Of a stretch of DNA of 64,000 nt, positions 1 through 64,000 are shown in pieces. Numbering within the stretch: position 1 is the stretch's first letter; each line of letters begins with the position of its first letter. The stretch lies in the NCBI RefSeq assembly GCF_002944315.1, contig NZ_CP024314.1, positions 1,240,001-1,304,000 on the forward strand. The letters run 5' to 3'. Below the pieces are notes generated by a model that saw nothing but the letters and a program-made list of their open reading frames with translations, was not told where the DNA came from and did not search any database. The translations under genes and the position numbers were made by a program. The DNA is from Rhizobium sp. NXC24. GTDB taxonomy: Bacteria; Pseudomonadota; Alphaproteobacteria; Rhizobiales; Rhizobiaceae.

Positions 1-878
1 GCGGCGGCTCCCGCCTTCACATGCTTTTTGCCTTTCTTACAAATCAGTATCTGTTTCTGGCGCTCGCCACCAGTTCCGCCGCCCCGCTCGCGCGGGGTCT
101 CGCTAAACTCCCGAAATTGCCGCAGCTCTGCCAATGGGTGCAGTTCCTGCGCAATCATGATGAGCTCGATCTCGGCCGCCTGACGGAGAAGGAGCGGAAC
201 GAGGTCTACGCTGTCTTTGCTCCCGACGCCGACATGCGCCTTTATGCCCGCGGCATTCGCCGACGCCTTGCGCCGATGCTTGGCAACGAGCGCAGGAGGA
301 TGGAAATGGCATTCAGCCTGATGTTCAGCCTTCCCGGCATACCCGTGATTTATTATGGCGACGAACTCGGGCTTGGGGACGAGCTATGCCTGCCGGAGCG
401 CTGGCCGGTGCGCACATGTATGCAATGGTCCGACGATGAAAATGCCGGCTTCTCCACCTGCGCGGAAGAATATCTAATCCACCCGGTCATAATGACTGGC
501 GATCACGGAGCCGAGAAGATCAACGCGGAGGCGCAGCAGCGCGATCCGGACTCGTTACTTAACTGGGTACGGCGGCTTGTCGACACGCGGCAGTCTTGTC
601 CCGAGGTCGGCTGGGGCGAATGGAGCTGTATCGAGACGCATAATCCAGCGGTGTTCGCCCAGAGGTTCGCTTGGGAGCAAGGCATTGTGCTGATAGTTCA
701 TAATCTTGCAGCGCGAAATTGCTCCGTGAAGCTGGATCTCGGTCATGACGAGATGGAGCAGCTTATCGGATTGTTCGGCAACAGGGTCTATCCCGAGAAA
801 AAAGGCAAGGGGACCACAATCGAGCTCGATGCCTACGGTTACCGTTGGTTTCGGAGCAATTCAGCGGCCGCCTCGTAA
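1..878 (+). CDS. Trehalose-synthase-like GH13 enzyme, C-terminal part
   Basis: The 5' end is missing. The reading frame is open from base 3, and the ATG at base 21 is internal because the preceding codons (GGSRLH) continue a typical GH13 stretch. Visible are the FLRNHDE block carrying the third catalytic Asp region, the GIRRRLAPML segment, PGIPVIYYGDELG, and VRTCMQWSDDENAGFS. This order matches trehalose synthase (maltose alpha-D-glucosyltransferase) and related GH13 enzymes. The C-terminal 90 or so residues form the usual beta domain. A glycosidase of the same clan follows downstream, so the pair probably handles trehalose, maltose or other alpha-glucosides. Exact specificity cannot be read from the C-terminal part alone. 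Confidence 0.8.
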   Translation, partial: GGSRLHMLFAFLTNQYLFLALATSSAAPLARGLAKLPKLPQLCQWVQFLRNHDELDLGRLTEKERNEVYAVFAPDADMRLYARGIRRRLAPMLGNERRRMEMAFSLMFSLPGIPVIYYGDELGLGDELCLPERWPVRTCMQWSDDENAGFSTCAEEYLIHPVIMTGDHGAEKINAEAQQRDPDSLLNWVRRLVDTRQSCPEVGWGEWSCIETHNPAVFAQRFAWEQGIVLIVHNLAARNCSVKLDLGHDEMEQLIGLFGNRVYPEKKGKGTTIELDAYGYRWFRSNSAAAS

Positions 879-916
879 ACAACTCTCTCAAAACGGCAGA
901 ATGACAAGCTCCCGGC

Positions 917-941
917 GGAACCTATGCGCGCGGAGGCGGTT
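917..941 (+). promoter_or_regulatory. EcfG/RpoE2-type promoter for the alpha-glucosidase
   Basis: GGAAC (917-921) and GTT (939-941) are separated by 17 bases, matching the known alphaproteobacterial general-stress sigma consensus. The alpha-glucosidase start is about 80 bases downstream. Confidence 0.7.
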
Positions 942-1022
942 GTGCCTAACCTATACCGTCGAGGCGCCAAGATGGCGCCAGAGAAAGGGCGCGGCTTGCC
1001 GCGATAATCCGGAGAGGCTCCC

Positions 1023-2729
1023 ATGACCGCCAAACCAGCCACCAAATGGTGGCATGCCAAGACGGCCTATCAGATCTATCCACGCAGCTTCTTCGACAGC
1101 AACGGAGATGGCATCGGCGACATTCCAGGCATAACCTCCCGGCTCGATTATCTCCAGTCCCTCGGAATCGGATTGATCTGGCTTTCGCCGATTTATAAGT
1201 CGCCGATGGACGACAACGGCTATGATATCTCCGACTATCAGGATATCGCGTCGGAGTTCGGAACACTTGCGGATTTCGATGAGCTGCTTGCCGAAGCACG
1301 CAAGCGCGAGATCGGCATCATCCTCGATCTTGTCGTCAATCACACGTCCGATGAGCACCCCTGGTTCCTCGATGCCCGCGCATCCAAGGACAGCCCATAC
1401 CGCGATTTCTATATCTGGCGTTCTCCCAACGAAGACGGCAATCTCCCAAACGACCTTCTCTCCGTATTCGGAGGGCCTGCCTGGACGTTCGAGGCCGCGA
1501 CCGGCCAATATTATTTCCATCAATTCTCCCACCGGCAGCCGGATCTCAACTGGCACAATCCGAGCGTTCGGCAGGAAATCTACAAGATGATGAATTGGTG
1601 GCTGGACCGCGGCATCGCTGGCTTTCGTATGGACGTCATTGACCGCATCGCCAAGGACGTCGATCGCGCGATCACCGCCGACGGCCCATGTCTTCACGAC
1701 TACATTCAGGAGATACATCGAGAAACACTGAAGGACCGCGATGTCGTGACGGTCGGCGAAGCATGGAGCGCAACCCCCGGCTCGGCTCTCTTATATTCCG
1801 GGGCACAGCGTGGGGAATTGTCCATGGTCTTCCAGTTCGAGCACGTCCTCCAACAGTGGGATAAAGTCTATGGCAAATGGCGGCCACAGCCGTTCGATCT
1901 CGTCGGCCTGAAAGCGGTCCTCAGCAAATGGCAATATGCACTCTCGGATGATGGGTGGAATTCCCTCTTCTGGGGCAATCACGATCTGCCGCGTGCCGTC
2001 TCGACCTATGGCGACGCTACGGGTTACCATCGGGAATCCGCGACGATGTTGGCAACTGCCCTGCATTTCCTGAAAGGCACGCCCTTCGTGTATCAGGGCG
2101 AAGAAATCGGCATGACCAACGCCACCTTCACATCTATCGATCAATACAGAGATATCGAAACTCTCAATATGCATCGCCTGCATGTAGAAGCAGGTCTTTC
2201 GTCGGAGGAATTCATCGCTGTCGCCAATCGGAATGCACGCGACAATGCCCGTACCCCCATGCAATGGAGCACGGCGCCGCATGGTGGCTTCACCACAGGC
2301 GTTCCGTGGATACAGACAAATCCCAATTTCAGCCGCATCAATGCGGCACAGAGTATGGGTGACGACCGCTCGATCTGGAATTACTACCGGCGGCTGATTG
2401 CGCTGCGAGCCAAGCATCCGGTCATCGTCTACGGCACCTATCAATCCTATTTCGATCAGCACCCGCAGGTCTTCGCCTATACAAGGAAATTCGAGCACCA
2501 GTGCGTGATCGTGCTCGCAAACTTCTCCGTGGAGACCGTAATGCTGCCTCTTTCCGATGAATTGCAAGTGGAGGGTCAATGCTTGATCGCCAACTATCAG
2601 CCCGTAAGCCGGCTGCAAGAGACGGTCGAACTAAAGCCATACGAGACCTTGGCGATCCTTCATACGATCGAGGCGCCGAAGGAAAACACTTCCGAGGCTT
2701 CGGCCGGAAAAACACGACAGGACGCATAA
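1023..2729 (+). CDS. GH13 alpha-glucosidase (oligo-1,6-glucosidase type)
   Basis: A 568-residue cytoplasmic GH13 glycosidase that would hydrolyse alpha-glucosidic bonds of short oligosaccharides or disaccharides. All four GH13 regions are visible: DLVVNH near residue 103, GFRMD with the nucleophile Asp near 204, VGEAW with the acid/base Glu near 246, and NHD near 320. The N-terminal YQIYPRSFFDSNGDGIGD signature is typical of alpha-glucosidase, oligo-1,6-glucosidase and trehalose-6-phosphate hydrolase. No signal peptide is seen. GGAGAGG sits five bases before the ATG. An EcfG-type promoter lies upstream, implying induction in general stress or stationary phase. The substrate (maltose, isomaltose, trehalose or sucrose type) is not determined. 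Confidence 0.9.
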   Translation: MTAKPATKWWHAKTAYQIYPRSFFDSNGDGIGDIPGITSRLDYLQSLGIGLIWLSPIYKSPMDDNGYDISDYQDIASEFGTLADFDELLAEARKREIGIILDLVVNHTSDEHPWFLDARASKDSPYRDFYIWRSPNEDGNLPNDLLSVFGGPAWTFEAATGQYYFHQFSHRQPDLNWHNPSVRQEIYKMMNWWLDRGIAGFRMDVIDRIAKDVDRAITADGPCLHDYIQEIHRETLKDRDVVTVGEAWSATPGSALLYSGAQRGELSMVFQFEHVLQQWDKVYGKWRPQPFDLVGLKAVLSKWQYALSDDGWNSLFWGNHDLPRAVSTYGDATGYHRESATMLATALHFLKGTPFVYQGEEIGMTNATFTSIDQYRDIETLNMHRLHVEAGLSSEEFIAVANRNARDNARTPMQWSTAPHGGFTTGVPWIQTNPNFSRINAAQSMGDDRSIWNYYRRLIALRAKHPVIVYGTYQSYFDQHPQVFAYTRKFEHQCVIVLANFSVETVMLPLSDELQVEGQCLIANYQPVSRLQETVELKPYETLAILHTIEAPKENTSEASAGKTRQDA

Positions 2730-2767
2730 CCTGCCCATCTTGAGGAGCTTGGATCGAGGAGCATCCG

Positions 2768-2977
2768 ATGAAGAATATGGCTCAGGAACTCGCAAATGAA
2801 TATCTTCGCCTCGGCGGACGAAGACTGCTGGTGATGGACGACAATGTTCTTTCGACCCAAATCTGGGAAGCCGATCCGCCTGAGGCGGACACATTCTGGA
2901 AGCAGAAGATAGATCCCCTGCCCCAGAGACAGCGTAATGAAGTGATGTCGTTTCTACCGTCAATCAATGTCACCTAA
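2768..2977 (+). CDS. Small hypothetical protein (69 aa)
   Basis: The start is supported by GAGGAG a few bases before the ATG, and the gene lies only 38 bases after the alpha-glucosidase, so it is probably co-transcribed. The product is a soluble 69-residue protein rich in charged residues and Leu, without a signal peptide, membrane segment or motif that I recognise. Its function is unknown. The same-strand position suggests membership of the stress-induced glycosidase operon. Confidence 0.55.
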   Translation: MKNMAQELANEYLRLGGRRLLVMDDNVLSTQIWEADPPEADTFWKQKIDPLPQRQRNEVMSFLPSINVT

Positions 2978-3201
2978 AAGGACGAAGTCCGTCCTGTGGC
3001 GTGGCGCCATCAAAACGAAGCATTTGTGCGGATCAGCCGCCGCCCATTTTCTTAGGATCGTGGCTATGATGACTGTCACGCTCGCCTCCGCCGCCAGAAA
3101 TCTTGCTGCGGCTGCGGCGGTCGGGTTCGGCCGGACCGGCCGGCAGCATCCTTCATGCTAACTCGACCGAAAGCGCGATGTTCCACGGCGCGTTAGACCG
3201 C

Positions 3202-3357
3202 TTACGGGCCCTTCGGCGATGTCGCTCTCCCTGCGCCGGGAACGGGTGCGCCTGGATGAATGTTGACGGCAAAATAAGCGGCGATACAGCAGGCAATAAT
3301 GAAGATCGCGGCGACGAAAATCATCATGCGGTGTCGGGCTTGCGGCTGACGGTCCAT
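3202..3357 (-). CDS. Small single-pass membrane protein (51 aa)
   Basis: The start was set at an internal Met because GGAGGGG lies directly upstream of it; the longer open frame has no ribosome site. The product has a short basic N-terminus, one hydrophobic segment (about residues 12-31, MIFVAAIFIIACCIAAYFAV) and a Pro/Gly-rich tail. It is probably a small inner-membrane protein. An EcfG-type promoter lies about 90 bases upstream on the same strand, divergent from the promoter of the next gene, so it is probably a stress-induced small protein. No function can be named. Confidence 0.6.
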   Translation of the reverse strand: MDRQPQARHRMMIFVAAIFIIACCIAAYFAVNIHPGAPVPGAGRATSPKGP

Positions 3358-3446
3358 TTCCCCTCCACGGAAGGGTTTCATTGGCGGATGCACCGCGGAC
3401 AGGTTACCTGCCGCACGTCGGAGCGAACGCATCAGACGCAGGGTCA

Positions 3447-3471
3447 AACCTCGTCCTGTCGATAATGTTCC
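3447..3471 (-). promoter_or_regulatory. EcfG/RpoE2-type promoter for the small membrane protein
   Basis: On the minus strand GGAAC (3471-3467) is followed after 17 bases by GTT ending at 3447. It reads toward the 51-residue membrane protein. Confidence 0.65.
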
Positions 3472-3514
3472 AGGACAGGTGACGGATCCCGGCATGTCCG
3501 GCGCGATTCTACGG

Positions 3515-3540
3515 GGAACCGGCGTCGTTATTCAAGAGTT
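3515..3540 (+). promoter_or_regulatory. EcfG/RpoE2-type promoter (18-base spacer)
   Basis: GGAAC (3515-3519) and GTT (3538-3540) are separated by 18 bases, one more than at the other sites. The site reads toward the gene starting at 3604 and is divergent from the promoter at 3447-3471. Confidence 0.6.
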
Positions 3541-3603
3541 TGAGTACCTGAGTGCAAGCGAAGCGGGCGAGCAAACGCATGCCATTTCACGAAGGAGTTT
3601 GTC

Positions 3604-3813
3604 ATGATCACAAAGACAAACGGAGATCCGCGTCACCACACACAGAAGATGCAGGCGCGGCTGAAAGAAACCATGGATCATTTGCGCGAGGACATCGAAA
3701 AGGTCGATGAGCCGCAACTGAAAGCGATGTTCGAGACTGCCGCGGAAGTGCTTGGAGGACTAAGAAAGGCCTTCAGCGATTATGAGAAGAAGAACGAAAG
3801 CGCTTGGCGATAG
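3604..3813 (+). CDS. Conserved small hypothetical protein (69 aa)
   Basis: GAAGGAG precedes the ATG at good spacing. The product is a highly charged, probably all-helical soluble protein: most of its length from residue 15 on (KMQARLKETMDHLREDIEK) can form amphipathic helix or coiled coil. No enzyme motif, signal peptide or membrane segment is seen. Small helical proteins of this kind are common stress-induced genes in rhizobia, and the EcfG-type promoter just upstream fits that. Biochemical role unknown. Confidence 0.65.
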   Translation: MITKTNGDPRHHTQKMQARLKETMDHLREDIEKVDEPQLKAMFETAAEVLGGLRKAFSDYEKKNESAWR

Positions 3814-3858
3814 AGCGTCAGCATTATTGACACCCTGATTAAAAAAGCCCCACCAAAC

Positions 3859-3883
3859 TGAACCTTTTTATCTCTCATTTGTT
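3859..3883 (+). promoter_or_regulatory. Near-consensus EcfG-type promoter (TGAAC)
   Basis: TGAAC (3859-3863), 17 bases, then GTT (3881-3883). One mismatch from GGAAC. It lies about 75 bases before the methyltransferase/esterase fusion start. Confidence 0.45.
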
Positions 3884-3955
3884 GGGCCCCAAGAACCTGC
3901 TGCCGCATGCCGGCAGCGGGAGTTTTCCTGTCCGCACAAGATGGAGGCTTCTTTG

Positions 3956-5938
3956 GTGACTCTTTCACGAGCACGCGACAATATGGTCGAGTATCAACTT
4001 CAACGAAGAGGCATTACGGACCGAACTGTTACGAAAGCGATGAGGACCGTGCCCCGCGAAGTTTTCGTCAACCCAGGGTTCGAGGAATTCGCTTACGAGG
4101 ACACGCCGCTTGCGATCGACGAGGGCCAGACGATCTCCCAACCCTTCATCGTCGCTCTGATGATCGAGAAGGCCGATATCGAGCCGAATGACAGGGTGCT
4201 GGAGGTTGGCACCGGATCGGGCTATGCGGCGGCGGTGATGAGCCGGATCGCCAGGCACGTCTATACAATCGAGCGGCATGCCGCGCTTGCAGAGGAAGCA
4301 AAGCAGCGCTTCCAGCGACTTGGATATCGCAACATCGAGATGCGCGTCGCGGATGGATCAAAGGGATGGCCCAAGGCGGCGCCGTTCGATGCCATCGTCG
4401 TGACGGCCGGCGGCCCATCGGTGCCGCAATCCCTGAAGGATCAACTGGATCTCGGTGGCCGGCTGATCATTCCTGTCGGCGGGGAAAGCGAGCAGCGGCT
4501 CCTGCGCATCACCCGCACCGGTGCGGACATTTTCGAGGAAGATGATCTTGGCGGCGTGCGGTTCGTGCCGCTTATCGGTGCCGAGGGATGGACGGCGGAG
4601 CACTCTCTCTACACGCGCGCCAGGGCTGAAAAGCCTGTCAAAGAGCTCAGCCTTCCCGAGCTCATCGCGAAGGTTGCGGAGGACCTGCCGCCGATCGAAG
4701 ATCCAGCATTCGGCAAATTATTCGACCGCTATGGCGACCGGCGCGTTGTTTTGCTCGGAGAGGCAACACACGGCACGTCGGAATTTTATCAGGCAAGGGC
4801 CGCCATTGCGCGCCACCTGATAGAACATCACGGCTTCAATATCGTCGCAGTGGAAGCGGACTGGCCGGATGCCGCAGCCGTCGATCGCTATATTCGCCAG
4901 CGTTCGGGGCAGAACACAGCAGAAATTTTCAGGCGCTTTCCGAGTTGGATGTGGCGAAATGCCGAGTTCAGTGCATTTGTCGCGTGGATGCGCGAATTCA
5001 ATGGCCGAAAAGCTGACCTACGCCAGCAGACCGCCTTTTACGGTCTCGACCTCTACAATATGAGCGGCTCCGTCGCGACCGTCCTGAAATACCTTGATAA
5101 AACGGATCCCGATGCCGCTGCCGTCGCGCGCGAACGATATGGCTGCCTGACGCCATGGCAAAACGATCCCGCGACCTATGGCCGTGCCGCGCTGACCGCC
5201 GGCTACAAGACATGCGAGGAGGCGGTGCTTCAACAGTGCCGCGATCTCCTCCAGCACCAGTTGACCGAAGGCGCTGATGGCGACGAGTTCCTCGACGCCG
5301 CACAAAGCGCAAAGCTGCTGGCATCGGCGGAGCGCTACTACCGCATCATGTATTATGGCGGCCGGCACGCCTGGAATCTCAGAGACAGCTATATGGCCGA
5401 AACCCTGGAACATCTTCTGGGCGCCCGTGGTCCGGATGCCAAAGCCGTGGTCTGGGCTCATAATTCCCATATAGGCGATGCCCGCCATAGCGACATGGGA
5501 ACGGTGCATGAAGAGGTGAACCTCGGCGAACTCTGCCGCCAGAGGTTCGACGGAGAGACCGCCCTTATCGGTTTGGGCACGCATGATGGTCAAGTGGCTG
5601 CATCCAGCGATTGGGACGGCGAGATGGAGATCAAGAATATCGCTCCGTCTTTGAGCGACAGTTATGAGCGTCTATGCCACGACTCCCGCAAACCCAACTT
5701 CCTGCTCGACTTCGACCGTGATCAAATCCTTCACGACCGGCTCGTCGAACAGCGTCTCGAACGTTTCATCGGCGCGATCTACCGGCCGGAAACGGAGCGT
5801 ATGAGCCACTACATGTTCGGATCGCTTTCGCAACAATATGATGCCTTCGTATGGTTCGATCGCACGCATCCGATAAAGCCGCTCCACCGCGATTCTGATA
5901 CCGAAGGGATGCCGGAAACTTTTCCATTTGGCCTGTAA
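3956..5938 (+). CDS. Protein-L-isoaspartate O-methyltransferase / erythromycin esterase fusion
   Basis: A two-domain protein of 660 residues. Residues 1 to about 205 are a PCMT-type SAM methyltransferase that would repair isoaspartyl residues; the SAM motif VLEVGTGSGY is near residue 82. Residues about 245-650 are an erythromycin-esterase family domain, with GEATHGTSEFYQAR near 267 and HNSHIGDARH near 501 carrying the family's Glu and His residues. The GTG at 3956 is chosen because GGAGG lies eight bases upstream; the ATG at 3941 has no ribosome site. No signal peptide is seen. A near-consensus stress promoter precedes it. The esterase substrate is unknown, and macrolide resistance should not be assumed. 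Confidence 0.88.
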   Translation: MTLSRARDNMVEYQLQRRGITDRTVTKAMRTVPREVFVNPGFEEFAYEDTPLAIDEGQTISQPFIVALMIEKADIEPNDRVLEVGTGSGYAAAVMSRIARHVYTIERHAALAEEAKQRFQRLGYRNIEMRVADGSKGWPKAAPFDAIVVTAGGPSVPQSLKDQLDLGGRLIIPVGGESEQRLLRITRTGADIFEEDDLGGVRFVPLIGAEGWTAEHSLYTRARAEKPVKELSLPELIAKVAEDLPPIEDPAFGKLFDRYGDRRVVLLGEATHGTSEFYQARAAIARHLIEHHGFNIVAVEADWPDAAAVDRYIRQRSGQNTAEIFRRFPSWMWRNAEFSAFVAWMREFNGRKADLRQQTAFYGLDLYNMSGSVATVLKYLDKTDPDAAAVARERYGCLTPWQNDPATYGRAALTAGYKTCEEAVLQQCRDLLQHQLTEGADGDEFLDAAQSAKLLASAERYYRIMYYGGRHAWNLRDSYMAETLEHLLGARGPDAKAVVWAHNSHIGDARHSDMGTVHEEVNLGELCRQRFDGETALIGLGTHDGQVAASSDWDGEMEIKNIAPSLSDSYERLCHDSRKPNFLLDFDRDQILHDRLVEQRLERFIGAIYRPETERMSHYMFGSLSQQYDAFVWFDRTHPIKPLHRDSDTEGMPETFPFGL

Positions 5939-5947
5939 TTCGGCTCA

Positions 5948-7699
5948 TCACGTTCGCAATAGCCGCTGCAAGCGGTCCGTATAGCGCCTCACAATCTTCT
6001 GCGCTCGCAGCGTTTCGCACTCGAGGTCACCAGTGCTCGCGACGGACCACAGACCGATTTGAAAGCCCAGATAGCATGCTTCAAAGACAGTGAGCACATC
6101 CTCCCGCAACTCGCGGTCCGCCTCTCGTGCGATGATCTCGGCAAGTCGAGTTCGCTCGTCCGACGATAGATCGAATTCAACGCTAGCGCCCGCGACATCC
6201 CAGGCGATATCCTGGCAGCCAATCAGATCATGGGCGCCATTGTGATCGAGCGCATCTGTTTTCAGAAGACGACCGTCATTGCTTAGCAGCCACTCCCAAA
6301 CATGGAGCCGATTGTCCGTATCGATACGCCGCAGGTATCGGACCAGACGATGCGGTTGACCGATCAGCCGCTCGAGCTGTCTGGCTGCGTCCATGCCGAT
6401 CGCTTCTCCGGCATTGCTGACTGCCATGTGGCAGAGATCGTCAAGCGATGCGCCGCCGTGCTGCGCTGGAAGATGACGGGCGCGAAAACCCAGATAACGG
6501 CCGATGTGATCAAGCATCCGTTCTTTGGTCAGAGCAGAGGTTTCGAGGGCCTGTCCGTCGGCCCATTGCTCGATGATGAAGCCGTAACATGTGCCGATGA
6601 CCGTCGGCGTAAACCCGGCTTCGCTGAGCAGCGCTCCGCGGCGTGCCTTGTCCGCTCCGGCCTTGCAAAGTCCGGCAAATTTGACCAGCCAGCGTTTATC
6701 GCCTTCGGGCATCAGAAATTTCAGCTTTTCCTGTTGCCTATAGCTGGGCGGCCAGCTTTCCACATTGTCATATCGTAGGGCACGCCACCGGCCGCCGGAG
6801 ATATCTCGCCATGACGGTTCTGAAGTTCCGACGAGCTCGCTTGCCCATGTTTGCAGGCTGCGAGCTCCTTGCGGCGTGTCAATGATGAGATCACGTGCAT
6901 CGGCGAGATGGATTGGCCGCTCCTTCCAGCGCTGGCGATGAGCGCTGCTGGCACGTGGCCCAAGATCGCCGGAATGGCTCGGAAAGAAATGAAGGCGCAG
7001 AGGGGAGACGCCATTGGTCTGCAACCAGTCGGCAACGCAGCCGAATGAACTACCCGACAATCCCGGCCCTTCGTCCACGATGGCGAAATCGACGTCGCGT
7101 TCGGCCAAGATTCGGTCCCCAAGCATCTGGCCGATCTGGAGATGGCGGCTGAATGGATGCCCGGTCGGCCGCAGAGAGTAGGCAGGACCGGAACCGAGCG
7201 CGGCCGCGACCAGCGCTGCCAGGCTCATCCCGATGTTGCGGATGCCTATCACCACCGTTGTCGGAGGCAGTCCTGACCGCAAGGCGGCTTCGATATAGCT
7301 TTCGGGATAAAGGGCGTAAAACGCATAACCCTCCGCGCGTTTCATGCGCACCGGTTCCGGGCCGTCGAGACGATCGAGCAGGAGCGGCCATTCCGCCGGC
7401 AACGTCAGCTCACCCAGAAAGCTTGCCTGCCACGACCGCAGTATCGCCTGGGCTTGCACGAGCAAAAGCCTGGAGCCGGCATCTTGAACATCGGACAGAT
7501 CGTCGGCAGCTCTTTGGTCGAATTCCTGATCAGCCAGCCCCTGAGCAAGTTCACCCGTCGCCACGAACGTCTGAACCAGAAGCTCGTGCCGCTGCCGGCC
7601 GGGTGGCAACAACGTGCAGGCGGACATATCTTCGGCGATGCGCCTGCGAACACAAGCAGCATCTTCAACGCGCGCGATATCGCCATAAACCAGCATCAT
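5948..7699 (-). CDS. Phosphoribosyltransferase-like / kinase-like two-domain protein
   Basis: About 583 residues from an ATG preceded by AAGGA; the longer open frame adds an unconvincing Cys/Arg-rich leader. The central region has a PRPP-binding-loop-like sequence (DFAIVDEGPGLSGSSFG, residues about 204-220), preceded by a segment TTVVIGIRNIGMSLAALVA that resembles the first strand and helix of type I phosphoribosyltransferases. The C-terminal half looks like a small-molecule kinase of the aminoglycoside/choline kinase type (WLVKFAGL near 365; DALDHNGAHDLIGCQDIAWD near 490), but this is tentative. It is convergent with the esterase fusion, with stop codons ten bases apart, and divergent from inositol-1-phosphate synthase. 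Substrate unknown. Confidence 0.6.
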   Translation of the reverse strand: MMLVYGDIARVEDAACVRRRIAEDMSACTLLPPGRQRHELLVQTFVATGELAQGLADQEFDQRAADDLSDVQDAGSRLLLVQAQAILRSWQASFLGELTLPAEWPLLLDRLDGPEPVRMKRAEGYAFYALYPESYIEAALRSGLPPTTVVIGIRNIGMSLAALVAAALGSGPAYSLRPTGHPFSRHLQIGQMLGDRILAERDVDFAIVDEGPGLSGSSFGCVADWLQTNGVSPLRLHFFPSHSGDLGPRASSAHRQRWKERPIHLADARDLIIDTPQGARSLQTWASELVGTSEPSWRDISGGRWRALRYDNVESWPPSYRQQEKLKFLMPEGDKRWLVKFAGLCKAGADKARRGALLSEAGFTPTVIGTCYGFIIEQWADGQALETSALTKERMLDHIGRYLGFRARHLPAQHGGASLDDLCHMAVSNAGEAIGMDAARQLERLIGQPHRLVRYLRRIDTDNRLHVWEWLLSNDGRLLKTDALDHNGAHDLIGCQDIAWDVAGASVEFDLSSDERTRLAEIIAREADRELREDVLTVFEACYLGFQIGLWSVASTGDLECETLRAQKIVRRYTDRLQRLLRT

Positions 7700-7784
7700 C
7701 GATGTCCTTGTTGCCGACAAGCATACCGAACACGTGAAAGGCACCAACGATCCCTCGCCGCGCCTTTCGCGGGAAATTTTTTCG

Positions 7785-7809
7785 GGAACACATCTCAGTC
7801 CGGTTTGTT
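7785..7809 (+). promoter_or_regulatory. EcfG/RpoE2-type promoter for inositol-phosphate synthase
   Basis: GGAAC (7785-7789) and GTT (7807-7809) with a 17-base spacer, about 33 bases before the synthase start. Confidence 0.7.
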
Positions 7810-7841
7810 TGGGCAACGCTTTGTAGATGCTGGAGATGGAT

Positions 7842-8945
7842 ATGCATACGCAACCGATCCGCGTCGGCCTTGTAGGTGTCGGCAATTGCGCGTCGTCCCT
7901 TGTGCAGGGTTTGACCTACTATCGAAATGTTCAGGATAACGAGCCGGTTCCCGGCCTCATGCATGTCAAGCTGGGGGGCTACCACGTGCGCGACGTCGAG
8001 ATATGTGCGGCCTTCGATGTCGCAGCCTCGAAGGTGGGGCGCGACGTCGCGGAGGCGATTTATGCCAAGCCTAATAATACCAAGCGCTTTGCCGATGTCG
8101 CGGCTACTGGCGTTGAAGTCCGTCGCGGCAACACGCTCGACGGCATAGGACGATATCTGGAAGGTGAAATCCCGCAATCGCCGGAACCGGTGGCCGATGT
8201 CGCGAATGTCCTGCGTGAGGCGCGCACGGATGTGATGGTGTCCTATCTTCCGGTCGGCTCCGAAGAGGCCACCAAATGGTATGCCGAACAGGCGCTCGCA
8301 GCCGGCTGCGCCTTCATCAATTGCATCCCCGTGTTCATTGTTTCGAAAAGCGAATGGCAGCGCAGGTTTTCCGAACGCGGCCTGCCGATCATCGGCGATG
8401 ACATCAAGAGCCAGGTCGGTGCGACCATCGTCCACCGGATGCTCGTCAATCTTTTTCGCGAGCGCGGCGTTAAGATCGACCGAACCTATCAGTTGAACTT
8501 CGGAGGCAACACAGATTTTCTGAACATGCTGGAACGGGAACGATTGGAATCGAAAAAGATCTCCAAGACGCAGTCGGTTACCAGCCAGCTCGACGTTCCG
8601 CTTGCCGCCGAAGACATCCATGTCGGCCCCAGCGATCATGTGCCATGGCTGACGGACAGGAAATGGGCCTACATCCGGCTCGAGGGCACGACATTCGGCG
8701 GCGTGCCGCTCAATGCGGAGCTTAAGCTGGAGGTATGGGATTCGCCCAACTCCGCCGGGGTCGTCATCGATGCGATACGCTGCGCGAAACTGGCGCTCGA
8801 TCGCGGCATCGGCGGCCCCTTGATTGGCCCATCCAGTTATTTCATGAAGTCACCCCCGCAACAATTCACCGACCATGAAGCGCGCCGACGCACGCAGGCC
8901 TTCATCGAAGATCGGGAGGATGTCCTGCGCGGAGCGGCGGAATGA
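7842..8945 (+). CDS. myo-Inositol-1-phosphate synthase family protein
   Basis: A 367-residue NAD-dependent enzyme that would convert glucose 6-phosphate to 1L-myo-inositol 1-phosphate. The Rossmann motif [13 protein letters not shown] is at the N-terminus, [11 protein letters not shown] lies mid-protein, and the C-terminal part has the family segment [13 protein letters not shown] followed by [14 protein letters not shown] and [14 protein letters not shown]. The length fits the short bacterial/archaeal class. The ATG at 7842 is preferred because GGAG sits six bases upstream; two in-frame ATGs lie just before it. It overlaps the next gene by four bases and is the first gene of an apparent three-gene stress operon. 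Confidence 0.85.
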
Positions 8946-9535
8946 CGGCAACGTTCTTCCTGGTGCGCCATGCCGCTCACGACGATGTCGGGAGCTTTCT
9001 TGCCGGTCGGATGGGGGGCGTCGTGCTGGGCGCGGCGGGACAGGCGCAAGCCGATCGCCTGGGACAGCGCATGAAACGCGAGAATGTCGAGGCAATTTAT
9101 ACCAGCCCGCGCGAACGCGCGCGGCAGACAGCGGCGGCCATTGCCGCCGCTTGCAATCTCGCCCCGCCGCAAATTTCAGACGCGCTGGACGAGGTGAATT
9201 TCGGCGAATGGACAGGAAAGACGTTCGATATCCTCAACGGCGACCCGCAATGGCGGCGCTGGAACAGCCTGCGCAGCCTCAGCCGCACGCCGGGTGGCGA
9301 AAGCATGCTTGATGTGCAGCAGCGCGTATTTGGTTTGATAGAAACCCTCGCAAATAACGGCAAAAGGCTGACATTGGTTTCGCACGGCGACGTCCTCAAG
9401 GCGGCAGTCTGCCATATCTTGGGTTTGCCTATCGACGCCTGGCCGAAATTCGATATTGCGCCAGCGTCCATTACCACCATGGCAGTCGGTGACTGGGGCG
9501 CGAAAATCATCACGCTCAATGAGATGAGCCCATGA
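8942..9535 (+). CDS. Histidine phosphatase family protein
   Basis: 197 residues of the phosphoglycerate-mutase-like histidine phosphatase superfamily. The catalytic motif is LVRHA near residue 8 (RHA rather than the more common RHG), with [12 protein letters not shown] near residue 55, FGEWTGKTF, and the second catalytic His in [10 protein letters not shown]. The start overlaps the synthase stop (ATGA), which indicates translational coupling. Given its position it could dephosphorylate the inositol phosphate made by the preceding enzyme, but other phosphorylated sugars are possible. No signal peptide, so cytoplasmic. Confidence 0.85.
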
Positions 9536-9557
9536 TCTTCTCAAGGTGGAGAAACCC

Positions 9558-10448
9558 ATGATCGAAGCGGCAATGATCTGGAACGAACCCAACAACAAGT
9601 CTCACTGGGATCCGGAAATAGACCCGGATTGGCGCCGTTTCGCCCATATGACGACCCTTGCTGCGGATGCCATCGCTATATCGAATCCGGATATCATCAA
9701 GGTTCTCGGCGGAATTTCGCCGATCGATTCCGGATTCATGGGGCGCATGAAGGACTACGGCGTGCTCGATCACATCGATGCGGTTGCCGTCCATGGTTTT
9801 CCGCTCGACTGGAATCTATGGCAGATCCATGAATGGCCGGAAAAGATCGATGAGATAAGAGCTGTGACCCATCTTCCGATTTGGGTCAGCGAGGTTGGCG
9901 TATCCAGTTTCGGCGCGGAAGAAGTGCAACTCTGGGGGCTGAAGCGTACCGCCGAGCTGCTGAAAGGAAAGGCGGCGCGATTGCAATGGTACAGCCTATA
10001 CGATCTTCCGCGATCATGGGAGGCAACGACCCGCCATCGCGAAGCCGAAGGCTCCTCGTATTACCGGCATTTTTACATGGGGATTTTACGCGAAGATGGC
10101 ACGCCGAAGCCGGCGCTTGAGGAATTTGCCAAGCAAACACCCGATTTCGGGCTCGTGCAGTGGTTCCACTTCGAGGATCCGCGGCTTGATGACGCTGTCT
10201 CCTGGATGAAACTGCTGGGCGTGCGGTCCGTGCGAACGGGCCTGTCCTGGGCGGACCGGTTCCGTCCAAATGCGCTCGATTGGTTCGATCGGCAAATGCG
10301 GTGCTTGGAGGATTTCGAAGTGACGGTGACCTTCTGTTTCACGCCCGAGCATAGAGGCATTGCTCCGCATCATACCAGCGCGCCTCTGATACCGGAGGAA
10401 TTTGCCGCGTTTTGCAGCGAAATGGTGGAGCGCTACGCGCCACGGTAG
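9558..10448 (+). CDS. Clan GH-A glycoside hydrolase (beta-xylosidase-like)
   Basis: 296 residues with the two catalytic Glu motifs of clan A glycosidases: WNEPNN near residue 10 (acid/base) and WVSEVGVSSF near residue 110 (nucleophile). The segment QWYSLYDLPRSW follows as in GH39-like beta-xylosidases. A second part (from about residue 200) begins with LVQWFHFEDPRLDDAVSWMKLLGVRSVRTGLSW, which looks like the start of another TIM-barrel-like domain, so the protein may be shortened or composite. The start is set by GGTGGAG before the ATG. No export signal. It closes the inositol-phosphate synthase operon; the glycoside it acts on is unknown. Confidence 0.7.
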   Translation: MIEAAMIWNEPNNKSHWDPEIDPDWRRFAHMTTLAADAIAISNPDIIKVLGGISPIDSGFMGRMKDYGVLDHIDAVAVHGFPLDWNLWQIHEWPEKIDEIRAVTHLPIWVSEVGVSSFGAEEVQLWGLKRTAELLKGKAARLQWYSLYDLPRSWEATTRHREAEGSSYYRHFYMGILREDGTPKPALEEFAKQTPDFGLVQWFHFEDPRLDDAVSWMKLLGVRSVRTGLSWADRFRPNALDWFDRQMRCLEDFEVTVTFCFTPEHRGIAPHHTSAPLIPEEFAAFCSEMVERYAPR

Positions 10449-10463
10449 GACTCGCCGACCCGT

Positions 10464-11897
10464 TCAGTCGCCGCCCTCGGCGCCCGATGAACCGAACCAG
10501 TCCAACATCCGTCCCAAGGGTCCGCGGGAATAGGCAAAGCCGTGGTAACAGGTCAGCACGGTTCGCGCCCAGGCGAGATAAAGGCGCGGCCATCGCAGCA
10601 GGCGTGCGAGCCAGAAGACGCGATGGCTCCAAAAGCTGATCCCGTAGCGCACCGCGTAGATCATCCGACGTCTGGCGCTCAAGCCGTTCATTGCGGCAAC
10701 GATCCGCTTGCGAGGCAGTAGCCCCCGTCGTAGCCATGACAACCGGAACGCCAGACCTTCGCGGCGCTGACGAAAACCTGCCGCCTGGGTGGCGATCACG
10801 AAAGCCGCGTCGACATCGGATAAATTGAGCCGACCGGACTTCATTCCGGCACGAATAAGACCGAGAAGCACGAACGATCGAACGATCACGACATTGGTCC
10901 CTCGCCCATCGGCCGAATAAGGTTCCTTCCACGCATCGCCGAAGGCGATGTCAGCGGTTTCCGCAACAACGTCGTCACAGAAGTTGCACGCAGAGTTCTG
11001 AAAGAACCCAGCGCCCCAATCGCCATCCGCCAGATCCCACCAATCCCGACTGCGGCTCTCGCCGCTGCGAAGCGTTAATTGGGCGCGATACCAGTTCGCC
11101 GGCCGGTCGGGGCATTTCACCCGATAATCGAGCCGCTCCACATCGCTGACATCCCGCCCCATTTGCCAAGCGAAGCTTTCGGCCATGCGCGCGCTTTTCA
11201 TGTGCCCGCAAAAGAGGCCGAGGGTGAATGCGATGCGCTCGGCCAATATTGGATCCGCGGCGCAGGATAATCTTACCGCCTTGATGAAGCATGGGATGCC
11301 GACGATAGCGTAACGACCGGGAATCGCTCTGATCGTCTCGAGAACCTCGGACATCTCGACCGGATAGTATCGTGACTTTGCGCCGGCCTTGATCGCATCT
11401 AGGCTGCGGGAAAGAGTATACCGAAACAGGCGGCGATCGCCGTCTGTCTTTGGATCGACGGGCGCAACATGTGCCACGCCGTCGACAAGCCGTCGCCGCA
11501 ACAGCTCAGCCGCAACCCAACTGACCAGACCTCCGGAACTTCCGTTGGCCCGAAATTCCTCTTCTTCGACGTGGCCGACAAAAGCCGCCTCGAACCGACC
11601 GAGCAGATAATCGCGGTTTCGAGCAGCCGGGAAATGACGTTCGGCCAACTCATCCTCATTCCCGGCAACGGGGGAGAACGGACAAATTCGCAAGAAAGCG
11701 CTGTCCCGATCATGCAGCCATTCGCGCGGCCCACTCGGCTTCAGTTGGCCGTAGCGGTCGAAATTCATCGGAACGGGCTTTCCGTTTGATAGTGCAGCGC
11801 AGGCGCCGCAACCGATGCAGAGACCGGAACGGATGATCTCATTGCGGTTCGGCCGCGCCGAAGCTTCGCGGGGGTTAAGGAGCCTGCTGGACGACAT
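10464..11897 (-). CDS. Coenzyme F420 hydrogenase/dehydrogenase beta-subunit family protein
   Basis: About 477 residues of the FrhB/FdhB-like family. An N-terminal ferredoxin-like iron-sulfur motif (CIGCGAC) is followed by a further Cys in RICPFSP, and a second Cys cluster (SACNFCDDVVAETADIAFG) lies near residue 300. These proteins are flavin/iron-sulfur oxidoreductases; in non-methanogens they often sit beside polysaccharide pyruvyl transferases in capsule or exopolysaccharide loci, as here. The start overlaps the upstream transferase by about 22 bases; no ribosome site is evident, which suggests translational coupling. It is convergent with the glycosidase, with 15 bases between the ends. 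Confidence 0.75.
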   Translation of the reverse strand: MSSSRLLNPREASARPNRNEIIRSGLCIGCGACAALSNGKPVPMNFDRYGQLKPSGPREWLHDRDSAFLRICPFSPVAGNEDELAERHFPAARNRDYLLGRFEAAFVGHVEEEEFRANGSSGGLVSWVAAELLRRRLVDGVAHVAPVDPKTDGDRRLFRYTLSRSLDAIKAGAKSRYYPVEMSEVLETIRAIPGRYAIVGIPCFIKAVRLSCAADPILAERIAFTLGLFCGHMKSARMAESFAWQMGRDVSDVERLDYRVKCPDRPANWYRAQLTLRSGESRSRDWWDLADGDWGAGFFQNSACNFCDDVVAETADIAFGDAWKEPYSADGRGTNVVIVRSFVLLGLIRAGMKSGRLNLSDVDAAFVIATQAAGFRQRREGLAFRLSWLRRGLLPRKRIVAAMNGLSARRRMIYAVRYGISFWSHRVFWLARLLRWPRLYLAWARTVLTCYHGFAYSRGPLGRMLDWFGSSGAEGGD

Positions 11898-13029
11898 ATT
11901 GCAGATAGGCGCTTGAGTTGCGGCGCAAGGCCGTGATTCGTGGGAAGGTTGCTGATCCCGGCGGTTCGCCGAGAGCTGCGTCAAGGCGCTGAGGCGGGGC
12001 CCCCTCGAATATGACGTTGCGCCCAGCGCCGACCATTGCGGTCAGGTCGAGCAACTTGCTGGACCGGTAGTCCGTAAGAACGCATGCAAACGGCTTGTCG
12101 TTCACGAGCGAAAAGACGCATCCATGGAAGAAATTGGTCACCACAGCCGTTGCGCCGGCCATGAAGCGAGCAAATTCCTCAGGCCCGGCATCGATCCACT
12201 GTTCATGCGCCCAATCATTTCGATAACCGATGCTGATCAACGTGATCGATCGCGCATCGGCCCATTGGCGAATGGCTTGCTGGAACCAGCCTGCGAAACT
12301 ATGCCCGTAAACGGCAACACAAGCCGATGCAATTTCCTCCTTTCCTGCATTCGAGATCGCCTGGGGGAATTGCAGGCATGGGTCCAGCACCAACTCGGCA
12401 TCCAGTCCCAGCACATCCTTTATCAGGCGCTTCGAGTTGAGGTCGCGAACCGAAATCTGTGAAAAACTGCGCAACTGTTCGGCCCGCAGCCCTCTCAATC
12501 GGTCCGGTGCGTTGAAATTCCCAAATGTCGCGGCATAGGCAACGAGCCGGCCGGATCGCAGCCCTTCGCCGTAAAACGCTCCATAGCCACCATACCAGGG
12601 ATGCCTGAGGTTCCATACCTCGTCGCTTCCGACGACGACAAGTGGAAACTCTTCCGCGCTGTCAGGATTTTCCAGCGGAAATGGAGCCGAGAGAGGCAAT
12701 TCCGCGAACGCATCAAAGAACTTGCGTATCTTATTCTTATATAAGCGCAAATCATCGCATCTTGTCGGGACTGGCAGCAGTGGTTGGAGTGCACAACGCC
12801 ACTCCGCGCGGTCCACACGCGCCGACCTGTGCTCGAGCAGGACGGCATCCATCCCCATCGCCTGCAATCCATCGATCAGGCAACGGGCCTGCCAATAGGA
12901 TCCGTAATTGATGCAACGATGAAAGGTTAGGACGCCTACTTTATTACTGCCGGCTTTGCCGGGATTTGTTGGGGGAGGATCGAAAAAACGGATCAAATCG
13001 GTCATAGGTGCTAACAATCCCAGGGGCAC
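11875..13029 (-). CDS. Polysaccharide pyruvyl transferase family protein
   Basis: 384 residues of the CsaB/WcaK-like family, which transfers pyruvate from phosphoenolpyruvate to sugar hydroxyls as ketals. Visible family features are HRCINYGSYWQARCLIDGL near the N-terminus, VVVGSDEVWNLRHPW near residue 130, and FMAGATAVVTNFFHGCVFSL in the C-terminal half. The frame begins with GTG at 13029; the ATG at 13005 is an alternative and neither has a strong ribosome site. The preceding EcfG-type promoter implies polysaccharide modification under stress. It is probably co-transcribed with the F420-hydrogenase-like gene that overlaps its end. Confidence 0.8.
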   Translation of the reverse strand: MPLGLLAPMTDLIRFFDPPPTNPGKAGSNKVGVLTFHRCINYGSYWQARCLIDGLQAMGMDAVLLEHRSARVDRAEWRCALQPLLPVPTRCDDLRLYKNKIRKFFDAFAELPLSAPFPLENPDSAEEFPLVVVGSDEVWNLRHPWYGGYGAFYGEGLRSGRLVAYAATFGNFNAPDRLRGLRAEQLRSFSQISVRDLNSKRLIKDVLGLDAELVLDPCLQFPQAISNAGKEEIASACVAVYGHSFAGWFQQAIRQWADARSITLISIGYRNDWAHEQWIDAGPEEFARFMAGATAVVTNFFHGCVFSLVNDKPFACVLTDYRSSKLLDLTAMVGAGRNVIFEGAPPQRLDAALGEPPGSATFPRITALRRNSSAYLQYVVQQAP

Positions 13030-13105
13030 GAATTCTCATCAACTGAGTTGAACGGTTGAATATCGGCGCGACGCTCTTTGCCGACGTCTCCGCAAGCACG
13101 CTCCA

Positions 13106-13130
13106 AACCGAGCGATCATTCAATTGTTCC
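13106..13130 (-). promoter_or_regulatory. EcfG/RpoE2-type promoter for the pyruvyl transferase operon
   Basis: Minus-strand GGAAC (13130-13126), 17 bases, then GTT ending at 13106. It lies about 77 bases before the pyruvyl transferase start. Confidence 0.65.
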
Positions 13131-13203
13131 CGGAACGAAACGGCCGACAAAAGACCCGAGCCAGAAACCAGGATAGATCGGAATCTTGGCGAAGCAGGCG
13201 ACA

Positions 13204-13938
13204 TCAATCGCCAAGGGCGATGTCAGCAATCAATGGAAGATGGTCGGAAGCCAGGCTCGTCAGGCGATTTCGAGGCACAGTCGTGCCAAGAACGGCAAGA
13301 TCGGTGCTGACGAAAATATGATCCAACCTCATCAGCGGATAACGCGAGGGAAAGGTCGGTCTCGCCGGCTGATCGCCGCAAAGTTGGGCGTCCTTCAATG
13401 TGCGTACGGCAAGCCGGTAGGCCGCGGAGGTCGGAACGGCGTTGAAATCCCCGCAGAGAATGGTCGAAGCAAGATCCTTGCCGATGCCCGGCAGCCATGC
13501 CGGCCCGAGAAGCGTCGTCATTTGCTGGACGCGATCGCGCCCCCGAAGGCCGAGATGGGTGTTGACGAAGTGCAACTGCCTGTTTCCCACCATGACTTCG
13601 ACCGAAAGCGCCCCGCGCGGTTCGCCCAGCGAAGGCAACGGCCCCGCCTTTATCGCCTTTGTCGGCAGGCTCGTTATGAGCGCATCTCCATATTGCTCCT
13701 CGGCTATCGTCAGGGCCGGATTGAAATGCGCCTCCATCTTCAGCAAGGAGGCGATCATGCTCGCCTGATCGACGCCGCCGGTTCTGTGGCGACGAACATC
13801 GATCTCCTGCAGCGCGACGATATCCGCCTGCGCCTCTGCGATAACAGCGGCAATCCGGCCAGGGTCGATCTTGCGATCCGTGCCGATGCAACTGTGCACG
13901 TTATAGGTCAGGATTCTAATCGGTCTTCCGTGGGGCAT
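13204..13938 (-). CDS. ybhP: Endonuclease/exonuclease/phosphatase family protein (YbhP-like)
   Basis: 244 residues covering a complete EEP domain: RILTYNVHSCIG at the N-terminus, ALQEIDV, HFVNTHLGLRGRDR, ILCGDFNAVP, RLDHIFV and SDHLPLIADI supply the metal-binding and catalytic residues in the usual order. In E. coli the homologous ybhP lies in an operon with clsB (ybhO) and ybhN; all three partners occur here side by side but in different orientations. The ATG is only about nine bases from the minus-strand promoter -10 element, so the transcript may be leaderless. It may act on a phospholipid-derived or nucleic acid substrate; this is not known. Confidence 0.82.
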   Translation of the reverse strand: MPHGRPIRILTYNVHSCIGTDRKIDPGRIAAVIAEAQADIVALQEIDVRRHRTGGVDQASMIASLLKMEAHFNPALTIAEEQYGDALITSLPTKAIKAGPLPSLGEPRGALSVEVMVGNRQLHFVNTHLGLRGRDRVQQMTTLLGPAWLPGIGKDLASTILCGDFNAVPTSAAYRLAVRTLKDAQLCGDQPARPTFPSRYPLMRLDHIFVSTDLAVLGTTVPRNRLTSLASDHLPLIADIALGD

Positions 13939-13944
13939 GGCCGG

Positions 13945-13969
13945 GGAACACCGAACTCGCCCGATCGTT
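13945..13969 (+). promoter_or_regulatory. EcfG/RpoE2-type promoter for the YbhN-like gene
   Basis: GGAAC (13945-13949) and GTT (13967-13969), spacer 17, with CGTT as the extended -10. It shares its bases with an opposite promoter. Confidence 0.75.
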
Positions 13970-13971
13970 CC
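13947..13971 (-). promoter_or_regulatory. EcfG/RpoE2-type promoter for the YbhP-like gene, overlapping the opposite promoter
   Basis: Minus-strand GGAAC (13971-13967), 17 bases, GTT ending at 13947. The -35 of each strand contains the -10 of the other. Confidence 0.7.
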
Positions 13972-14015
13972 GCTTCATCGGGGCGGTATTCCCAGCCGAT
14001 GGAGAAGGATAGCCG

Positions 14016-15008
14016 ATGACGTTAAAAAGCCTGATTTGGAATGGCCTGCTCATCGCAGCGACATGCCTTGCGTTCTGGCTCCTATATCGCATCCTCCATC
14101 ATTACAGCTTGGATGATATCAGGAACTCGCTGCTGAGCATTCCGCTCCGGCGTCTCTGCTTGGCGCTTCTCTGCGCGGCGGCCTCTTATCTTTGTCTGAC
14201 CGGTTTCGATCTTCTTGCCATCTTGTCGCTCCGCAAGTCTTTGCCTTATCAGAAAATTGCGCTTGCCTCCTTCGTCAGCCTCTCCATGGGCCACAATATC
14301 GGCTTTGCCGGCCTCAGCAGCGGCGCCTTTCGATATCGCTTCTATTCACGCTGGGGCCTGAGCATCGAGGAAGTCACGAAGATAGTGCTTTTCTGCGGCG
14401 TGACGGTCGGTCTGGGAATGACCACGCTCGGCGGTATCGCATTGCTGGTCGATCCTGCGGATGCCGCAGGCCTGCTGCGGTCGAACACCCGGGACATCCG
14501 GACGGCAGGCGTCATCGTTCTTGCCGTTCCGGTTCTTTATACATTCCTCACCATGGTCTTGCGGCAAAGATTGAGCTTGTGGCGCTGGTCGTTCGAATTA
14601 CCCCGGCCTCACATAGCCTTGCTACAAATCGTCATGGGTACCTTGAATTTCGTCTGCGTCTCGGCGTGCCTGCACCAGTTGCTTTCGGCCTTCGCCGATG
14701 TTGCATTGTTCCGATCGATCACCGCTTACGTGCTGGCCAATACCGCCGTCATGGCGACCCATGTTCCTGGCGGCCTGGGCGTGATCGAGACAACCGTCTC
14801 CTATATCGTGCCGAATGCAGCCTCGATCGGGGCCTTGATCGCCTTTCGCTGCATCTACTTCCTGATCCCCCTCATCCTGGGAACGAGCCTTCTGATCGCC
14901 AGCGAACTGGCCTTTCGGCATCGCTCAGCTCGAACGAAGGATTCGGCGGAGGCGGCCGACAAGACGACGAGAACCCAGGTGCGCCAGCGGACGGGCGGGA
15001 TCGAATAG
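14016..15008 (+). CDS. ybhN: YbhN/UPF0104 lysylphosphatidylglycerol synthase-type membrane protein
   Basis: 330 residues with about eight hydrophobic segments starting at residue 5 (LIWNGLLIAATCLAFWLLY). The features SMGHNIGFAGLSSGAFRYRFY near residue 90 and THVPGGLGVIETTV near 248 are typical of the UPF0104/YbhN and MprF flippase-like membrane family. It would sit in the inner membrane and may move or modify lipids. AAGGA precedes the ATG. Its 3' end overlaps the convergent phospholipase D gene by 84 bases. Expression is predicted from the bidirectional stress promoter shared with the YbhP-like gene. Confidence 0.82.
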   Translation: MTLKSLIWNGLLIAATCLAFWLLYRILHHYSLDDIRNSLLSIPLRRLCLALLCAAASYLCLTGFDLLAILSLRKSLPYQKIALASFVSLSMGHNIGFAGLSSGAFRYRFYSRWGLSIEEVTKIVLFCGVTVGLGMTTLGGIALLVDPADAAGLLRSNTRDIRTAGVIVLAVPVLYTFLTMVLRQRLSLWRWSFELPRPHIALLQIVMGTLNFVCVSACLHQLLSAFADVALFRSITAYVLANTAVMATHVPGGLGVIETTVSYIVPNAASIGALIAFRCIYFLIPLILGTSLLIASELAFRHRSARTKDSAEAADKTTRTQVRQRTGGIE

Positions 15009-16346
15009 CGCGGTCCCAGCAATCGGCCCTGTCTTTTGGCAAGTCGTCGCCAACGGCTTGAGGCAGCGGGCTCCGACATTCAGCTCAGCGATCGCGCTGA
15101 TAAGCGATCCGCTCCGTTGAAAGGCATTTCGAACGGCGCCGGCAGCACAGCCGAGATATTCCGCTACGAGCGTGTTGCGCAGCTCATCGATCGCCAGACG
15201 GTGAGTGGGCTTATGTGCCTGAAAGAGAATATCGCATTCGGTGTCGAGCCCCTCGGACCGATGGTTGAGATTGGAGGAACCGATGCGGAGCAGACTATCG
15301 TCGGCGATCAGAAGCTTCGAGTGAACGAGCAGTTCGACCTGCTTTTCGCCATCGGGGACCACCGGATAGAAGACGCGCAGCCGACCGTAGCGATCCGCAT
15401 CCATAAGGCGCCGGACTATTCTGTCCCGGTTCTTTCCCATTATAAAGTTCTCGATCAAGCCATGGGATTTGCGCGTACAGATGATGACGACCTCCGGCCC
15501 GTCGTCTTCCTGCAGGCGAGCGGCAATGGCTTCGGCGACATTGAACGAGGCAAGGTATTGCGTTTCGATATAGAGCTGACGTCTCGCCTTGGCGATCACG
15601 TCTTTTGTCACCGCAATTCCCTGACGCAGGCCGCGCCTGAAGAAGGTCACCGGTTCCGTTATCGCAAGTCTGACCGGCACATTTTCAAGCGACGCGGCGA
15701 GATCGTCCGGCCAGTCAACAGTCGTCGGCGCCGGCAAGGCTCTGTGTTCCTCGCCGGTGGCATCCATCCATCGCCGCCTCGCAACGGAGGCGATGAGCCT
15801 GGCCGCATCGCCCGTGACCATGGTTTGCAGGTCGTGAAGCGGTTCGTAAAACACGCCTTCCGGATCGCGCTTCAGCTTGTCGCGCACCCTGTGGACCCAC
15901 GTGTCCCAGCGCCGCGACGTCAGGTCGATTCCCCCGATGAAGGCGACGGAATCGTCGATGCAGACAAGTTTCTGATGGTGACATCCTCGAATGGCGGATT
16001 GAATGGCAAAGCGCAGGTCGATGCGATCGCTCTTCGGAAAATTTATCTTGCGCAACACCTTTAAGGATTTTTCCGAATAAATCGGTCCCAAGGCCCAGAT
16101 CAAAATTCGAACCTCAAGATCGGGATTAGCCTCTGCTAAGGCATGCAGAAGATCACCGAGCGTTTCCTTGGAATTCTCCGGCTGCAGGCGGATATCGGGA
16201 TTGAAGTCCCATCCGATGATCCAGACCCGTTTCCGCGCACGGCGCAAAATGTGGGCCAACCGTGAGAAATAGGCACTACCGTTGATGAGGAAGGCCGTCC
16301 GTGCCGCAGTACCTTCCAACCGCATATCTTCGGCTTTCAGCGACAT
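14925..16346 (-). CDS. clsB: Phospholipase D family cardiolipin synthase-like protein (ClsB/YbhO-like)
   Basis: 473 residues with both HxKxxxxD motifs: HQKLVCID near residue 124 and HSKLLIAD near 340, the latter followed by GSSNLNHRS. These form the bilobed active site for phosphatidyl transfer, as in cardiolipin synthase ClsB. No N-terminal membrane helices are seen, fitting the ClsB class rather than ClsA. GAGGAG occurs before the start, but with long spacing. An EcfG-type promoter lies 80 bases upstream. The last 84 bases are antisense to the end of the YbhN-like gene. Substrate choice (phosphatidylglycerol, phosphatidylethanolamine or other) is unknown. Confidence 0.83.
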   Translation of the reverse strand: MSLKAEDMRLEGTAARTAFLINGSAYFSRLAHILRRARKRVWIIGWDFNPDIRLQPENSKETLGDLLHALAEANPDLEVRILIWALGPIYSEKSLKVLRKINFPKSDRIDLRFAIQSAIRGCHHQKLVCIDDSVAFIGGIDLTSRRWDTWVHRVRDKLKRDPEGVFYEPLHDLQTMVTGDAARLIASVARRRWMDATGEEHRALPAPTTVDWPDDLAASLENVPVRLAITEPVTFFRRGLRQGIAVTKDVIAKARRQLYIETQYLASFNVAEAIAARLQEDDGPEVVIICTRKSHGLIENFIMGKNRDRIVRRLMDADRYGRLRVFYPVVPDGEKQVELLVHSKLLIADDSLLRIGSSNLNHRSEGLDTECDILFQAHKPTHRLAIDELRNTLVAEYLGCAAGAVRNAFQRSGSLISAIAELNVGARCLKPLATTCQKTGPIAGTALFDPARPLAHLGSRRLVGRLRRILRSS

Positions 16347-16427
16347 AGCAGAACCATTTACTCCTCTCTATTTCCGACAGCCGATCGTGCCCGACAGGTC
16401 CTTGTCGCTCGCCTCTTACGAGACGCA

Positions 16428-16452
16428 AACGCCTGAATTTTCGCAAGGTTCC
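16428..16452 (-). promoter_or_regulatory. EcfG/RpoE2-type promoter for the ClsB-like gene
   Basis: Minus-strand GGAAC (16452-16448), 17 bases, GTT ending at 16428; the extended -10 is CGTT. Confidence 0.7.
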
Positions 16453-16494
16453 GCCGGCGAACGTTTGATGTTGCGTCGCTCCATGAAAGCGGGA

Positions 16495-16519
16495 GGAACA
16501 AGTCGCCAGCCGCGCAGTT
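16495..16519 (+). promoter_or_regulatory. EcfG/RpoE2-type promoter for the DUF72 gene
   Basis: GGAAC (16495-16499), 17 bases, GTT (16517-16519). The ATG at 16528 is only nine bases beyond, so transcription would start at or beside the start codon. Confidence 0.65.
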
Positions 16520-16527
16520 GCTATGGA

Positions 16528-17448
16528 ATGGCAAAGACAGGTACGATCCGCATCGGTATCTCGGGCTGGACTTACGCCCCCTGGCGCGGCGTCTTCTATC
16601 CGGGGGATGTGGCGCAGAAGCGCGAATTGGCCTATGCCTCGCGGCAATTCCCCTCCATCGAAATCAATGGGACCTTCTACGGCCTGCAGCGCCCCGACGT
16701 CTTTGCAAAGTGGCGCGATGAGACGCCCGACGATTTCGTCTTTGCGGTAAAAGGCTCCCGCTACATCACCCATTTGCGCCGGCTTCGCGATGTCGAAACC
16801 CCGCTCGCCAATTTCATCGCATCCGGCGTGCTGCGTCTGGGAGCAAAGCTCGGACCGATCCTCTGGCAGTTTCCAGCGCGACAGCGTTTCGATCCCGATC
16901 TTTTTTCCACTTTCATGAAAATCCTGCCGAAAGACACAGCCGCCGCAGCAAAGCTTGCCGGGCGACACGACGAACGGCTGAACGGTCGGGATTGGCTGAA
17001 GGCCGACGGCGAAAGACCCATCCGCCACGCATTCGAAATCCGCCACGAGAGCTTCGTCGACGCGAATTTCATCGACCTGCTTCGCGAGCATGATATCGGG
17101 CTCGTTTGCGCCGACACGGTCGACTGGCCGCTGCTGATGGATGTGACAGCTGATTTCGTCTATTGCCGTCTCCACGGCTCTGAAGAGCTTTACGTCAGTG
17201 GCTATGATGACAAGGCGCTGGATATCTGGGCTGAAAGAATCGATGACTGGGCACATGGTCGCGAGCCGACAAACGCAAACCGCGTGCTCAAGCCGCTGAA
17301 GCCGGCGCGCAATGGCTGTGACGTCTATGTTTATTTCGATAACGACGTAAAAGTACGAGCGCCCGCGGACGCCCACGCGCTTGCCGCACGGCTTGGCTTG
17401 GCAGATCCCGCAACGGCCAAAAGACGCTCAAAATTGGCTGTGGCTTAA
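16528..17448 (+). CDS. DUF72 (YecE-like) protein
   Basis: 306 residues of the DUF72 TIM-barrel family: IRIGISGWTYAPWRGVFYP at the N-terminus, EINGTFYGLQRPDVFAKW, DFVFAVKGSRYITHLRRL, LGPILWQFPA, and VYFDNDVKVRAPADA near the end. The biochemical role of the family is not established. The start at 16528 matches the normal N-terminus of the family; the open frame extends 82 codons further upstream, but the stress promoter lies inside that extension. There is no separate ribosome site, consistent with a leaderless message. Confidence 0.82.
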   Translation: MAKTGTIRIGISGWTYAPWRGVFYPGDVAQKRELAYASRQFPSIEINGTFYGLQRPDVFAKWRDETPDDFVFAVKGSRYITHLRRLRDVETPLANFIASGVLRLGAKLGPILWQFPARQRFDPDLFSTFMKILPKDTAAAAKLAGRHDERLNGRDWLKADGERPIRHAFEIRHESFVDANFIDLLREHDIGLVCADTVDWPLLMDVTADFVYCRLHGSEELYVSGYDDKALDIWAERIDDWAHGREPTNANRVLKPLKPARNGCDVYVYFDNDVKVRAPADAHALAARLGLADPATAKRRSKLAVA

Positions 17449-17506
17449 TTTTGAAGCGCTTGTAACCGCCGCTGTCTTTTCATTTCCAAAGCCATCGAAG
17501 ACCCAC

Positions 17507-18802
17507 CTAAAGGAACCATGTCATAACCATTCCAAGAACGGATGCGGCCATGACTGCCGTCGACGTCCAGCCAAGCCAGCGAAGCCAGCCGGTGACCGTA
17601 AATTTTCCCATGATCTGCTGTTTTGCAGTCATCAGCATCATTATTGTCATCACCGGTACGGCGACGATCCCGTTGATGACTGCGCTCCAATAGAGCGCTT
17701 CGATGGGATTGACGGGTGTAAACAGGATACCCATTCCGAAAATACACGCCATGACCAAGGTCGAATAAAATGCTTTGGCGTGCTTTGGTTTCCGCGAGAG
17801 CCCGACCGGCCATTTGCAAGCCTCACCAATGGCATAGGCAGCAGCGCCCGCAAGGACCGGAACCGCAAGCAAGCCGGTGCCCAAAATGCCAACGGCGAAA
17901 ACGATGAACGCGACATCGCCCGCAATTGGTCGCAATGCGTCGGCTGCCTGCGCCGAAGAGGAGATCGTCGTAACGCCGGTCTTATGAAGAGTTGCCGCAG
18001 TCGTTGCGATGATCGCAAGAGCTATGATGTTTGAGAAGGCCATGCCGATCAAAGTGTCGGCCCGGATGCGCCTGAGCGCTGCGGGCGCCTCTCTGGGCGC
18101 GTCGACCAACGGATGCTTGTGGTGATCGGCCTGCTCTTCCTCAACTTCTTGGGACGCCTGCCAGAAGAACAAATAGGGTGAAATCGTCGTACCCAAGATC
18201 GCGACGATCGTCGTGAAGAATTCTGAATTCCAGACGAATTTGGGTACGAAAAGGCCTGCCATTGCCTCACCCCAGGATATGTTGACCGCAAACACCGCGG
18301 CAACATAGGCAAAGAGGCTCAGCGTCATCCATTTGAGCACCGCGGAATAACGATCGTATTCGAAAAAAACGCTGGCAATTGCGCAAGCGCTTCCGAAACC
18401 GACGACGTAAAGCGTCTCGGGCCCGCCGACTAAGAGCTTCAAGGCGTCAGCCATCGCGCTGAGGTCGGCTCCGATATTGATCGTGTTCGCTATGAAGAGC
18501 AGCCCAACAATGAGGTAAAGCAGCCAGGCGGGGTAGTGCCGGCATACGTTTCCTGCAATGCCATGCCCGGTCGTACGCCCGATCCGCGCGCAAATCTCCT
18601 GAATTGCCGACATCAGCGGATAGGTCAGCAACATTGTCCACCCGATGCCATATCCAAGTTGAGCGCCGGCCTGGCTGTATGTTCCTATTCCAGAGGGATC
18701 GTCGTCGGAAGCACCGGTGATAAAGCCCGGCCCCAAAATCTTAAGAAATCGCCGGATGGCTCCATTTGCTACTTTCGCCTGCTGTTGCGTCGATTCCGCC
18801 AT
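17507..18802 (-). CDS. NRAMP-family divalent metal transporter with altered metal-site motifs
   Basis: 431 residues with about eleven membrane segments. The start is fixed by GGGAG before the ATG. The first helix reads GPGFITGASDDDPSGIGTY, where classical manganese/iron NRAMPs have DPGN. The sixth helix reads GTTISPYLFFWQASQEVEEE, where classical members have MPH with the metal-binding Met. NRAMP-related magnesium transporters are known to lack this Met, so the substrate may be magnesium or another hard cation rather than manganese or iron. No stress promoter of the kind seen around it was found upstream. It is convergent with the DUF72 gene. Confidence 0.78.
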   Translation of the reverse strand: MAESTQQQAKVANGAIRRFLKILGPGFITGASDDDPSGIGTYSQAGAQLGYGIGWTMLLTYPLMSAIQEICARIGRTTGHGIAGNVCRHYPAWLLYLIVGLLFIANTINIGADLSAMADALKLLVGGPETLYVVGFGSACAIASVFFEYDRYSAVLKWMTLSLFAYVAAVFAVNISWGEAMAGLFVPKFVWNSEFFTTIVAILGTTISPYLFFWQASQEVEEEQADHHKHPLVDAPREAPAALRRIRADTLIGMAFSNIIALAIIATTAATLHKTGVTTISSSAQAADALRPIAGDVAFIVFAVGILGTGLLAVPVLAGAAAYAIGEACKWPVGLSRKPKHAKAFYSTLVMACIFGMGILFTPVNPIEALYWSAVINGIVAVPVMTIMMLMTAKQQIMGKFTVTGWLRWLGWTSTAVMAASVLGMVMTWFL

Positions 18803-19399
18803 AAATTTACTCCCGCTTGTTCGGCCAAGCGCAAACAGCTCCGGTTGGCGAAAAGGCATGCCTGAAACAGTCGTGGTCGCCGGCCCAACACAGGCGACGC
18901 CTGAACAGATCGGTTGGTGTTAAAGAAATCATGCCGAGTATGCCTAAAACGGAAAGCTTTACTCTTCTCGCTACGGTCACTTTGCGCTCCGTGGTAAAGC
19001 ACTTGCCCGCCGATCAGTGGATCTTCTTAACGGCCGACAAAGATGCGCTTAGAGAAGCCGGGAAAAGCAAAATAGTTCCACGAGGTACTCTCAGATCGAA
19101 TATGTCTTGAAGACCCTGAAATTATAACACAATCCATAACTCTCCGTTTCATGAAATGAACGACTTTTTTTAAATTATATACAAATATTTCGAATATAAT
19201 TCTCCATTATTTTCAATAACAGTGGGTATACTTCCGAGAATTACCAGGATGCTTACGACAAACTCCAGGCCCGTCGCAGTAGCGCTATGTGATGATTGAT
19301 ATCACGGCCTCATTGTTCAGATGCTTGTCGCCGGACAAGACCTCCTGAGGAACCTTCCCACCCGTTGGTAGTTAGGGACTCTATCGATCAACGGAGGTT
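18803..19399. other. Long intergenic region, AT-rich in its middle
   Basis: Between the divergent NRAMP-like and DUF1236 genes. Bases about 19,120-19,230 are strikingly AT-rich and include a TTTCATGAAA palindrome (19147-19156). A 60-codon open frame (18931-19110) has no ribosome site and is not called as a gene. The promoter of the DUF1236 gene lies at the right end. Confidence 0.5.
19349..19373 (+). promoter_or_regulatory. EcfG/RpoE2-type promoter for the DUF1236 gene
   Basis: GGAAC (19349-19353), 17 bases, GTT (19371-19373), about 27 bases before the start codon. Confidence 0.7.
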
Positions 19400-19687
19400 A
19401 TGATGAAAAGGATACTCATTGCCGTGAGTGCGGCCCTCTTCGCGTCTGGAACAGCTTTTGCTCAAAGCACGACGGTGGTTGTTCCCGGAGAAGTCAGGAC
19501 GTATGTGACCGAACAAGAAGTTCCATCGGTAACTTATGACGGCGATATTGTAGTCGGTAGCGAATTGCCGAGTTCGGTGGAAGTACATACCATTCCCAGC
19601 AACAGCGACTACGCCTATACGGTCGTCAATAAAAAGCGTGTGATCGTAAGCCAAAAGACTCATAAGATTGTCGAAGTCGTCAAATAG
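19400..19687 (+). CDS. DUF1236 family exported protein
   Basis: 95 residues beginning with a clear Sec signal peptide (MMKRILIAVSAALFASGTAFAQ, cleavage after AFA likely), followed by the DUF1236 pattern: TYVTEQEVPSVTYDGDIVVGSELP, HTIPSNSDYAYTVVNKKRVIV and a closing HKIVEVV. The family is common in Rhizobiales, usually periplasmic, and has no assigned activity. GGAGG lies just upstream; either of two adjacent ATGs could be used. A stress promoter precedes it and a strong terminator follows. Confidence 0.85.
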   Translation: MMKRILIAVSAALFASGTAFAQSTTVVVPGEVRTYVTEQEVPSVTYDGDIVVGSELPSSVEVHTIPSNSDYAYTVVNKKRVIVSQKTHKIVEVVK

Positions 19688-19712
19688 CAAGGCACGAAGC
19701 CAGAATATGCCA

Positions 19713-19741
19713 GCCCCTTTGTAGTTCTATCGTGAAGGGGC
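19713..19741 (+). terminator. Stem-loop after the DUF1236 gene
   Basis: A seven-base stem (GCCCCTT with AAGGGGC) around a 15-base loop, just after the stop codon. It lacks a T-run and precedes a stronger terminator. Confidence 0.35.
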
Positions 19742-19750
19742 GCCCAAGTT

Positions 19751-19785
19751 TACGCGCACTCTTGAACGGTGCGCGTATTTTAGTT
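19751..19785 (+). terminator. Rho-independent terminator
   Basis: Perfect stem ACGCGCAC/GTGCGCGT (19752-19759 with 19769-19776), nine-base loop, followed by TTTTAGTTT. It ends transcription of the DUF1236 gene and may also serve the convergent gene. Confidence 0.75.
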
Positions 19786-19810
19786 TCGAGTGAGTTCCTG
19801 CCCAGGCAGG

Positions 19811-20056
19811 TCAAGTGCTAGAGACTTTACCCGGCGCCCCGTGAGCCGGTCCTTCCTCCTTGACGTCACGCGGGGTCGGCGTGGTGATGGCGCCGTGGTC
19901 GGGGTCCTTTACATCCTGCCCCTTCGAACCGTCGGCGCCTGTCGCAAGCTCACGAACACGGCTTTGCCGCCTAATGTCTCGCAAGGTCGTTGCTTCTTCG
20001 ATCAGGGCGGTCAGTTCCTCTTCGGAGAGGTCGGAGAGATCAAAGGTCTTGGTCAT
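19811..20056 (-). CDS. Small hypothetical protein (81 aa)
   Basis: AGGAGA lies just before the ATG. The N-terminal half is a charged helical segment (FDLSDLSEEELTALIEEATTLRDIRRQ); the C-terminal half is Gly/Pro/Asp-rich and probably disordered. There is no signal peptide or known domain. It follows the 89-residue gene and the YghA-like dehydrogenase on the same strand, so it may be the last gene of that stress operon, although 125 bases with stem-loops separate them. Function unknown. Confidence 0.55.
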   Translation of the reverse strand: MTKTFDLSDLSEEELTALIEEATTLRDIRRQSRVRELATGADGSKGQDVKDPDHGAITTPTPRDVKEEGPAHGAPGKVSST

Positions 20057-20091
20057 AACAGTCTCCTGAATGGTCCACTTGTTCTAGTGGC

Positions 20092-20108
20092 TGGAGGAAA
20101 TTCCTCCA
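20092..20108. repeat. Inverted repeat between two small minus-strand genes
   Basis: TGGAGGAA and TTCCTCCA flank a single central base. It could be a regulator site or a processing hairpin in the operon. A second stem (CGCCGC/GCGGCG, 20119-20135) is next to it. Confidence 0.35.
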
Positions 20109-20160
20109 CCACGCTCAACGCCGCGATCAGCGGCGCAAATCGCCGAAGGACCGGCAACGC

Positions 20161-20180
20161 GATATGCCGAGGGGCATATC
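20161..20180 (-). terminator. Stem-loop directly after the 89-residue gene
   Basis: Perfect eight-base stem GATATGCC/GGCATATC with a four-base loop, one base beyond the minus-strand stop codon. No T-run, so it may be an attenuator or 3'-end stabiliser. Confidence 0.4.
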
Positions 20181-20181
20181 A

Positions 20182-20451
20182 TTACTCAAGCATGCCCCAT
20201 GTCGGATCCCAGCGGACACCTTCGGACAATTCCACATAGATGGGCAGGGTTTCGCCACCGACGACCTTGTTTCGGGCGGCGCGAAAGGCGTCGTTCGGTT
20301 CCATTTCCTCGCCCGGAAATATGGCGTCGTCTTCGCCCGGCCGCGTGACCTTGCGGATAAATCCTCTTACCTGGTCACCGGAATAATAGAACTTGATGAC
20401 CATGGAGCCGGGCGGAGCGGCACCCGTGCGATATCGTCGATAGGTTTCCAT
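20182..20451 (-). CDS. Small hypothetical protein (89 aa)
   Basis: The ATG at 20451 is chosen because AGGAGG sits five bases upstream; an in-frame GTG two codons earlier overlaps that site. The product is soluble, with METYRRYRTGAAPPG at the start, then KFYYSGDQVRGFIRKVTRPGEDDAIFPGEE, and ends with EGVRWDPTWGMLE. I do not recognise a domain. The gene begins 31 bases after the stop of the YghA-like dehydrogenase and is presumably co-transcribed with it under the stress promoter. Confidence 0.6.
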   Translation of the reverse strand: METYRRYRTGAAPPGSMVIKFYYSGDQVRGFIRKVTRPGEDDAIFPGEEMEPNDAFRAARNKVVGGETLPIYVELSEGVRWDPTWGMLE

Positions 20452-20482
20452 CTGCACCTCCTGGCATCACCGGGAGCCGTCC

Positions 20483-21340
20483 CTACAGGATCGGCTTGCC
20501 ACCCGTCACGGCGACGGTGGTCCCGGAGACGTAGCTCGACAGCGGATCGGCAAGCATAACGTAGGTCGTGGCGAGTTCGGCGGGCTGGCCCGGCCGCTTC
20601 ATCGGCACCTGCTTTCCGAAATTCTCAACCGCCTCCTTGGGCATGGTCGAAGGAATGAGCGGCGTCCAGATCGGGCCTGGCGCCACGGCATTGGCGCGGA
20701 TCCCTTTCTCAGCAAGCAGTTGCGCAAGACCCGCGGTGAAGTTTTGAATGGCGCCCTTGGTCGTGGCATAGGCAAGCAAGGTGGGATTGGGATTGTCCGA
20801 ATTGATCGAAGCAGTGTTGATGATGGCGCTGCCGGGTGTCATATGCGGAACGGCGGCCTTGGTCAGATAAAACATGGCGTGAATGTTGACCTTGAAGGTC
20901 AGTTCCCATTCCTGGTCGCTGATATCGCCGATGTCGTGAAAGCTTGCCTGGTGGGCGGCATTGTTGACGAGAATATCAATCCCGCCGAGTTGCGCGACCG
21001 CCTTGTCGACGATTGCCCGGCAATGCTGCGGATCCTGAATGTCGCCGGGAACGAGAACGGCCTTGCGTCCCGCATCTTCCACCCAGCGGCGGGTCTCCTC
21101 GGCGTCATCGTCTTCATCCAGATAGGCAATGAGAACATCGGCGCCTTCACGCGCAAAGGCGATCGCAACGGCACGGCCGATGCCGCTGTCGCCGCCGGTG
21201 ATGATCGCTTTCTTGCCGATAAGCCGGCCCGATCCTCGATAGGACTTTTCGCCATGATCCGGCACCGGTCGCATGGCCGCGGTATGGCCGGGCATCGGCT
21301 GCTGTTGCGACGGGAATGGGGGCGTTGGATGGGTGGCCAT
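20483..21340 (-). CDS. SDR family oxidoreductase (YghA-like)
   Basis: 285 residues of the long YghA/GsiB-like short-chain dehydrogenase group. About 40 Pro-rich residues precede the Rossmann fold. The cofactor motif TGGDSGIGR is near residue 48; NNAAHQ, a Ser in NTASINS, and YATTKGA supply the catalytic Asn, Ser, Tyr and Lys. The C-terminus has SSYVSGTTVAVTGG. It would reduce an aldehyde or oxidise an alcohol with NAD(P). GGAGG precedes the ATG. This class is frequently under general-stress control, matching the EcfG-type promoter 36 bases upstream. Confidence 0.88.
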   Translation of the reverse strand: MATHPTPPFPSQQQPMPGHTAAMRPVPDHGEKSYRGSGRLIGKKAIITGGDSGIGRAVAIAFAREGADVLIAYLDEDDDAEETRRWVEDAGRKAVLVPGDIQDPQHCRAIVDKAVAQLGGIDILVNNAAHQASFHDIGDISDQEWELTFKVNIHAMFYLTKAAVPHMTPGSAIINTASINSDNPNPTLLAYATTKGAIQNFTAGLAQLLAEKGIRANAVAPGPIWTPLIPSTMPKEAVENFGKQVPMKRPGQPAELATTYVMLADPLSSYVSGTTVAVTGGKPIL

Positions 21341-21375
21341 GGCTTCCTCCTTGGTATCGGTGAACTCCCATTCTC

Positions 21376-21400
21376 AACCACCTGCCCCTCGCTTGGTTCC
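21376..21400 (-). promoter_or_regulatory. EcfG/RpoE2-type promoter for the YghA-like dehydrogenase
   Basis: Minus-strand GGAAC (21400-21396), 17 bases, GTT ending at 21376. Confidence 0.7.
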
Positions 21401-21452
21401 CGAAAAGAGCAAAATCAGCCAGGAACTGACGGAGATGACGCTGTCATTTCGA

Positions 21453-21477
21453 GGAACCTTCGCGTCCCACTGCAGTT
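21453..21477 (+). promoter_or_regulatory. EcfG/RpoE2-type promoter for the PPC-domain gene
   Basis: GGAAC (21453-21457), 17 bases, GTT (21475-21477). It overlaps the start of a dehydrogenase gene remnant. Confidence 0.65.
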
Positions 21478-21548
21478 TCGTAACCGGCGCCAATATTGCA
21501 GTCGACGGAGGCGTATCCGTCTCGAATGGACAACCCGGCCAGGGATAG
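21471..21548 (+). pseudogene. C-terminal remnant of a short-chain dehydrogenase
   Basis: In the plus-strand frame ending at 21548 the translation reads FVTGANIAVDGGVSVSNG, the normal C-terminal strand of an SDR enzyme. The upstream sequence in this frame does not look like SDR protein. It is best read as a decayed dehydrogenase tail between two intact stress genes. Confidence 0.5.
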
Positions 21549-21561
21549 CGAGGCCATAGCC

Positions 21562-21999
21562 ATGAATTTCAAACAGATCAACGAAACGGACGGTCAGCGC
21601 ACCTATGTCGTGGTGCTCGATGCGAAGGAAGAAGCATTCTCCACCCTCAGAAACTTCGCCACGACCTATGAAATGACGGCCGCGTCGGTTACCGCGATCG
21701 GCGCCTTCGAAAGAGCGACCGTCGGCTGGTTCGATTTCCCCAGCCGCAGCTACCGCAAGATTCAGGTCGCGGAGCAATGCGAAGTCTTAAGCCTTCTCGG
21801 CGATATCGCGACCGGCGACGACGGCAAGGCGAGCCTGCATCTTCATGCCGTTCTCGGCCTAAAAGACGGCTCCACGCGCGGCGGTCACTTCATTGACGGC
21901 ATCGTACATCCGACTTTGGAAGTGACAATCATCGAGACGCCCGCATACCTGCACCGCCGGCATCACGAGGATCTCGGAATGTCCCTCATCGAGCTCTGA
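21562..21999 (+). CDS. PPC/DUF296 domain protein
   Basis: 145 residues forming one PPC (plants and prokaryotes conserved) domain, formerly DUF296. Visible are the TYVVVLDAKEEAFSTLRNFA opening, SVTAIGAFERATVGWFD, and HLHAVLGLKDGSTRGGHFIDGIVHPTLEV, where the His residues form the family's metal site. Bacterial members form trimers; in plants the domain accompanies AT-hooks, but DNA binding is not shown for the stand-alone form. The internal ATG at 21562 is chosen with a GAGG upstream. Its stress promoter overlaps the dehydrogenase remnant. Confidence 0.82.
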   Translation: MNFKQINETDGQRTYVVVLDAKEEAFSTLRNFATTYEMTAASVTAIGAFERATVGWFDFPSRSYRKIQVAEQCEVLSLLGDIATGDDGKASLHLHAVLGLKDGSTRGGHFIDGIVHPTLEVTIIETPAYLHRRHHEDLGMSLIEL

Positions 22000-22142
22000 G
22001 CCGACATTGTGTTTGGTCAATTCTCACGCCCGACTGATCAGATGGTATACGGCTCGAACGTCGCTGCTCGATGGACGAGATCACAAGCGATAGAGAACGT
22101 GAGCACCAGCCTCAAGAGACCGGGATGGAAATTGGCTGGCGC

Positions 22143-22517
22143 TCAGCCTATCCCGTGGTGGCCGCCTGCCATGCGCATGGCGCCGGCGCGGCGCAGGACA
22201 TTGGCGACATCCTCATCGATGAACGGCTTTGCTATCGCCGCAAAGGCGCCGGCGAAGCCGTGCTTGAGCGCTTCGGGAACGCCAGTGACGAAGATAATCG
22301 TCGTATGGTACCGATCGATTAGTCTGCGGGCGAGTTGTAAGCCGCTCCTCCCGTCGGAGAGAGCCACATCAATCAAGGCTATATCCGCTCTCGGCGCGTA
22401 GGCAAGCGCTTGCTCCATTGTGGAAGCCGGACCGAGCGTGGCGAAACCGGCATCGGCCACTATCGTCTTGAGCTGATGAGCAACGATCGCCTCGTCTTCT
22501 ACAATCAGTACTTTCAT
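22143..22517 (-). CDS. Single-domain response regulator
   Basis: 124 residues, only a receiver domain. The acidic pair is in VEDEA near residue 7, the phosphoacceptor Asp in IALIDVAL near residue 54, Thr in IIFVTGVP, and the conserved Lys in AIAKPF near residue 104. GGAGGAG precedes the ATG; a much longer upstream frame is not credible. There is no output domain, so it probably acts in a phosphorelay or by protein contact. Stand-alone receivers take part in the alphaproteobacterial general stress response, and this gene is divergent from a gene with an EcfG-type promoter, but the link is inferred. Confidence 0.85.
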   Translation of the reverse strand: MKVLIVEDEAIVAHQLKTIVADAGFATLGPASTMEQALAYAPRADIALIDVALSDGRSGLQLARRLIDRYHTTIIFVTGVPEALKHGFAGAFAAIAKPFIDEDVANVLRRAGAMRMAGGHHGIG

Positions 22518-22618
22518 ATTCGCTCTCCTCCTATATCTAAGATCTAGGTGGGGGGCGTTAGTATTTCTATCATTTGGATAGATTTTTCGATGGCGGCAAT
22601 TGCTTTTAGTCATCGCCG

Positions 22619-22643
22619 GGAACAGCGGATTTCCGTCAGAGTT
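22619..22643 (+). promoter_or_regulatory. EcfG/RpoE2-type promoter for the DUF2934 gene
   Basis: GGAAC (22619-22623), 17 bases, GTT (22641-22643), 26 bases before the start codon. Confidence 0.65.
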
Positions 22644-22668
22644 AGGAACGGTCGCGGGAGGAACGACC

Positions 22669-23016
22669 ATGACGGACGATAGAATGAATTGGATCAATGC
22701 TCGAGCATATGATTTATGGGAGCGAGCTGGGCGCCCGCAAGGCAAGGACCAGGAGCATTGGCTGCAGGCCGTTGCCGAACGCGAATTGATGGAGCAAACG
22801 CGAGCATCTCATGATGGCGCTGAAGTGCTGGCGCGCTACGCAGCAACTGCCAAGATCAAAGCTGAAAAATCAGGGCGCCGCCAGATGGTCCTGATCGTCA
22901 AGGATGAGCCGGTCCTGAGCCTCAACGCTGCTCCCCGCCCCTTGGTCAAGCCGATGGAGGGCATTCATGCGCAGAGCGGATCGGCCTCACCCAAACAGAG
23001 AGTGGCCAAGCCATAA
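22669..23016 (+). CDS. DUF2934 domain protein
   Basis: 115 residues. The N-terminal 35 residues contain the DUF2934 signature (INARAYDLWERAGRPQGKD followed by EHWLQA); the rest is charged and probably flexible. GGGAGGAACG sets the start at 22669. Family members are short, common in Rhizobiales, and have no known activity. The stress promoter upstream supports membership of the block's regulon. It is convergent with the following ABC transporter operon, with only 18 bases between the ends. Confidence 0.75.
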   Translation: MTDDRMNWINARAYDLWERAGRPQGKDQEHWLQAVAERELMEQTRASHDGAEVLARYAATAKIKAEKSGRRQMVLIVKDEPVLSLNAAPRPLVKPMEGIHAQSGSASPKQRVAKP

Positions 23017-23034
23017 ACCAGCATTGTCAATCGG

Positions 23035-23781
23035 TCAGCCGCCGATCATCAACTTGACGACTTCCTCATGCGTCGTTTCGCTGATCTTGCGCTCTCCGGC
23101 AACGATGCCGCGGCGAAGAACGACGATGCGGTCGGAGACGGCGAAAATATCTTGTAGATTGTGCGAGATGAAGATGACGCCACGGCCCTGTGCTTTCAGC
23201 GATTTGATCAAGGCCACCACCTTGCGCTGTTCCGGCACGCCGAGTGCTGCGGTCGGCTCGTCCATGATCAGGATGCGAGCGTTCCAATAGACCGCCCGCC
23301 CAATCGCCACTGCCTGGCGCTGGCCGCCGGAGAAGTTGCTGACCGGGGCGTCGAGCCGCTTCACATGGAAATCGAGCTGCGCCATCGTGGCCCGCGCGGC
23401 TTCCGCCATAGCCTTCCGGTCGATCACGGGAAGGAAGCCGAAGAGCTTCTTCATCGGTTCGCGCCCAAGGAAGATGTTGGAGCCGATCGTCAGATTGTCG
23501 GCAAGCGCCAAATCCTGATAGATCGTCTCGATGCCCTTTTCCCGAGCATCCTGCGGGGAGGAGAAGGTGACGGGCTTTCCTTCAATCAAGATTTCGCCGG
23601 CCGTCGGCGGATAGACGCCCGAGATCGTCTTGATCATCGTCGTCTTGCCCGCGCCGTTATCGCCCGCCAGCGCTACGACCTCGCCGGGATGAACCACCAT
23701 GGAGCAATTGTCCAAGGCTTGAACCGCGCCGAAATAGCGCGACAGATTCCGGACTTCGAGAAGAGGCTCTGCGCTATTCAT
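23035..23781 (-). CDS. Sugar ABC transporter ATP-binding protein (CUT2, single domain)
   Basis: 248 residues with Walker A GDNGAGKTT near residue 45, signature NFSGGQRQAVAIGRAV, Walker B ILIMDEPTAALG and switch His in VIFISHNL. One ATPase domain (FrcA-like) rather than the two found in RbsA. It overlaps the permease gene by eight bases and is last of the substrate-binding protein, permease, ATPase operon. The start at 23781 matches the family N-terminus. Confidence 0.88.
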   Translation of the reverse strand: MNSAEPLLEVRNLSRYFGAVQALDNCSMVVHPGEVVALAGDNGAGKTTMIKTISGVYPPTAGEILIEGKPVTFSSPQDAREKGIETIYQDLALADNLTIGSNIFLGREPMKKLFGFLPVIDRKAMAEAARATMAQLDFHVKRLDAPVSNFSGGQRQAVAIGRAVYWNARILIMDEPTAALGVPEQRKVVALIKSLKAQGRGVIFISHNLQDIFAVSDRIVVLRRGIVAGERKISETTHEEVVKLMIGG

Positions 23782-24838
23782 CCTGTTTTGCTCCGCTGAA
23801 CCGGCGCTGTGCCTGGTCGATGAGCACCGAAATGATGATGACGATGCCGACGGCGATGAACTGCCAGAATGGCTCGACATTCATGAAAACCAGGCCGTAC
23901 TGAATGACGGCGATAACCAGCGCCCCGGCAATGGTGCCAATGATCGTGCCCGAGCCGCCAAACAGACTGGCGCCGCCGATGACGACTGCGGCCACGCTGT
24001 CGAGCAGCAGCGGTTCGCCGGCCTGGGCAGCACCGGCGGTGAAGCGGGCGGCATAGAGCGCGCCGCCGAGACCGGCGCAGACCGCCGAAAGCATATAGAG
24101 CCGCAAGAGATGGGATTTTAGATCGATGCCGGCCCGCCTTGCTGCCTGTGCATTGGCGCCGATTGCATAATTGTGCTGGCCAAAGCGCGTCTGGCTCAGC
24201 AGGTAATGCATAATCACCACGAAAATCAGCGTGACGATGACGAGATAGGGCACGCCATAAAAGCGGCCGTTGCCGAGCTCAGCGAAATAGGAGTTCTTGA
24301 CAGGCACGGTCGTGCCGCCGGCGAGAAGAAAGGCGGTACCGCGCGCGACGCCGAACATGCCGAGCGTGCCGATAAAGGGCGGAACCTTAAGCCGGGAAAT
24401 CAACAGGCCGTTGATACAGCCGGGCACTGTGGCCGCGAGCATTGCGACGAATATGCCGAAGACCATGGCCACCGGCAGCGGCATGTAAAGACCCACCATA
24501 TTGGTGACATGTGCGGCTACGACCGCAGCAAGACCCATGATGAAGCCTGTCGAAAGGTCGATACCTCCGGATATGATGACGAAGGTCTGGCCGATGGCAA
24601 GCAGGAGCGGTGCCACGGCAAAAACAGCAACCGACTGCCAGTTGAAGGCTGAGCCGACAAAGGTGCCGCCGAAATCGACGCGCGCCCAGACCTCGAAAAT
24701 CACGATCAGCGCGGCAAGGAAGAGCCATGCGCGCAACTGGGCGATGCGGTTGACGATGGTTTTTGCTTGATCGCCGTGGTCCGCCTCCGGCGCCACATGC
24801 TGGTCCGCCTGGCGGGCCTCAATATTGTCGATGCTCAT
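23774..24838 (-). CDS. Sugar ABC transporter permease (CUT2, RbsC/FrcC-like)
   Basis: 354 residues with about ten membrane segments after a 35-residue cytoplasmic N-terminus. LLAIGQTFVIISGGIDLSTG and GTIIGTIAGALVIAVIQYG are characteristic of ribose/fructose-type (BPD_transp_2) permeases. It moves the sugar delivered by the binding protein encoded just upstream. A GC-rich hairpin separates the two genes. The substrate is not known; neighbouring aldolase and kinase genes suggest a ketose or derivative. Confidence 0.88.
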   Translation of the reverse strand: MSIDNIEARQADQHVAPEADHGDQAKTIVNRIAQLRAWLFLAALIVIFEVWARVDFGGTFVGSAFNWQSVAVFAVAPLLLAIGQTFVIISGGIDLSTGFIMGLAAVVAAHVTNMVGLYMPLPVAMVFGIFVAMLAATVPGCINGLLISRLKVPPFIGTLGMFGVARGTAFLLAGGTTVPVKNSYFAELGNGRFYGVPYLVIVTLIFVVIMHYLLSQTRFGQHNYAIGANAQAARRAGIDLKSHLLRLYMLSAVCAGLGGALYAARFTAGAAQAGEPLLLDSVAAVVIGGASLFGGSGTIIGTIAGALVIAVIQYGLVFMNVEPFWQFIAVGIVIIISVLIDQAQRRFSGAKQDE

Positions 24839-24907
24839 GAATCAACCCGAACTTGAGCGAGAACGCACCGAAGTCGTCACGCCAGTCCCTCTACTATGAT
24901 CAAAGAT

Positions 24908-24931
24908 GCGCCTCGCCCTTGAGCGAGGCGC
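24908..24931 (-). other. Intercistronic hairpin between binding protein and permease genes
   Basis: Nine-base stem GCGCCTCGC/GCGAGGCGC with a six-base loop, between the substrate-binding protein stop and the permease start. Such hairpins often protect the binding protein message and lower expression of downstream genes. Confidence 0.6.
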
Positions 24932-24945
24932 CAGACTTCATCCGA

Positions 24946-25935
24946 TCAATCGGAGTAGATAAATTTCGCGACGTTCTTATCGGCGACATTCGATTTGTCG
25001 ATGACGGTGAAACCGGTACCGATAGAGGTCGGGATCGAGTTGCCAGTCAGATGCGCATAGGCCGCCATCACACCGAAGTAGCCAATTTCGGCTGGATGCT
25101 GGGCAATCGCGAGATCAACGAGGCCGGAATTGATATTGTCGACGATTGTCGTCGGTGCATCAAAGGCGACAACGCGGATTTTGCCTGTCTGGCCCGCCTG
25201 CTGCACCCCGTTTGCGGCGCCGAGAGCGGAGAAGAGGTTGGCACCGAAAACGCCGTCAAGATCCGAATTACGGGCATAGACGGCCTGGAGCTGCGACGCC
25301 GCTTTGTTCGCATCGTCGTCGTTGTATTGTGTTTCCAGAACAGTGATGTTTGGATATTTCTTCATCTCGTCCTTGAACCCCTGCTCGCGCTGGTCCGTCG
25401 TCGAGATACCCGGCTTGACGTTTGAAACGTAGACCTTGCCTTTTTCACCGACAGCCTTGGCAAGCGCGCGCGCAGCAATGGCGCCGCCGAGCAGGTTGTC
25501 CGAGGCAATGTAGGAAAGCGGAAAATCGGCATCGCCGCTGCCCGTTTGATAAACGCCGGTACCGATGAATGTATCGACGGTGATGACCGGGATACCCGCA
25601 TCGGCGGCTTTCTTCAGCGGCTGGACCAACTGGTCCTTGTCGGTCGGCGCAATCAGGATCGCATCCGGTTTCTTGGCAATGACGGCATCGAGAACTGGAA
25701 CCTGTGTGACCGGATTGAAGTCGGATGCGCCCTGGAACATGAGCTGAGCACCGACCGCCTTGGCGGCGGCTTCGGCGCCCTTGCGCATGGTGATATAGAA
25801 GGCATCCGTCGTCAGGCCTGGAATAAGTGCAATCGTAAACTTCTTGTCTGCGGCTTTGGTGGTGCGGGCAACAGCCGAAACACCGGTGGCAAGCGTTGCC
25901 ACAGCGGTGGCCTTAAGAAATGAACGGCGCTCCAT
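24946..25935 (-). CDS. Sugar ABC transporter substrate-binding protein (CUT2)
   Basis: 329 residues; periplasmic binding protein of the ribose/xylose class. The N-terminus ERRSFLKATAVATLATG is a Tat-type signal with a twin Arg. The mature part begins KKFTIALIPGLTTDAFY, and DAILIAPTDKDQLVQPLKKAADAGIPVITVDTF is typical of the family. GAGGAGG sits before the ATG at 25935. It is first in its operon, with an inverted repeat about 90 bases upstream that may bind its regulator. Confidence 0.88.
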   Translation of the reverse strand: MERRSFLKATAVATLATGVSAVARTTKAADKKFTIALIPGLTTDAFYITMRKGAEAAAKAVGAQLMFQGASDFNPVTQVPVLDAVIAKKPDAILIAPTDKDQLVQPLKKAADAGIPVITVDTFIGTGVYQTGSGDADFPLSYIASDNLLGGAIAARALAKAVGEKGKVYVSNVKPGISTTDQREQGFKDEMKKYPNITVLETQYNDDDANKAASQLQAVYARNSDLDGVFGANLFSALGAANGVQQAGQTGKIRVVAFDAPTTIVDNINSGLVDLAIAQHPAEIGYFGVMAAYAHLTGNSIPTSIGTGFTVIDKSNVADKNVAKFIYSD

Positions 25936-26023
25936 AATTTCCTCCTCTTGAAACCAGACCTCCCCTGTCCGGCGCAATGGATAATCAGCGGCTTACAGCG
26001 GGCCGTCAAGTAATTTTTTTCTG

Positions 26024-26039
26024 TAACGAATTTCCGTTA
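26024..26039. promoter_or_regulatory. Candidate operator upstream of the CUT2 operon
   Basis: TAACG and CGTTA flank six bases (AATTTC). It lies between the kinase gene end and the binding protein start. It may bind the SorC or LacI regulator encoded nearby. Confidence 0.4.
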
Positions 26040-26164
26040 TCTATTTGAAATAGTTAACCAATCAATGCGATTGGCAAAGCGCCGCACCCTGCCGCCGACG
26101 GAGTGTCGCGCTGCGGTTTGAAGTCGGATATCGCTTTTGTCGGCCGCCTGGGAGGCGGGTATTT

Positions 26165-27577
26165 TCATGCCTGGCCGAACACCTTCGAAATCCAGGTAGT
26201 TACTTCGTCCATATCCGGTTCCTTTGTTTGGTCAACTGTCATCCATGGACCACATTCCATAGGTTCGGCACGATCGGCGAGCGCCACCAGTTCCGGGATA
26301 TAGTCCGCTCCCGGATGTCCGGGCAGCCTGTCTTTCAAGCGACGGGCATAGCGGTCGCCAGCAACGACACCGGGCACCTTGCACCAAAGTTCTGCGACGC
26401 GATCGATGCCCGCGTCTTTGATATAGGCCTCAAGCACGGCTTTGGGCTGAAAGCCGAACCATGCGTCGATGATGAACGTGGAGCCGGCCGGAGCCTCGCG
26501 AATGGTCGACCAAATCGCCTGGTAGCTCGCCTTTCCGAGTGTCCGATTGAACTCCCGGTCGACGCCGCCAATGTGCTCCAGGAACGGGTTCTTGATGCCG
26601 TCGAGGGAAAGGACCGGCCATCCCGTGCGTTGCGACAGCAATTTGGCGAGGCGGCTTTTTCCCGAGGCCGGCACGCCATTGACCAGCACCACACGCTTTT
26701 CGGCACAGCGGAAGGCGTCTGAAAACGTCGCCAGGCCGGCACCGACTATCCCGGCGTCATCTCCGAGTTTGGCCGGCAGGATCGCCGGGCGAAACCATGG
26801 CGCCACCGCGGGGAGATCTGCGAGGGCTCGAGCCGCATCGGAACCGAGGCCCCCTCCCAATATGATGATTTCCGGATCCATCGTTGCAGCGATGTTGTCG
26901 AGCGCTGTACGCAAAGGCGCCGCCCAGGCGTGTAACACTGCCCTGGCCGTCGCATCTCCGTTTGAGGCCATTTCAAAAACATCGGCAATGGATGCTGCCG
27001 ATAGACCCGCTTCGTTTATGTGCCGGCGCAGCGCCGTTCCCGAGCTGAAGGTTTCCACGCAACCGCGTCTTCCGCACGCGCATTCCGGACCATCGTGCCG
27101 GACGCAGATGTGACCCAACTGCCCGGCAGTCCTATGGCCATGATAGATGCTGCCGTCATGGGCAACCGCGCCGCCGATCCCCGTGCCGATGGTCAGCATG
27201 GCGACACTTTGAAAGCCTCTGGCAGCACCAACACGCATTTCGGCGATGAGCGCCATGCTGCAATCATTTTCGATGACGACCCTCTTGCCGAGGCTTGTCT
27301 CCAACTGATCGACGAAGTCCATGCCGGCCAAATTCAAGATGCCGCCGGATAGGACCGAGCGATTTGCAATGTCGACTCGGCCAGGAATGCCGACGCCAAG
27401 GCCAACAACACCAGCCGCATCGAGTTGACCTACTATCGCCTTGATGCGCTCAAAGACTTGCCTGGGATCGGTCGGTGTCCGCTCCGACAGCTTTTTGAGG
27501 ATTTCGCCCCGTTTGGAGACGAGAGCCGCACGAATATTCGTGCCGCCAATGTCCACGCCAATGGCTAATTCAGACAT
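26165..27577 (-). CDS. ROK family sugar kinase fused to a P-loop NTPase domain
   Basis: 470 residues in two parts. Residues 1 to about 295 are a ROK protein: GVDIGGTNIRAALVS (phosphate loop), LTIGTGIGGAVAHDG, and a zinc motif CACGRRGCVE after GHICVRHDG. Residues about 305-470 are a P-loop kinase-like domain with Walker A GVPASGKSRLAKLL and the following SLDGIKNPFLEHIG. The ROK part lacks an N-terminal helix-turn-helix, so it is a kinase rather than a repressor. It overlaps the upstream aldolase gene by eight bases. The product would phosphorylate a hexose or amino sugar; the role of the second domain is unknown. Confidence 0.82.
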   Translation of the reverse strand: MSELAIGVDIGGTNIRAALVSKRGEILKKLSERTPTDPRQVFERIKAIVGQLDAAGVVGLGVGIPGRVDIANRSVLSGGILNLAGMDFVDQLETSLGKRVVIENDCSMALIAEMRVGAARGFQSVAMLTIGTGIGGAVAHDGSIYHGHRTAGQLGHICVRHDGPECACGRRGCVETFSSGTALRRHINEAGLSAASIADVFEMASNGDATARAVLHAWAAPLRTALDNIAATMDPEIIILGGGLGSDAARALADLPAVAPWFRPAILPAKLGDDAGIVGAGLATFSDAFRCAEKRVVLVNGVPASGKSRLAKLLSQRTGWPVLSLDGIKNPFLEHIGGVDREFNRTLGKASYQAIWSTIREAPAGSTFIIDAWFGFQPKAVLEAYIKDAGIDRVAELWCKVPGVVAGDRYARRLKDRLPGHPGADYIPELVALADRAEPMECGPWMTVDQTKEPDMDEVTTWISKVFGQA

Positions 27578-28511
27578 CTGCTTTCTGTCCTTGGCCGAGA
27601 CCTTCAGACTTGACGCCTTTGAAATGTGCCGCGATCACCGCTTGAATTTCGCGAAGCCGCGGAACAGCGACCGTTTCCAATCGGTCCTTCGTGACGGAAC
27701 GGTCGAGCGAGATGCAGTCTTTCCATAGAGACCGGCCCGCGATGACACCGGACGCACCGTTGCGCATGGCATCTTCGACCTGCCGCAGGAACGTCGAATG
27801 GTCGACGCCGGCCGACAGCACCGCCCAGGGCACGTCCCCTGCCAGCCTCGTGACCTCCGCACATGCCTCAGCAGTGCCAGGATAGGGAATCTTTAGAACC
27901 TTCGATCCGCAGTCCAGGCAAATCTTGCTTCCTCCAACAACCAGCGACGGCAGCTTCGACTTGTAGTCGGCTTCGTCTTCGTCCGCAAATCTGTATGTCA
28001 GGAATTCGACCACCAGCAGCAGGTCCTCGCGCGCGAAGTCCTCGATGCATTGGCGCAGGATGTCGATGTTGTGCGTGTTCGCTTCATCCCGGTCGGAGCG
28101 GAGATAAACCATGATCTTGCCCCCGGTGGCGCCGAGCTGACGGACGCGGCGAGCCGAAATGCCGGGCACCAGCTTGGAAAGGCGATATCCCTCTGGCGAA
28201 GTGTCCCAACCCGAAGCATCCAGGCCGATCAGAAGTGCGGTATCGCGCCTGATAATGCGGTCGTCCACCAATGCCGGAACAGCACAGATCGGATCGACGA
28301 GAACACAGGATGCCTTGCTTGCAAGAAACATGGCGATATCCGCCTTCGTGTCGCCGAGGGTCTTGTCGGAGATGGCGGCCTGCTCCTGTGGGTCGCTTGC
28401 AAGCAGACTGCGCATGCCGCCGCGCTGATCGCAGGCGATAACCATCATGGCGCCGTCGTGACCGCAAATCTGCTGGTAACCTCGCATTTCGGCTGTCGTC
28501 AATCTCGACAT
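27570..28511 (-). CDS. LacD/YihT-type class I aldolase
   Basis: 313 residues, TIM-barrel aldolase of the tagatose-1,6-bisphosphate aldolase group, which also includes the sulfofructose-phosphate aldolase YihT. Features are MMVIACDQRGGMRSLL near the N-terminus, GGKIMVYLRSDRDEAN, LLVVEFLTYR, and SKVLKIPYPG, where the Lys is the likely Schiff-base residue. WAVLSAGVDHSTF and GASGVIAGRSLWKD follow as in the family. It is the first gene of an operon with the ROK kinase, so a ketose phosphate would be cleaved to three-carbon units. The exact sugar is unknown. Confidence 0.78.
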   Translation of the reverse strand: MSRLTTAEMRGYQQICGHDGAMMVIACDQRGGMRSLLASDPQEQAAISDKTLGDTKADIAMFLASKASCVLVDPICAVPALVDDRIIRRDTALLIGLDASGWDTSPEGYRLSKLVPGISARRVRQLGATGGKIMVYLRSDRDEANTHNIDILRQCIEDFAREDLLLVVEFLTYRFADEDEADYKSKLPSLVVGGSKICLDCGSKVLKIPYPGTAEACAEVTRLAGDVPWAVLSAGVDHSTFLRQVEDAMRNGASGVIAGRSLWKDCISLDRSVTKDRLETVAVPRLREIQAVIAAHFKGVKSEGLGQGQKADV

Positions 28512-28664
28512 CTGCTCCTCCCTTTAGCCCGTCCCAAACCGGATGCTGAAGTGCGTGCCATCCCAAATTTCTGAGGGATGGCCGACGAAACATTGAGAGC
28601 GCTCACGAGCCTGCATAATCGTTGCGAAACCGGCCGTTTTGAGCGATAACTCCTCACACGCCGA

Positions 28665-28679
28665 AATGTGTAACACATT
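28665..28679. promoter_or_regulatory. Candidate SorC operator in the divergent promoter region
   Basis: Perfect inverted repeat AATGTGT-A-ACACATT between the divergent aldolase and SorC-family genes, 18 bases before the latter's inferred start. Confidence 0.5.
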
Positions 28680-28697
28680 GCAGAAAGGAATTTCAAT

Positions 28698-29654
28698 CTG
28701 AATTCGTCTCAGTCGCAGGACTCTGCAACGAACCGTGCCTTGCTGCATACGGTTGCGAAGCTGCATTACCAATCCGATATGTCGCAGGTTGATATCGCTA
28801 AAAAGCTAGGATTATCAACGGCTACGGTCTCGCGGCTGCTTCAGAAGGCACGCTCGGCCGGGATCGTTCGGATCGAGGTGATCGATCTTTCCCCCTCGGA
28901 AGATTTGGGGGCGGCCTTGGTTGACGGTCTGAAACTGCGCAACGCCATCGTGATCGATACACCGTCGTCGAACGTCCTCAGCGCCCTCGCCCCGCCGGTC
29001 GGATCAATGTTGCAGCAAGCGGGACTGCGATCGGGTTCGACGCTCGGCATCGGCTGGGGACGGGCTGTTCGAGAAGTTACCTTTGCCGGCTTGCCGCAGT
29101 TGCCTGGCATCGCAACCATTGCTCTCAACGGGGGAATGCAGCAGGCGGCTCCGCATTTTCAAATCAACGAGTTCGTGCGGCAGGCTGCAGAGCAAATGGG
29201 GGGAATTCCGCATTTTCTGCATGCCCCCTACATTTCATCTTCGGAATTGCGCGATGCTTTCCTCGCCGATCCCACGGTTCAGCAGGTCACGTCGCTGTGG
29301 AACAAGCTGGATGCCGCGATCGTCGGCGTCGGCTTAACGCATGTCGCAAGTCCCTCCGAAGCGACGGCGGCCCTCCCGGGAGAAAAAGCCTTAAGTCATG
29401 CGGCGGGTGACGTTCTGCGCCATTACGTAACCGAGGCCGGCGAACTCCTTCATTGGGATGGCGAGGAACGCATGATCGCTGCCTCCCCGCAGCAACTGCA
29501 ACGAATTCCCCTGTGCATTGCGGTTGCTGCAACCCCTGCCAAGGCGCCCGGCATCATCGGGGCGGCACGGTCGGGCATGATCAATGCTCTCGTGACGGAT
29601 GCCAATACGGCGCAGGCCATTCTCGATCGCTTGTCCGCTGCCGATAAATCTTGA
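28698..29654 (+). CDS. SorC/DeoR-family sugar-binding transcriptional regulator
   Basis: About 318 residues: an N-terminal helix-turn-helix (LHYQSDMSQVDIAKKLGLSTATVSRLLQKAR) and a SorC-type sugar-phosphate-binding domain (STLGIGWGRAVREV; LDAAIVGVGLT; GIIGAARSGMINALVTD). The start is unusual: the best ribosome site (AAAGGAA) is seven bases before a CTG at 28698, which gives the normal N-terminus; a TTG at 28740 is the conventional alternative and has no ribosome site. Divergent from the aldolase-kinase operon, which it probably controls through the adjacent inverted repeat. Confidence 0.8.
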   Translation: MNSSQSQDSATNRALLHTVAKLHYQSDMSQVDIAKKLGLSTATVSRLLQKARSAGIVRIEVIDLSPSEDLGAALVDGLKLRNAIVIDTPSSNVLSALAPPVGSMLQQAGLRSGSTLGIGWGRAVREVTFAGLPQLPGIATIALNGGMQQAAPHFQINEFVRQAAEQMGGIPHFLHAPYISSSELRDAFLADPTVQQVTSLWNKLDAAIVGVGLTHVASPSEATAALPGEKALSHAAGDVLRHYVTEAGELLHWDGEERMIAASPQQLQRIPLCIAVAATPAKAPGIIGAARSGMINALVTDANTAQAILDRLSAADKS

Positions 29655-29859
29655 GAAAAATCTCGAAAACCTCTCTTGTGGTGGTCGCCATAGCTCCTCG
29701 CCAAGCATTTTTACGTCAAATAATAAATTCACGCACGTAACGTTCTGAGGTTACACAAGACCGGAAAAACTTGCTCGGAGCTTACGTTTTCCCGTTGCGC
29801 CTCTTTTTGCGTCGACGCATCATGGACGGGCATAGCGGTTTGAAAACGGTCGACTTTCG

Positions 29860-30894
29860 ATGGAAAAATTGACACATAAGACGATGGAGGATTTTGCGAA
29901 ATCCTGCGGCGTCTCCCGCCCAACCCTTTCCAAATATTTTGATGACCCGACAAGCGTGAAGCCGACGACACGTGCGCTGATCGAAGCCGCACTTCGCGCA
30001 TCGGACTACCAGCCAAATCTTTACGCACGAAACCTCAATCGAAAGAGGACCCGCAATGTCGGTATTCTCGTTCCGGCCCTGACCGACCCCTTTTACGCCG
30101 AAATGGTCAACCGCCTGGAATTGCGATTGCGCGATGAAGGCTATTGGCCAATCGTGTTTTCCTCGCACGGCTTGCAGGAGCTGGAGGCCGAGGCCGTCAG
30201 CACGATGCTGTCATTGAAAGTGGCGGGCGCGATCGCCGCACCACTTGGGCAGAAATCCGATCCGCGCGCGTTTGAAAAACTCACGCAGAATGTTCCCCTC
30301 GTCTATTTCGACACCTATATCGAGGGCAACACGCCATTCATCGGCAACAATAACTACCAGAGCGTCGCGACCATCGTGGAATATCTCTGCCGCTCTGGAG
30401 AGGCGCCGGTCTATCTCGACATTCCCCACGTCAATCACAATTCCCCGGAGAGATTGGCGAGCTATATCGCCACGATGAAGGCTTCGGGCCAGGAGCCCGT
30501 GGTGATCAAGACCATTGCCGCCTACACATGGGATTTCGAGCGCGTCGGCTACGAGCAGATGGACGCGATGCTCAAAGCCAAGAAGCTGTCATTCAAGACC
30601 ATTCTTTGCGCCAATGACCGTCTGGCCTTTGGTGTGATGGCTGCCGCTTTCGCGCATCGGCTGAAGGTCGGACGCAAGAAGGGCGACGACCTGCGCATAG
30701 CGGCCCATGACGACCATCCATTGAGCCGCTACACTTGTCCGCCACTGACGACGATGGCGCAGGATTTTGCCTCCATGACGGCAAACAGCGTCGACACGCT
30801 GCTGACGCTTCTCGGCGATACGGGTGCGCCGGTTCGCACGATCGCGGGCAAAGTCAGCCTGGATGGGACGTTGGTCATGCGGCAATCGGCATAA
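29860..30894 (+). CDS. LacI family transcriptional regulator
   Basis: 344 residues. The N-terminal helix-turn-helix is MEDFAKSCGVSRPTLSKYFDDP, with the hinge region after YQPNLYARNLNRKRT, followed by a periplasmic-binding-like sensor domain (NVGILVPALTDPFYAEMV; ILCANDRLAFGVMAAAF). It would bind DNA as a dimer and respond to a sugar. It is convergent with the esterase gene and probably governs the neighbouring catabolic genes from 30,913 to 41,574, though no operator can be assigned with confidence. Confidence 0.85.
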   Translation: MEKLTHKTMEDFAKSCGVSRPTLSKYFDDPTSVKPTTRALIEAALRASDYQPNLYARNLNRKRTRNVGILVPALTDPFYAEMVNRLELRLRDEGYWPIVFSSHGLQELEAEAVSTMLSLKVAGAIAAPLGQKSDPRAFEKLTQNVPLVYFDTYIEGNTPFIGNNNYQSVATIVEYLCRSGEAPVYLDIPHVNHNSPERLASYIATMKASGQEPVVIKTIAAYTWDFERVGYEQMDAMLKAKKLSFKTILCANDRLAFGVMAAAFAHRLKVGRKKGDDLRIAAHDDHPLSRYTCPPLTTMAQDFASMTANSVDTLLTLLGDTGAPVRTIAGKVSLDGTLVMRQSA

Positions 30895-30912
30895 AACGGG
30901 TCGCAGTCTCGC

Positions 30913-31866
30913 TTAATCGGGAATTCCTTCAAAGCCGCGCCACGCCGCGATTGCGTCCTCCACAGCCTGCCGCGCGGCCGGTATGAATCTTCCCATCGAG
31001 ACAAAACCGTGAATTTGCCCTGGCCAATGGCGCTGGACCACATGAACACCATCCTCCTGCAGCCGCTTGGCATAGGCCATGCCCTCGTCCACGAGAATGT
31101 CGTGCCCGGCTGTAGCAATGAATGCCGGCGGTGCCCCTGCAACAGTTTCGGCCAGCGCGGGTGAGACCTTCCAATCCACGATATCGACTGCGGTGCGGAC
31201 ATAATGGTCGCGAAACCACTTCATCGTCGCGGCGGTCAAGCCGAAGCCTTCACCATATCGGCGATAGCTGTCCGTCGTCTGCGTGGCGTCCGTGTTGGGG
31301 TAGAAGAGCAGTTGAGCCGCAAGCCGTGGGGCGTCGCCTGAACGCGACATCAACGCCAGCACGGCCGCAAGATTGCCGCCGGCGCTATCGCCGGCCACCG
31401 CAATTCGTTCGGGGTCGACGCCGATCTCCGTGGCGGCCTGCGTCATGAATGCCAGTGTCGTGGCGCAATCCATCAGTCCGGCGGGAAATTTGTGTTCCGG
31501 CGCCAGGCGATAGTCTGGGCAGATCACCGTGCATTCGGCGAGGTTGGCAAACCATCGGCAAATATCGTCGTGAGAGTCGAGACTGCCGATCACCCAGCCG
31601 CCGCCATGGAGATAGAGAAGACCCCGCCCCTCCTTGGAAGGCGCTCCGATGCCGCGATAGATGCGCAGGGTGATCGGGCCGTTGGGGCCGCTGATCCGGC
31701 GGTCCTCCACCGAAGCAACCGCCTCGCGAGCGCCCTGAAGAGCGGGGCCACCAGCATTGTAGGCGATACGGGCCTCCAAGGGCGTGCCAGCTTCAAGCGG
31801 TCGCAGCTTCGCCGCCTTGCTGACATCGAGAACCCATTGCGCACCTTCGTCAAGGTATTCGGTCAC
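30913..31866 (-). CDS. Alpha/beta hydrolase (HSL family esterase)
   Basis: 317 residues of the hormone-sensitive-lipase type. The oxyanion-hole motif YLHGGGWVIGS is near residue 80 and the nucleophile motif GDSAGGN near residue 158, with Asp and His later (VDEGMAY; QIHGFVS). It starts with GTG preceded by GGGAGAA. It is soluble and without a signal peptide. It probably removes acyl groups from an imported sugar derivative or acts as a lactonase, since it precedes sugar-dehydrogenase genes, but the substrate is unknown. Confidence 0.85.
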   Translation of the reverse strand: MTEYLDEGAQWVLDVSKAAKLRPLEAGTPLEARIAYNAGGPALQGAREAVASVEDRRISGPNGPITLRIYRGIGAPSKEGRGLLYLHGGGWVIGSLDSHDDICRWFANLAECTVICPDYRLAPEHKFPAGLMDCATTLAFMTQAATEIGVDPERIAVAGDSAGGNLAAVLALMSRSGDAPRLAAQLLFYPNTDATQTTDSYRRYGEGFGLTAATMKWFRDHYVRTAVDIVDWKVSPALAETVAGAPPAFIATAGHDILVDEGMAYAKRLQEDGVHVVQRHWPGQIHGFVSMGRFIPAARQAVEDAIAAWRGFEGIPD

Positions 31867-31887
31867 GTCGCTTCTCCCGTGCAGCGG

Positions 31888-33036
31888 TCAGGCCAGAAAA
31901 CTGCGCGCTTCGTCCTCCCCAAGAAGCGGCGGCCGTGCCAAGTCACCGCTGATGCTGACCGACTGACCGCTCTCGCCCGAAGCAAGAATAGCCTCCATGA
32001 TTTCGAGCACATGGAGGGCGAGTTCCCCCGATGCGCGCGGCGGCCTGTTTTCCGCAAGTGCACGCGCTAGGTCGGCAACACCGAGCATACGGTAGTTCGC
32101 CCGATCCGGCGCCGCAAACGGCCAGTTTCGTTCGCCGTAGAGCTCGCCATCACTTTCGAAGTTCCGCCACTCGGCACCCCGCTCGGACAGAGAGACCGTA
32201 CCACCGAATGTATCGGGATCCGGCAGCCGCAGCGAGCCTTCGGTGCCGTGCAGCTCGATCGGATGATTGGAATGGCGGAACACATCCCAGGACGCGCCGA
32301 AGTTGATGGTCGCACCGGATTGAAATTCGAGCAGCGACAGAACGTTGGTTGGCGTACCGACCTTGAACGTCGTATTCTTGAATGGCCCTTCCGCGGTGAT
32401 GAGACGTTCGTCCTGACCTTTCGTCGCCATCGCCATGACGCGCACGACCGGACCGAGCAAATTCACCATCATGGTCAAGTAGTAAGGTCCCATATCGAAG
32501 ACAGGGCCGCCGCCGGGCTGGTAGTAGAATTGAGGATTGGGGTGCCAGTGCTCCATGCCGCGTCCCATCATGAAGGCGGTGCCGCTGACGGGGCGCCCTA
32601 TCGCGCCCTCCTCCATCAGGCGACGCGCCCGCCGGCCCGCAGCGCCAAGGAACGTATCCGGCGCGGAGCCGAGCAGCAAACCCCGGCTCTTCGCCTCCGC
32701 CACCAAAATCCGACCGTCGGCAGCCGATGTTGCAAGCGGCTTTTCTGTGAAGACGTGCTTGCCGGCGGACAAGGCCGACATGGTGACCTCGAAATGAACC
32801 GCCGGTACTGTCAGATTGAGAACGAGATCGACTTCGGGATCTGCAAGTAGCTGATCGACGCTGACGCTATGGATACCGAGCTCCTTTCCGCGCAGAGCCG
32901 CAGCATCAGCCGAAATATCGGCACAGGCGCGCAGCTCAATACCGGCAAACAGCGCGGCATTGCGCAGATAGGTCATCGATATGTTGCCGCAGCCGATGAT
33001 CCCGACGCCAAGCGTTCCCTTTGTTTTTTCAACCAT
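31888..33036 (-). CDS. Gfo/Idh/MocA family oxidoreductase
   Basis: 382 residues. The N-terminal Rossmann fold (LGVGIIGCGNISMTYL) binds NAD(P); FTEKPLATS carries the conserved Lys near residue 95. The substrate domain has GGGPVFDMGPYYL, in which the usual catalytic His after DxG is Tyr, a variant seen in part of the family. The ATG at 33036 (GGAGG ten bases upstream) is preferred over a TTG three codons earlier. It is divergent from the CUT1 transporter and is probably part of the same sugar oxidation pathway. Confidence 0.85.
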   Translation of the reverse strand: MVEKTKGTLGVGIIGCGNISMTYLRNAALFAGIELRACADISADAAALRGKELGIHSVSVDQLLADPEVDLVLNLTVPAVHFEVTMSALSAGKHVFTEKPLATSAADGRILVAEAKSRGLLLGSAPDTFLGAAGRRARRLMEEGAIGRPVSGTAFMMGRGMEHWHPNPQFYYQPGGGPVFDMGPYYLTMMVNLLGPVVRVMAMATKGQDERLITAEGPFKNTTFKVGTPTNVLSLLEFQSGATINFGASWDVFRHSNHPIELHGTEGSLRLPDPDTFGGTVSLSERGAEWRNFESDGELYGERNWPFAAPDRANYRMLGVADLARALAENRPPRASGELALHVLEIMEAILASGESGQSVSISGDLARPPLLGEDEARSFLA

Positions 33037-33215
33037 ATTTCTCAAACCTCCCCGGACTGGATAACCAACGCCTCCTCGACGGACGGCCTGGGCCGACGCG
33101 CTTCAAAGTGATTTAAAGCATCTTATTTCTTGACGCGCGACAATTGTTTATCGAACATATGCCAATGCTGGCGCGGAGATTTTTGGAGGACGCCAGTCTT
33201 TCCTGGGAGGGAAAC

Positions 33216-34550
33216 ATGACCGATTTCAAGAAAGCGCCGACCGCTTCGAATGTGGCTGCAGATTCCGCAATGCTTGACCGTCGTCACTTCCTGCTCGGAG
33301 CCGCGGGTGCGGCTACCCTCGGCATCGCATCGGGTCTTGGAATGCGCACAGCGCGCGCTGCCAATCGTACGGAGATCAGCTTTGCCAGTGCCAGTTTCTT
33401 CGGCAAGGAAGGTATCGGCGATCTCGTTAAGGCCTATAACGAGTCGCAGGACCGGATCATGGTCAAATTCATCGAACTTCCGCCGCCAAGTTCGTCGACC
33501 GAAGTCTATCAGGGCCTGATCCAGCAGCTCGCGCGTCGCAACGGAACGCCCGATGTCTTCAGCCAGGACGTGATCTGGATCGCCGGCTTTGCGGCGGCAG
33601 GCTGGGCGCTACCGCTCGATGAATATTTCCCGAAGGAGAAGCGCGCCGATTATTTCCCCGGAACGGTCGCCGCCTGCACTTACAACGAAAAGCTGACCGC
33701 GCTTCCATGGTTCGTCGATTCCGGCATGTTCTACTACCGCAAGGATCTCGTGGAAAAGCATGGCGGCAAGGTTCCCGAAACCTGGGACGACATGGCAACC
33801 ATGGCGGCTGCGGCCCAGAAGGCCGGCGACGCCAAGTTCGGCTATCTCTGGCAAGGCAAGCAGGCCGAGGTGCTGATCTGCGATGCCGTGGAAGTCATCA
33901 CCTCGAATGGCGGCTCCATCCTGGCAGCCGACGGCAAATCGTCTGTTATCGGCGAGAAGGCAGCGGTCGAGGCAATCCAGTTCCTCTACGACACGATCAA
34001 CAAGACGAAGATCAGCCCGCAGAACGTTCTCTCCTGGGATGAAGAGCCTTCGCGTCAGCCCTTCACTTCAGGCGAAGCGATGTTCATGCGCAACTGGTCT
34101 TATGTCTATCCGATCGCGCAGGATCCAAAAGCTTCGCACATCGTTGATAAGGTCGCGGTTGCGCCCCTGCCCCATTTTGCCGGCGGAAAAAGTGCTGCGT
34201 GCCTCGGCGGCTATCAGCTTGGCGTCAACGCCAATTCCAAGAAGCGGGAAGCGGCGATCGAGTTCCTGACCTGGATGTCGTCTCCGGAAACCCAGACGCG
34301 TCTTGCTTTGAATTTCGGGCTTGCGCCCTCGCGCCCTGCCATCTTCGAAAATGCGAAGCTGAAGGCGGAACAGCCGTTCATGGCGAGCCTTCAAAACGTC
34401 TTCACCGGCGCCACACCACGGCCGATTACGCCGCAATATGCCAAGGTGACGCTGGCGCTACAGTCGAGCATTTCCAAGGCCTTGGTCAGCGGCAACGTCC
34501 AGGCTGAGCTCAACGCTGCCGCCGAACAGATCAACAAGATCGTCGCATGA
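33216..34550 (+). CDS. Sugar ABC transporter substrate-binding protein (CUT1)
   Basis: 444 residues, extracellular solute-binding protein family 1. A Tat signal is visible (LDRRHFLLGAAGAATLG, cleavage after ARA likely); the mature region opens NRTEISFASASFFGKEG. GGGAGG before the ATG at 33216 sets the start. It begins an operon that runs through two permeases and several catabolic enzymes to 41,574 with many gene overlaps. The sugar bound is probably an oligosaccharide, glycoside or polyol, judging from the CUT1 class and the neighbouring genes. Confidence 0.88.
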   Translation: MTDFKKAPTASNVAADSAMLDRRHFLLGAAGAATLGIASGLGMRTARAANRTEISFASASFFGKEGIGDLVKAYNESQDRIMVKFIELPPPSSSTEVYQGLIQQLARRNGTPDVFSQDVIWIAGFAAAGWALPLDEYFPKEKRADYFPGTVAACTYNEKLTALPWFVDSGMFYYRKDLVEKHGGKVPETWDDMATMAAAAQKAGDAKFGYLWQGKQAEVLICDAVEVITSNGGSILAADGKSSVIGEKAAVEAIQFLYDTINKTKISPQNVLSWDEEPSRQPFTSGEAMFMRNWSYVYPIAQDPKASHIVDKVAVAPLPHFAGGKSAACLGGYQLGVNANSKKREAAIEFLTWMSSPETQTRLALNFGLAPSRPAIFENAKLKAEQPFMASLQNVFTGATPRPITPQYAKVTLALQSSISKALVSGNVQAELNAAAEQINKIVA

Positions 34551-34551
34551 T

Positions 34552-35484
34552 ATGGCCACCGCATTGACGGCCCCCGCCGACAGCAGGATGCAAAGGTCAA
34601 TGGGGGCGCTTCCGAGCGCCCTCTGGCCCTGGCTCCTGCTGTTGCCGGCCTTCCTGTCGCTTGCATCGGTTTCCTTCTATCCGATCATCAATGGCGTCTA
34701 TCTTTCCTTCACCAACCGTTCCCTGATTACGCAGGACAACGATTTCGTCGGCTTTGCCAATTATCTGCAACTCTTGGCGGATCCGCCCTTCTGGAATGCG
34801 TGGTGGCATACGATCTGGTTCACCGCCGCCTCGACCGGGCTCGAGACCCTGATCGGCCTCGCCATGGCGCTAATCCTTTGCGAGACTTTCAGCGGTCGAG
34901 GCATGGTCCGCGCGGCGATGCTTGTCCCCTGGGCAATGCCAACCGTCGTCACCTCGAAAATGTTTGGATGGCTGTTCGACGGCCAGCACGGCATCATCAA
35001 TTTCATCCTGCTCCAGCTCGGTTTGATCGATCAGAATGTGAACTGGTATGGATCGCCCACAACCGCACTGACGACGATTATCCTTGCCGATGTCTGGAAG
35101 ACGACGCCGTTCATGGCGCTCCTCCTGCTGACCGGTCTTCAGACCGTTCCAAAATCGTTGATCGAGGCTGCCCGAATCGATGGCGCCGGAGCCTGGACGA
35201 TCTTCTGGAATATCCGCCTGCCTCTGCTGCTGCCGACCCTGCTCATTGCAGGTCTTTTCAGGGCGCTGGATGCATTTCGCGTTTTCGATCTGGTCTATGT
35301 GCTCACCGGCGGCGGCCCAGCCGATTCCACCGAAACGCTTTCGACGCTGTCCTACAAGGTGCTCTTCTCGACGCTGCAGTTCGGTTACGGTTCGGCCGTT
35401 TCGACCGCGATGTTCATCACCGAAGGCGTGATCGCCCTGGTGTTCTGCCTTTTCCTCGTCAGACAACTGAGGAAGACGACATGA
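34552..35484 (+). CDS. Sugar ABC transporter permease (CUT1, MalF-like)
   Basis: 310 residues with six membrane segments. The cytoplasmic EAA loop (EAARIDGAGAWTIFWNIRLP, near residue 205) contacts the ATPase. The start lies one base after the binding protein stop. No ATPase gene is found in this operon, so a shared MsiK/UgpC-type ATPase encoded elsewhere is presumably used. Confidence 0.88.
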   Translation: MATALTAPADSRMQRSMGALPSALWPWLLLLPAFLSLASVSFYPIINGVYLSFTNRSLITQDNDFVGFANYLQLLADPPFWNAWWHTIWFTAASTGLETLIGLAMALILCETFSGRGMVRAAMLVPWAMPTVVTSKMFGWLFDGQHGIINFILLQLGLIDQNVNWYGSPTTALTTIILADVWKTTPFMALLLLTGLQTVPKSLIEAARIDGAGAWTIFWNIRLPLLLPTLLIAGLFRALDAFRVFDLVYVLTGGGPADSTETLSTLSYKVLFSTLQFGYGSAVSTAMFITEGVIALVFCLFLVRQLRKTT

Positions 35485-36317
35485 ACGGCAGCCGCTCCGT
35501 CTTGCAGCACATCATGATCTATGTTGGCGCGCTTCTCATTCTCGTCTGGTCCGCGGGCCCATTTCTGTGGCAGTTCTCCACCTCGCTCCAGCTTGACAAG
35601 GCACTGACGGAAGGAACGCCGTCGCTCATCCCGAACCCGTTCACGCTGGAGCATTATTACAATGCCTTCGTCGAAAAAGGCCTGCATCATTACGTTCTGA
35701 ACTCGCTCATCGTATCGCTCGCGACCACGGCTCTCTGCCTGATCGTCGGTTCGCTTGCCGCCTTTGCGCTGTCGCGCCTTGACGTGAAGGGGCGATTTGG
35801 AATCCTCATGGTCATCCTGTCGGTCTCGATGTTTCCGCAGATCGCGCTCGTCGGACCGCTCTACCTGATCGCGTCCGAGCTTGGACTTCTGGACACCTAC
35901 AGAGCCTTGATCATCACCTATCTGGCGCTGGGGCTACCGCTCGTAACCTGGGTTCTCTTCGGCTATTTCGAAACGCTCCCGCGCGAAATCGATGAAGCCG
36001 CACGCATGGATGGCGTCGGGGTGATCGGCCTGCTTTGGCACATCATCCTGCCGATGTCGCTCCCAAGTCTCGTGACCACCGGCTTGCTTGCCTTCATCAC
36101 CGCCTGGAACGAGTTTCTGTTCGCACTGGCCTTCACATCAGACAGCGACAGCCAGACGATCCCGGTGGGCATCGCTAATTTCACCAACCAATACTACGTG
36201 CCCTGGGGAGACATCGCCGCCGCTTCAGCGGTCGTCACCGTGCCGCTGATTGTTTTGGTCCTGTTTTTCCAACGCCACATTATCGAAGGCCTGACGCAAG
36301 GCGGAATTAAGGAATGA
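35481..36317 (+). CDS. Sugar ABC transporter permease (CUT1, MalG-like)
   Basis: 278 residues, six membrane segments, with the EAA loop DEAARMDGVGVIGLLWHIILP near residue 170. The ATG overlaps the preceding stop (ATGA). Partner of the MalF-like permease; together they form the channel for the sugar delivered by the Tat-exported binding protein. Confidence 0.88.
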   Translation: MNGSRSVLQHIMIYVGALLILVWSAGPFLWQFSTSLQLDKALTEGTPSLIPNPFTLEHYYNAFVEKGLHHYVLNSLIVSLATTALCLIVGSLAAFALSRLDVKGRFGILMVILSVSMFPQIALVGPLYLIASELGLLDTYRALIITYLALGLPLVTWVLFGYFETLPREIDEAARMDGVGVIGLLWHIILPMSLPSLVTTGLLAFITAWNEFLFALAFTSDSDSQTIPVGIANFTNQYYVPWGDIAAASAVVTVPLIVLVLFFQRHIIEGLTQGGIKE

Positions 36318-36321
36318 CGAC

Positions 36322-37140
36322 ATGACTAGGGATTTGAAGGTCGGCTGCCAGACGTTCACATGGGAAATGCTCGGTGAAGTCTGGACAGGCACGCCGGACG
36401 ACCTGCTCTCCGCGATTTCCGCCGGCGGTTATGCGGGCATCGAAATCACCGACACGATGATCGGCCGCTACGGCACAAAGCCCAGCGAATTCGCTAGGGC
36501 ATTGCGGGATAACGGGTTGCAGCTCGTCTCCTTCGCCTTCGGCTCCAAAAGCGGTTTCACGGTCGCCGATGCGATGGAAAAGGATCTGGCCACGGCGCAG
36601 CGCTGGATCGACTACGCCGCAGAGTTTCCGGGCGCACTCATATCGATCGGCTCTGCAACCATCGTCTCGGAGGGGCCGCGGGAGGACAAGTTCGCAATCG
36701 CCGCCGAGTTCTACAATCGCGCCGGCGCGCTTGGTAAGGCATCGGGCGTCGAGGTCGCCGTACATCCGAGTTCGCATCACAATACCCTGTTGTTCAACCG
36801 AGCCGACTACGATCAGATCTTTGCGCTGCTTGATCCCGAACTGGTCGGCTGGGTTCCGGATACTGGCCATATCCTGCGAGGACATGACGATATCCTGGAC
36901 ACGATGCGCACCTTCCGGGATCGCATACGCTATCTACACCTCAAGGATGTCGACGCGCAGGACCGATGGGCGATGCTGGGCAAGGGCGTTCTCGAGACGC
37001 CGGCGGTGATCGATCTCGTTTCACAGGGACCGCACTTCAACGGGTGGCTGGTGCTGGAAGAAGAATCCGAGACGGCAGCGGCTGATCCGGCCGCAGCCAT
37101 AAAGGCCAATCGCGAGACGATGCGCACCCACGGCATTTAA
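36322..37140 (+). CDS. Sugar phosphate isomerase/epimerase (xylose-isomerase-like TIM barrel)
   Basis: 272 residues of the AP-endonuclease-2/IolE-like family. KVGCQTFTWEM opens the barrel; GYAGIEITD, VEVAVHPSSHHNT, GWVPDTGHIL and RYLHLKDVD carry the metal-binding His, Asp and Glu residues; VLEEES supplies the final Glu. Members isomerise, epimerise, dehydrate or eliminate on keto-sugars. AAGGA precedes the ATG. It lies beside two Gfo/Idh dehydrogenases, which fits a 3-keto-glycoside lyase or hydratase role, but this is inferred. Confidence 0.82.
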   Translation: MTRDLKVGCQTFTWEMLGEVWTGTPDDLLSAISAGGYAGIEITDTMIGRYGTKPSEFARALRDNGLQLVSFAFGSKSGFTVADAMEKDLATAQRWIDYAAEFPGALISIGSATIVSEGPREDKFAIAAEFYNRAGALGKASGVEVAVHPSSHHNTLLFNRADYDQIFALLDPELVGWVPDTGHILRGHDDILDTMRTFRDRIRYLHLKDVDAQDRWAMLGKGVLETPAVIDLVSQGPHFNGWLVLEEESETAAADPAAAIKANRETMRTHGI

Positions 37141-37150
37141 GGAAAAGACC

Positions 37151-38227
37151 ATGATCGAAAAAGAAAATCGCCGTCTTCGCGTCGGTGTCCTGGGCTGCGG
37201 GCCGATCGCCCAGTTTGCGCATCTGGAATCCTGCGTGAAGGCTAGGAATGCCGATCTCTACGCGATCTGTGACGCAGCACCCGATCTGCTCGCGCGCATG
37301 GGCGCCACCTATGAACCGCAGAAAATGTTCAGCGACTACGACGCCATGCTGGCCGACCCCGATTTGGAGGCGGTCATCGTCGCTACCTCGGACGCCTACC
37401 ATGTGCCGATGTCCATAAAGGCGCTCGAAGCCGGCAAACACGTACTGTGCGAAAAGCCGATCGGCGTCTCGATCGAGGAAGGCGGGGAGCTTGCCGACGC
37501 CGTCAAACGCTCGGGCAAGATCCTGCAGGTGGGGCACATGAAGCGTTTTGATCCGGCGCTTCAGGCCGCGCGTGACTTCGTTCACAACGATATCGGCCAG
37601 ATCCTTGCGCTGAAGGCATGGTATTGCGATTCAACCCACCGCTACACCAACACCGATGCCGTGCAGCCGCTTCCCATCACCAGCAAGCTTGCGCGCAAAC
37701 CGGCCGGCAATCCGAAAGCCGATCTCAGGCAATATTTCATGCTGGCGCATGGCTCCCACCTGGTCGACACCGCTCGCTTCTTCTGCGGCGATATCGTCGC
37801 CGTGCGCGCGCGCCTGCTGGAACGTGCTGGCGCTTATTGCTGGTTTGTGGAAACCGAATTCGCCAGTGGCGCCCTCGGCCATCTGGACCTCACGGTTGCC
37901 GTTCGCATGGATTGGCACGAGGGTTTCCAGCTCTATGGCGAAAACGGCTCAGTCCTCGCAAAGACCTTCAATCCCTGGTACTTCCGCTCCAGCGAAGTCG
38001 AGATCTTTCATGAGAAAGACGCAACGAGCAGGAAACCTCTTGGTGCGGACGGGCACTTCTTCCGCAGGCAGCTCGAAGGTCTCGCCGATACCGCCCTAAA
38101 TGGCGCACCGATGCGAGGCGCCAATGTCGAGGACGGTATCGCCTCCATCCGCGCGATGGTGGCGGTCGCGCGGTCGGTGGAGACTGGCGAGCGCGTCGAG
38201 CTCGCGGCCGTGACGGGAGCCGTCTGA
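37151..38227 (+). CDS. Gfo/Idh/MocA family oxidoreductase
   Basis: 358 residues. The Rossmann fold has LRVGVLGCGPIAQFAH, and HVLCEKPIGVS holds the conserved Lys near residue 99. In the substrate domain AHGSHLVDTARFF keeps the catalytic His, unlike the other Gfo/Idh gene in this cluster. GGAAAAG precedes the ATG. Its stop overlaps the start of the next gene. It probably oxidises or reduces a sugar at one carbon with NAD(P); the two dehydrogenases may catalyse the opening oxidation and the closing reduction of one pathway. Confidence 0.86.
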   Translation: MIEKENRRLRVGVLGCGPIAQFAHLESCVKARNADLYAICDAAPDLLARMGATYEPQKMFSDYDAMLADPDLEAVIVATSDAYHVPMSIKALEAGKHVLCEKPIGVSIEEGGELADAVKRSGKILQVGHMKRFDPALQAARDFVHNDIGQILALKAWYCDSTHRYTNTDAVQPLPITSKLARKPAGNPKADLRQYFMLAHGSHLVDTARFFCGDIVAVRARLLERAGAYCWFVETEFASGALGHLDLTVAVRMDWHEGFQLYGENGSVLAKTFNPWYFRSSEVEIFHEKDATSRKPLGADGHFFRRQLEGLADTALNGAPMRGANVEDGIASIRAMVAVARSVETGERVELAAVTGAV

Positions 38228-39045
38228 TGCAGGTCGGGATCTTCGCCAAGACCTTTCCCGGGACCGATGCTCTCAGCGTCCTGTCCGCGGTGCGCGACAG
38301 CGGCTATGCGACCACACAGTTCAATCTCGCCTGCTGTGGGCTGCCATCGACGCCCGACACCGTTCCCGAGCCGGTCGTAGCAACTATCCGCGGGGCCTCG
38401 GAATCGGCGGGCGTCTCGCTTGCCGCCTTGTCGGGAACCTACAACATGGCACACCCTGACATATTGGTACGACAAAAAGGCCTCAGCCAGCTCGCCGTCA
38501 TCATCGAGACGGCGGCAGCCCTTTCGATCCCGCTCGTCACACTCTGCACCGGCACGCGCCATCCCACCGACCAGTGGGTACATCATCCAGAAAACCGCGA
38601 TCCCACGGCCTGGGCCGACATGGCTGCGGAGATGTCGAAGGCGCTGGCGCTGGCGGAAGACCATGGCGTCGATCTCGGCATCGAACCCGAGCAGGCGAAC
38701 ATCGTAACCTCGGCGGCGGACGCCAAGCGACTGATTGCCGAGATGGGATCGGAAAGGCTGCGTATCGTCCTCGACCCGGCCAATCTTTTCGAAAGCGCCA
38801 CGCCATCGGAAGCACGCGCCATTGTCGAGCGCGCGGTCGAGACTGCGGCCGGACACATCGCCATGGCACATGCCAAGGATCGTTATGCCGACGGACGTTT
38901 TGCCACGGCCGGCCAGGGTATCGTGGACTTTTCCGATTTTGTCGCGCGGCTGAAAGCCGTCGGCTTCCATGGTCCCCTCGTCACGCATGGACTTTCGGCA
39001 GCGGAAGCGCCGCACGTCGCAGCCTTTCTCAAGGAATTGGTTTGA
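38227..39045 (+). CDS. Sugar phosphate isomerase/epimerase (xylose-isomerase-like TIM barrel)
   Basis: 272 residues, a second TIM barrel of the family in the same operon but distant in sequence from the first. QVGIFAKTFPGTDALSVL opens it; LAALSGTYNMAHPD, LVTLCTGTR, LGIEPEQANIV, RIVLDPANLF and IAMAHAKDR follow, with the Glu, Asp and His metal ligands. The ATG overlaps the previous stop. It may catalyse the second of two elimination or hydration steps, or epimerise the product. Its specific reaction is unknown. Confidence 0.82.
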   Translation: MQVGIFAKTFPGTDALSVLSAVRDSGYATTQFNLACCGLPSTPDTVPEPVVATIRGASESAGVSLAALSGTYNMAHPDILVRQKGLSQLAVIIETAAALSIPLVTLCTGTRHPTDQWVHHPENRDPTAWADMAAEMSKALALAEDHGVDLGIEPEQANIVTSAADAKRLIAEMGSERLRIVLDPANLFESATPSEARAIVERAVETAAGHIAMAHAKDRYADGRFATAGQGIVDFSDFVARLKAVGFHGPLVTHGLSAAEAPHVAAFLKELV

Positions 39046-39872
39046 TGGACGAAAGCGCGGCGTTCACGCATGGTGAAGCCAGCTTGGCCGTTTTCGATAG
39101 CGGACAAGGGCTCCCGGTCCTCTTTCAGCACGGCTTGGGCGGCGATGAGGCGCAGGTTGCGCAAACCTTTCCAATCGGAAAGGCGCGGCGCATCACCGTC
39201 GAATGTCGTGGACATGGAGCCTCACCGCTCGGCGACATCAGGCCCTTTTCATTGCGGATGTTTGCCGAGGATGTGCTGGCCGCGGCGACGGATCGCGGGT
39301 TCGAGCGCTTTGTCGCCGGCGGCATTTCCATGGGGGCGGCAATTGCCCTCCGCCTCGCTCACCACTATCCGGATCGCGTCGCAGCCCTCGTTCTTGTCCG
39401 TCCCGCCTGGACCTTTACCGCCGCACCCGACAATCTGGAGCCGGTCCGAACCGTCGCGGCCTTGCTTGGTTCGCATCCGATCGCAGAAGCGAAGGAACGC
39501 TTCGCCGGTTCGGAGATCGGCATGCGCATACGTGCGAACGCCCCCGATAATTTTGCCTCCCTGCTCGGCTATTTCGACCGGCCGAATGCGGTCGCTTTCG
39601 CATCTGTGCTGGCCGACATCGCGGCTGACGGCACGGGCGTGACTGAGGCAGAGACCGCCGCCCTCACAATTCCTACCCTCGTCATCGGCAACGAACAGGA
39701 CGCGATCCATCCGCTCGCCTGCGCGCGGACGCTCGCTGACACCATCCCCGGCGCCAGCTTTGTCGAAGTCACCTCCAAGCCGGCCGACAAGGCACGGCAT
39801 TTCGCTGAAGTTCAGGACGCTATCGTCACCTTCCTCGCATCCAAGACCATCCGGAGCCTCTTTCCATCATGA
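39045..39872 (+). CDS. Alpha/beta hydrolase
   Basis: 275 residues. LFQHGLGGDEAQ supplies the oxyanion-hole His-Gly, GISMGAA the nucleophile elbow Ser (near residue 90), and the late Asp (NEQDAIHP) and His (KARHFAEV) complete the triad. It starts one base inside the previous stop (TGATG). It is related to 3-oxoadipate enol-lactonase type hydrolases, so it may be a sugar lactonase or esterase acting between the dehydrogenase and later steps. Substrate unknown. Confidence 0.82.
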   Translation: MDESAAFTHGEASLAVFDSGQGLPVLFQHGLGGDEAQVAQTFPIGKARRITVECRGHGASPLGDIRPFSLRMFAEDVLAAATDRGFERFVAGGISMGAAIALRLAHHYPDRVAALVLVRPAWTFTAAPDNLEPVRTVAALLGSHPIAEAKERFAGSEIGMRIRANAPDNFASLLGYFDRPNAVAFASVLADIAADGTGVTEAETAALTIPTLVIGNEQDAIHPLACARTLADTIPGASFVEVTSKPADKARHFAEVQDAIVTFLASKTIRSLFPS

Positions 39873-40594
39873 CACTCAAGACCCTTTCTGGCCCCGCGGC
39901 CATAGCAGCGCTCCCCCGCAACCGGCTACTGGGCGAATTCTCGCTGTGGTCGGCTGATCTTGCCAACATGGAGGCCGATCTCCGGCGCATAGAGCCCTAT
40001 GCCGACCTGCATCATATCGACGTCGCCGATGCGCGTTTTACGCCGGGATTCCTTTTCTTTCCGGATTTCGTCGCGCGCATTGCGAAGGCAACCGCCAGGC
40101 CGATCCATGTTCATCTGATGGTCGAGGCCGAAATCGTCGAGGAGCAGACGCGCCAATTCATCGAAGCGGGTGCGGATCTTATCAGCGTTCACGCCGAAAA
40201 CGGCGAAGCCGGGTTACGCGCCATTGCGCTGGTAAAGAAACTGGGCGCCGGGGCCGGCGTCGTCCTGCGATTGGAGACCCCCGTTTCAGCGATCCGGCCG
40301 TTCATCGACCATGTCGCCTTCGTGACCCTGCTTGGCACATCGATTGGCGTCAAAGGCCAAAGCCTTTCCGAGAAGGCCTGCGATCGGCTGGTCGAGGCGC
40401 GCTCGCTGCTGAAACAGTCCGGCCGGGAGGATCAGGTGATCTTGGCGGCCGATGGCGGTATTCGCGAACAAACCGTGCCGCTCCTGCGTGCCGCCGGAGC
40501 ACAAACGGTCGTCCTCGGATCGCTGGCCTTCGGTGACAAGAACCTGGGCGACCGGATGGCTTGGCTCCATGGATTGGAGAGCCGCGTTTCGTGA
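39869..40594 (+). CDS. Ribulose-phosphate 3-epimerase-like protein
   Basis: 241 residues of the RPE TIM-barrel family, with the metal and acid residues kept: HHIDVADARFTPG near residue 50, HVHLMVEAE near 75, SVHAENGE, and LAADGGIREQTVPLLRAAGA near 190. The opening FSLWSADLANME differs from the SILSADF of true RPE, and VTLLGTSIGVKGQ replaces the usual phosphate-loop region. It is probably a relative such as allulose-6-phosphate 3-epimerase rather than the housekeeping enzyme. Overlap by ATGA with the preceding gene; a ROK kinase follows, as in the D-allose operon of E. coli. Confidence 0.75.
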   Translation: MTLKTLSGPAAIAALPRNRLLGEFSLWSADLANMEADLRRIEPYADLHHIDVADARFTPGFLFFPDFVARIAKATARPIHVHLMVEAEIVEEQTRQFIEAGADLISVHAENGEAGLRAIALVKKLGAGAGVVLRLETPVSAIRPFIDHVAFVTLLGTSIGVKGQSLSEKACDRLVEARSLLKQSGREDQVILAADGGIREQTVPLLRAAGAQTVVLGSLAFGDKNLGDRMAWLHGLESRVS

Positions 40595-41574
40595 AAAAGG
40601 TTGCCCTTGCATTTGATCTCGGTGGAACGGAGCTTCGCGCTGCGCTGGTGGATAGCGAGGGGAGCCTCCTGTCATTCTCCGCTGTGCCGACGCATGCGGC
40701 GGGAGGACCGTCCGCGGTCATCCAGCAGATCGAGCTACTGGCAGCCACGGCGCTGGCGGAAACGCCTGATCTCCTTCCCGTTGGGATCGGGATTGGCGCC
40801 CCCGGGCCTCTCGATCCGGAAGCCGGCATCGTCATTGCTCCGCCGACGCTCGCTGGGTGGTACGAGGTTCCACTAGCAGACATTCTCTCTAGCCGGTTTC
40901 AACTGCCGGTCCGGCTTGAAAATGATGCGAACGCGGCCGCACTTGGCGAATGGCGATACGGCGCCGGCCGCGGCGCGCGATCCATGGTCTTCGTCACGGT
41001 GTCGACCGGCATCGGCGGCGGCGTGATCGTTGACGGGCGAACCTTGCATGGCAGGCGCGGCCTGGCTGGGGAAATCGGCCACATGACGATCACCAACGAA
41101 GGCGAACGCTGCTTTTGCGGTGCGATCGGTTGTTTTGAAGCCGTAGCCTCGGGAACGGCCCTTGGCAGGCGGGCAACGGCGCGGACCCGCCAATCCGACG
41201 GTTCGATGCTGCGCAACCTATCGGCTAATGCCGAAGTGACCGGGCGCCATGTTGTCGACGCCGCGCGAGATGGCGACATACTTGCGCTGGAACTGCTGAG
41301 TGCGGAGGCTCGCTGGCTGGGGATCGGTTTCACCAATCTGCTCCACCTCTACTCCCCGGACATTCTGGTGATGGGCGGCGGGATATCTCACGGTTTCGAT
41401 CTCCTGCACGACACCATTGCGGCGACAGTTCACGATCGCGCCATGCCGGCCTATCGCGACGTGCCGATCGTCCCCGCGCAACTCGGGCGTCACGCAGGCC
41501 TGATCGGAGCGGCCAGCCTCATCCTGGGAGATGATACGAAAACCGACCCTGCGCCATCGGCTAGCGAGAGCTGA
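40591..41574 (+). CDS. ROK family sugar kinase
   Basis: 327 residues from a GTG that overlaps the preceding stop (GTGA). ALAFDLGGTELRAALV is the phosphate loop, VSTGIGGGVIVDG the second motif, and CFCGAIGCFE the zinc motif following GHMTITNEG. It has no DNA-binding domain, so it is a kinase (glucokinase, allose kinase or similar). It is last in the large catabolic operon and would trap the released sugar as a phosphate. Specificity cannot be assigned. Confidence 0.85.
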   Translation: MKKVALAFDLGGTELRAALVDSEGSLLSFSAVPTHAAGGPSAVIQQIELLAATALAETPDLLPVGIGIGAPGPLDPEAGIVIAPPTLAGWYEVPLADILSSRFQLPVRLENDANAAALGEWRYGAGRGARSMVFVTVSTGIGGGVIVDGRTLHGRRGLAGEIGHMTITNEGERCFCGAIGCFEAVASGTALGRRATARTRQSDGSMLRNLSANAEVTGRHVVDAARDGDILALELLSAEARWLGIGFTNLLHLYSPDILVMGGGISHGFDLLHDTIAATVHDRAMPAYRDVPIVPAQLGRHAGLIGAASLILGDDTKTDPAPSASES

Positions 41575-41672
41575 TCTCAAGCGCAGCGGTGCCTGCCGGA
41601 TTCCGCGTTTTCTCACCAGTCATCACAGATTTTTTCGTGAGCCAATATGGGGTGCGCGATTCTGACTATACA

Positions 41673-41686
41673 ACTAACATGTTAGT
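41673..41686. promoter_or_regulatory. Candidate GntR operator: perfect palindrome
   Basis: ACTAACATGTTAGT is a perfect 14-base palindrome 38 bases before the DapA-family start. It overlaps a second inverted repeat, AGTAC-5-GTACT (41684-41698). A TATACA that could be a -10 element abuts it (41667-41672). Confidence 0.55.
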
Positions 41687-41723
41687 ACTGTATGTACTGA
41701 CAGCACATCTGGAGGAATGGAAC

Positions 41724-42608
41724 TTGTCTCGCAAATTCGGTCTGTCAGTCGCGCTCACGACGCCCTTCGATACCAACGGCGATATCGCGATCGGCCCCAT
41801 GATCAAGCAGGCCGAGACGAGCCTTGCGTCGGGATGCTCGAGCCTCACGCTGTTCGGCACCACCGGCGAGGGCTCCTCCATCGGGACGCAGGAGCGCGAA
41901 GAGGTGCTCGACGCTTTCCTGGATGTGGGGATTGCTCCGAACCAGATTATCGTGGGCGTCATGGCGGATTCGGTCGAAAATGCCGCCGCGCAAGCATCAT
42001 TTGCGCTTACGAAAGGCGTACGCAATATCCTGCTAGCGCCACCTTTCTATTTCAAGAATGTCAGCGACGAAGGACTGTTTCGCTGGTTCTCAGCCGTATT
42101 CGCGCGGCTGGCGGGCAAAGCGCGCGACATCATCGTCTATAACATTCCCTCCATCACCATGGTGCCGCTCTCCGTGGCGCTGATTGGCAGGCTGCGCAGC
42201 GCCTTTCCCGGCATTGTCGTTGGGGTCAAGGACTCCTCCGGCGATTGGCCGTTCACGGAGTCGCTATTGAAGGCGCATGGCGATCTCATCATCCTGATCG
42301 GCGATGAACGGCACCTCGCCAGGGGCGTTCGGTTGGGCGGCCAGGGGGCGATTTCCGGGATGGCAAATTTCGTCCCCCGTGAAATCCGGCTGATGGCTGA
42401 AGAGGGAAAGGATGATCCGCGCGTCGTGGATTTTGTTCCGGAGCTGCTGAAATTTCCGGTGACTGCGGCCGTCAAAGTTATGGTAGCACAACTCTCCGGG
42501 GATGAAATCTGGCTTGCTGTTCGCCCGCCGCTCGTTTCAATATCCGACGAAGGACAGAAACATCTTGCCGGCGCGTTCAATGCGCTTTTCAGATCCAAGG
42601 CGGCTTAA
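41724..42608 (+). CDS. Dihydrodipicolinate synthase family aldolase/dehydratase
   Basis: 294 residues of the DapA/NanA class I aldolase family. GTTGEGSS binds the carboxylate of the keto-acid; IVYNIPS holds the catalytic Tyr and VVGVKDSSGDW the Schiff-base Lys (near residue 170). It starts with TTG at 41724, chosen because GGAGG lies eight bases upstream; the frame upstream looks non-coding and contains the palindromic operator. Followed by a GntR regulator and a CUT1 transporter in one apparent operon, so it is catabolic (for example a sugar-acid or sialic-acid lyase or dehydratase) rather than a lysine biosynthesis enzyme. Confidence 0.82.
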   Translation: MSRKFGLSVALTTPFDTNGDIAIGPMIKQAETSLASGCSSLTLFGTTGEGSSIGTQEREEVLDAFLDVGIAPNQIIVGVMADSVENAAAQASFALTKGVRNILLAPPFYFKNVSDEGLFRWFSAVFARLAGKARDIIVYNIPSITMVPLSVALIGRLRSAFPGIVVGVKDSSGDWPFTESLLKAHGDLIILIGDERHLARGVRLGGQGAISGMANFVPREIRLMAEEGKDDPRVVDFVPELLKFPVTAAVKVMVAQLSGDEIWLAVRPPLVSISDEGQKHLAGAFNALFRSKAA

Positions 42609-42635
42609 GCGGACCGGAGAGGGAGAGAGGGACGA

Positions 42636-43295
42636 ATGGACGGCGTGAACGAGCAGCCGACCTTACGGGAAAAAGCCTATGCTAGCTTTACCCACCATCT
42701 GCTTGCTCGCGATGTGCGGCCGGGCGAATTCGTCTCGCAGCGCAGGCTCGTGGAACTCACAGGCTTGCCGCTTGGCGCCATCCGTGAGCTGATCCCGCGG
42801 CTGGAAGCCGAAGGTTTGATCAAGACGGTGCCGCAGCGCGGGCTCCAAATTGCCCATATCGATCTCAATCTGATCCGCGAGGCGTTTCAGCTACGCATCT
42901 TTCTGGAAAAGGAAGCCGTCGCGCTCTTCACCCATACGGCTTCGGACGAAACGATTGCCAAACTCTTGAAACAGCATCGCGATATCGCCGCCGCCATCCA
43001 GTCTGGCGAAGCCTCGCAGGAGCTTGAGGTCCATGCGCAATCGGTGGATTGGGGCATGCATGACGCCTTCATCGACTCGCTCGGCAACACGATTATTTCG
43101 AACGCCTATCGTGTCAATTCGATCAAGATGCGCCTGATCAGCCAGGATCGTTTCCGCATCAACGGCCATGTCGGGCCGGTCATGAACGAGCACCTGCAAG
43201 TGCTTGAGGCGATCGAAAGACGATCCGCAGAGGATGCCGTCGCATCTCTCGTTTCGCACATCAACGGAGCAAGGGACCGCGCACTGAAGATTTGA
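42636..43295 (+). CDS. GntR family transcriptional regulator (FadR-like)
   Basis: 219 residues. The winged helix (LLARDVRPGEFVSQRRLVELTGLPLGAI; GLIKTVPQRGLQI) is followed by an all-helical FCD-type effector domain from about residue 75 (REAFQLRIFLEKEAV). GGGAGAGAGGG precedes the ATG. It is encoded between the DapA-family enzyme and the transporter, and probably represses this operon through the palindromes at 41673-41698. The effector is probably a sugar acid or keto-acid. Confidence 0.85.
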   Translation: MDGVNEQPTLREKAYASFTHHLLARDVRPGEFVSQRRLVELTGLPLGAIRELIPRLEAEGLIKTVPQRGLQIAHIDLNLIREAFQLRIFLEKEAVALFTHTASDETIAKLLKQHRDIAAAIQSGEASQELEVHAQSVDWGMHDAFIDSLGNTIISNAYRVNSIKMRLISQDRFRINGHVGPVMNEHLQVLEAIERRSAEDAVASLVSHINGARDRALKI

Positions 43296-43345
43296 ATGAA
43301 ACAGGCCGCAAATGAGGAGATTTCGGCCAAAGGAGGAGGAACAGC

Positions 43346-44677
43346 ATGTCATCGTCATTCATCAACCCCACACGCCGCCGCTTCATGGCGGGCACGGCAG
43401 CCTTAGGCGCCGCCAGCATGCTCGGCATGCGCACGGCATCGGCATCGGTGGACTGGAAGCGGTTTTCGGGAACCACGCTGGAAGTCAACCTGGTCAAGAG
43501 CCCGCGCAGCGAAACCATCCTCAAATATCTCAGCGAGTTCGAGGCGCTGACCGGCATCAAGGTGAATGCCGAGGCGACACCCGAGCAGCAGCAGCGCCAG
43601 AAGACGACGATTGAGCTCAGCTCCGGAAAGCCGAGCTTCGACGTCGTTCATCTCAGCTATCACGTGCAGAAGCGGCAGTTCGAAAAGGGCGGCTGGCTCG
43701 CCGACATCAGCGGTTTCCTGAAGGATCCGTCCCTGACGGACCCATCGCTGGTCGAAAGCGATTTTGCCGAGGCAGGCTTGAAGTTCGCCAAGGATTCCAA
43801 TGGCGTCCTGCGCTCCCTGCCCTTCTCGGTGGATTATTGGATTGTCTATTGGAACAAGGCGCTCTTCGAAAAGAAGGGGCTTACCTATCCGCAAACCTTC
43901 GACGACATGGCCAATGCCGCCGAAGCGCTCACGGATAAATCAACCAACACCTACGGCTTCGTCGCCCGCGGTCTCAAGAATGCTAACACGCCGGTCTGGA
44001 CAGCCCTCATGCTCGGCTATGGCATGACGCCGCTTTCGCCTGATGGTAAATTGCGCACGACCTCGCCGGAAGCGGTGGAGGCTGCCAAGCTCTATCAGCG
44101 CCTGATGACCAAGGCGGCACCTCCGGGCGTCTCCGGCTTCAACTGGGCCGAGTCTCAATCCGCGTTCCTGCAGGGCAAGATCGGCATGTGGCTCGACGGC
44201 GTCGGCTTTGCGCCGCCGATCGAAAATCCGGAAAAATCCCGCGTTGTCGGCCAGGTCGGCTATAGCGTCATTCCCAAGGGGCCTTCTGCACAAGCGGCCG
44301 CCACTTTCGGCGACGGTATCGGCGTGACGGCGGCGAGCCAGAAGAAGGAAGCCGCCTATCTCTTCTGCCAATGGGTGATCTCGCATGACATGGGTGCGCG
44401 GCTGCTACAGGCCGGCGCCGGCGTGCCCTTCCGCCAATCCGTCCTCGAGGATCAGAAGGTCCGTGAAGGCGTCAAGATGCCTGGGGCCTGGCTCGATGCC
44501 GTGGTCGGCTCCGGCAAAGTCTCCGCACTCGGCCTGCCGGTTATCATCCCCGTCACCGAGTTCCGCGACATCTACGGCGTGGCGCTCACCAACATGATCG
44601 GCGGTGCGGATCCCGCAAGCGAGCTGAAGAACGCAACCGCGCAGTTCGAGCCGGTGCTGGCCCGAAGCGAGGGGTGA
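43346..44677 (+). CDS. Sugar ABC transporter substrate-binding protein (CUT1)
   Basis: 443 residues of solute-binding family 1. A Tat signal (NPTRRRFMAGTAALGAAS, cleavage after ASA likely) leads into VDWKRFSGTTLEVNLVKSPRSE. A strong GGAGGAGG ribosome site precedes the ATG. It delivers its ligand to the two permeases that follow. The operon association with a DapA-family enzyme and GntR regulator suggests a sugar acid, amino sugar or oligosaccharide. Confidence 0.88.
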   Translation: MSSSFINPTRRRFMAGTAALGAASMLGMRTASASVDWKRFSGTTLEVNLVKSPRSETILKYLSEFEALTGIKVNAEATPEQQQRQKTTIELSSGKPSFDVVHLSYHVQKRQFEKGGWLADISGFLKDPSLTDPSLVESDFAEAGLKFAKDSNGVLRSLPFSVDYWIVYWNKALFEKKGLTYPQTFDDMANAAEALTDKSTNTYGFVARGLKNANTPVWTALMLGYGMTPLSPDGKLRTTSPEAVEAAKLYQRLMTKAAPPGVSGFNWAESQSAFLQGKIGMWLDGVGFAPPIENPEKSRVVGQVGYSVIPKGPSAQAAATFGDGIGVTAASQKKEAAYLFCQWVISHDMGARLLQAGAGVPFRQSVLEDQKVREGVKMPGAWLDAVVGSGKVSALGLPVIIPVTEFRDIYGVALTNMIGGADPASELKNATAQFEPVLARSEG

Positions 44678-45606
44678 TGGTGTCCGTGCGCATCGAAGAT
44701 ACCACGGCGAGCAGCGTCAAGGAGAAGAGCAAGCCGACAAATCGGCTTGCTCCCAACTATTGGCCCTTCGTCATTCCGGCCCTGGTGGTCATTGCCGCGG
44801 TCATCGTTTTTCCATGGGTCTTTACCTTATGGATGAGCGTGAATAGCTGGACGCTTGGGCAATCCCAAACCTTTGCGGGCTTTGCCAACTACCTTCGCCT
44901 GGCGACCGACGCCCGGTTCTGGGAGGCGCTGTGGCACACGGTTCTCTATACAGGGCTCTCGGTCGTCGCACCGGTTTTCCTGGGCACGCTCGCCGCCCTG
45001 ATCTTCGACGCGCGATTCCCCTTCCGCGGCTTTCTGCGCGGCATTTTCGTCATGCCGATGATGGCGACGCCCGTCGCCATCGCGCTCGTCTGGACCATGA
45101 TGTTTCATCCGCAGCTCGGAGTGCTCAACTATCTTTTGTCCTTCATAGGCATCGGTCCGCAGGAATGGATCTACAATCAATTCAGCGTCATCCCGTCGCT
45201 GGTCGTGGTCGAGACCTGGCAATGGACACCGCTCGTCATGTTGATCGTGCTCGGCGGCCTCGCCGCCGTTCCACGCGAGCCCTATGAAAGCGCCGAGATC
45301 GACGGCGCCAATGCATGGCAGAAGTTCCGTTACCTTACCCTGCCGATGATCGCGCCCTTCCTGATGATCGCCGTGATTATTCGCAGCATCGATGCGATCA
45401 AGAGCTTCGACATCATCTATGCGATGACGCAGGGCGGACCGGGCACGGCCTCCGAGACGATCAACATCTATCTCTACAACACCGCCTTCTCCTACTACGA
45501 CATCGGCTACGGCTCAGCCATGGCGGTCATCTTCTTCATCCTCATCGTCGTGCTCTCCTTCGTCCTGCTGATGGCGAGACAGCGCGCGAACTGGTCGGAT
45601 AGGTAG
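44677..45606 (+). CDS. Sugar ABC transporter permease (CUT1, MalF-like)
   Basis: 309 residues with six membrane segments; the EAA-type loop ESAEIDGANAWQKFRYLTLP is near residue 207. The ATG overlaps the binding protein stop by one base; a GTG one codon earlier is an alternative. Works with the following permease; no ATPase is encoded in this operon either. Confidence 0.87.
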   Translation: MVSVRIEDTTASSVKEKSKPTNRLAPNYWPFVIPALVVIAAVIVFPWVFTLWMSVNSWTLGQSQTFAGFANYLRLATDARFWEALWHTVLYTGLSVVAPVFLGTLAALIFDARFPFRGFLRGIFVMPMMATPVAIALVWTMMFHPQLGVLNYLLSFIGIGPQEWIYNQFSVIPSLVVVETWQWTPLVMLIVLGGLAAVPREPYESAEIDGANAWQKFRYLTLPMIAPFLMIAVIIRSIDAIKSFDIIYAMTQGGPGTASETINIYLYNTAFSYYDIGYGSAMAVIFFILIVVLSFVLLMARQRANWSDR

Positions 45607-45614
45607 GCACTTCG

Positions 45615-46436
45615 ATGAAACGCAAGACGCTCGACCGGATCGGTCTTCTCTTCGTGGCGCTGGTGATGATTTCTCCGGTCGTCCTGTTCTTCCTGTGGAT
45701 GATCTCGCTCTCGTTGAAATACGAAATCGATAACGGCGCCTATCCGCCGATCTTCATTCCCGAGCGCTTCGCCTGGTCGAACTATGTCAAGGTATTCGAG
45801 GAGAACAACTTCTTCCTCTATTTCTGGAACTCCATTCTGGTGACCGGATCCGCGACATTGCTCGCGCTCCTGATCGGCGTTCCAGCCGGCTACGGCATCG
45901 CACGCCTCAAGGCGGAGAAGTCGGCGATCGTCATCATGATCGCGCGAATGACGCCCGGCCTTTCCTTCCTCATTCCGCTGTTTCTGCTCTTCCAATGGCT
46001 GAACCTTTTGGGAACGCTTTGGCCGCAGATCATCATACATCTGGTCGTGACAGTGCCGATCGTCGTCTGGATCATGATTGGCTATTTCGAGACGACGCCG
46101 ATGGAGCTCGAGGAAGCGGCCGCCATCGACGGCGCAACGCCATGGCAGATCTTCCGACTGGTGGCACTGCCGATCGCCAAGCCGGGGATCGTCGTTGCCT
46201 TAATCCTCTCGGTCATCTTCTCATGGAACAATTTCGTCTTCGGCATCGTACTCGCTAGCCGCGAGACACGCACCTTGCCGGTCGCCGTCTACAACATGCT
46301 ATCGTTTGAGCAGGTGAGCTGGGGGCCGCTTGCGGCCGCAGCACTGATCGTGACGCTGCCGGTGCTCGTTCTGACGATATTTGCCCAGAAGCAGATCGTT
46401 GCCGGCCTGACCGCGGGCGCCGTGAAGGGCGGTTGA
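45615..46436 (+). CDS. Sugar ABC transporter permease (CUT1, MalG-like)
   Basis: 273 residues, six membrane segments, EAA loop EEAAAIDGATPWQIFRLVALP near residue 160. It is last in the transporter operon, eight bases after the MalF-like gene. Partner permease in the inner membrane. Confidence 0.87.
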   Translation: MKRKTLDRIGLLFVALVMISPVVLFFLWMISLSLKYEIDNGAYPPIFIPERFAWSNYVKVFEENNFFLYFWNSILVTGSATLLALLIGVPAGYGIARLKAEKSAIVIMIARMTPGLSFLIPLFLLFQWLNLLGTLWPQIIIHLVVTVPIVVWIMIGYFETTPMELEEAAAIDGATPWQIFRLVALPIAKPGIVVALILSVIFSWNNFVFGIVLASRETRTLPVAVYNMLSFEQVSWGPLAAAALIVTLPVLVLTIFAQKQIVAGLTAGAVKGG

Positions 46437-46559
46437 TCGCAAAGCCCTCTTTCGCCGCGCCGGTCGGAAGTCGCCGATCGGCGAATGTCTTCCAATACGC
46501 ATGATGAAGCTCAGATTAACGTAACCGTCAGCTTTCGTTCACGCCGCCGGGACTATCTT

Positions 46560-46584
46560 TGAACCAACGTCACAAAGCGACGTT
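46560..46584 (+). promoter_or_regulatory. Near-consensus EcfG-type promoter (TGAAC) with embedded inverted repeat
   Basis: TGAAC (46560-46564), 17 bases, GTT (46582-46584), extended -10 CGTT. The inverted repeat CAACGTC-7-GACGTTG (46565-46585) fills the spacer. Confidence 0.45.
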
Positions 46585-46616
46585 GTCGGATAGTAAGATG
46601 TAACCGGAGGAAACTC

Positions 46617-46859
46617 ATGCGTCAGTTGTTCATCTCGTCTGCAATCGCCCTTGCTTCGCTTGCAGCCACAAGCCTTCCATCCCAAGCCGCTTCGGTAGAA
46701 ATTACAACGGGGGACGGTCCCTACTACCATCATCGCCCTCACTACCAAGAGCGCGACGACTGGTACTATCGCCACCACCATCGGCACTGCTTTACCAAGG
46801 TGGTAAAGGAATGGCACCATGGGCACAGGGTTGTCACGGAAGAGCGGATCTGCCGCTAA
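46617..46859 (+). CDS. Small His-rich exported protein (80 aa)
   Basis: GGAGG sits six bases before the ATG. A Sec signal peptide (MRQLFISSAIALASLAATSL, cleavage after SQA likely) is followed by a 55-residue mature chain very rich in His, Tyr and Arg (YYHHRPHY; YYRHHHRHCF) with two Cys. The His clusters suggest metal binding in the periplasm, but no family function is established. Short proteins of this kind are common in rhizobia. A near-consensus stress promoter precedes it and a GC stem-loop follows. Confidence 0.75.
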   Translation: MRQLFISSAIALASLAATSLPSQAASVEITTGDGPYYHHRPHYQERDDWYYRHHHRHCFTKVVKEWHHGHRVVTEERICR

Positions 46860-46872
46860 TCGCCTTTGTGCC

Positions 46873-46893
46873 GGCCCGGCCTCGTGCCGGGCC
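46873..46893 (+). terminator. Stem-loop after the His-rich gene
   Basis: Eight-base GC stem GGCCCGGC/GCCGGGCC with a five-base loop, 13 bases after the stop. No T-run follows. Confidence 0.5.
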
Positions 46894-47038
46894 CATGTAA
46901 ACTTGGATCGGCTTTATTCCAGCGAACTTGTTTATCCAGTCAGCGGACATATTCGCGTAATCGATTTTGCGTCGTTGAAGTTCACCTTAATTGCTATTAT
47001 ATTGGCATTTATGTTCCTAATAGACGATAACTGCTAAA

Positions 47039-47338
47039 ATGTTCGCATTTAACATGAGATCCCCCTCGGAAGTGATCAGGGGACTCTCAGAAAGAGTCAA
47101 GCGACGACGGATTGATGTCGGTCTCACCCAAAGGGACCTGGCCGCACGGGCGGGTATCTCGTATGGGTCTCTCAGGCTGTTCGAGGAAACGGGAAAGATT
47201 TCGCTCGAAGCCCTTGTGAAGGTTGCGTTTATCCTTGAGTGCGAAGCCGAATTCGAGCAATTGTTTCCGCCTCGGCCGCTGAAGACAATCGACGATGTCG
47301 TCGACCGTCCTGTTAGGCAGAGGGTGCGTCGGAAATGA
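47039..47338 (+). CDS. hipB: HipB-like antitoxin (XRE family)
   Basis: 99 residues (or 94 from the second ATG at 47054; neither start has a clear ribosome site). The helix-turn-helix is visible in VGLTQRDLAARAGISYGSLRLFEETGKISLEALVKVAFIL. It overlaps hipA by four bases (ATGA), the usual arrangement. It would bind and neutralise HipA and repress its own promoter, in the AT-rich stretch just upstream. Confidence 0.85.
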   Translation: MFAFNMRSPSEVIRGLSERVKRRRIDVGLTQRDLAARAGISYGSLRLFEETGKISLEALVKVAFILECEAEFEQLFPPRPLKTIDDVVDRPVRQRVRRK

Positions 47339-48591
47339 AGTTCAAGCCCATCCGAAAAATGAGCGTCATCCTCGACCAGGAGGGAAGCCAGAGGACTCTG
47401 GGGACCCTCGCATGGAGTAGCACCGAACGCCGGGCATATTTTGAGTACGCGGCAGAATTTCTCGCTGCACCTTTGCCGGTGTCCCCCTTCAACGTGAAAA
47501 CAAATCCGGGCTTAATCGCAGCACCGCGCGATCCGTTTGACGGACTGCATGGACTATTTAACGACAGTCTGCCTGACGGATGGGGCCGGCTTCTGCTTGA
47601 TCGCCGTCTTCAAAAGGCCGGCATCGATTATCACCTGCTGACCCCTCTGGATCGCCTCTCTGCGGTTGGAAAGACCGGAATGGGAGCATTGGCATACATT
47701 CCCGAACTATCCGACGGCGAAAGGAGGCTCGCCGAAGACATCGATTTGGACTGGTTCGTCGACCAGGTCAATCTTGTCCAAGCTGAGATGGATGTTGCCG
47801 ATATCGACACTCTGCAGGGCGCGCAGGGTGGCTCCGCGGGTGCTCGCCCAAAAATCATGATAGGGTTCAATCAGGCCGAGAATACGTTCGTTCTGGACTA
47901 TGGGCAGGACATGGAACCTGGTTTCGAACGATGGATGGTAAAGGCACGCAGCGCTGCCGACCCGGTCGAAGTTGGCGCTGAGGAAAAAGCCTATGCTTTG
48001 ATGGCCGAGACCGCGGGATTGGAGATGACCGACACGCGGATATTCGACACTAAAAAGGGCAATCGTCTCTTCGCCACGAAACGCTTCGACCGCACACCTG
48101 TCGGCCGATTGCACATGCATACCGCCAGTGGCGTCTTAAACGCCAGCCATCGCGAGGCTTCGTTGAGCTACGAACAGCTTCATAAGCTGACGTTTATGAT
48201 GACGCGCGACAGTTCCGAAGTGCTGCGGATGTTTCGAAACATGGTCTTCAACGTCTATGCTCGGAACCGCGACGACCACGGTAAGAACCACGCCTTCCTG
48301 ATGAAAGCAGACGGAAGATGGGCACTCTCTCCTGCTTACGATCTTACCTTCTCTTCAGGACCCGGAGGAGAACACAGCGCGGATATCGCGGGTGAAGGGA
48401 GAAACCCAGGTATGCAACACCTGCTAACCATTTCCAGGGGAGCGTCGATCCCCGATCGAGACGCGAAGGATATCATTGAGCAGGTTCGAACGGCGATAGG
48501 CCGCTGGCCACAGTTTGCTCAAAAGGTGGAACTGTCCAAGTCCCGAACAACCGAACTTGATCGAATCCTGAACGACACAAAACAAGCTTAG
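47335..48591 (+). CDS. hipA: HipA-like serine/threonine kinase toxin
   Basis: 418 residues of the HipA kinase family. The N-terminal subdomain includes LFNDSLPDGWGRLLLDRRL; the glycine loop region is GAQGGSAGARPKIMIG near residue 165; the catalytic NRDDHGKNHAFLM lies near residue 310 and the metal-binding AYDLTF near 335. E. coli HipA phosphorylates glutamyl-tRNA synthetase and triggers persistence. All key residues look intact, so the toxin is probably active. Confidence 0.88.
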   Translation: MKFKPIRKMSVILDQEGSQRTLGTLAWSSTERRAYFEYAAEFLAAPLPVSPFNVKTNPGLIAAPRDPFDGLHGLFNDSLPDGWGRLLLDRRLQKAGIDYHLLTPLDRLSAVGKTGMGALAYIPELSDGERRLAEDIDLDWFVDQVNLVQAEMDVADIDTLQGAQGGSAGARPKIMIGFNQAENTFVLDYGQDMEPGFERWMVKARSAADPVEVGAEEKAYALMAETAGLEMTDTRIFDTKKGNRLFATKRFDRTPVGRLHMHTASGVLNASHREASLSYEQLHKLTFMMTRDSSEVLRMFRNMVFNVYARNRDDHGKNHAFLMKADGRWALSPAYDLTFSSGPGGEHSADIAGEGRNPGMQHLLTISRGASIPDRDAKDIIEQVRTAIGRWPQFAQKVELSKSRTTELDRILNDTKQA

Positions 48592-48932
48592 ATACTACGC
48601 CGACATAATGATATGACATCGTGGTTTCCAGCGCACCGTCGGTAACAATCGTCGGCTCGCTCTCATGGCGATCAGCTCCTCCCCTTCCGCTCGACAATTG
48701 CGAATCACCATGGCCGATTACTTTCAAAGTAATGGCTTAGTTCATTCCCGACTTTGTATTCTGCTCCGCCGGCTCGGATTCGCGACCGGATTCACTTGAC
48801 ATCTCCCGCTACCTCCGGCTGGCTTTTAAGTATCAAAATGAACGCAGGATGCGAAGCATTTTGATGTTGACTGAGGAGGTCAGCAAATCAAGCCGACCTG
48901 TCAACCAACCGGACCAAGGGAGGAGTTTTCAC
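48592..48932. other. Intergenic region upstream of a CUT2 transporter
   Basis: No convincing gene. It contains a perfect nine-base inverted repeat near its right end (described separately) and a TTGACA at 48796-48801, but I see no well-spaced -10. Confidence 0.5.
48832..48865. promoter_or_regulatory. Inverted repeat upstream of the CUT2 binding protein
   Basis: ATCAAAATG (48832-48840) and CATTTTGAT (48857-48865) are perfect inverted copies with centres 25 bases apart. Candidate operator or leader stem. Confidence 0.45.
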
Positions 48933-49877
48933 ATGCTAAGGAAAGCTATTACCTTACTCGCGGCGATCTTCATTGCCGCAGGAGCGGGTTTCATTTCGAC
49001 AGCCTATGCGCAGGGCAAAACCTATTATTGGATATCGCACGGCTCTCCGGCGGATCCTGTGTGGACTTATTTTCTAGCCGGGGCCAAGCTCTGGGCCGAA
49101 GACACCGGCAACAAGGTCAACACATCGTTCCACAACGGTGATGTTCCGGCGCAACAGGAGGCCGTGAGGGCTGCAATTTCGGCGGGGGCTGCCGGGATCG
49201 TGACCACCAGCCCGGATCCGGGCAGCCTCGTCCAAGTCGTGAAGGAAGCCAATGCCGCCAAGATCCCGATCATCAACTTCAACACGCCCGATCCCCAGGC
49301 GAGCTTCAACGCCTATGTCGGGGGTGACAACAAGAGCTTCGGCCATAACTGGGCGCAATATCTGGTCGACAAGAAGCTAGTGAAATCCGGTGACTTCGTC
49401 TGGATGCCGGTGGAGGTTCCCGGTGCGACTTATGGCGTGCAGGAAGAAGAGGGAATAGCCAGCGTCTTCAAGCCACTAAATATTACGTGGGAAATCACAG
49501 ACTCCACATTGGACCAGGCTGAAATCATTACCCGCATGTCCGATTATCTCACCGCCAATCGCTCGAAGATCAAGGCGATCATCGGGCTTGGCGACCTCGT
49601 CACCGGGAGCATCAAGCGCGTATTTGATCAGGTCGGCGTAAAGCCGGGCGAAATTCCCGTCGTCGGCTGGGGCAACTCGCCCGATACGACGCAGGAAGTC
49701 CTGACGGGTTACGTGAATGCCGCTCAGTGGCAGGACCCGCAAGCAACCAGCTACATGGCTCTATCAATCGCAGCCATGGCAGCCAGCAAGATCCCGCCCG
49801 GCTTTAACATCATTACCGGCGCTCTTTATGAAAAGGACAAAGCCGAGATCTACGACAAAATTCTCTCGGGCAAGTAA
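48933..49877 (+). CDS. Sugar ABC transporter substrate-binding protein (CUT2)
   Basis: 314 residues. GGGAGGAG before the ATG at 48933 and the Sec signal (MLRKAITLLAAIFIAAGAGF, cleavage after AYA likely) fix the start; the open frame extends further upstream. The mature part has KTYYWISHGSPADPVWTYFLAGAKLWAEDTG and GAAGIVTTSPDPGSLVQVVKEA, typical of the ribose/monosaccharide-binding class. The order is binding protein, permease, ATPase. Substrate unknown. Confidence 0.86.
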   Translation: MLRKAITLLAAIFIAAGAGFISTAYAQGKTYYWISHGSPADPVWTYFLAGAKLWAEDTGNKVNTSFHNGDVPAQQEAVRAAISAGAAGIVTTSPDPGSLVQVVKEANAAKIPIINFNTPDPQASFNAYVGGDNKSFGHNWAQYLVDKKLVKSGDFVWMPVEVPGATYGVQEEEGIASVFKPLNITWEITDSTLDQAEIITRMSDYLTANRSKIKAIIGLGDLVTGSIKRVFDQVGVKPGEIPVVGWGNSPDTTQEVLTGYVNAAQWQDPQATSYMALSIAAMAASKIPPGFNIITGALYEKDKAEIYDKILSGK

Positions 49878-49947
49878 CGTCGTCGAAAGTCGTACCGGCT
49901 GCGCCATCCGGTTCAAACCGGGTGGCCACCCCAATCGGTGAGCGCCC

Positions 49948-50931
49948 ATGCAACATTCCTTTGTTCAACGCTTCGTTTCGAAACCCGAATTCGGCCCGCT
50001 GGTGCTGCTGGTGCTTGAGCTTGTGGTCTTCTGGTCCTTCAATTCGGACTTTCTCTCGCTTCCAAACATCAGCAACACGCTCTCGTTTACCGTCGAACTC
50101 GGGCTGATCGCGTTGGCAATGACCTTGCTGATGACCGCAGGGGAATTCGATTTGTCGGTGGGATCGGTGTTCGGCTTCTCCGCCGTTTTAATGTGGACGG
50201 TGTTCAACGGCAATCTGATGCCGCTTGGCGCCGCCTTCCTCGTCACACTCGCACTCAGCCTCTTCATTGGCTTTGTTAACGGGTGGTTCGTCACGAAGTT
50301 GAACATCCCGTCCTTTCTGGTGACGCTCGGTATGCTCCTAGTGGTGCGCGGCACTGCCCTTTACGTCACCGACGGCTTTCCCCAACATACCTGGACCGCC
50401 GGAAACAACTGGTTCGCCAACCTCTTGGCTGGCAGTTTCTTCATCGGCAGCTTCCGCATGTACATGTCGGTGCTGTGGTTCGCGCTTGCGGCATTCGCCG
50501 CCCACTTTGTTCTCACTCAAACGAAAATCGGCAATTGGATACAGGCGTCCGGCGGCAATCCGAATGCGGCGCGTGCCCGCGGCGTCAATGTCAGCCGAAC
50601 CAAGATCTATTTGTTCATGACGTCTTCGGCCATGGCCTCGCTTGCAGGGGTGATCAGCTCGATCCGCACGTCGGCGGCAAATCCAAATAGCGGAACGGGC
50701 TATGAGCTCGAGGTGATCGCAATGGTCGTCATCGGCGGAACGGTGCTGACGGGTGGGCGGGGGACCATCATCGGAACAGTGCTTGGCATCTTCATTCTGC
50801 GCATCATGCGAAACGGCATCGTGATGGTGGGGGTGCCCGGGCTTGCCTACAATATCTTCATCGGAGCAATCATCCTCGGCATGATGGCGCTTCATTCCTG
50901 GCTTGAACGCCGACATAGCGCGGGAGTGTAG
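49948..50931 (+). CDS. Sugar ABC transporter permease (CUT2)
   Basis: 327 residues with about eight to ten membrane segments of the RbsC type: LIALAMTLLMTAGEFDLSVGSVFG near residue 55 and GTVLTGGRGTIIGTVLGIFILRIM near residue 270. It lies 70 bases after the binding protein gene and four bases before the ATPase gene, so the three form one operon. Confidence 0.86.
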   Translation: MQHSFVQRFVSKPEFGPLVLLVLELVVFWSFNSDFLSLPNISNTLSFTVELGLIALAMTLLMTAGEFDLSVGSVFGFSAVLMWTVFNGNLMPLGAAFLVTLALSLFIGFVNGWFVTKLNIPSFLVTLGMLLVVRGTALYVTDGFPQHTWTAGNNWFANLLAGSFFIGSFRMYMSVLWFALAAFAAHFVLTQTKIGNWIQASGGNPNAARARGVNVSRTKIYLFMTSSAMASLAGVISSIRTSAANPNSGTGYELEVIAMVVIGGTVLTGGRGTIIGTVLGIFILRIMRNGIVMVGVPGLAYNIFIGAIILGMMALHSWLERRHSAGV

Positions 50932-50934
50932 ACG

Positions 50935-51702
50935 ATGGCCGAAGACCTCGTTCGGATGGAGAAAATCAACAAGTTCTACGGCCGCATCCATGCGCTTCGC
51001 GACGTCAGCCTTTCCGTCAAAACGCACGAAGTCGTGGGCTTGCTCGGCGACAATGGCGCGGGAAAATCAACCCTGATCAAGGTTTTATCCGGCGCTGTAC
51101 CGCTGACAAGCGGGGAAATCATAATCAAAGGGAAAAAGGTCGAACTCAAAAACACAGCCGAGGCGATTGCGCATGGAATCGAAACGATTTTTCAAGATTC
51201 CGCTCTCGTTCCGCAGCTATCGATCGCCCGAAATCTCTTTCTTGGGCGGGAGCCCATCAAGGGAAGCCGCTTTTTTGGCCGATTGGACCAATCCGCAATG
51301 AATGCGTCCGCTCGAGACTTGTTGAAGCGGGTCGGAATTACCAAGGATATTCCGCCGGAGACCGCAATCTCCGCGCTATCGGGGGGCGAACGCCAGGCGG
51401 TCGCAATCGCCCGCGCCATGCAGTTTGATAGCGATCTGATCATCCTGGATGAGCCGACCAACAATCTGGGCGTTGCCGAAACGCAAGGGGTTCTCCGTTT
51501 CGTTCGCGAAGCGCGCGATACCGGACACTCCTGCATCTTCATCGCCCACAATATCCACCATGTGTTTCAGGTGGTCGACCGCATCATCGTGATGCGTGGC
51601 GGAAGGGTTGTCGCAGACGACATAGATCCAAAACTGACGACAATCGCCCAGGTCGAAAGGATCATCACCGGCGAGGAAATGCTCAACGCCATTACCAGCT
51701 GA
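50935..51702 (+). CDS. Sugar ABC transporter ATP-binding protein (CUT2, single domain)
   Basis: 255 residues with Walker A GDNGAGKST near residue 37, signature SALSGGERQAVAIARAM, Walker B LIILDEPTNNLG and switch His in IFIAHNI. A single-domain ATPase, so it would act as a homodimer. GGGAG precedes the ATG. A hairpin and a convergent XRE regulator follow. Confidence 0.87.
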   Translation: MAEDLVRMEKINKFYGRIHALRDVSLSVKTHEVVGLLGDNGAGKSTLIKVLSGAVPLTSGEIIIKGKKVELKNTAEAIAHGIETIFQDSALVPQLSIARNLFLGREPIKGSRFFGRLDQSAMNASARDLLKRVGITKDIPPETAISALSGGERQAVAIARAMQFDSDLIILDEPTNNLGVAETQGVLRFVREARDTGHSCIFIAHNIHHVFQVVDRIIVMRGGRVVADDIDPKLTTIAQVERIITGEEMLNAITS

Positions 51703-51726
51703 TTGTGTTTCGACGGTGCCAAGCCT

Positions 51727-51751
51727 CCTGATGCCTTGCTGCGGCATCAGG
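51727..51751. terminator. Bidirectional stem-loop between convergent genes
   Basis: Nine-base stem CCTGATGCC/GGCATCAGG with a seven-base loop, between the ATPase stop and the stop of the XRE regulator. Confidence 0.5.
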
Positions 51752-51761
51752 ACATGCACCA

Positions 51762-52178
51762 TCAGCTATAGGGACCGACCAGCGATTTAACCAGACTTAG
51801 GACCTTAAGCCGCGTCCTTGCATCCTTGATCTTGGCGAAGGCGCGGTTTAGCTCGATGCCCTCCCCTGAAGCCAGGAATCCCGCTAAGTCACTGCCGGAG
51901 GTAAAAATTTCTTCTCCAGCACTTTCCGACAGCTCAGAGACGCCCTCGAAGAAAAACGAAACCGGCACGTCGAGACAATCTGCGACGCTTTGCAGCCGGC
52001 TGGCACCGACCCGGTTTTTGCCTTTTTCATATTTCTGGACTTGCTGGAACGTCACATTCAGCCCTTCGGCGAGCGTCGTTTGACTCATGCCCAATATGCG
52101 GCGTCGCATCCGGATGCGTTTTCCGACCTCGACGTCAATCGGACTCGGATCCTTTTGGTTTGGCCCCTTATTATGCAC
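51762..52178 (-). CDS. XRE family regulator (PraR-like)
   Basis: 138 residues. A Cro/CI helix-turn-helix (RIRMRRRILGMSQTTLAEGLNVTFQQVQKYEKGKNRVGASRL) spans residues about 20-75, followed by an alphaproteobacterial C-terminal region (VSFFFEGVSELSE; ELNRAFAKIKDARTRLKVLSLVKSL). This architecture matches PraR-type regulators of rhizobia. An 18-base tandem repeat sits just upstream of the start. The target is unknown; convergence with the CUT2 operon does not prove regulation. Confidence 0.82.
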   Translation of the reverse strand: MHNKGPNQKDPSPIDVEVGKRIRMRRRILGMSQTTLAEGLNVTFQQVQKYEKGKNRVGASRLQSVADCLDVPVSFFFEGVSELSESAGEEIFTSGSDLAGFLASGEGIELNRAFAKIKDARTRLKVLSLVKSLVGPYS

Positions 52179-52190
52179 GTTTCTCTCTTT

Positions 52191-52226
52191 CTGGCAGACA
52201 GTGCCTCGCTGGCAGACAGTGCCTCG
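52191..52226. repeat. Tandem direct repeat, two 18-base copies
   Basis: CTGGCAGACAGTGCCTCG occurs twice back to back (52191-52208 and 52209-52226) immediately upstream of the XRE gene start. A recent duplication in its leader or promoter. Confidence 0.8.
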
Positions 52227-52675
52227 CGCTTAACGACCTAGCAATCTTCATGGGAAAATGACGGGTCGCACGAGCCGACCTGTTGAGTTCCCGCTTTACC
52301 GCCAACAATGTTGAAATAGTTGACTCCATCCCGGCGAAGCTTGCTCAATCGAAAGTCTGAATGGACAAAAAGACCGCCCATCGAACCTGGGGAGCCGATG
52401 GGCGGGGGGCTGCTCCGGAACCTACTCGCATCATGCTCGCAAGTCCCACCACCATGACTGCCGTGTCAAATCGCAAACTTCAATGCGTTAGCGTCATGCG
52501 GTGAACGTACGTTCTGTTTTCCTGCGTATTCGGGATAATAGTTGCGTTATGCGAATATACCGCGTCGGCCAACACGCCGTATGTCAGTCGATATCCACAG
52601 GCACAGCCGATCGACGACCGCAGCTTCGCCGCCATGGCTTCGATTGGTGTCAAAACGGTCTGCAGGCGAATGCGT
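52227..52675. other. Intergenic region between XRE and AraC genes
   Basis: No convincing gene. It contains a perfect palindrome GAACGTACGTTC (52503-52514). A minus-strand open frame (52480-52797) overlaps the AraC gene end, has no ribosome site and is not called. Confidence 0.45.
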
Positions 52676-53662
52676 TTACTTGCCCTCGCCTCGGCGCAGT
52701 TTCGCTGCGTTGGACGGCATTTCGCCGAAGGATTGCTGATAGAGCGCTGCGAAACGTCCCATATGGGAGAATCCCCAGCTCCGCGCGACTTCGGCAACCG
52801 AGAGAGAGGTGGCCGGATCCGTCAGCGCTTTGCGCACGCCTTCCAGGCGGATTATCCGCAGATAGTTTAAAGGCGTCGTGTCCTTGAACTGCTGAAAAGC
52901 TGCCTGCAAGGCCCGCACGCTTGTGCCGGCCGCCTCGGCGATATCGGCGATACTCATCGGAGACGAAACATTGGCATGCATATATTCGATCGCTCTCTTC
53001 AAGCGCTTTGGTATTGCAGGGGACGTCTGTTTTGCCAGCCGTGCGGAATAGTTATTCGGGACAGTTTCCAAAAGCGTGATCATCATCGCCTGCAACAGGC
53101 GCTCGACGAACGTCGACGAGGACTGATGCTCATCTTCGACATCCAGGCAGTTCCAGATAAGATTTCCGAGTGTGGTTATCCGCGATCCTTTTACGGTCGC
53201 CAAATCGACGGTGTTAGCGAAATCGATGTCGCCGTCGACCGGCGCATCAAGCAGTTCACTCAGTTGACGGATCATTGCGGATTTTTCGAACGCGATGCCG
53301 ATATGACTGCGGTCTTCGTGAAGGACCAGCTCGTCGAAACGCGACATATCACCCAAGAGGCCTGCCGCCGGCTCCGATACGAGCTGCTTTCGACCCGAGT
53401 CGATTGCCATCACGCCCGAGGATGGCAGGTAAAGAGCGTACGCGTCTGGTCCGCTGGGAAGGGTAACCCTCATCCCGGAATGGCACCTTCCATTCCAGAC
53501 ATTGAAGCGCCCAACGGCATAATGCCGGTCTTCCACCGAGATCAGCGAGCCTCGGTGAAGCGGCTCGACCGTCGCGGGCGATAAGGTCCTTGCATAATGT
53601 TCCGTCATTTCGTCGGCATCGGCATCAACGATCTTGAAGACGGAATGAGTGACGTACCTCAT
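52676..53662 (-). CDS. AraC family transcriptional regulator
   Basis: 328 residues from an ATG with GGGGGAAA upstream. The N-terminal part is an AraC-binding-like ligand domain; the C-terminal 100 residues carry two helix-turn-helix motifs (SPMSIADIAEAAGTSVRALQAAFQQF and LSVAEVARSWGFSHMGRFAALYQQSFGEMP). It is divergent from a CUT2 transporter operon 560 bases away and is a plausible regulator of it, though nothing in the sequence proves the link. Confidence 0.85.
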   Translation of the reverse strand: MRYVTHSVFKIVDADADEMTEHYARTLSPATVEPLHRGSLISVEDRHYAVGRFNVWNGRCHSGMRVTLPSGPDAYALYLPSSGVMAIDSGRKQLVSEPAAGLLGDMSRFDELVLHEDRSHIGIAFEKSAMIRQLSELLDAPVDGDIDFANTVDLATVKGSRITTLGNLIWNCLDVEDEHQSSSTFVERLLQAMMITLLETVPNNYSARLAKQTSPAIPKRLKRAIEYMHANVSSPMSIADIAEAAGTSVRALQAAFQQFKDTTPLNYLRIIRLEGVRKALTDPATSLSVAEVARSWGFSHMGRFAALYQQSFGEMPSNAAKLRRGEGK

Positions 53663-54224
53663 TATTTCCCCCAAATGAGCGATCCCGAGACGCTCTCTAG
53701 GGGCCACCCAAATCCCAAGAAAGCAGACGTAGATCGTATTATTACCTACTAATACTGAGCAAACCTCAACACGACTGCATCCCCTGCAGAAACACTATCC
53801 AAAACGCGCATTTTACTACCTAAAATAAACAATATGCTCGGCGATACCTGCGTCCAGTGGTTGCGCATGAAAACTCCACTTCCTGCGCGCATATTGCTGA
53901 TTCTATTGAGTTTAATGAACATCCCTTAAGCGCTCTGAATCCTGCTGCTGAAGCGTCGCTCCCTTTCGTTGCATGAATATTCAGATAATGAAAGCTAGAA
54001 AGAAGTTAAATAATGTAAATGTCATGCGGCTTCGCAAATGTATTTTAAGTATTAAATAATGCCGCTTGTATCTGCGCTCCACTTAGCCGAGCATGACTTA
54101 GCTATCCTGAATATGGCAGCTCGGCGCCATCCACAGCCCGAATCCGCGATGACGACGACGAGGCTCTTGACGGAATGTTATCGATAACATAGCCTCTTCT
54201 CACCTGAACTTTGGGAGGAGCAGG
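53663..54224. other. Long AT-rich intergenic region before a CUT2 operon
   Basis: No gene seen. The stretch from about 53,750 to 54,080 is AT-rich compared with its surroundings. The right end carries a perfect 16-base palindrome and the ribosome site GGGAGGAG for the ATPase gene. Confidence 0.5.
54175..54190. promoter_or_regulatory. Candidate LacI-type operator
   Basis: ATGTTATCGATAACAT is a perfect 16-base palindrome with a central CG, the hallmark of LacI/GalR operators, 35 bases before the transporter ATPase start. A TTGACG (54167-54172) beside it may be a -35 element. Confidence 0.6.
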
Positions 54225-55721
54225 ATGGACGACGGAAAGCTGCTCGAATTTTGCGACATCACTAAAGAATTTGGTGGAACGCGCGCATTGTCGAATGTCT
54301 CGCTGGATCTGAAACCGGGAGAAATTCTGGCTCTTCTTGGTGAGAACGGCGCGGGAAAGTCGACCCTCATCAAGACGCTGGCGGGCATCTACAGACCGGA
54401 TGGCGGACAAATTCTGTTTCGCGGCAAACCATATCATCACCGCCCGCCGCGGCCAAACCAGCGCCAGCCGATCGCCTTCATTCATCAAGATCTGGGGCTG
54501 ATCGAATGGATGACGGTTGGCGAAAATGTTGGTCTCGCACAGGGCTATTCGCTGCGCGGCCGGCTGATCGACTGGCGCGCGACCGACCGCCGTACGGCGG
54601 AGGCTCTGAAGCTTGTGGGCTGCGATTTCGATCCGTCGACACGGATTCAAGAACTGACCCGAACCGAAAAGTCGCTTGTCGCGATAGCGCGTGCTCTCGC
54701 CGTCGAGGCAGACGTTCTCGTTCTCGACGAGCCGACGGCAAGCCTGCCCGCCGATGAAGTCGAAAAGCTGTTTGCCGCCATCCGCCCGCTCAAGGAACGT
54801 GGTGTTGCGATGATCTATGTCTCGCATCGGCTGGATGAGATCTTCAGGATCGCCGATCGCGTTGCGGTGCTCCGCGATGGCCAACTGGTCGGGCAAAAAC
54901 CAGTTTCCGACACGTCGCCGGACGAGCTGATCCGAATGATCGTCGGACGCAAGGCCGACCAGCTCTTCGTCAAGGCCGAACGGACCGCAGGGCCTGCCAT
55001 TGTTTCGGTCAGGGATCTTGCTTGCCGCGGAGCGGGACCGGTGTCCTTCGACATTCGCCAAGGAGAGCTTCTCGGCCTCGTCGGACTGAGAGGCGCGGGC
55101 CAGGAATTGATCGGGCGCGCGCTCTTTGGTTGCGAGCCCGCCAGCGGAGCGGTCCTTTTGAACGGTGCCCGACCCGATCTTTCCAGCCCCGTCTCAGCCA
55201 TGGCTTCCGGTATCGGCTTGATTGCCAGGGACCGAACCGAAGAATCTGTCGCCATGTCCCTCAGCCTAAGGGAAAACACCTTTCTCAATCCCGGTGCATC
55301 CGGACGAGGCATGATGTCCTTCCTGCCGCCGCAGCGCGAGGCCGAAATGGCCTATTCACTCGGCAGCCGCGTCGGCCTCAGACCCAATGATCAGAACCTG
55401 GCGATCGAAGCCTTGTCCGGCGGAAACCAGCAGAAGGTGGTCGTGGGCCGGTGGCTCGCGACAGGCCGGAAGTTGTTGATCGCAGAAGACCCGACAGCCG
55501 GCGTGGATGTCGGCGCCAAAGCGGACATCTACAAGCTGATCGCCGAGGCCGCCGAGGAAGGGCTGGCTGTGCTCGTCGTCTCCACGGACTTCGAAGAAAT
55601 TGCTCATATCTGCCATCGCGCCCTGGTGTTTTCTCGCGGTCAAATCGTGCGGGAACTGAGCGGCGCCGATTTAACAACACCGGCGGTCATCGCCGCAGCA
55701 TCCGCATCCGAAGCGGCCTGA
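54225..55721 (+). CDS. Sugar ABC transporter ATP-binding protein (CUT2, two-domain)
   Basis: 498 residues, RbsA-like with two ATPase domains. The first has Walker A GENGAGKST near residue 39 and Walker B LVLDEPTA, but its signature region reads QELTRTEKSLVAIARAL rather than LSGGQ. The second has the signature ALSGGNQQKVVVGRWL and AEDPTAGVD, but a degenerate Walker A (GLRGAGQEL), as usual in this class. GGGAGGAG precedes the ATG. It is first in the operon, ahead of permease and binding protein, the reverse of the other CUT2 operon. Confidence 0.87.
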   Translation: MDDGKLLEFCDITKEFGGTRALSNVSLDLKPGEILALLGENGAGKSTLIKTLAGIYRPDGGQILFRGKPYHHRPPRPNQRQPIAFIHQDLGLIEWMTVGENVGLAQGYSLRGRLIDWRATDRRTAEALKLVGCDFDPSTRIQELTRTEKSLVAIARALAVEADVLVLDEPTASLPADEVEKLFAAIRPLKERGVAMIYVSHRLDEIFRIADRVAVLRDGQLVGQKPVSDTSPDELIRMIVGRKADQLFVKAERTAGPAIVSVRDLACRGAGPVSFDIRQGELLGLVGLRGAGQELIGRALFGCEPASGAVLLNGARPDLSSPVSAMASGIGLIARDRTEESVAMSLSLRENTFLNPGASGRGMMSFLPPQREAEMAYSLGSRVGLRPNDQNLAIEALSGGNQQKVVVGRWLATGRKLLIAEDPTAGVDVGAKADIYKLIAEAAEEGLAVLVVSTDFEEIAHICHRALVFSRGQIVRELSGADLTTPAVIAAASASEAA

Positions 55722-55737
55722 TCCAGGGAGGAACCTC

Positions 55738-56808
55738 ATGCAATCGATCGAATCCAATGCGCTCGAACCGACCAGCGCCGAGCTGGCGGGAATGAGCTTT
55801 GGCCAGAAAATCCAGCGCCTACTGCCGGTCTATGGCCTCGTTATTCTCACCGCCTTTTTGATCCTGCTGTTTTCCATTCTGCTACCGCAGACCTTTCCGA
55901 CGCTGCTCAATCTGCGTTCGATCATCTCTGACAAGACGATCATCGCCATTCTATCGCTTGCCGCAATGATCCCGATGGCGGCAGGTCGCATCGACCTGAC
56001 GATCGGTTACGGCATCGTGCTCTGGCACGTTCTGGCGATCAGCTTGCAGACGATGTTCGGCCTGCCCTGGCCGGTGGCTGTGCTCATCGTCATCCTGCTC
56101 GGCGCGCTGACCGGCTTTCTGAACGGGCTGCTGGTGGAAATCGCCAAGATCGACAGCTTCATCGCGACGCTCGGCACGGGCACCGTGCTTTATGCCATTG
56201 CTCTTTGGCATACCGGCGGGCGACAGGTGGTCGGCATGCTTCCTCAGGGCTTTTATGCGCTCAACGGCACGATGGTCTTCGGGCTGCCGATCACAGGGAT
56301 CTATGTGCTTGGCCTCGCGTTCGTCATGTGGATCGTGCTCGAATATCTGCCGATCGGCCGTTACATCTATGCCATCGGCGCCAATCCGAAGGCGGCCGCA
56401 TTGAACGGCATCCCCGTCCGTCGCTTCGTCATCGGCGCCTTCGTGACGTCAGGCACCCTCGCCGCTATCGCTGGCGTATTGCTCGCCTCCAAGCTGCGTA
56501 TCGGCCAGGCCAGCGTCGGGCTGGAATATCTTCTGCCGGCACTCGTCGGAGCCTTCCTGGGTTCCACGACCATCAAGCCCGGTCGCGTCAACGTGTGGGG
56601 CACCATGATTGGCGTCATCATCCTGGCGGTCGGCATCGCAGGCATCCAGCAGTTCGGGGGCTCGTTCTACGTGGAGCCGCTTTTCAACGGTGTGACCCTG
56701 CTCGTCGCCATCGGCATCGCTGGTTATGCGCAGCGCCGGCGGAGCCATGCCGGACGGATGGCTCCGGTACAAAAGCCGCAGCTATCGGCTAAGGCGACCG
56801 ACAAGTGA
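55738..56808 (+). CDS. Sugar ABC transporter permease (CUT2)
   Basis: 356 residues, RbsC-type, with about nine membrane segments. IAILSLAAMIPMAAGRIDLTIG near residue 62 replaces the more usual GGIDLS motif with GRIDLT. Thereafter GFLNGLLVEIAKIDSFIATLGTG and GALLGS-like ALVGAFLGSTTIKPGRVNVWG follow the family pattern. GGGAGGAA precedes the ATG, 16 bases after the ATPase gene. Confidence 0.87.
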   Translation: MQSIESNALEPTSAELAGMSFGQKIQRLLPVYGLVILTAFLILLFSILLPQTFPTLLNLRSIISDKTIIAILSLAAMIPMAAGRIDLTIGYGIVLWHVLAISLQTMFGLPWPVAVLIVILLGALTGFLNGLLVEIAKIDSFIATLGTGTVLYAIALWHTGGRQVVGMLPQGFYALNGTMVFGLPITGIYVLGLAFVMWIVLEYLPIGRYIYAIGANPKAAALNGIPVRRFVIGAFVTSGTLAAIAGVLLASKLRIGQASVGLEYLLPALVGAFLGSTTIKPGRVNVWGTMIGVIILAVGIAGIQQFGGSFYVEPLFNGVTLLVAIGIAGYAQRRRSHAGRMAPVQKPQLSAKATDK

Positions 56809-56847
56809 AGATCATTTTGGTTTAATTTTCAAAGGGAGGAGAATGAA

Positions 56848-57942
56848 ATGAAACGCAGATTTTTCCTGCAGGCGACCACAGGCTTGTTGATGTTGTGCGC
56901 AAGCCACGCCTATGCCGATCCGATGGCGGATGCAAAAGCCGTCGTCGACAAATATGCGACGCCGGTCACCAAATGGGACGGCCCGACCACCGGTCCGAAG
57001 GCACAGGCCGGCAAGACCATCGTCGTATTGGCGGGCGACCTGAAGAATGGCGGCATTCTCGGCGTCAGCAACGGTGTCGAGGAAGCAGCAAAGGCGATCG
57101 GCTGGCAGGTAAAGGTTCTCGATGGCGCGGGCTCGATCGGCGGACGTACGGCTGCCTTCGGTCAGGCCATTGCACTGCAGCCTGCCGGCATCATCATCGA
57201 TGGCTTCGATGCCGTCGAGCAGGCCCCGGCTCTGGAACAAGCAAAGGCCGCCAAGATCCCGTTGGTCGCCTGGCATGCCGGCCCGGTCATCGGCCCCGAT
57301 GACAAGAACGGCCTCTTTGCCAATGTCAGCACCGATGCGATGGAAGTCTCGAAAGCAGCTGCCGACTGGGCCTTTGTCGATGCCAAGGGCAAGCCAGGCG
57401 TGATCATCTTCACGGACTCCACCTATGCGATCGCCATCGCCAAGGCGGACAGGATGAAACAGGAGATCGAACGGCTCGGCGGCAAAGTGCTCGAATATGT
57501 CGATACCCCGATTGCCGAGACTTCGCAGCGGATGCCCCAGCTAACCACCTCGCTCCTGCAGAAGTATGGCGATAGCTGGACCCATTCGCTTGCGATCAAC
57601 GACCTTTATTTCGACTTCATGGGCCCGTCGCTCGCTTCTGCCGGTAAGAGCGGCACCGATGCGCCGATCAATGTCGCCGCCGGCGACGGCTCGCAATCGG
57701 CCTATGAACGCATCCGCGCCGGTCAATTCCAGAAGGTCACGGTGGCCGAACCGCTCAATCTCCAGGGCTGGCAACTGGTCGACGAACTCAATCGTGCTTT
57801 CGCCGGTGAAAAATGGTCCGGTTACCTCTCGCCGCTGCATGTGGTGACGGCAGACAATATCCAGTCCGATGGTGGCCCGAAGAACACGTTTGATCCGGAT
57901 AACGGCTACAAGGATCAATACAAGAAGATCTGGGGCAAATAA
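56848..57942 (+). CDS. Sugar ABC transporter substrate-binding protein (CUT2)
   Basis: 364 residues. A Sec signal (MKRRFFLQATTGLLMLCASH, cleavage after AYA likely) is followed by a longer than usual N-terminal extension (DPMADAKAVVDKYATPVTKW) before the binding fold starts at KTIVVLAGDLKNGGILGVSNGV. Similar extensions occur in binding proteins for larger or modified sugars. GGGAGGAGA precedes the ATG. Last gene of the operon; a GC hairpin follows. Confidence 0.86.
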   Translation: MKRRFFLQATTGLLMLCASHAYADPMADAKAVVDKYATPVTKWDGPTTGPKAQAGKTIVVLAGDLKNGGILGVSNGVEEAAKAIGWQVKVLDGAGSIGGRTAAFGQAIALQPAGIIIDGFDAVEQAPALEQAKAAKIPLVAWHAGPVIGPDDKNGLFANVSTDAMEVSKAAADWAFVDAKGKPGVIIFTDSTYAIAIAKADRMKQEIERLGGKVLEYVDTPIAETSQRMPQLTTSLLQKYGDSWTHSLAINDLYFDFMGPSLASAGKSGTDAPINVAAGDGSQSAYERIRAGQFQKVTVAEPLNLQGWQLVDELNRAFAGEKWSGYLSPLHVVTADNIQSDGGPKNTFDPDNGYKDQYKKIWGK

Positions 57943-57963
57943 TTTAATTCCCTATCAAGCACC

Positions 57964-57985
57964 GCGCGGCCTCAAAGGGCCGCGC
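57964..57985. terminator. Stem-loop between convergent operons
   Basis: Eight-base stem GCGCGGCC/GGCCGCGC with a six-base loop between the binding protein gene and the E2 gene. No T-run. Confidence 0.5.
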
Positions 57986-58067
57986 TCAGCCTGCTGAAAA
58001 GGCCCGGGCGTCGACGGCAGAACCAACGGCTCTGCATACGACAAGAGTTTCGAACCATTTGATGATC

Positions 58068-59294
58068 TCAGCCTTCGATGAAAATGAGCGCCGGTGTTTC
58101 GAGCAGTGTGCGGACGCGCTGCACAAAGGTCGCCGCATCAAAGCCGTCGATGATGCGATGATCGAAGCTGGATGAGAGATTCATCATCTTGCGCGGCACG
58201 AACTGCGTGCCGTCCCAGACCGGCCGTGTGGCGATCTTGTTGACGCCGATAATCGCCACCTCCGGATGATTGATAATAGGCGTGGAGACGATCCCGCCGA
58301 GCGCACCGAGCGAGCTGATGGTGATCGTCGAGCCGGAAAGCTCTTCACGCGTCGCAGTGCCGGATCGCGCCGCCTCTGCCAGCCGGTTCATCTCAGTAGC
58401 GCAATCCCAGATACCGCGTGCTTCCGCATGCCGCACGACAGGCACGGTCAAACCAACCGGCGTCTGTGTTGCGATACCCATATGGACCGCGCCATAGCGC
58501 GTGACGATGCCGGCTTCGTCGTCAAAAGTGGCATTGACATTGGGCTGCTGGGAAATGGCCTTCACCACCGCCTGTACCAGGAAAGGCAGAACCGTGAGTT
58601 TCGGATGATCCGCCTTGCGGTCAGCGTTCATGATGGCACGCAACTCCTCGAGCGAGGTCATGTCCACCTCCTCCACATAGGTAATGTGAGGAATACGCGA
58701 GGCGGAAAGTGCCATTTTCTCGGCGATCCGGCGGCGCAGTCCGGTCAACTTGATCTCTTCGGTCGCAGTCTTCTGGGTAAGGCCGTCCATTGACATCGTG
58801 GGAGCGGCTCCGTGGTTCAAAAGTTGCTCGATATCCTCTCGCAGGATACGGCCCGCTGGTCCGGTCCCCTGCACTTGTGCGAGGTCGATGCCGCTTTCCT
58901 TGGCGAAGAGCCGCACCGGGGGTGCGGCAAGCGGCTTTTCGGTCCGCGGCGTCACAGGATCCGACACTGCTGGAGCAAGCTTCGGAAATTTCGCCGTCGA
59001 CACTTCGGCAGTCGTCTGTGCGATCTCTGCGGACCGAGCCCCGCCGGCATCTCCGGTCGTTTCGATCCGCACCAGCGGAGCCCTCACCGCGATACGCTCT
59101 CCGACCTCACCGGCAAGCCAGGTGACGATGCCGTTGACAGGAGACGGGATTTCTACGGTGGCCTTGTCCGTCATGACGGCTGCAATCACCATGTCCTCGC
59201 GAACAGGATCTCCTGGCTTCACGAACCACTCGACCAGCTCGGCCTCGGCGACTCCCTCCCCCACATCAGGCATCTCGATGACAAATTCGCCCAT
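58068..59294 (-). CDS. bkdB: Branched-chain 2-oxoacid dehydrogenase E2 (dihydrolipoyl acyltransferase)
   Basis: 408 residues. The lipoyl domain (residues 1-80) has the lipoylated Lys in MTDKATVEI; the peripheral subunit-binding domain (VRLFAKESGIDLAQVQGTGPAGRILREDI) lies near residues 125-160; the catalytic domain fills the rest and contains SSFDHRIIDGFDAA with the active-site His and Asp near its end. It transfers the branched acyl group to CoA. Last gene of the operon. The E3 lipoamide dehydrogenase, often the next gene in bacteria, is not here. Confidence 0.9.
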   Translation of the reverse strand: MGEFVIEMPDVGEGVAEAELVEWFVKPGDPVREDMVIAAVMTDKATVEIPSPVNGIVTWLAGEVGERIAVRAPLVRIETTGDAGGARSAEIAQTTAEVSTAKFPKLAPAVSDPVTPRTEKPLAAPPVRLFAKESGIDLAQVQGTGPAGRILREDIEQLLNHGAAPTMSMDGLTQKTATEEIKLTGLRRRIAEKMALSASRIPHITYVEEVDMTSLEELRAIMNADRKADHPKLTVLPFLVQAVVKAISQQPNVNATFDDEAGIVTRYGAVHMGIATQTPVGLTVPVVRHAEARGIWDCATEMNRLAEAARSGTATREELSGSTITISSLGALGGIVSTPIINHPEVAIIGVNKIATRPVWDGTQFVPRKMMNLSSSFDHRIIDGFDAATFVQRVRTLLETPALIFIEG

Positions 59295-59297
59295 GGC

Positions 59298-60311
59298 TCA
59301 GGCTCCCATGACTTCGGTAAGCGCCCGCCCGAGACGGGCAGGGCTTGGGAAATAATCCCACTCCTGCGCATGCGGATAGGGCGTGTCCCAACCGGCAACG
59401 CGCACGATTGGCGCCTCTAGATGGTAAAAACAGTTTTCCTGCACCAGCGCGACGACCTCGGCGCCAAAGCCCGAAGTCAGCGTTGCCTCATGCACGACGA
59501 CACATCGCCCTGTCTTCCGGACCGAATTGATGATCGTATCCAAATCGAGGGGCAGCAGACTTCTGAGATCGATCACTTCGGCATCGATGCCGGCATCCTC
59601 GGCCGCGGCTAGCGCCACATGCACCATCGTACCATAGGCAATCACAGTCACCGCCGAGCCTGCGCGCCGGATCTCAGCCTTGCCGATAGGTATCGTATAG
59701 TGGCCGTCAGGCACCTCTCCGAGATCATGTTTAGACCAAGGCGTCACAGGCCGCTCGTGATGGCCGTCAAAGGGGCCGTTATAGAGCCGCTTCGGCTCCA
59801 GGAACATTACCGGATCCGGATCTTCGATCGCAGCAATCAGCAGGCCTTTGGCGTCATAGGGATTGGATGGCACGATCACCTTTAGCCCGGAGACATGGGT
59901 GAAGAGCGCCTCCGGGCTCTGACTGTGCGTCTGGCCGCCAAAGATGCCGCCGCCTGTCGGCATGCGCACGACGATCGGACAGGTAAAATCGCCGTTGGAA
60001 CGGTAGCGGATACGAGCCGCCTCCTGGGTTAGCTGGTCATAGGCCGGATACATGTAATCGGCGAACTGGATCTCGACACAGGGCTTCAGGCCATAGGCGG
60101 CCATACCGATCGCCGTGCCGACGATGCCCGATTCGCTTATCGGCGTGTCGAAGCAGCGCGTCTTGCCATATTTTGCCTGAAGCCCCTGCGTGCATCGGAA
60201 AACGCCACCGAAATAGCCTACATCCTCGCCGAAAACGACGACAGTGTCGTCCTCCGCCATCGAAACGTCCATGGCGCTACGCACCGCCTCGATCATCGTC
60301 ATCCTGGCCAT
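59298..60311 (-). CDS. bkdA2: Branched-chain 2-oxoacid dehydrogenase E1 beta subunit
   Basis: 337 residues of the transketolase-like beta subunit. MTMIEAVRSAMDVSMAEDDTVVVFGEDVGYFGGVFR opens it; RYRSNGDFTCPIVVRMPTGGG and GQTHSQSPEALFTHVSGLKVI are typical of BCKDH beta. It forms the alpha2-beta2 E1 with the neighbouring alpha subunit and provides the Glu that activates thiamine diphosphate. It sits two bases after the alpha gene and three before E2. Confidence 0.9.
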   Translation of the reverse strand: MARMTMIEAVRSAMDVSMAEDDTVVVFGEDVGYFGGVFRCTQGLQAKYGKTRCFDTPISESGIVGTAIGMAAYGLKPCVEIQFADYMYPAYDQLTQEAARIRYRSNGDFTCPIVVRMPTGGGIFGGQTHSQSPEALFTHVSGLKVIVPSNPYDAKGLLIAAIEDPDPVMFLEPKRLYNGPFDGHHERPVTPWSKHDLGEVPDGHYTIPIGKAEIRRAGSAVTVIAYGTMVHVALAAAEDAGIDAEVIDLRSLLPLDLDTIINSVRKTGRCVVVHEATLTSGFGAEVVALVQENCFYHLEAPIVRVAGWDTPYPHAQEWDYFPSPARLGRALTEVMGA

Positions 60312-60313
60312 TC

Positions 60314-62739
<2,426 letters not shown>

Positions 62740-63044
62740 CTGTTCCTTCCCTTTCCGCTCGCGCTGCTTGGTTGCGACAGCGGTCGCCTGTTGTAGCCGC
62801 CACGGGTCTTATCAAGGAGATAGGGCGCTTTCGTCGTGCTTTCCATGCCCCCGCAACGACAACCGAGGCGAACATTTCGTTGACCTTGGTGGCTCACGTG
62901 GATTGCCAAGAGTTCCGGAATCTTCCGGCGGGAGGGAGCAGTTCTTCCCCAAACGGATTGGGACCGCAATCGATTGCGTGCAATTCAACGGTTCCGCAAT
63001 ACCTTCAGGCGTTGCTCTTTTTCGGCGAGCCTATCAGCAAGAAT
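62740..63044. other. Intergenic region between the bkd operon and a LacI gene
   Basis: No gene seen. It should hold the bkd promoter. A perfect 14-base palindrome is listed separately, and a short inverted repeat CCGGAA-TC-TTCCGG lies at 62915-62928. Confidence 0.5.
62965..62978. promoter_or_regulatory. Candidate LacI-type operator
   Basis: CGCAATCGATTGCG is a perfect palindrome with a central CG, between the bkd operon start and the end of the LacI-family gene. Confidence 0.5.
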
Positions 63045-64000
63045 TTATCGGCTGCTGTCGCGTACAATCAGTTCGGGCGAGATCCTGACATCGACGCCCT
63101 CGTTGCCGTCAAGGATATCGAGGATCAAACGCGCGGTCTTTTCTCCGATTTCCCGTGCGAAGGCATTGATCGTGGTCAGCGTGGGTACGCAGACTTCGCC
63201 GATCTCGTAATTGCCGAACCCGCCAATCGCAAAACGTTCCGGGACGGGAACGCCCAAACGACGACACTCGGTCAGCGCGCCATAGGCCGCAAGGTCGGAC
63301 ACGCAGACGACCGCCTCAGTATCCGGATAGGTTTCGATCAATTTCGCCATAGCATTGGCGCCTTCGCGCATCGAAATGGGCGGCAGGCCGGCGGCGATCA
63401 GGCGCGATGCATCAAGCCCATGCGCTTGCATGGCGGCAGAGAAGCCGACCCGCCGCTCACTACCGCGCGTATCGCGCCCGACATCACCGCCGATGAAGGC
63501 GATGCGGCGATAGCCGGAGCGGACGAAGTGGTCCACCATGTCGCGAACGGCACCGGCGTTGGAAAATCCGACGTAATGGTCGATCGGTTCGGCGGGAATA
63601 TCCCAGGTCTCGATCACGGGGATATTGATCGTTTCCAACAGACGTCGCCCGCGTTCCGTATGCTTGCCGCCGGTCACGACAATTGCCTGCGGCTTGCGGC
63701 GCAAGAGCTGCTCGATGAGCCGCTCCTCCTCCTGCGTGTTGTAGTTCGTATAACCCAACAGGATCTGCATGTCGCGCGCGGCGAGCGTATCGGAAAGTCC
63801 GCCGACGGTATCGGCGAAATTGGCGTTGTTGATCGAAGGAATCGTAACCGCGACGAAACCGGACTTCTGTGAGCGCAGGTTGGAGGCCGTGCTGTCGAAA
63901 ACGTAACCGAGATCCTCGGCAGCCTGGAGGATGGCCTCTCTTCTCTCCTTACTGATCAGACTGTCGGCCTTGAATGCACGCGACACTGTCATCGGGGAAA
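63045..64000 (-). CDS. LacI family transcriptional regulator, N-terminus beyond the window
   Basis: The gene runs off the right edge. The frame remains open there with SPMTVSRAFKAD, the second half of a LacI helix-turn-helix, so about 15-30 N-terminal residues are missing. The hinge (ILQAAEDLGYVFDSTASNLRSQKS) and the periplasmic-binding-like sensor (FVAVTIPSINNANFADTVGGL; YRRIAFIGGD; VCVSDLAAYGAL) are complete. The nearby palindrome could be its operator. The regulated genes are not known. Confidence 0.88.
   Translation of the reverse strand, partial: SPMTVSRAFKADSLISKERREAILQAAEDLGYVFDSTASNLRSQKSGFVAVTIPSINNANFADTVGGLSDTLAARDMQILLGYTNYNTQEEERLIEQLLRRKPQAIVVTGGKHTERGRRLLETINIPVIETWDIPAEPIDHYVGFSNAGAVRDMVDHFVRSGYRRIAFIGGDVGRDTRGSERRVGFSAAMQAHGLDASRLIAAGLPPISMREGANAMAKLIETYPDTEAVVCVSDLAAYGALTECRRLGVPVPERFAIGGFGNYEIGEVCVPTLTTINAFAREIGEKTARLILDILDGNEGVDVRISPELIVRDSSR

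Follow-up and report, generated by a model that had tools for sequence, protein, structure and literature searches.

The regulons of sigma factors are usually considered to be scattered. One locus of Rhizobium sp. NXC24 raises the question of why promoter-like sites of the general stress type are instead crowded together before neighboring genes, and which sigma factor would read them. The window analyzed here is a stretch of 64,000 nucleotides (positions 1,240,001–1,304,000 of contig NZ_CP024314.1, hereafter C4, a secondary replicon of 2.38 Mb and a megaplasmid). An initial annotation had described, at window positions 917–22643, a 22-kb island of EcfG/RpoE2-type sites, in which GGAAC and GTT are separated by 17 (N17) or once 18 (N18) bases. 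All 13 sites of that description are present with the positions and strands it gave (12 N17 sites, and an N18 site at 3515), as is a TGAAC-N17-GTT variant at 3859, but two further sites had been overlooked. The block has 13 matches at N17 and two at N18, and only zero to two at each other spacing from N8 to N27. The window holds 17 matches at N16–N18, compared with 4.05 expected from dinucleotide shuffles (maximum of 10 across 100 shuffles), and its final 41.3 kb contain no match at N17 or N18.

The sites stand before genes of diverse function. The first N17 site (917–941, plus strand) is 82 bp upstream of a gene (1023–2729, plus) for a GH13 alpha-glucosidase/phosphotrehalase-like enzyme (Pfam Alpha-amylase, E 4e-151; NCBIfam PRK10933 above the cut-off, TIGR02403 below it). 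The two overlooked sites follow: an N17 site (3160–3184, minus) that is intergenic, with no called start on the same strand within 400 bp, and an N18 site (3239, plus) that overlies a small ORF called on the opposite strand. The next N17 site (3447–3471, minus) is 90 bp upstream of a small membrane-protein-like ORF (3202–3357), the listed N18 site (3515–3540, plus) is upstream of a 69-aa ORF (3604–3813), and the TGAAC variant (3859–3883, plus) precedes a gene (3956–5938, plus) in which protein-L-isoaspartate methyltransferase is fused to an erythromycin-esterase-like domain (Pfam PCMT and Erythro_esteras). An N17 site at 7785–7809 (plus) lies 33 bp upstream of the inositol-1-phosphate synthase gene, the first of three tandem genes (7842–10448, plus) that also encode a histidine-phosphatase-family protein and, below the Pfam cut-off, a glycosyl-hydrolase-like protein. 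Another (13106–13130, minus) is 101 bp upstream of the gene for a polysaccharide pyruvyl transferase-like protein, which is accompanied by one for an FrhB/FdhB-type protein (10464–13005, minus).

A palindromic GGAAC-N17-GTTCC (13945–13971), promoter-like on both strands, separates two divergent genes, for an endonuclease/exonuclease/phosphatase-family protein (13204–13938, minus) and an LPG-synthase-TM-type membrane protein (14016–15008, plus). The remaining N17 sites are located 82 bp upstream of a phospholipase D-like gene (site 16428–16452, minus; gene 14925–16346, minus), 9 bp upstream of the called start of a DUF72 gene (16495–16519, plus; 16528–17448, plus), 30 bp upstream of a DUF1236 gene (19349–19373, plus; 19403–19687, plus), 36 bp upstream of an SDR oxidoreductase gene (21376–21400, minus; 20483–21340, minus), 49 bp upstream of a PCC-domain (DUF296-like) gene (21453–21477, plus; 21526–21999, plus) and 26 bp upstream of a DUF2934 gene (22619–22643, plus; 22669–23016, plus), which forms the right end of the island. 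Pfam supports the gene themes named previously, namely glucoside and inositol metabolism, lipids and polysaccharides, protein repair and uncharacterized families. A scan of window positions 1–23000 for known RNA families gave no hit above the gathering score.

Could such a cluster arise by chance or from base composition? The bare pattern has no enrichment over the whole genome, since the exact GGAAC-N17-GTT occurs 256 times (100 on the chromosome C1, 20 on C2, 17 on C3 and 119 on C4) and its reversed form 283 times. Even so, no other 21.7-kb stretch of the genome is as dense: the block has 13 N17 sites where the genome mean predicts 0.76, and 2000 windows of this size placed uniformly at random held at most nine. 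The clustering thus stands; the extent first given to it does not, because the stretch first described makes up the right-hand half of a cluster that extends to the left of the window (C4:1209763–1262643, 52.9 kb) and has 27 N17 sites (all with the −35 element GGAAC, as the search pattern required), compared with 1.85 expected and at most 12 in 2000 random placements. By the calls of a home-made gene caller, 23 of these 27 sites have a start on the same strand within 400 bp downstream, four are intergenic and none is within a called gene. The G+C content of the block is ordinary and even. The cluster is therefore far above chance, non-coding and mostly at promoter distance from genes; given the spacing controls, the random placements and the absence of coding sites, chance or composition was rejected as its cause and retains next to no probability. 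The contrast with a scattered regulon, drawn in the initial annotation, is seen within this genome, as the sites on C1 are nowhere densely clustered (no more than four per 21.7 kb).

The part of the cluster outside the window contains a sigma factor gene. A non-canonical, EcfG2-type factor is encoded at C4:1227500–1228003 (minus), 12 kb left of the window; its product has 42% identity to EcfG1 (E 6.5e-34) and is the second-best match in the genome, after EcfG1. Genes for an HWE-family sensor kinase and single-domain receiver proteins are located near ecfG2 in the cluster. PhyR, the canonical EcfG1 and the sole NepR found in the genome are all encoded on C1; in the stretch beside the window (L003), no NepR match was obtained at E ≤ 1, and no nepR–phyR pair adjoins ecfG2.

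The arrangement recurs elsewhere. Around EcfG2-like genes of the best 80 of 457 relatives (loci totaling 1.57 Mb; like all counts across genomes here, those that follow come from related genomes and are not independent events), sites number 465 at N17, 210 at N18 and 27–56 at each other spacing, so the restriction of the enrichment to N17 and N18 holds beyond the island. At least one N17 site is present in 77 of these 80 loci. When the −10 element was left free, 856 promoter-positioned GGAAC sequences near ecfG2 had GTT at N17 in 372 cases and at N18 in 160, with about 10.5 expected for each. Searches of the same best 80 loci one by one gave a weak NepR-like match in three, and a pooled search gave none.

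This recurrence bears on the possibility of a classical mobile genomic island that carries stress promoters as passengers. The location of the block on a secondary replicon would suit such an origin, as would the finding that no more than 50% of the window's block can be aligned to related plasmids, but neither the window nor the adjoining 40 kb on its left contains a tRNA gene, and the G+C content is uniform. Moreover, the arrangement is found in several genera with recurring gene families that overlap only in part, which fits gene accretion around the sigma factor better than the transfer of one block. A mobile island is accordingly very improbable.

Which factor would read the sites is suggested by the base before the −10 triplet. 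The term EcfG/RpoE2-type is right for the class of promoter, but the C of the EcfG1/RpoE4 motif GGAAC-N16-CGTT is missing from most sites of the island: C precedes GTT in only four of the 27 N17 sites. In the best 80 of 457 loci, the promoter of ecfG2 itself differs from its neighbors, having C in 75 of 79 sites compared with 169 of 547 other promoter-positioned sites (p 2e-29) in a search for [GA]TT, a form selected after enrichment of ATT had been noticed; with GTT only, the proportions are 38 of 42 and 152 of 520. The C-ATT form is found upstream of 38 of the 80 ecfG2-like genes from these best-ranked relatives, and the R. etli p42f copy has no C-RTT site before ecfG2. EcfG1 operons have C in 57 of 58 sites at promoter position and in 86 of 103 over all non-coding sites; a further 27 N18 sites with A are located inside genes. 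In the present genome, C is found in six of 42 ecfG2-type cluster sites compared with 23 of 42 promoter-positioned sites on C1, a contrast that is modest and weaker than it first appears, because 20 of 48 sites inside C1 genes, a chance baseline, already carry C. The reader of the island promoters may thus be the non-canonical EcfG2, instead of, or alongside, the canonical sigma factor.

The competing reading is that one sigma factor, the canonical EcfG1, serves the entire island, that promoters without C are simply weaker EcfG1 promoters, and that ecfG2 is minor or a backup. In Sphingopyxis, 14 different −10 boxes were found among 79 units, TGTT and CATT function less well, and both EcfG proteins of Sphingopyxis granuli use non-CGTT boxes, again less well (PMC7083833), so that EcfG1 could read the island alone. 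Likewise, the S. meliloti data give one putative target upon overexpression of RpoE5 and 320 genes affected by RpoE2, and a mapped RpoE2-responsive promoter of S. meliloti, that of SMb21442, belongs to the cluster sites on pSymB; this sole sequence-matched promoter has C, however, and so does not demonstrate that RpoE2 reads sites without it. On the other hand, over 120 genomes of the genus, the presence of EcfG2 accompanies extra sites of the non-C kind: these number 21.5/Mb in the 82 genomes with EcfG2 and 16.7/Mb in the 38 without (p 1.5e-8), compared with 13.1/Mb and 11.7/Mb (p 0.002) for sites with C, and reversed-pattern controls are equal between the two sets. In addition, within shared neighborhoods the promoter of ecfG2 retains C where the others do not, and R. 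etli EcfG1 and EcfG2 each favored its own promoter (PMC3892343). Reading by EcfG1 alone is therefore rather unlikely, although it is the most substantial of the alternatives.

In a tree of EcfG proteins, EcfG1 is one clade (support 95/97), and the 86 EcfG2-like rows group to one side with weak support (52/88), the p42f and pSymB rows being on long branches. One loop residue is N in 29 of 29 EcfG1 proteins and R (53), K (20), S (11) or A (2) in all 86 EcfG2-like proteins; it aligns without gaps with an N of M. tuberculosis SigH (5zx2_F). SigH T76 and N77 bind the flipped T−9, according to the SigH study (PMC6411747). The aligned N is probably N77, and T−9 probably corresponds to the second T of GTT. 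If this equation is right, the residue makes no contact with the base before G and cannot alone explain the presence or absence of C. When loci were grouped by this residue, the groups did not separate cleanly in the base before GTT at N17 (C in 55 of 199 for GTRLK and 40 of 105 for GTKLK).

Taken together, the preferred reading, which we consider probable, is a general stress response island of 53 kb, with the block as its right half, carried by a secondary replicon in a Rhizobium from the R. tropici group and having its own EcfG2, a regulon linked to its sigma factor and an EcfG1-to-EcfG2 cascade. An EcfG-type (ECF15) promoter would precede nearly every gene or small operon of the island, and the sites are predicted to be active. 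Stress would release EcfG1 through the chromosomal PhyR–NepR–EcfG1 switch; EcfG1 would read promoters whose −10 triplet is preceded by C, among them that of ecfG2; and EcfG2, perhaps jointly with EcfG1, would then read the neighboring promoters, which do not constrain that base. A broader proposal, which we put forward tentatively and with somewhat more doubt than belief, is that EcfG2 is a second general stress sigma factor with a code of its own (GGAAC-N17/18-NGTT, C being unneeded), whose physically linked regulon would form a self-contained stress island, made up of different genes in different Rhizobiales and switched on by chromosomal PhyR–NepR–EcfG1 via a C-RTT promoter. This assignment of sigma factors to promoters is partly at odds with what has been published for R. 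etli and S. meliloti. In R. etli, EcfG2-dependent genes gave no motif, the EcfG1 motif was matched by only one of 19 units of this kind, and ecfG2 was not directly activated by EcfG1 in E. coli (PMC3892343). On the supporting side, S. meliloti rpoE5 responds to RpoE2 (PMC6180224), and the promoter mapped for rpoE5 is of the C-ATT form.

If true, reading by an own code would supply the EcfG2 promoter pattern left open by the R. etli work and, in the part seen, called "yet to be determined" by a 2021 review (PMC8103513). Much of one stress regulon would lie next to a sigma factor gene on a megaplasmid, as in most of the best 80 of 457 loci, and promoter clustering beside EcfG2-like genes would offer a direct route to predicting the roles of the many orphan rhizobial EcfG2 paralogues, together with a specific and cheap test for changed −10 recognition in a paralogue. 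Such an island would also explain how stress tolerance can come or go as a unit together with a replicon, which is relevant to the soil survival of legume inoculants.

In the open-licence main texts covered, no description of an EcfG2-linked promoter island was found. Compared with the canonical σEcfG response (R. etli EcfG1/RpoE4 and S. meliloti RpoE2; GGAAC-N16-CGTT), the −35 element, the spacing and the TT are identical. The phyR, nepR, ecfG1 and kinase genes of the canonical system are here chromosomal, with C-GTT promoters; unlike the chromosomal sites, which are not clustered, island sites mostly lack C and are physically clustered. R. etli EcfG2 (PF00052, plasmid p42f) and S. meliloti RpoE5 (SMb21484, pSymB) each have 54% identity to the present EcfG2 and, by similarity, probably belong to the same subgroup. 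All three are encoded on secondary replicons without an adjacent phyR, and the p42f and pSymB neighborhoods likewise have 14 and 13 N17 sites in 50 kb, with the pSymB cluster surrounding rpoE5. The published descriptions of the two proteins, in the parts at hand, include neither a surrounding promoter island nor a promoter pattern, and RpoE5 there seemingly has almost no targets, unlike the EcfG2 proposed here. In Sphingopyxis granuli, the available text reports no clustered regulon and, in contrast to the present case, one motif shared by both factors, with CGTT best; the pair, in which EcfG2 drives ecfG1, is likewise a sigma-drives-sigma cascade in the general stress response (PMC7083833).

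All 13 promoter-like sites that the initial annotation had placed in a 22-kb block (window 917..22643) are present, 12 as GGAAC-N17-GTT and one (3515) with N18, and position 3859 reads TGAAC-N17-GTT, as claimed. Two further sites absent from that list are 3160(-) with N17 and 3239(+) with N18. N17 accounts for 13 sites in the block, N18 for 2, and every other spacing from N8 to N27 for 0 to 2; a pattern search of the final 41.3 kb found no N17 or N18 site. Exact N17 sites in the genome (7.30 Mb), listed via three patterns splitting the first spacer base, number 256, distributed over four contigs as 100 on C1 (4.16 Mb), 20 on C2 (271 kb), 17 on C3 (489 kb), and 119 on C4 (2.38 Mb), the secondary replicon that carries the window (C4:1240001-1304000). 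Because the reversed control pattern occurs 283 times, the bare pattern has no overall enrichment in the genome. Local density is exceptional, as had been proposed: the block has 13 sites per 21.7 kb, against a maximum of 9 in random windows (2000 trials, 256 sites placed). The dense block is therefore real, but its extent of 22 kb was too short, as the cluster spans 52.9 kb (C4:1209763-1262643) and contains 27 N17 sites (random maximum 12; 2000 trials, 256 sites placed). Smaller clumps occur at C4:682657-695225 (9 N17 sites), C4:751702-786907 (13), C2:7511-26854 (10), C2:150872-168741 (8), and C4:1588059-1602714 (7, all promoter-positioned, 4 of them with C before GTT); the genes behind the sites of this last clump presumably encode Ku and a ligase. 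On C1, no 21.7-kb stretch holds more than 4 N17 sites.

For all 256 sites, flanking sequence was fetched, genes were called by a simple codon-usage caller, and each site was classified. In the 53-kb cluster, 23 of the 27 sites precede a called start on the same strand by at most 400 bp, the remaining 4 are intergenic and have no such start, and none lies inside a called gene. Of the 100 sites on C1, 42 are promoter-positioned, 48 fall inside called genes, and the other 10 are intergenic; C1 thus also holds a scattered set of probably real sites amid many chance sites. According to Pfam, island genes in the window encode a GH13 enzyme; a protein-L-isoaspartate (protein-repair) methyltransferase fused to an erythromycin-esterase-like domain (window 3956-5938); inositol-1-phosphate synthase and the two following genes; FrhB/FdhB-type, pyruvyl-transferase-like, endonuclease/exonuclease/phosphatase-family, LPG-synthase-TM membrane, and phospholipase D-like proteins; and DUF72, Nramp, DUF1236, SDR, PCC-domain, receiver, and DUF2934 proteins. 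A 583-aa ORF at window 5948-7699(-) has no match in Pfam or NCBIfam and no listed site before it. Left of the window, the cluster encodes DUF1236, Nramp, DUF892, a second DUF2934, and a CheB-like protein (Pfam), a CheB-CheR-PAS-HWE kinase of 1157 aa, two receiver proteins (the second below the Pfam cut-off), and a 167-aa sigma factor.

When the genome was searched with EcfG1, the canonical chromosomal sigma factor, it gave EcfG1 itself (C1:2975905-2976453) and a second match, 42% identical, at C4:1227473-1227979(-), which is an EcfG2-type gene in the middle of the 53-kb cluster. The EcfG1 gene adjoins nepR, phyR, and a kinase gene on C1, the site of the only NepR match in the whole genome. A tree of 111 proteins places EcfG1 in a single clade (support 95/97) and groups the EcfG2-like proteins together with weak support (52/88). 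In the available text of the respective papers, the type example of a non-canonical EcfG2 is plasmid-borne PF00052 of R. etli (PMC3892343), and the S. meliloti counterpart is RpoE5, encoded on pSymB (PMC6180224). The island also contains a broken second EcfG2-like gene at C4:1235065-1235307(-) (about 15065-15334 of L003, the fetched locus left of the window), with one internal TGA, TAG, and TAA each; near the ecfG2 of CB3060 and CB3171 there is a comparable remnant of 84 aa. Plasmid C2 (C2:1-20000, fetched as L010) has its own site cluster and look-alikes of L003 island genes, and its promoter at C2:15630 is nearly identical to that at C4:1225938, as would result from copying of an island segment between C2 and C4.

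The arrangement recurs around ecfG2-like genes elsewhere. From a GTDB genome scan with EcfG2, the best 80 of 457 relatives were used (52-87% identity, 1.57 Mb). These 80 loci contain 465 N17 and 210 N18 sites, against 27-56 for other spacings from N12 to N23, and 77/80 have an N17 site. Over the stretch from 9 kb before the sigma gene to 3 kb past it, sites number 0.36-1.16 per kb, with 0.19 in the outermost upstream kb; farther downstream the density is lower, 0.10-0.35 (controls, 0.03-0.09). With the -10 element left free, GTT follows 372 of the 856 promoter-positioned GGAAC near ecfG2 at N17 and 160 of them at N18, where chance would give about 10.5 in each case; ATT follows 50 at N17, against an expectation of about 7. 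PhyR occurs in one of the 80 loci; a NepR search of the pooled loci found none, and a locus-by-locus search gave a weak match in 3/80. These three matches (L049, L067, L071) lie on the opposite strand, some 640-920 bp before the ecfG2-like gene, with 32-35% identity over 32-34 aa, and are reminiscent of the unannotated anti-sigma-like ORF reported next to S. meliloti rpoE5 (PMC6180224).

In 50-kb stretches of complete plasmids, N17 and N18 sites number 14 + 1 (R. etli p42f), 13 + 4 (S. meliloti pSymB), 19 + 3 (CB3060), 15 + 5 (CB3171), 11 + 5 (CB3090), and 7 + 6 (R. tropici CIAT 899), and other spacings in these six stretches 0-3. The pSymB site 1371947(-) is letter-identical to the promoter of RpoE2-responsive SMb21442 given in the available part of PMC6180224. 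In R. tropici pRtrCIAT899c (L217), one 26-base N18 promoter-like sequence has three copies within 1.6 kb (2039080, 2039433, 2040621). Gene content around ecfG2 recurs only in part: when 635 promoter-driven proteins from 92 stretches were placed in single-linkage groups, those with window-island members included DUF2934-type (38 stretches, in a possibly mixed group), DUF892 (35), inositol-1-phosphate synthase (19), DUF1236 (9), endonuclease-family (6), LPG-synthase-type (6), phospholipase D-like (6), and PCC-domain (5). Another group, found in 21 stretches, is presumably Ku-like. At window 13945-13971, a palindrome GGAAC-N17-GTTCC between two divergent genes reads as a promoter on either strand and is kept in the CB3060 and CB3171 plasmids (L218, L219). 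Such palindromes number 16 with N17, 5 with N18, 1 with N15, and 0 with N16 or N19 among the best 80 of 457 loci, and bidirectional stress promoters may be common.

The published form of the EcfG1 promoter is GGAAC-N16-CGTT (PMC3892343, available text). EcfG1 matches are present in 119/120 genomes, and in the 29 loci closest to the EcfG1 of the window genome, C precedes GTT in 57/58 promoter-positioned sites and in 86/103 of all non-coding sites; another 27 N18 sites, which have A, are located within genes. The corresponding count for the 53-kb cluster is 4/27. Among the best 80 of 457 ecfG2 loci, 75/80 have GGAAC-N17/18-RTT within 450 bp before ecfG2 (off-spacing controls, 0-2/80). C is found in 75/79 of these own-promoter sites versus 169/547 other promoter-positioned sites (p 2e-29), 165 sites inside genes or without a start being excluded; for GTT only, the counts are 38/42 versus 152/520. 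Upstream of ecfG2 in the window genome, C-GTT lies at 201 bp and A-GTT at 417 bp. The contrast within its own genome is less strong than that across genomes: C is found in 23/42 promoter-positioned sites of C1, 12/23 in the other three C4 clusters, and 20/48 chance sites inside C1 genes, and in 6/42 sites of the 53-kb and two C2 clusters (three coding sites excluded; p 2e-4 versus C1). An EcfG2-like gene (E <= 1e-38) is present in 82/120 genomes of the genus. Kinship being ignored, non-C-GTT sites number 21.5 per Mb in these 82 genomes versus 16.7 in the remaining 38 (p 1.5e-8), and C-GTT sites 13.1 versus 11.7 (p 0.002), so that a genome with EcfG2 has about 30 more non-C sites and about 10 more C sites. 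Reversed controls are equal between the two sets.

Under stress, the PhyR route releases EcfG1 from NepR, as is established for the family. The freed EcfG1 would read C-GTT promoters and the ecfG2 promoter, and EcfG2 would then read neighbouring promoters, with EcfG1 possibly helping. Two published results agree with the first step: S. meliloti rpoE5, the promoter of which has the C-ATT form, responds to RpoE2 (PMC6180224), and in E. coli EcfG1 did not directly activate R. etli ecfG2 (PMC3892343), before which a search of p42f for a C-RTT site found none, although ecfG2 expression halves in the R. etli ecfG1 mutant. Two others are at odds with the second step: RpoE5 overexpression causes almost no change in S. 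meliloti (PMC6180224), and no motif was found for EcfG2-dependent genes of R. etli (PMC3892343). The redundancy of EcfG1 and EcfG2 described for R. etli in the available text (PMC3892343) could hide the reading of neighbouring promoters by EcfG2. The main rival explanation remains that EcfG1 itself reads the weak, non-C promoters, since both EcfG proteins of Sphingopyxis use non-CGTT boxes, although less well (PMC7083833, available part). In the accessible portions of the literature searched, no description of an ecfG2-clustered regulon, its recurrence, or a promoter class without C was found, and a 2021 review terms the EcfG2 pattern "yet to be determined" (PMC8103513, available text). EcfG promoters and EcfG2 paralogues, like sigma cascades, are already known.
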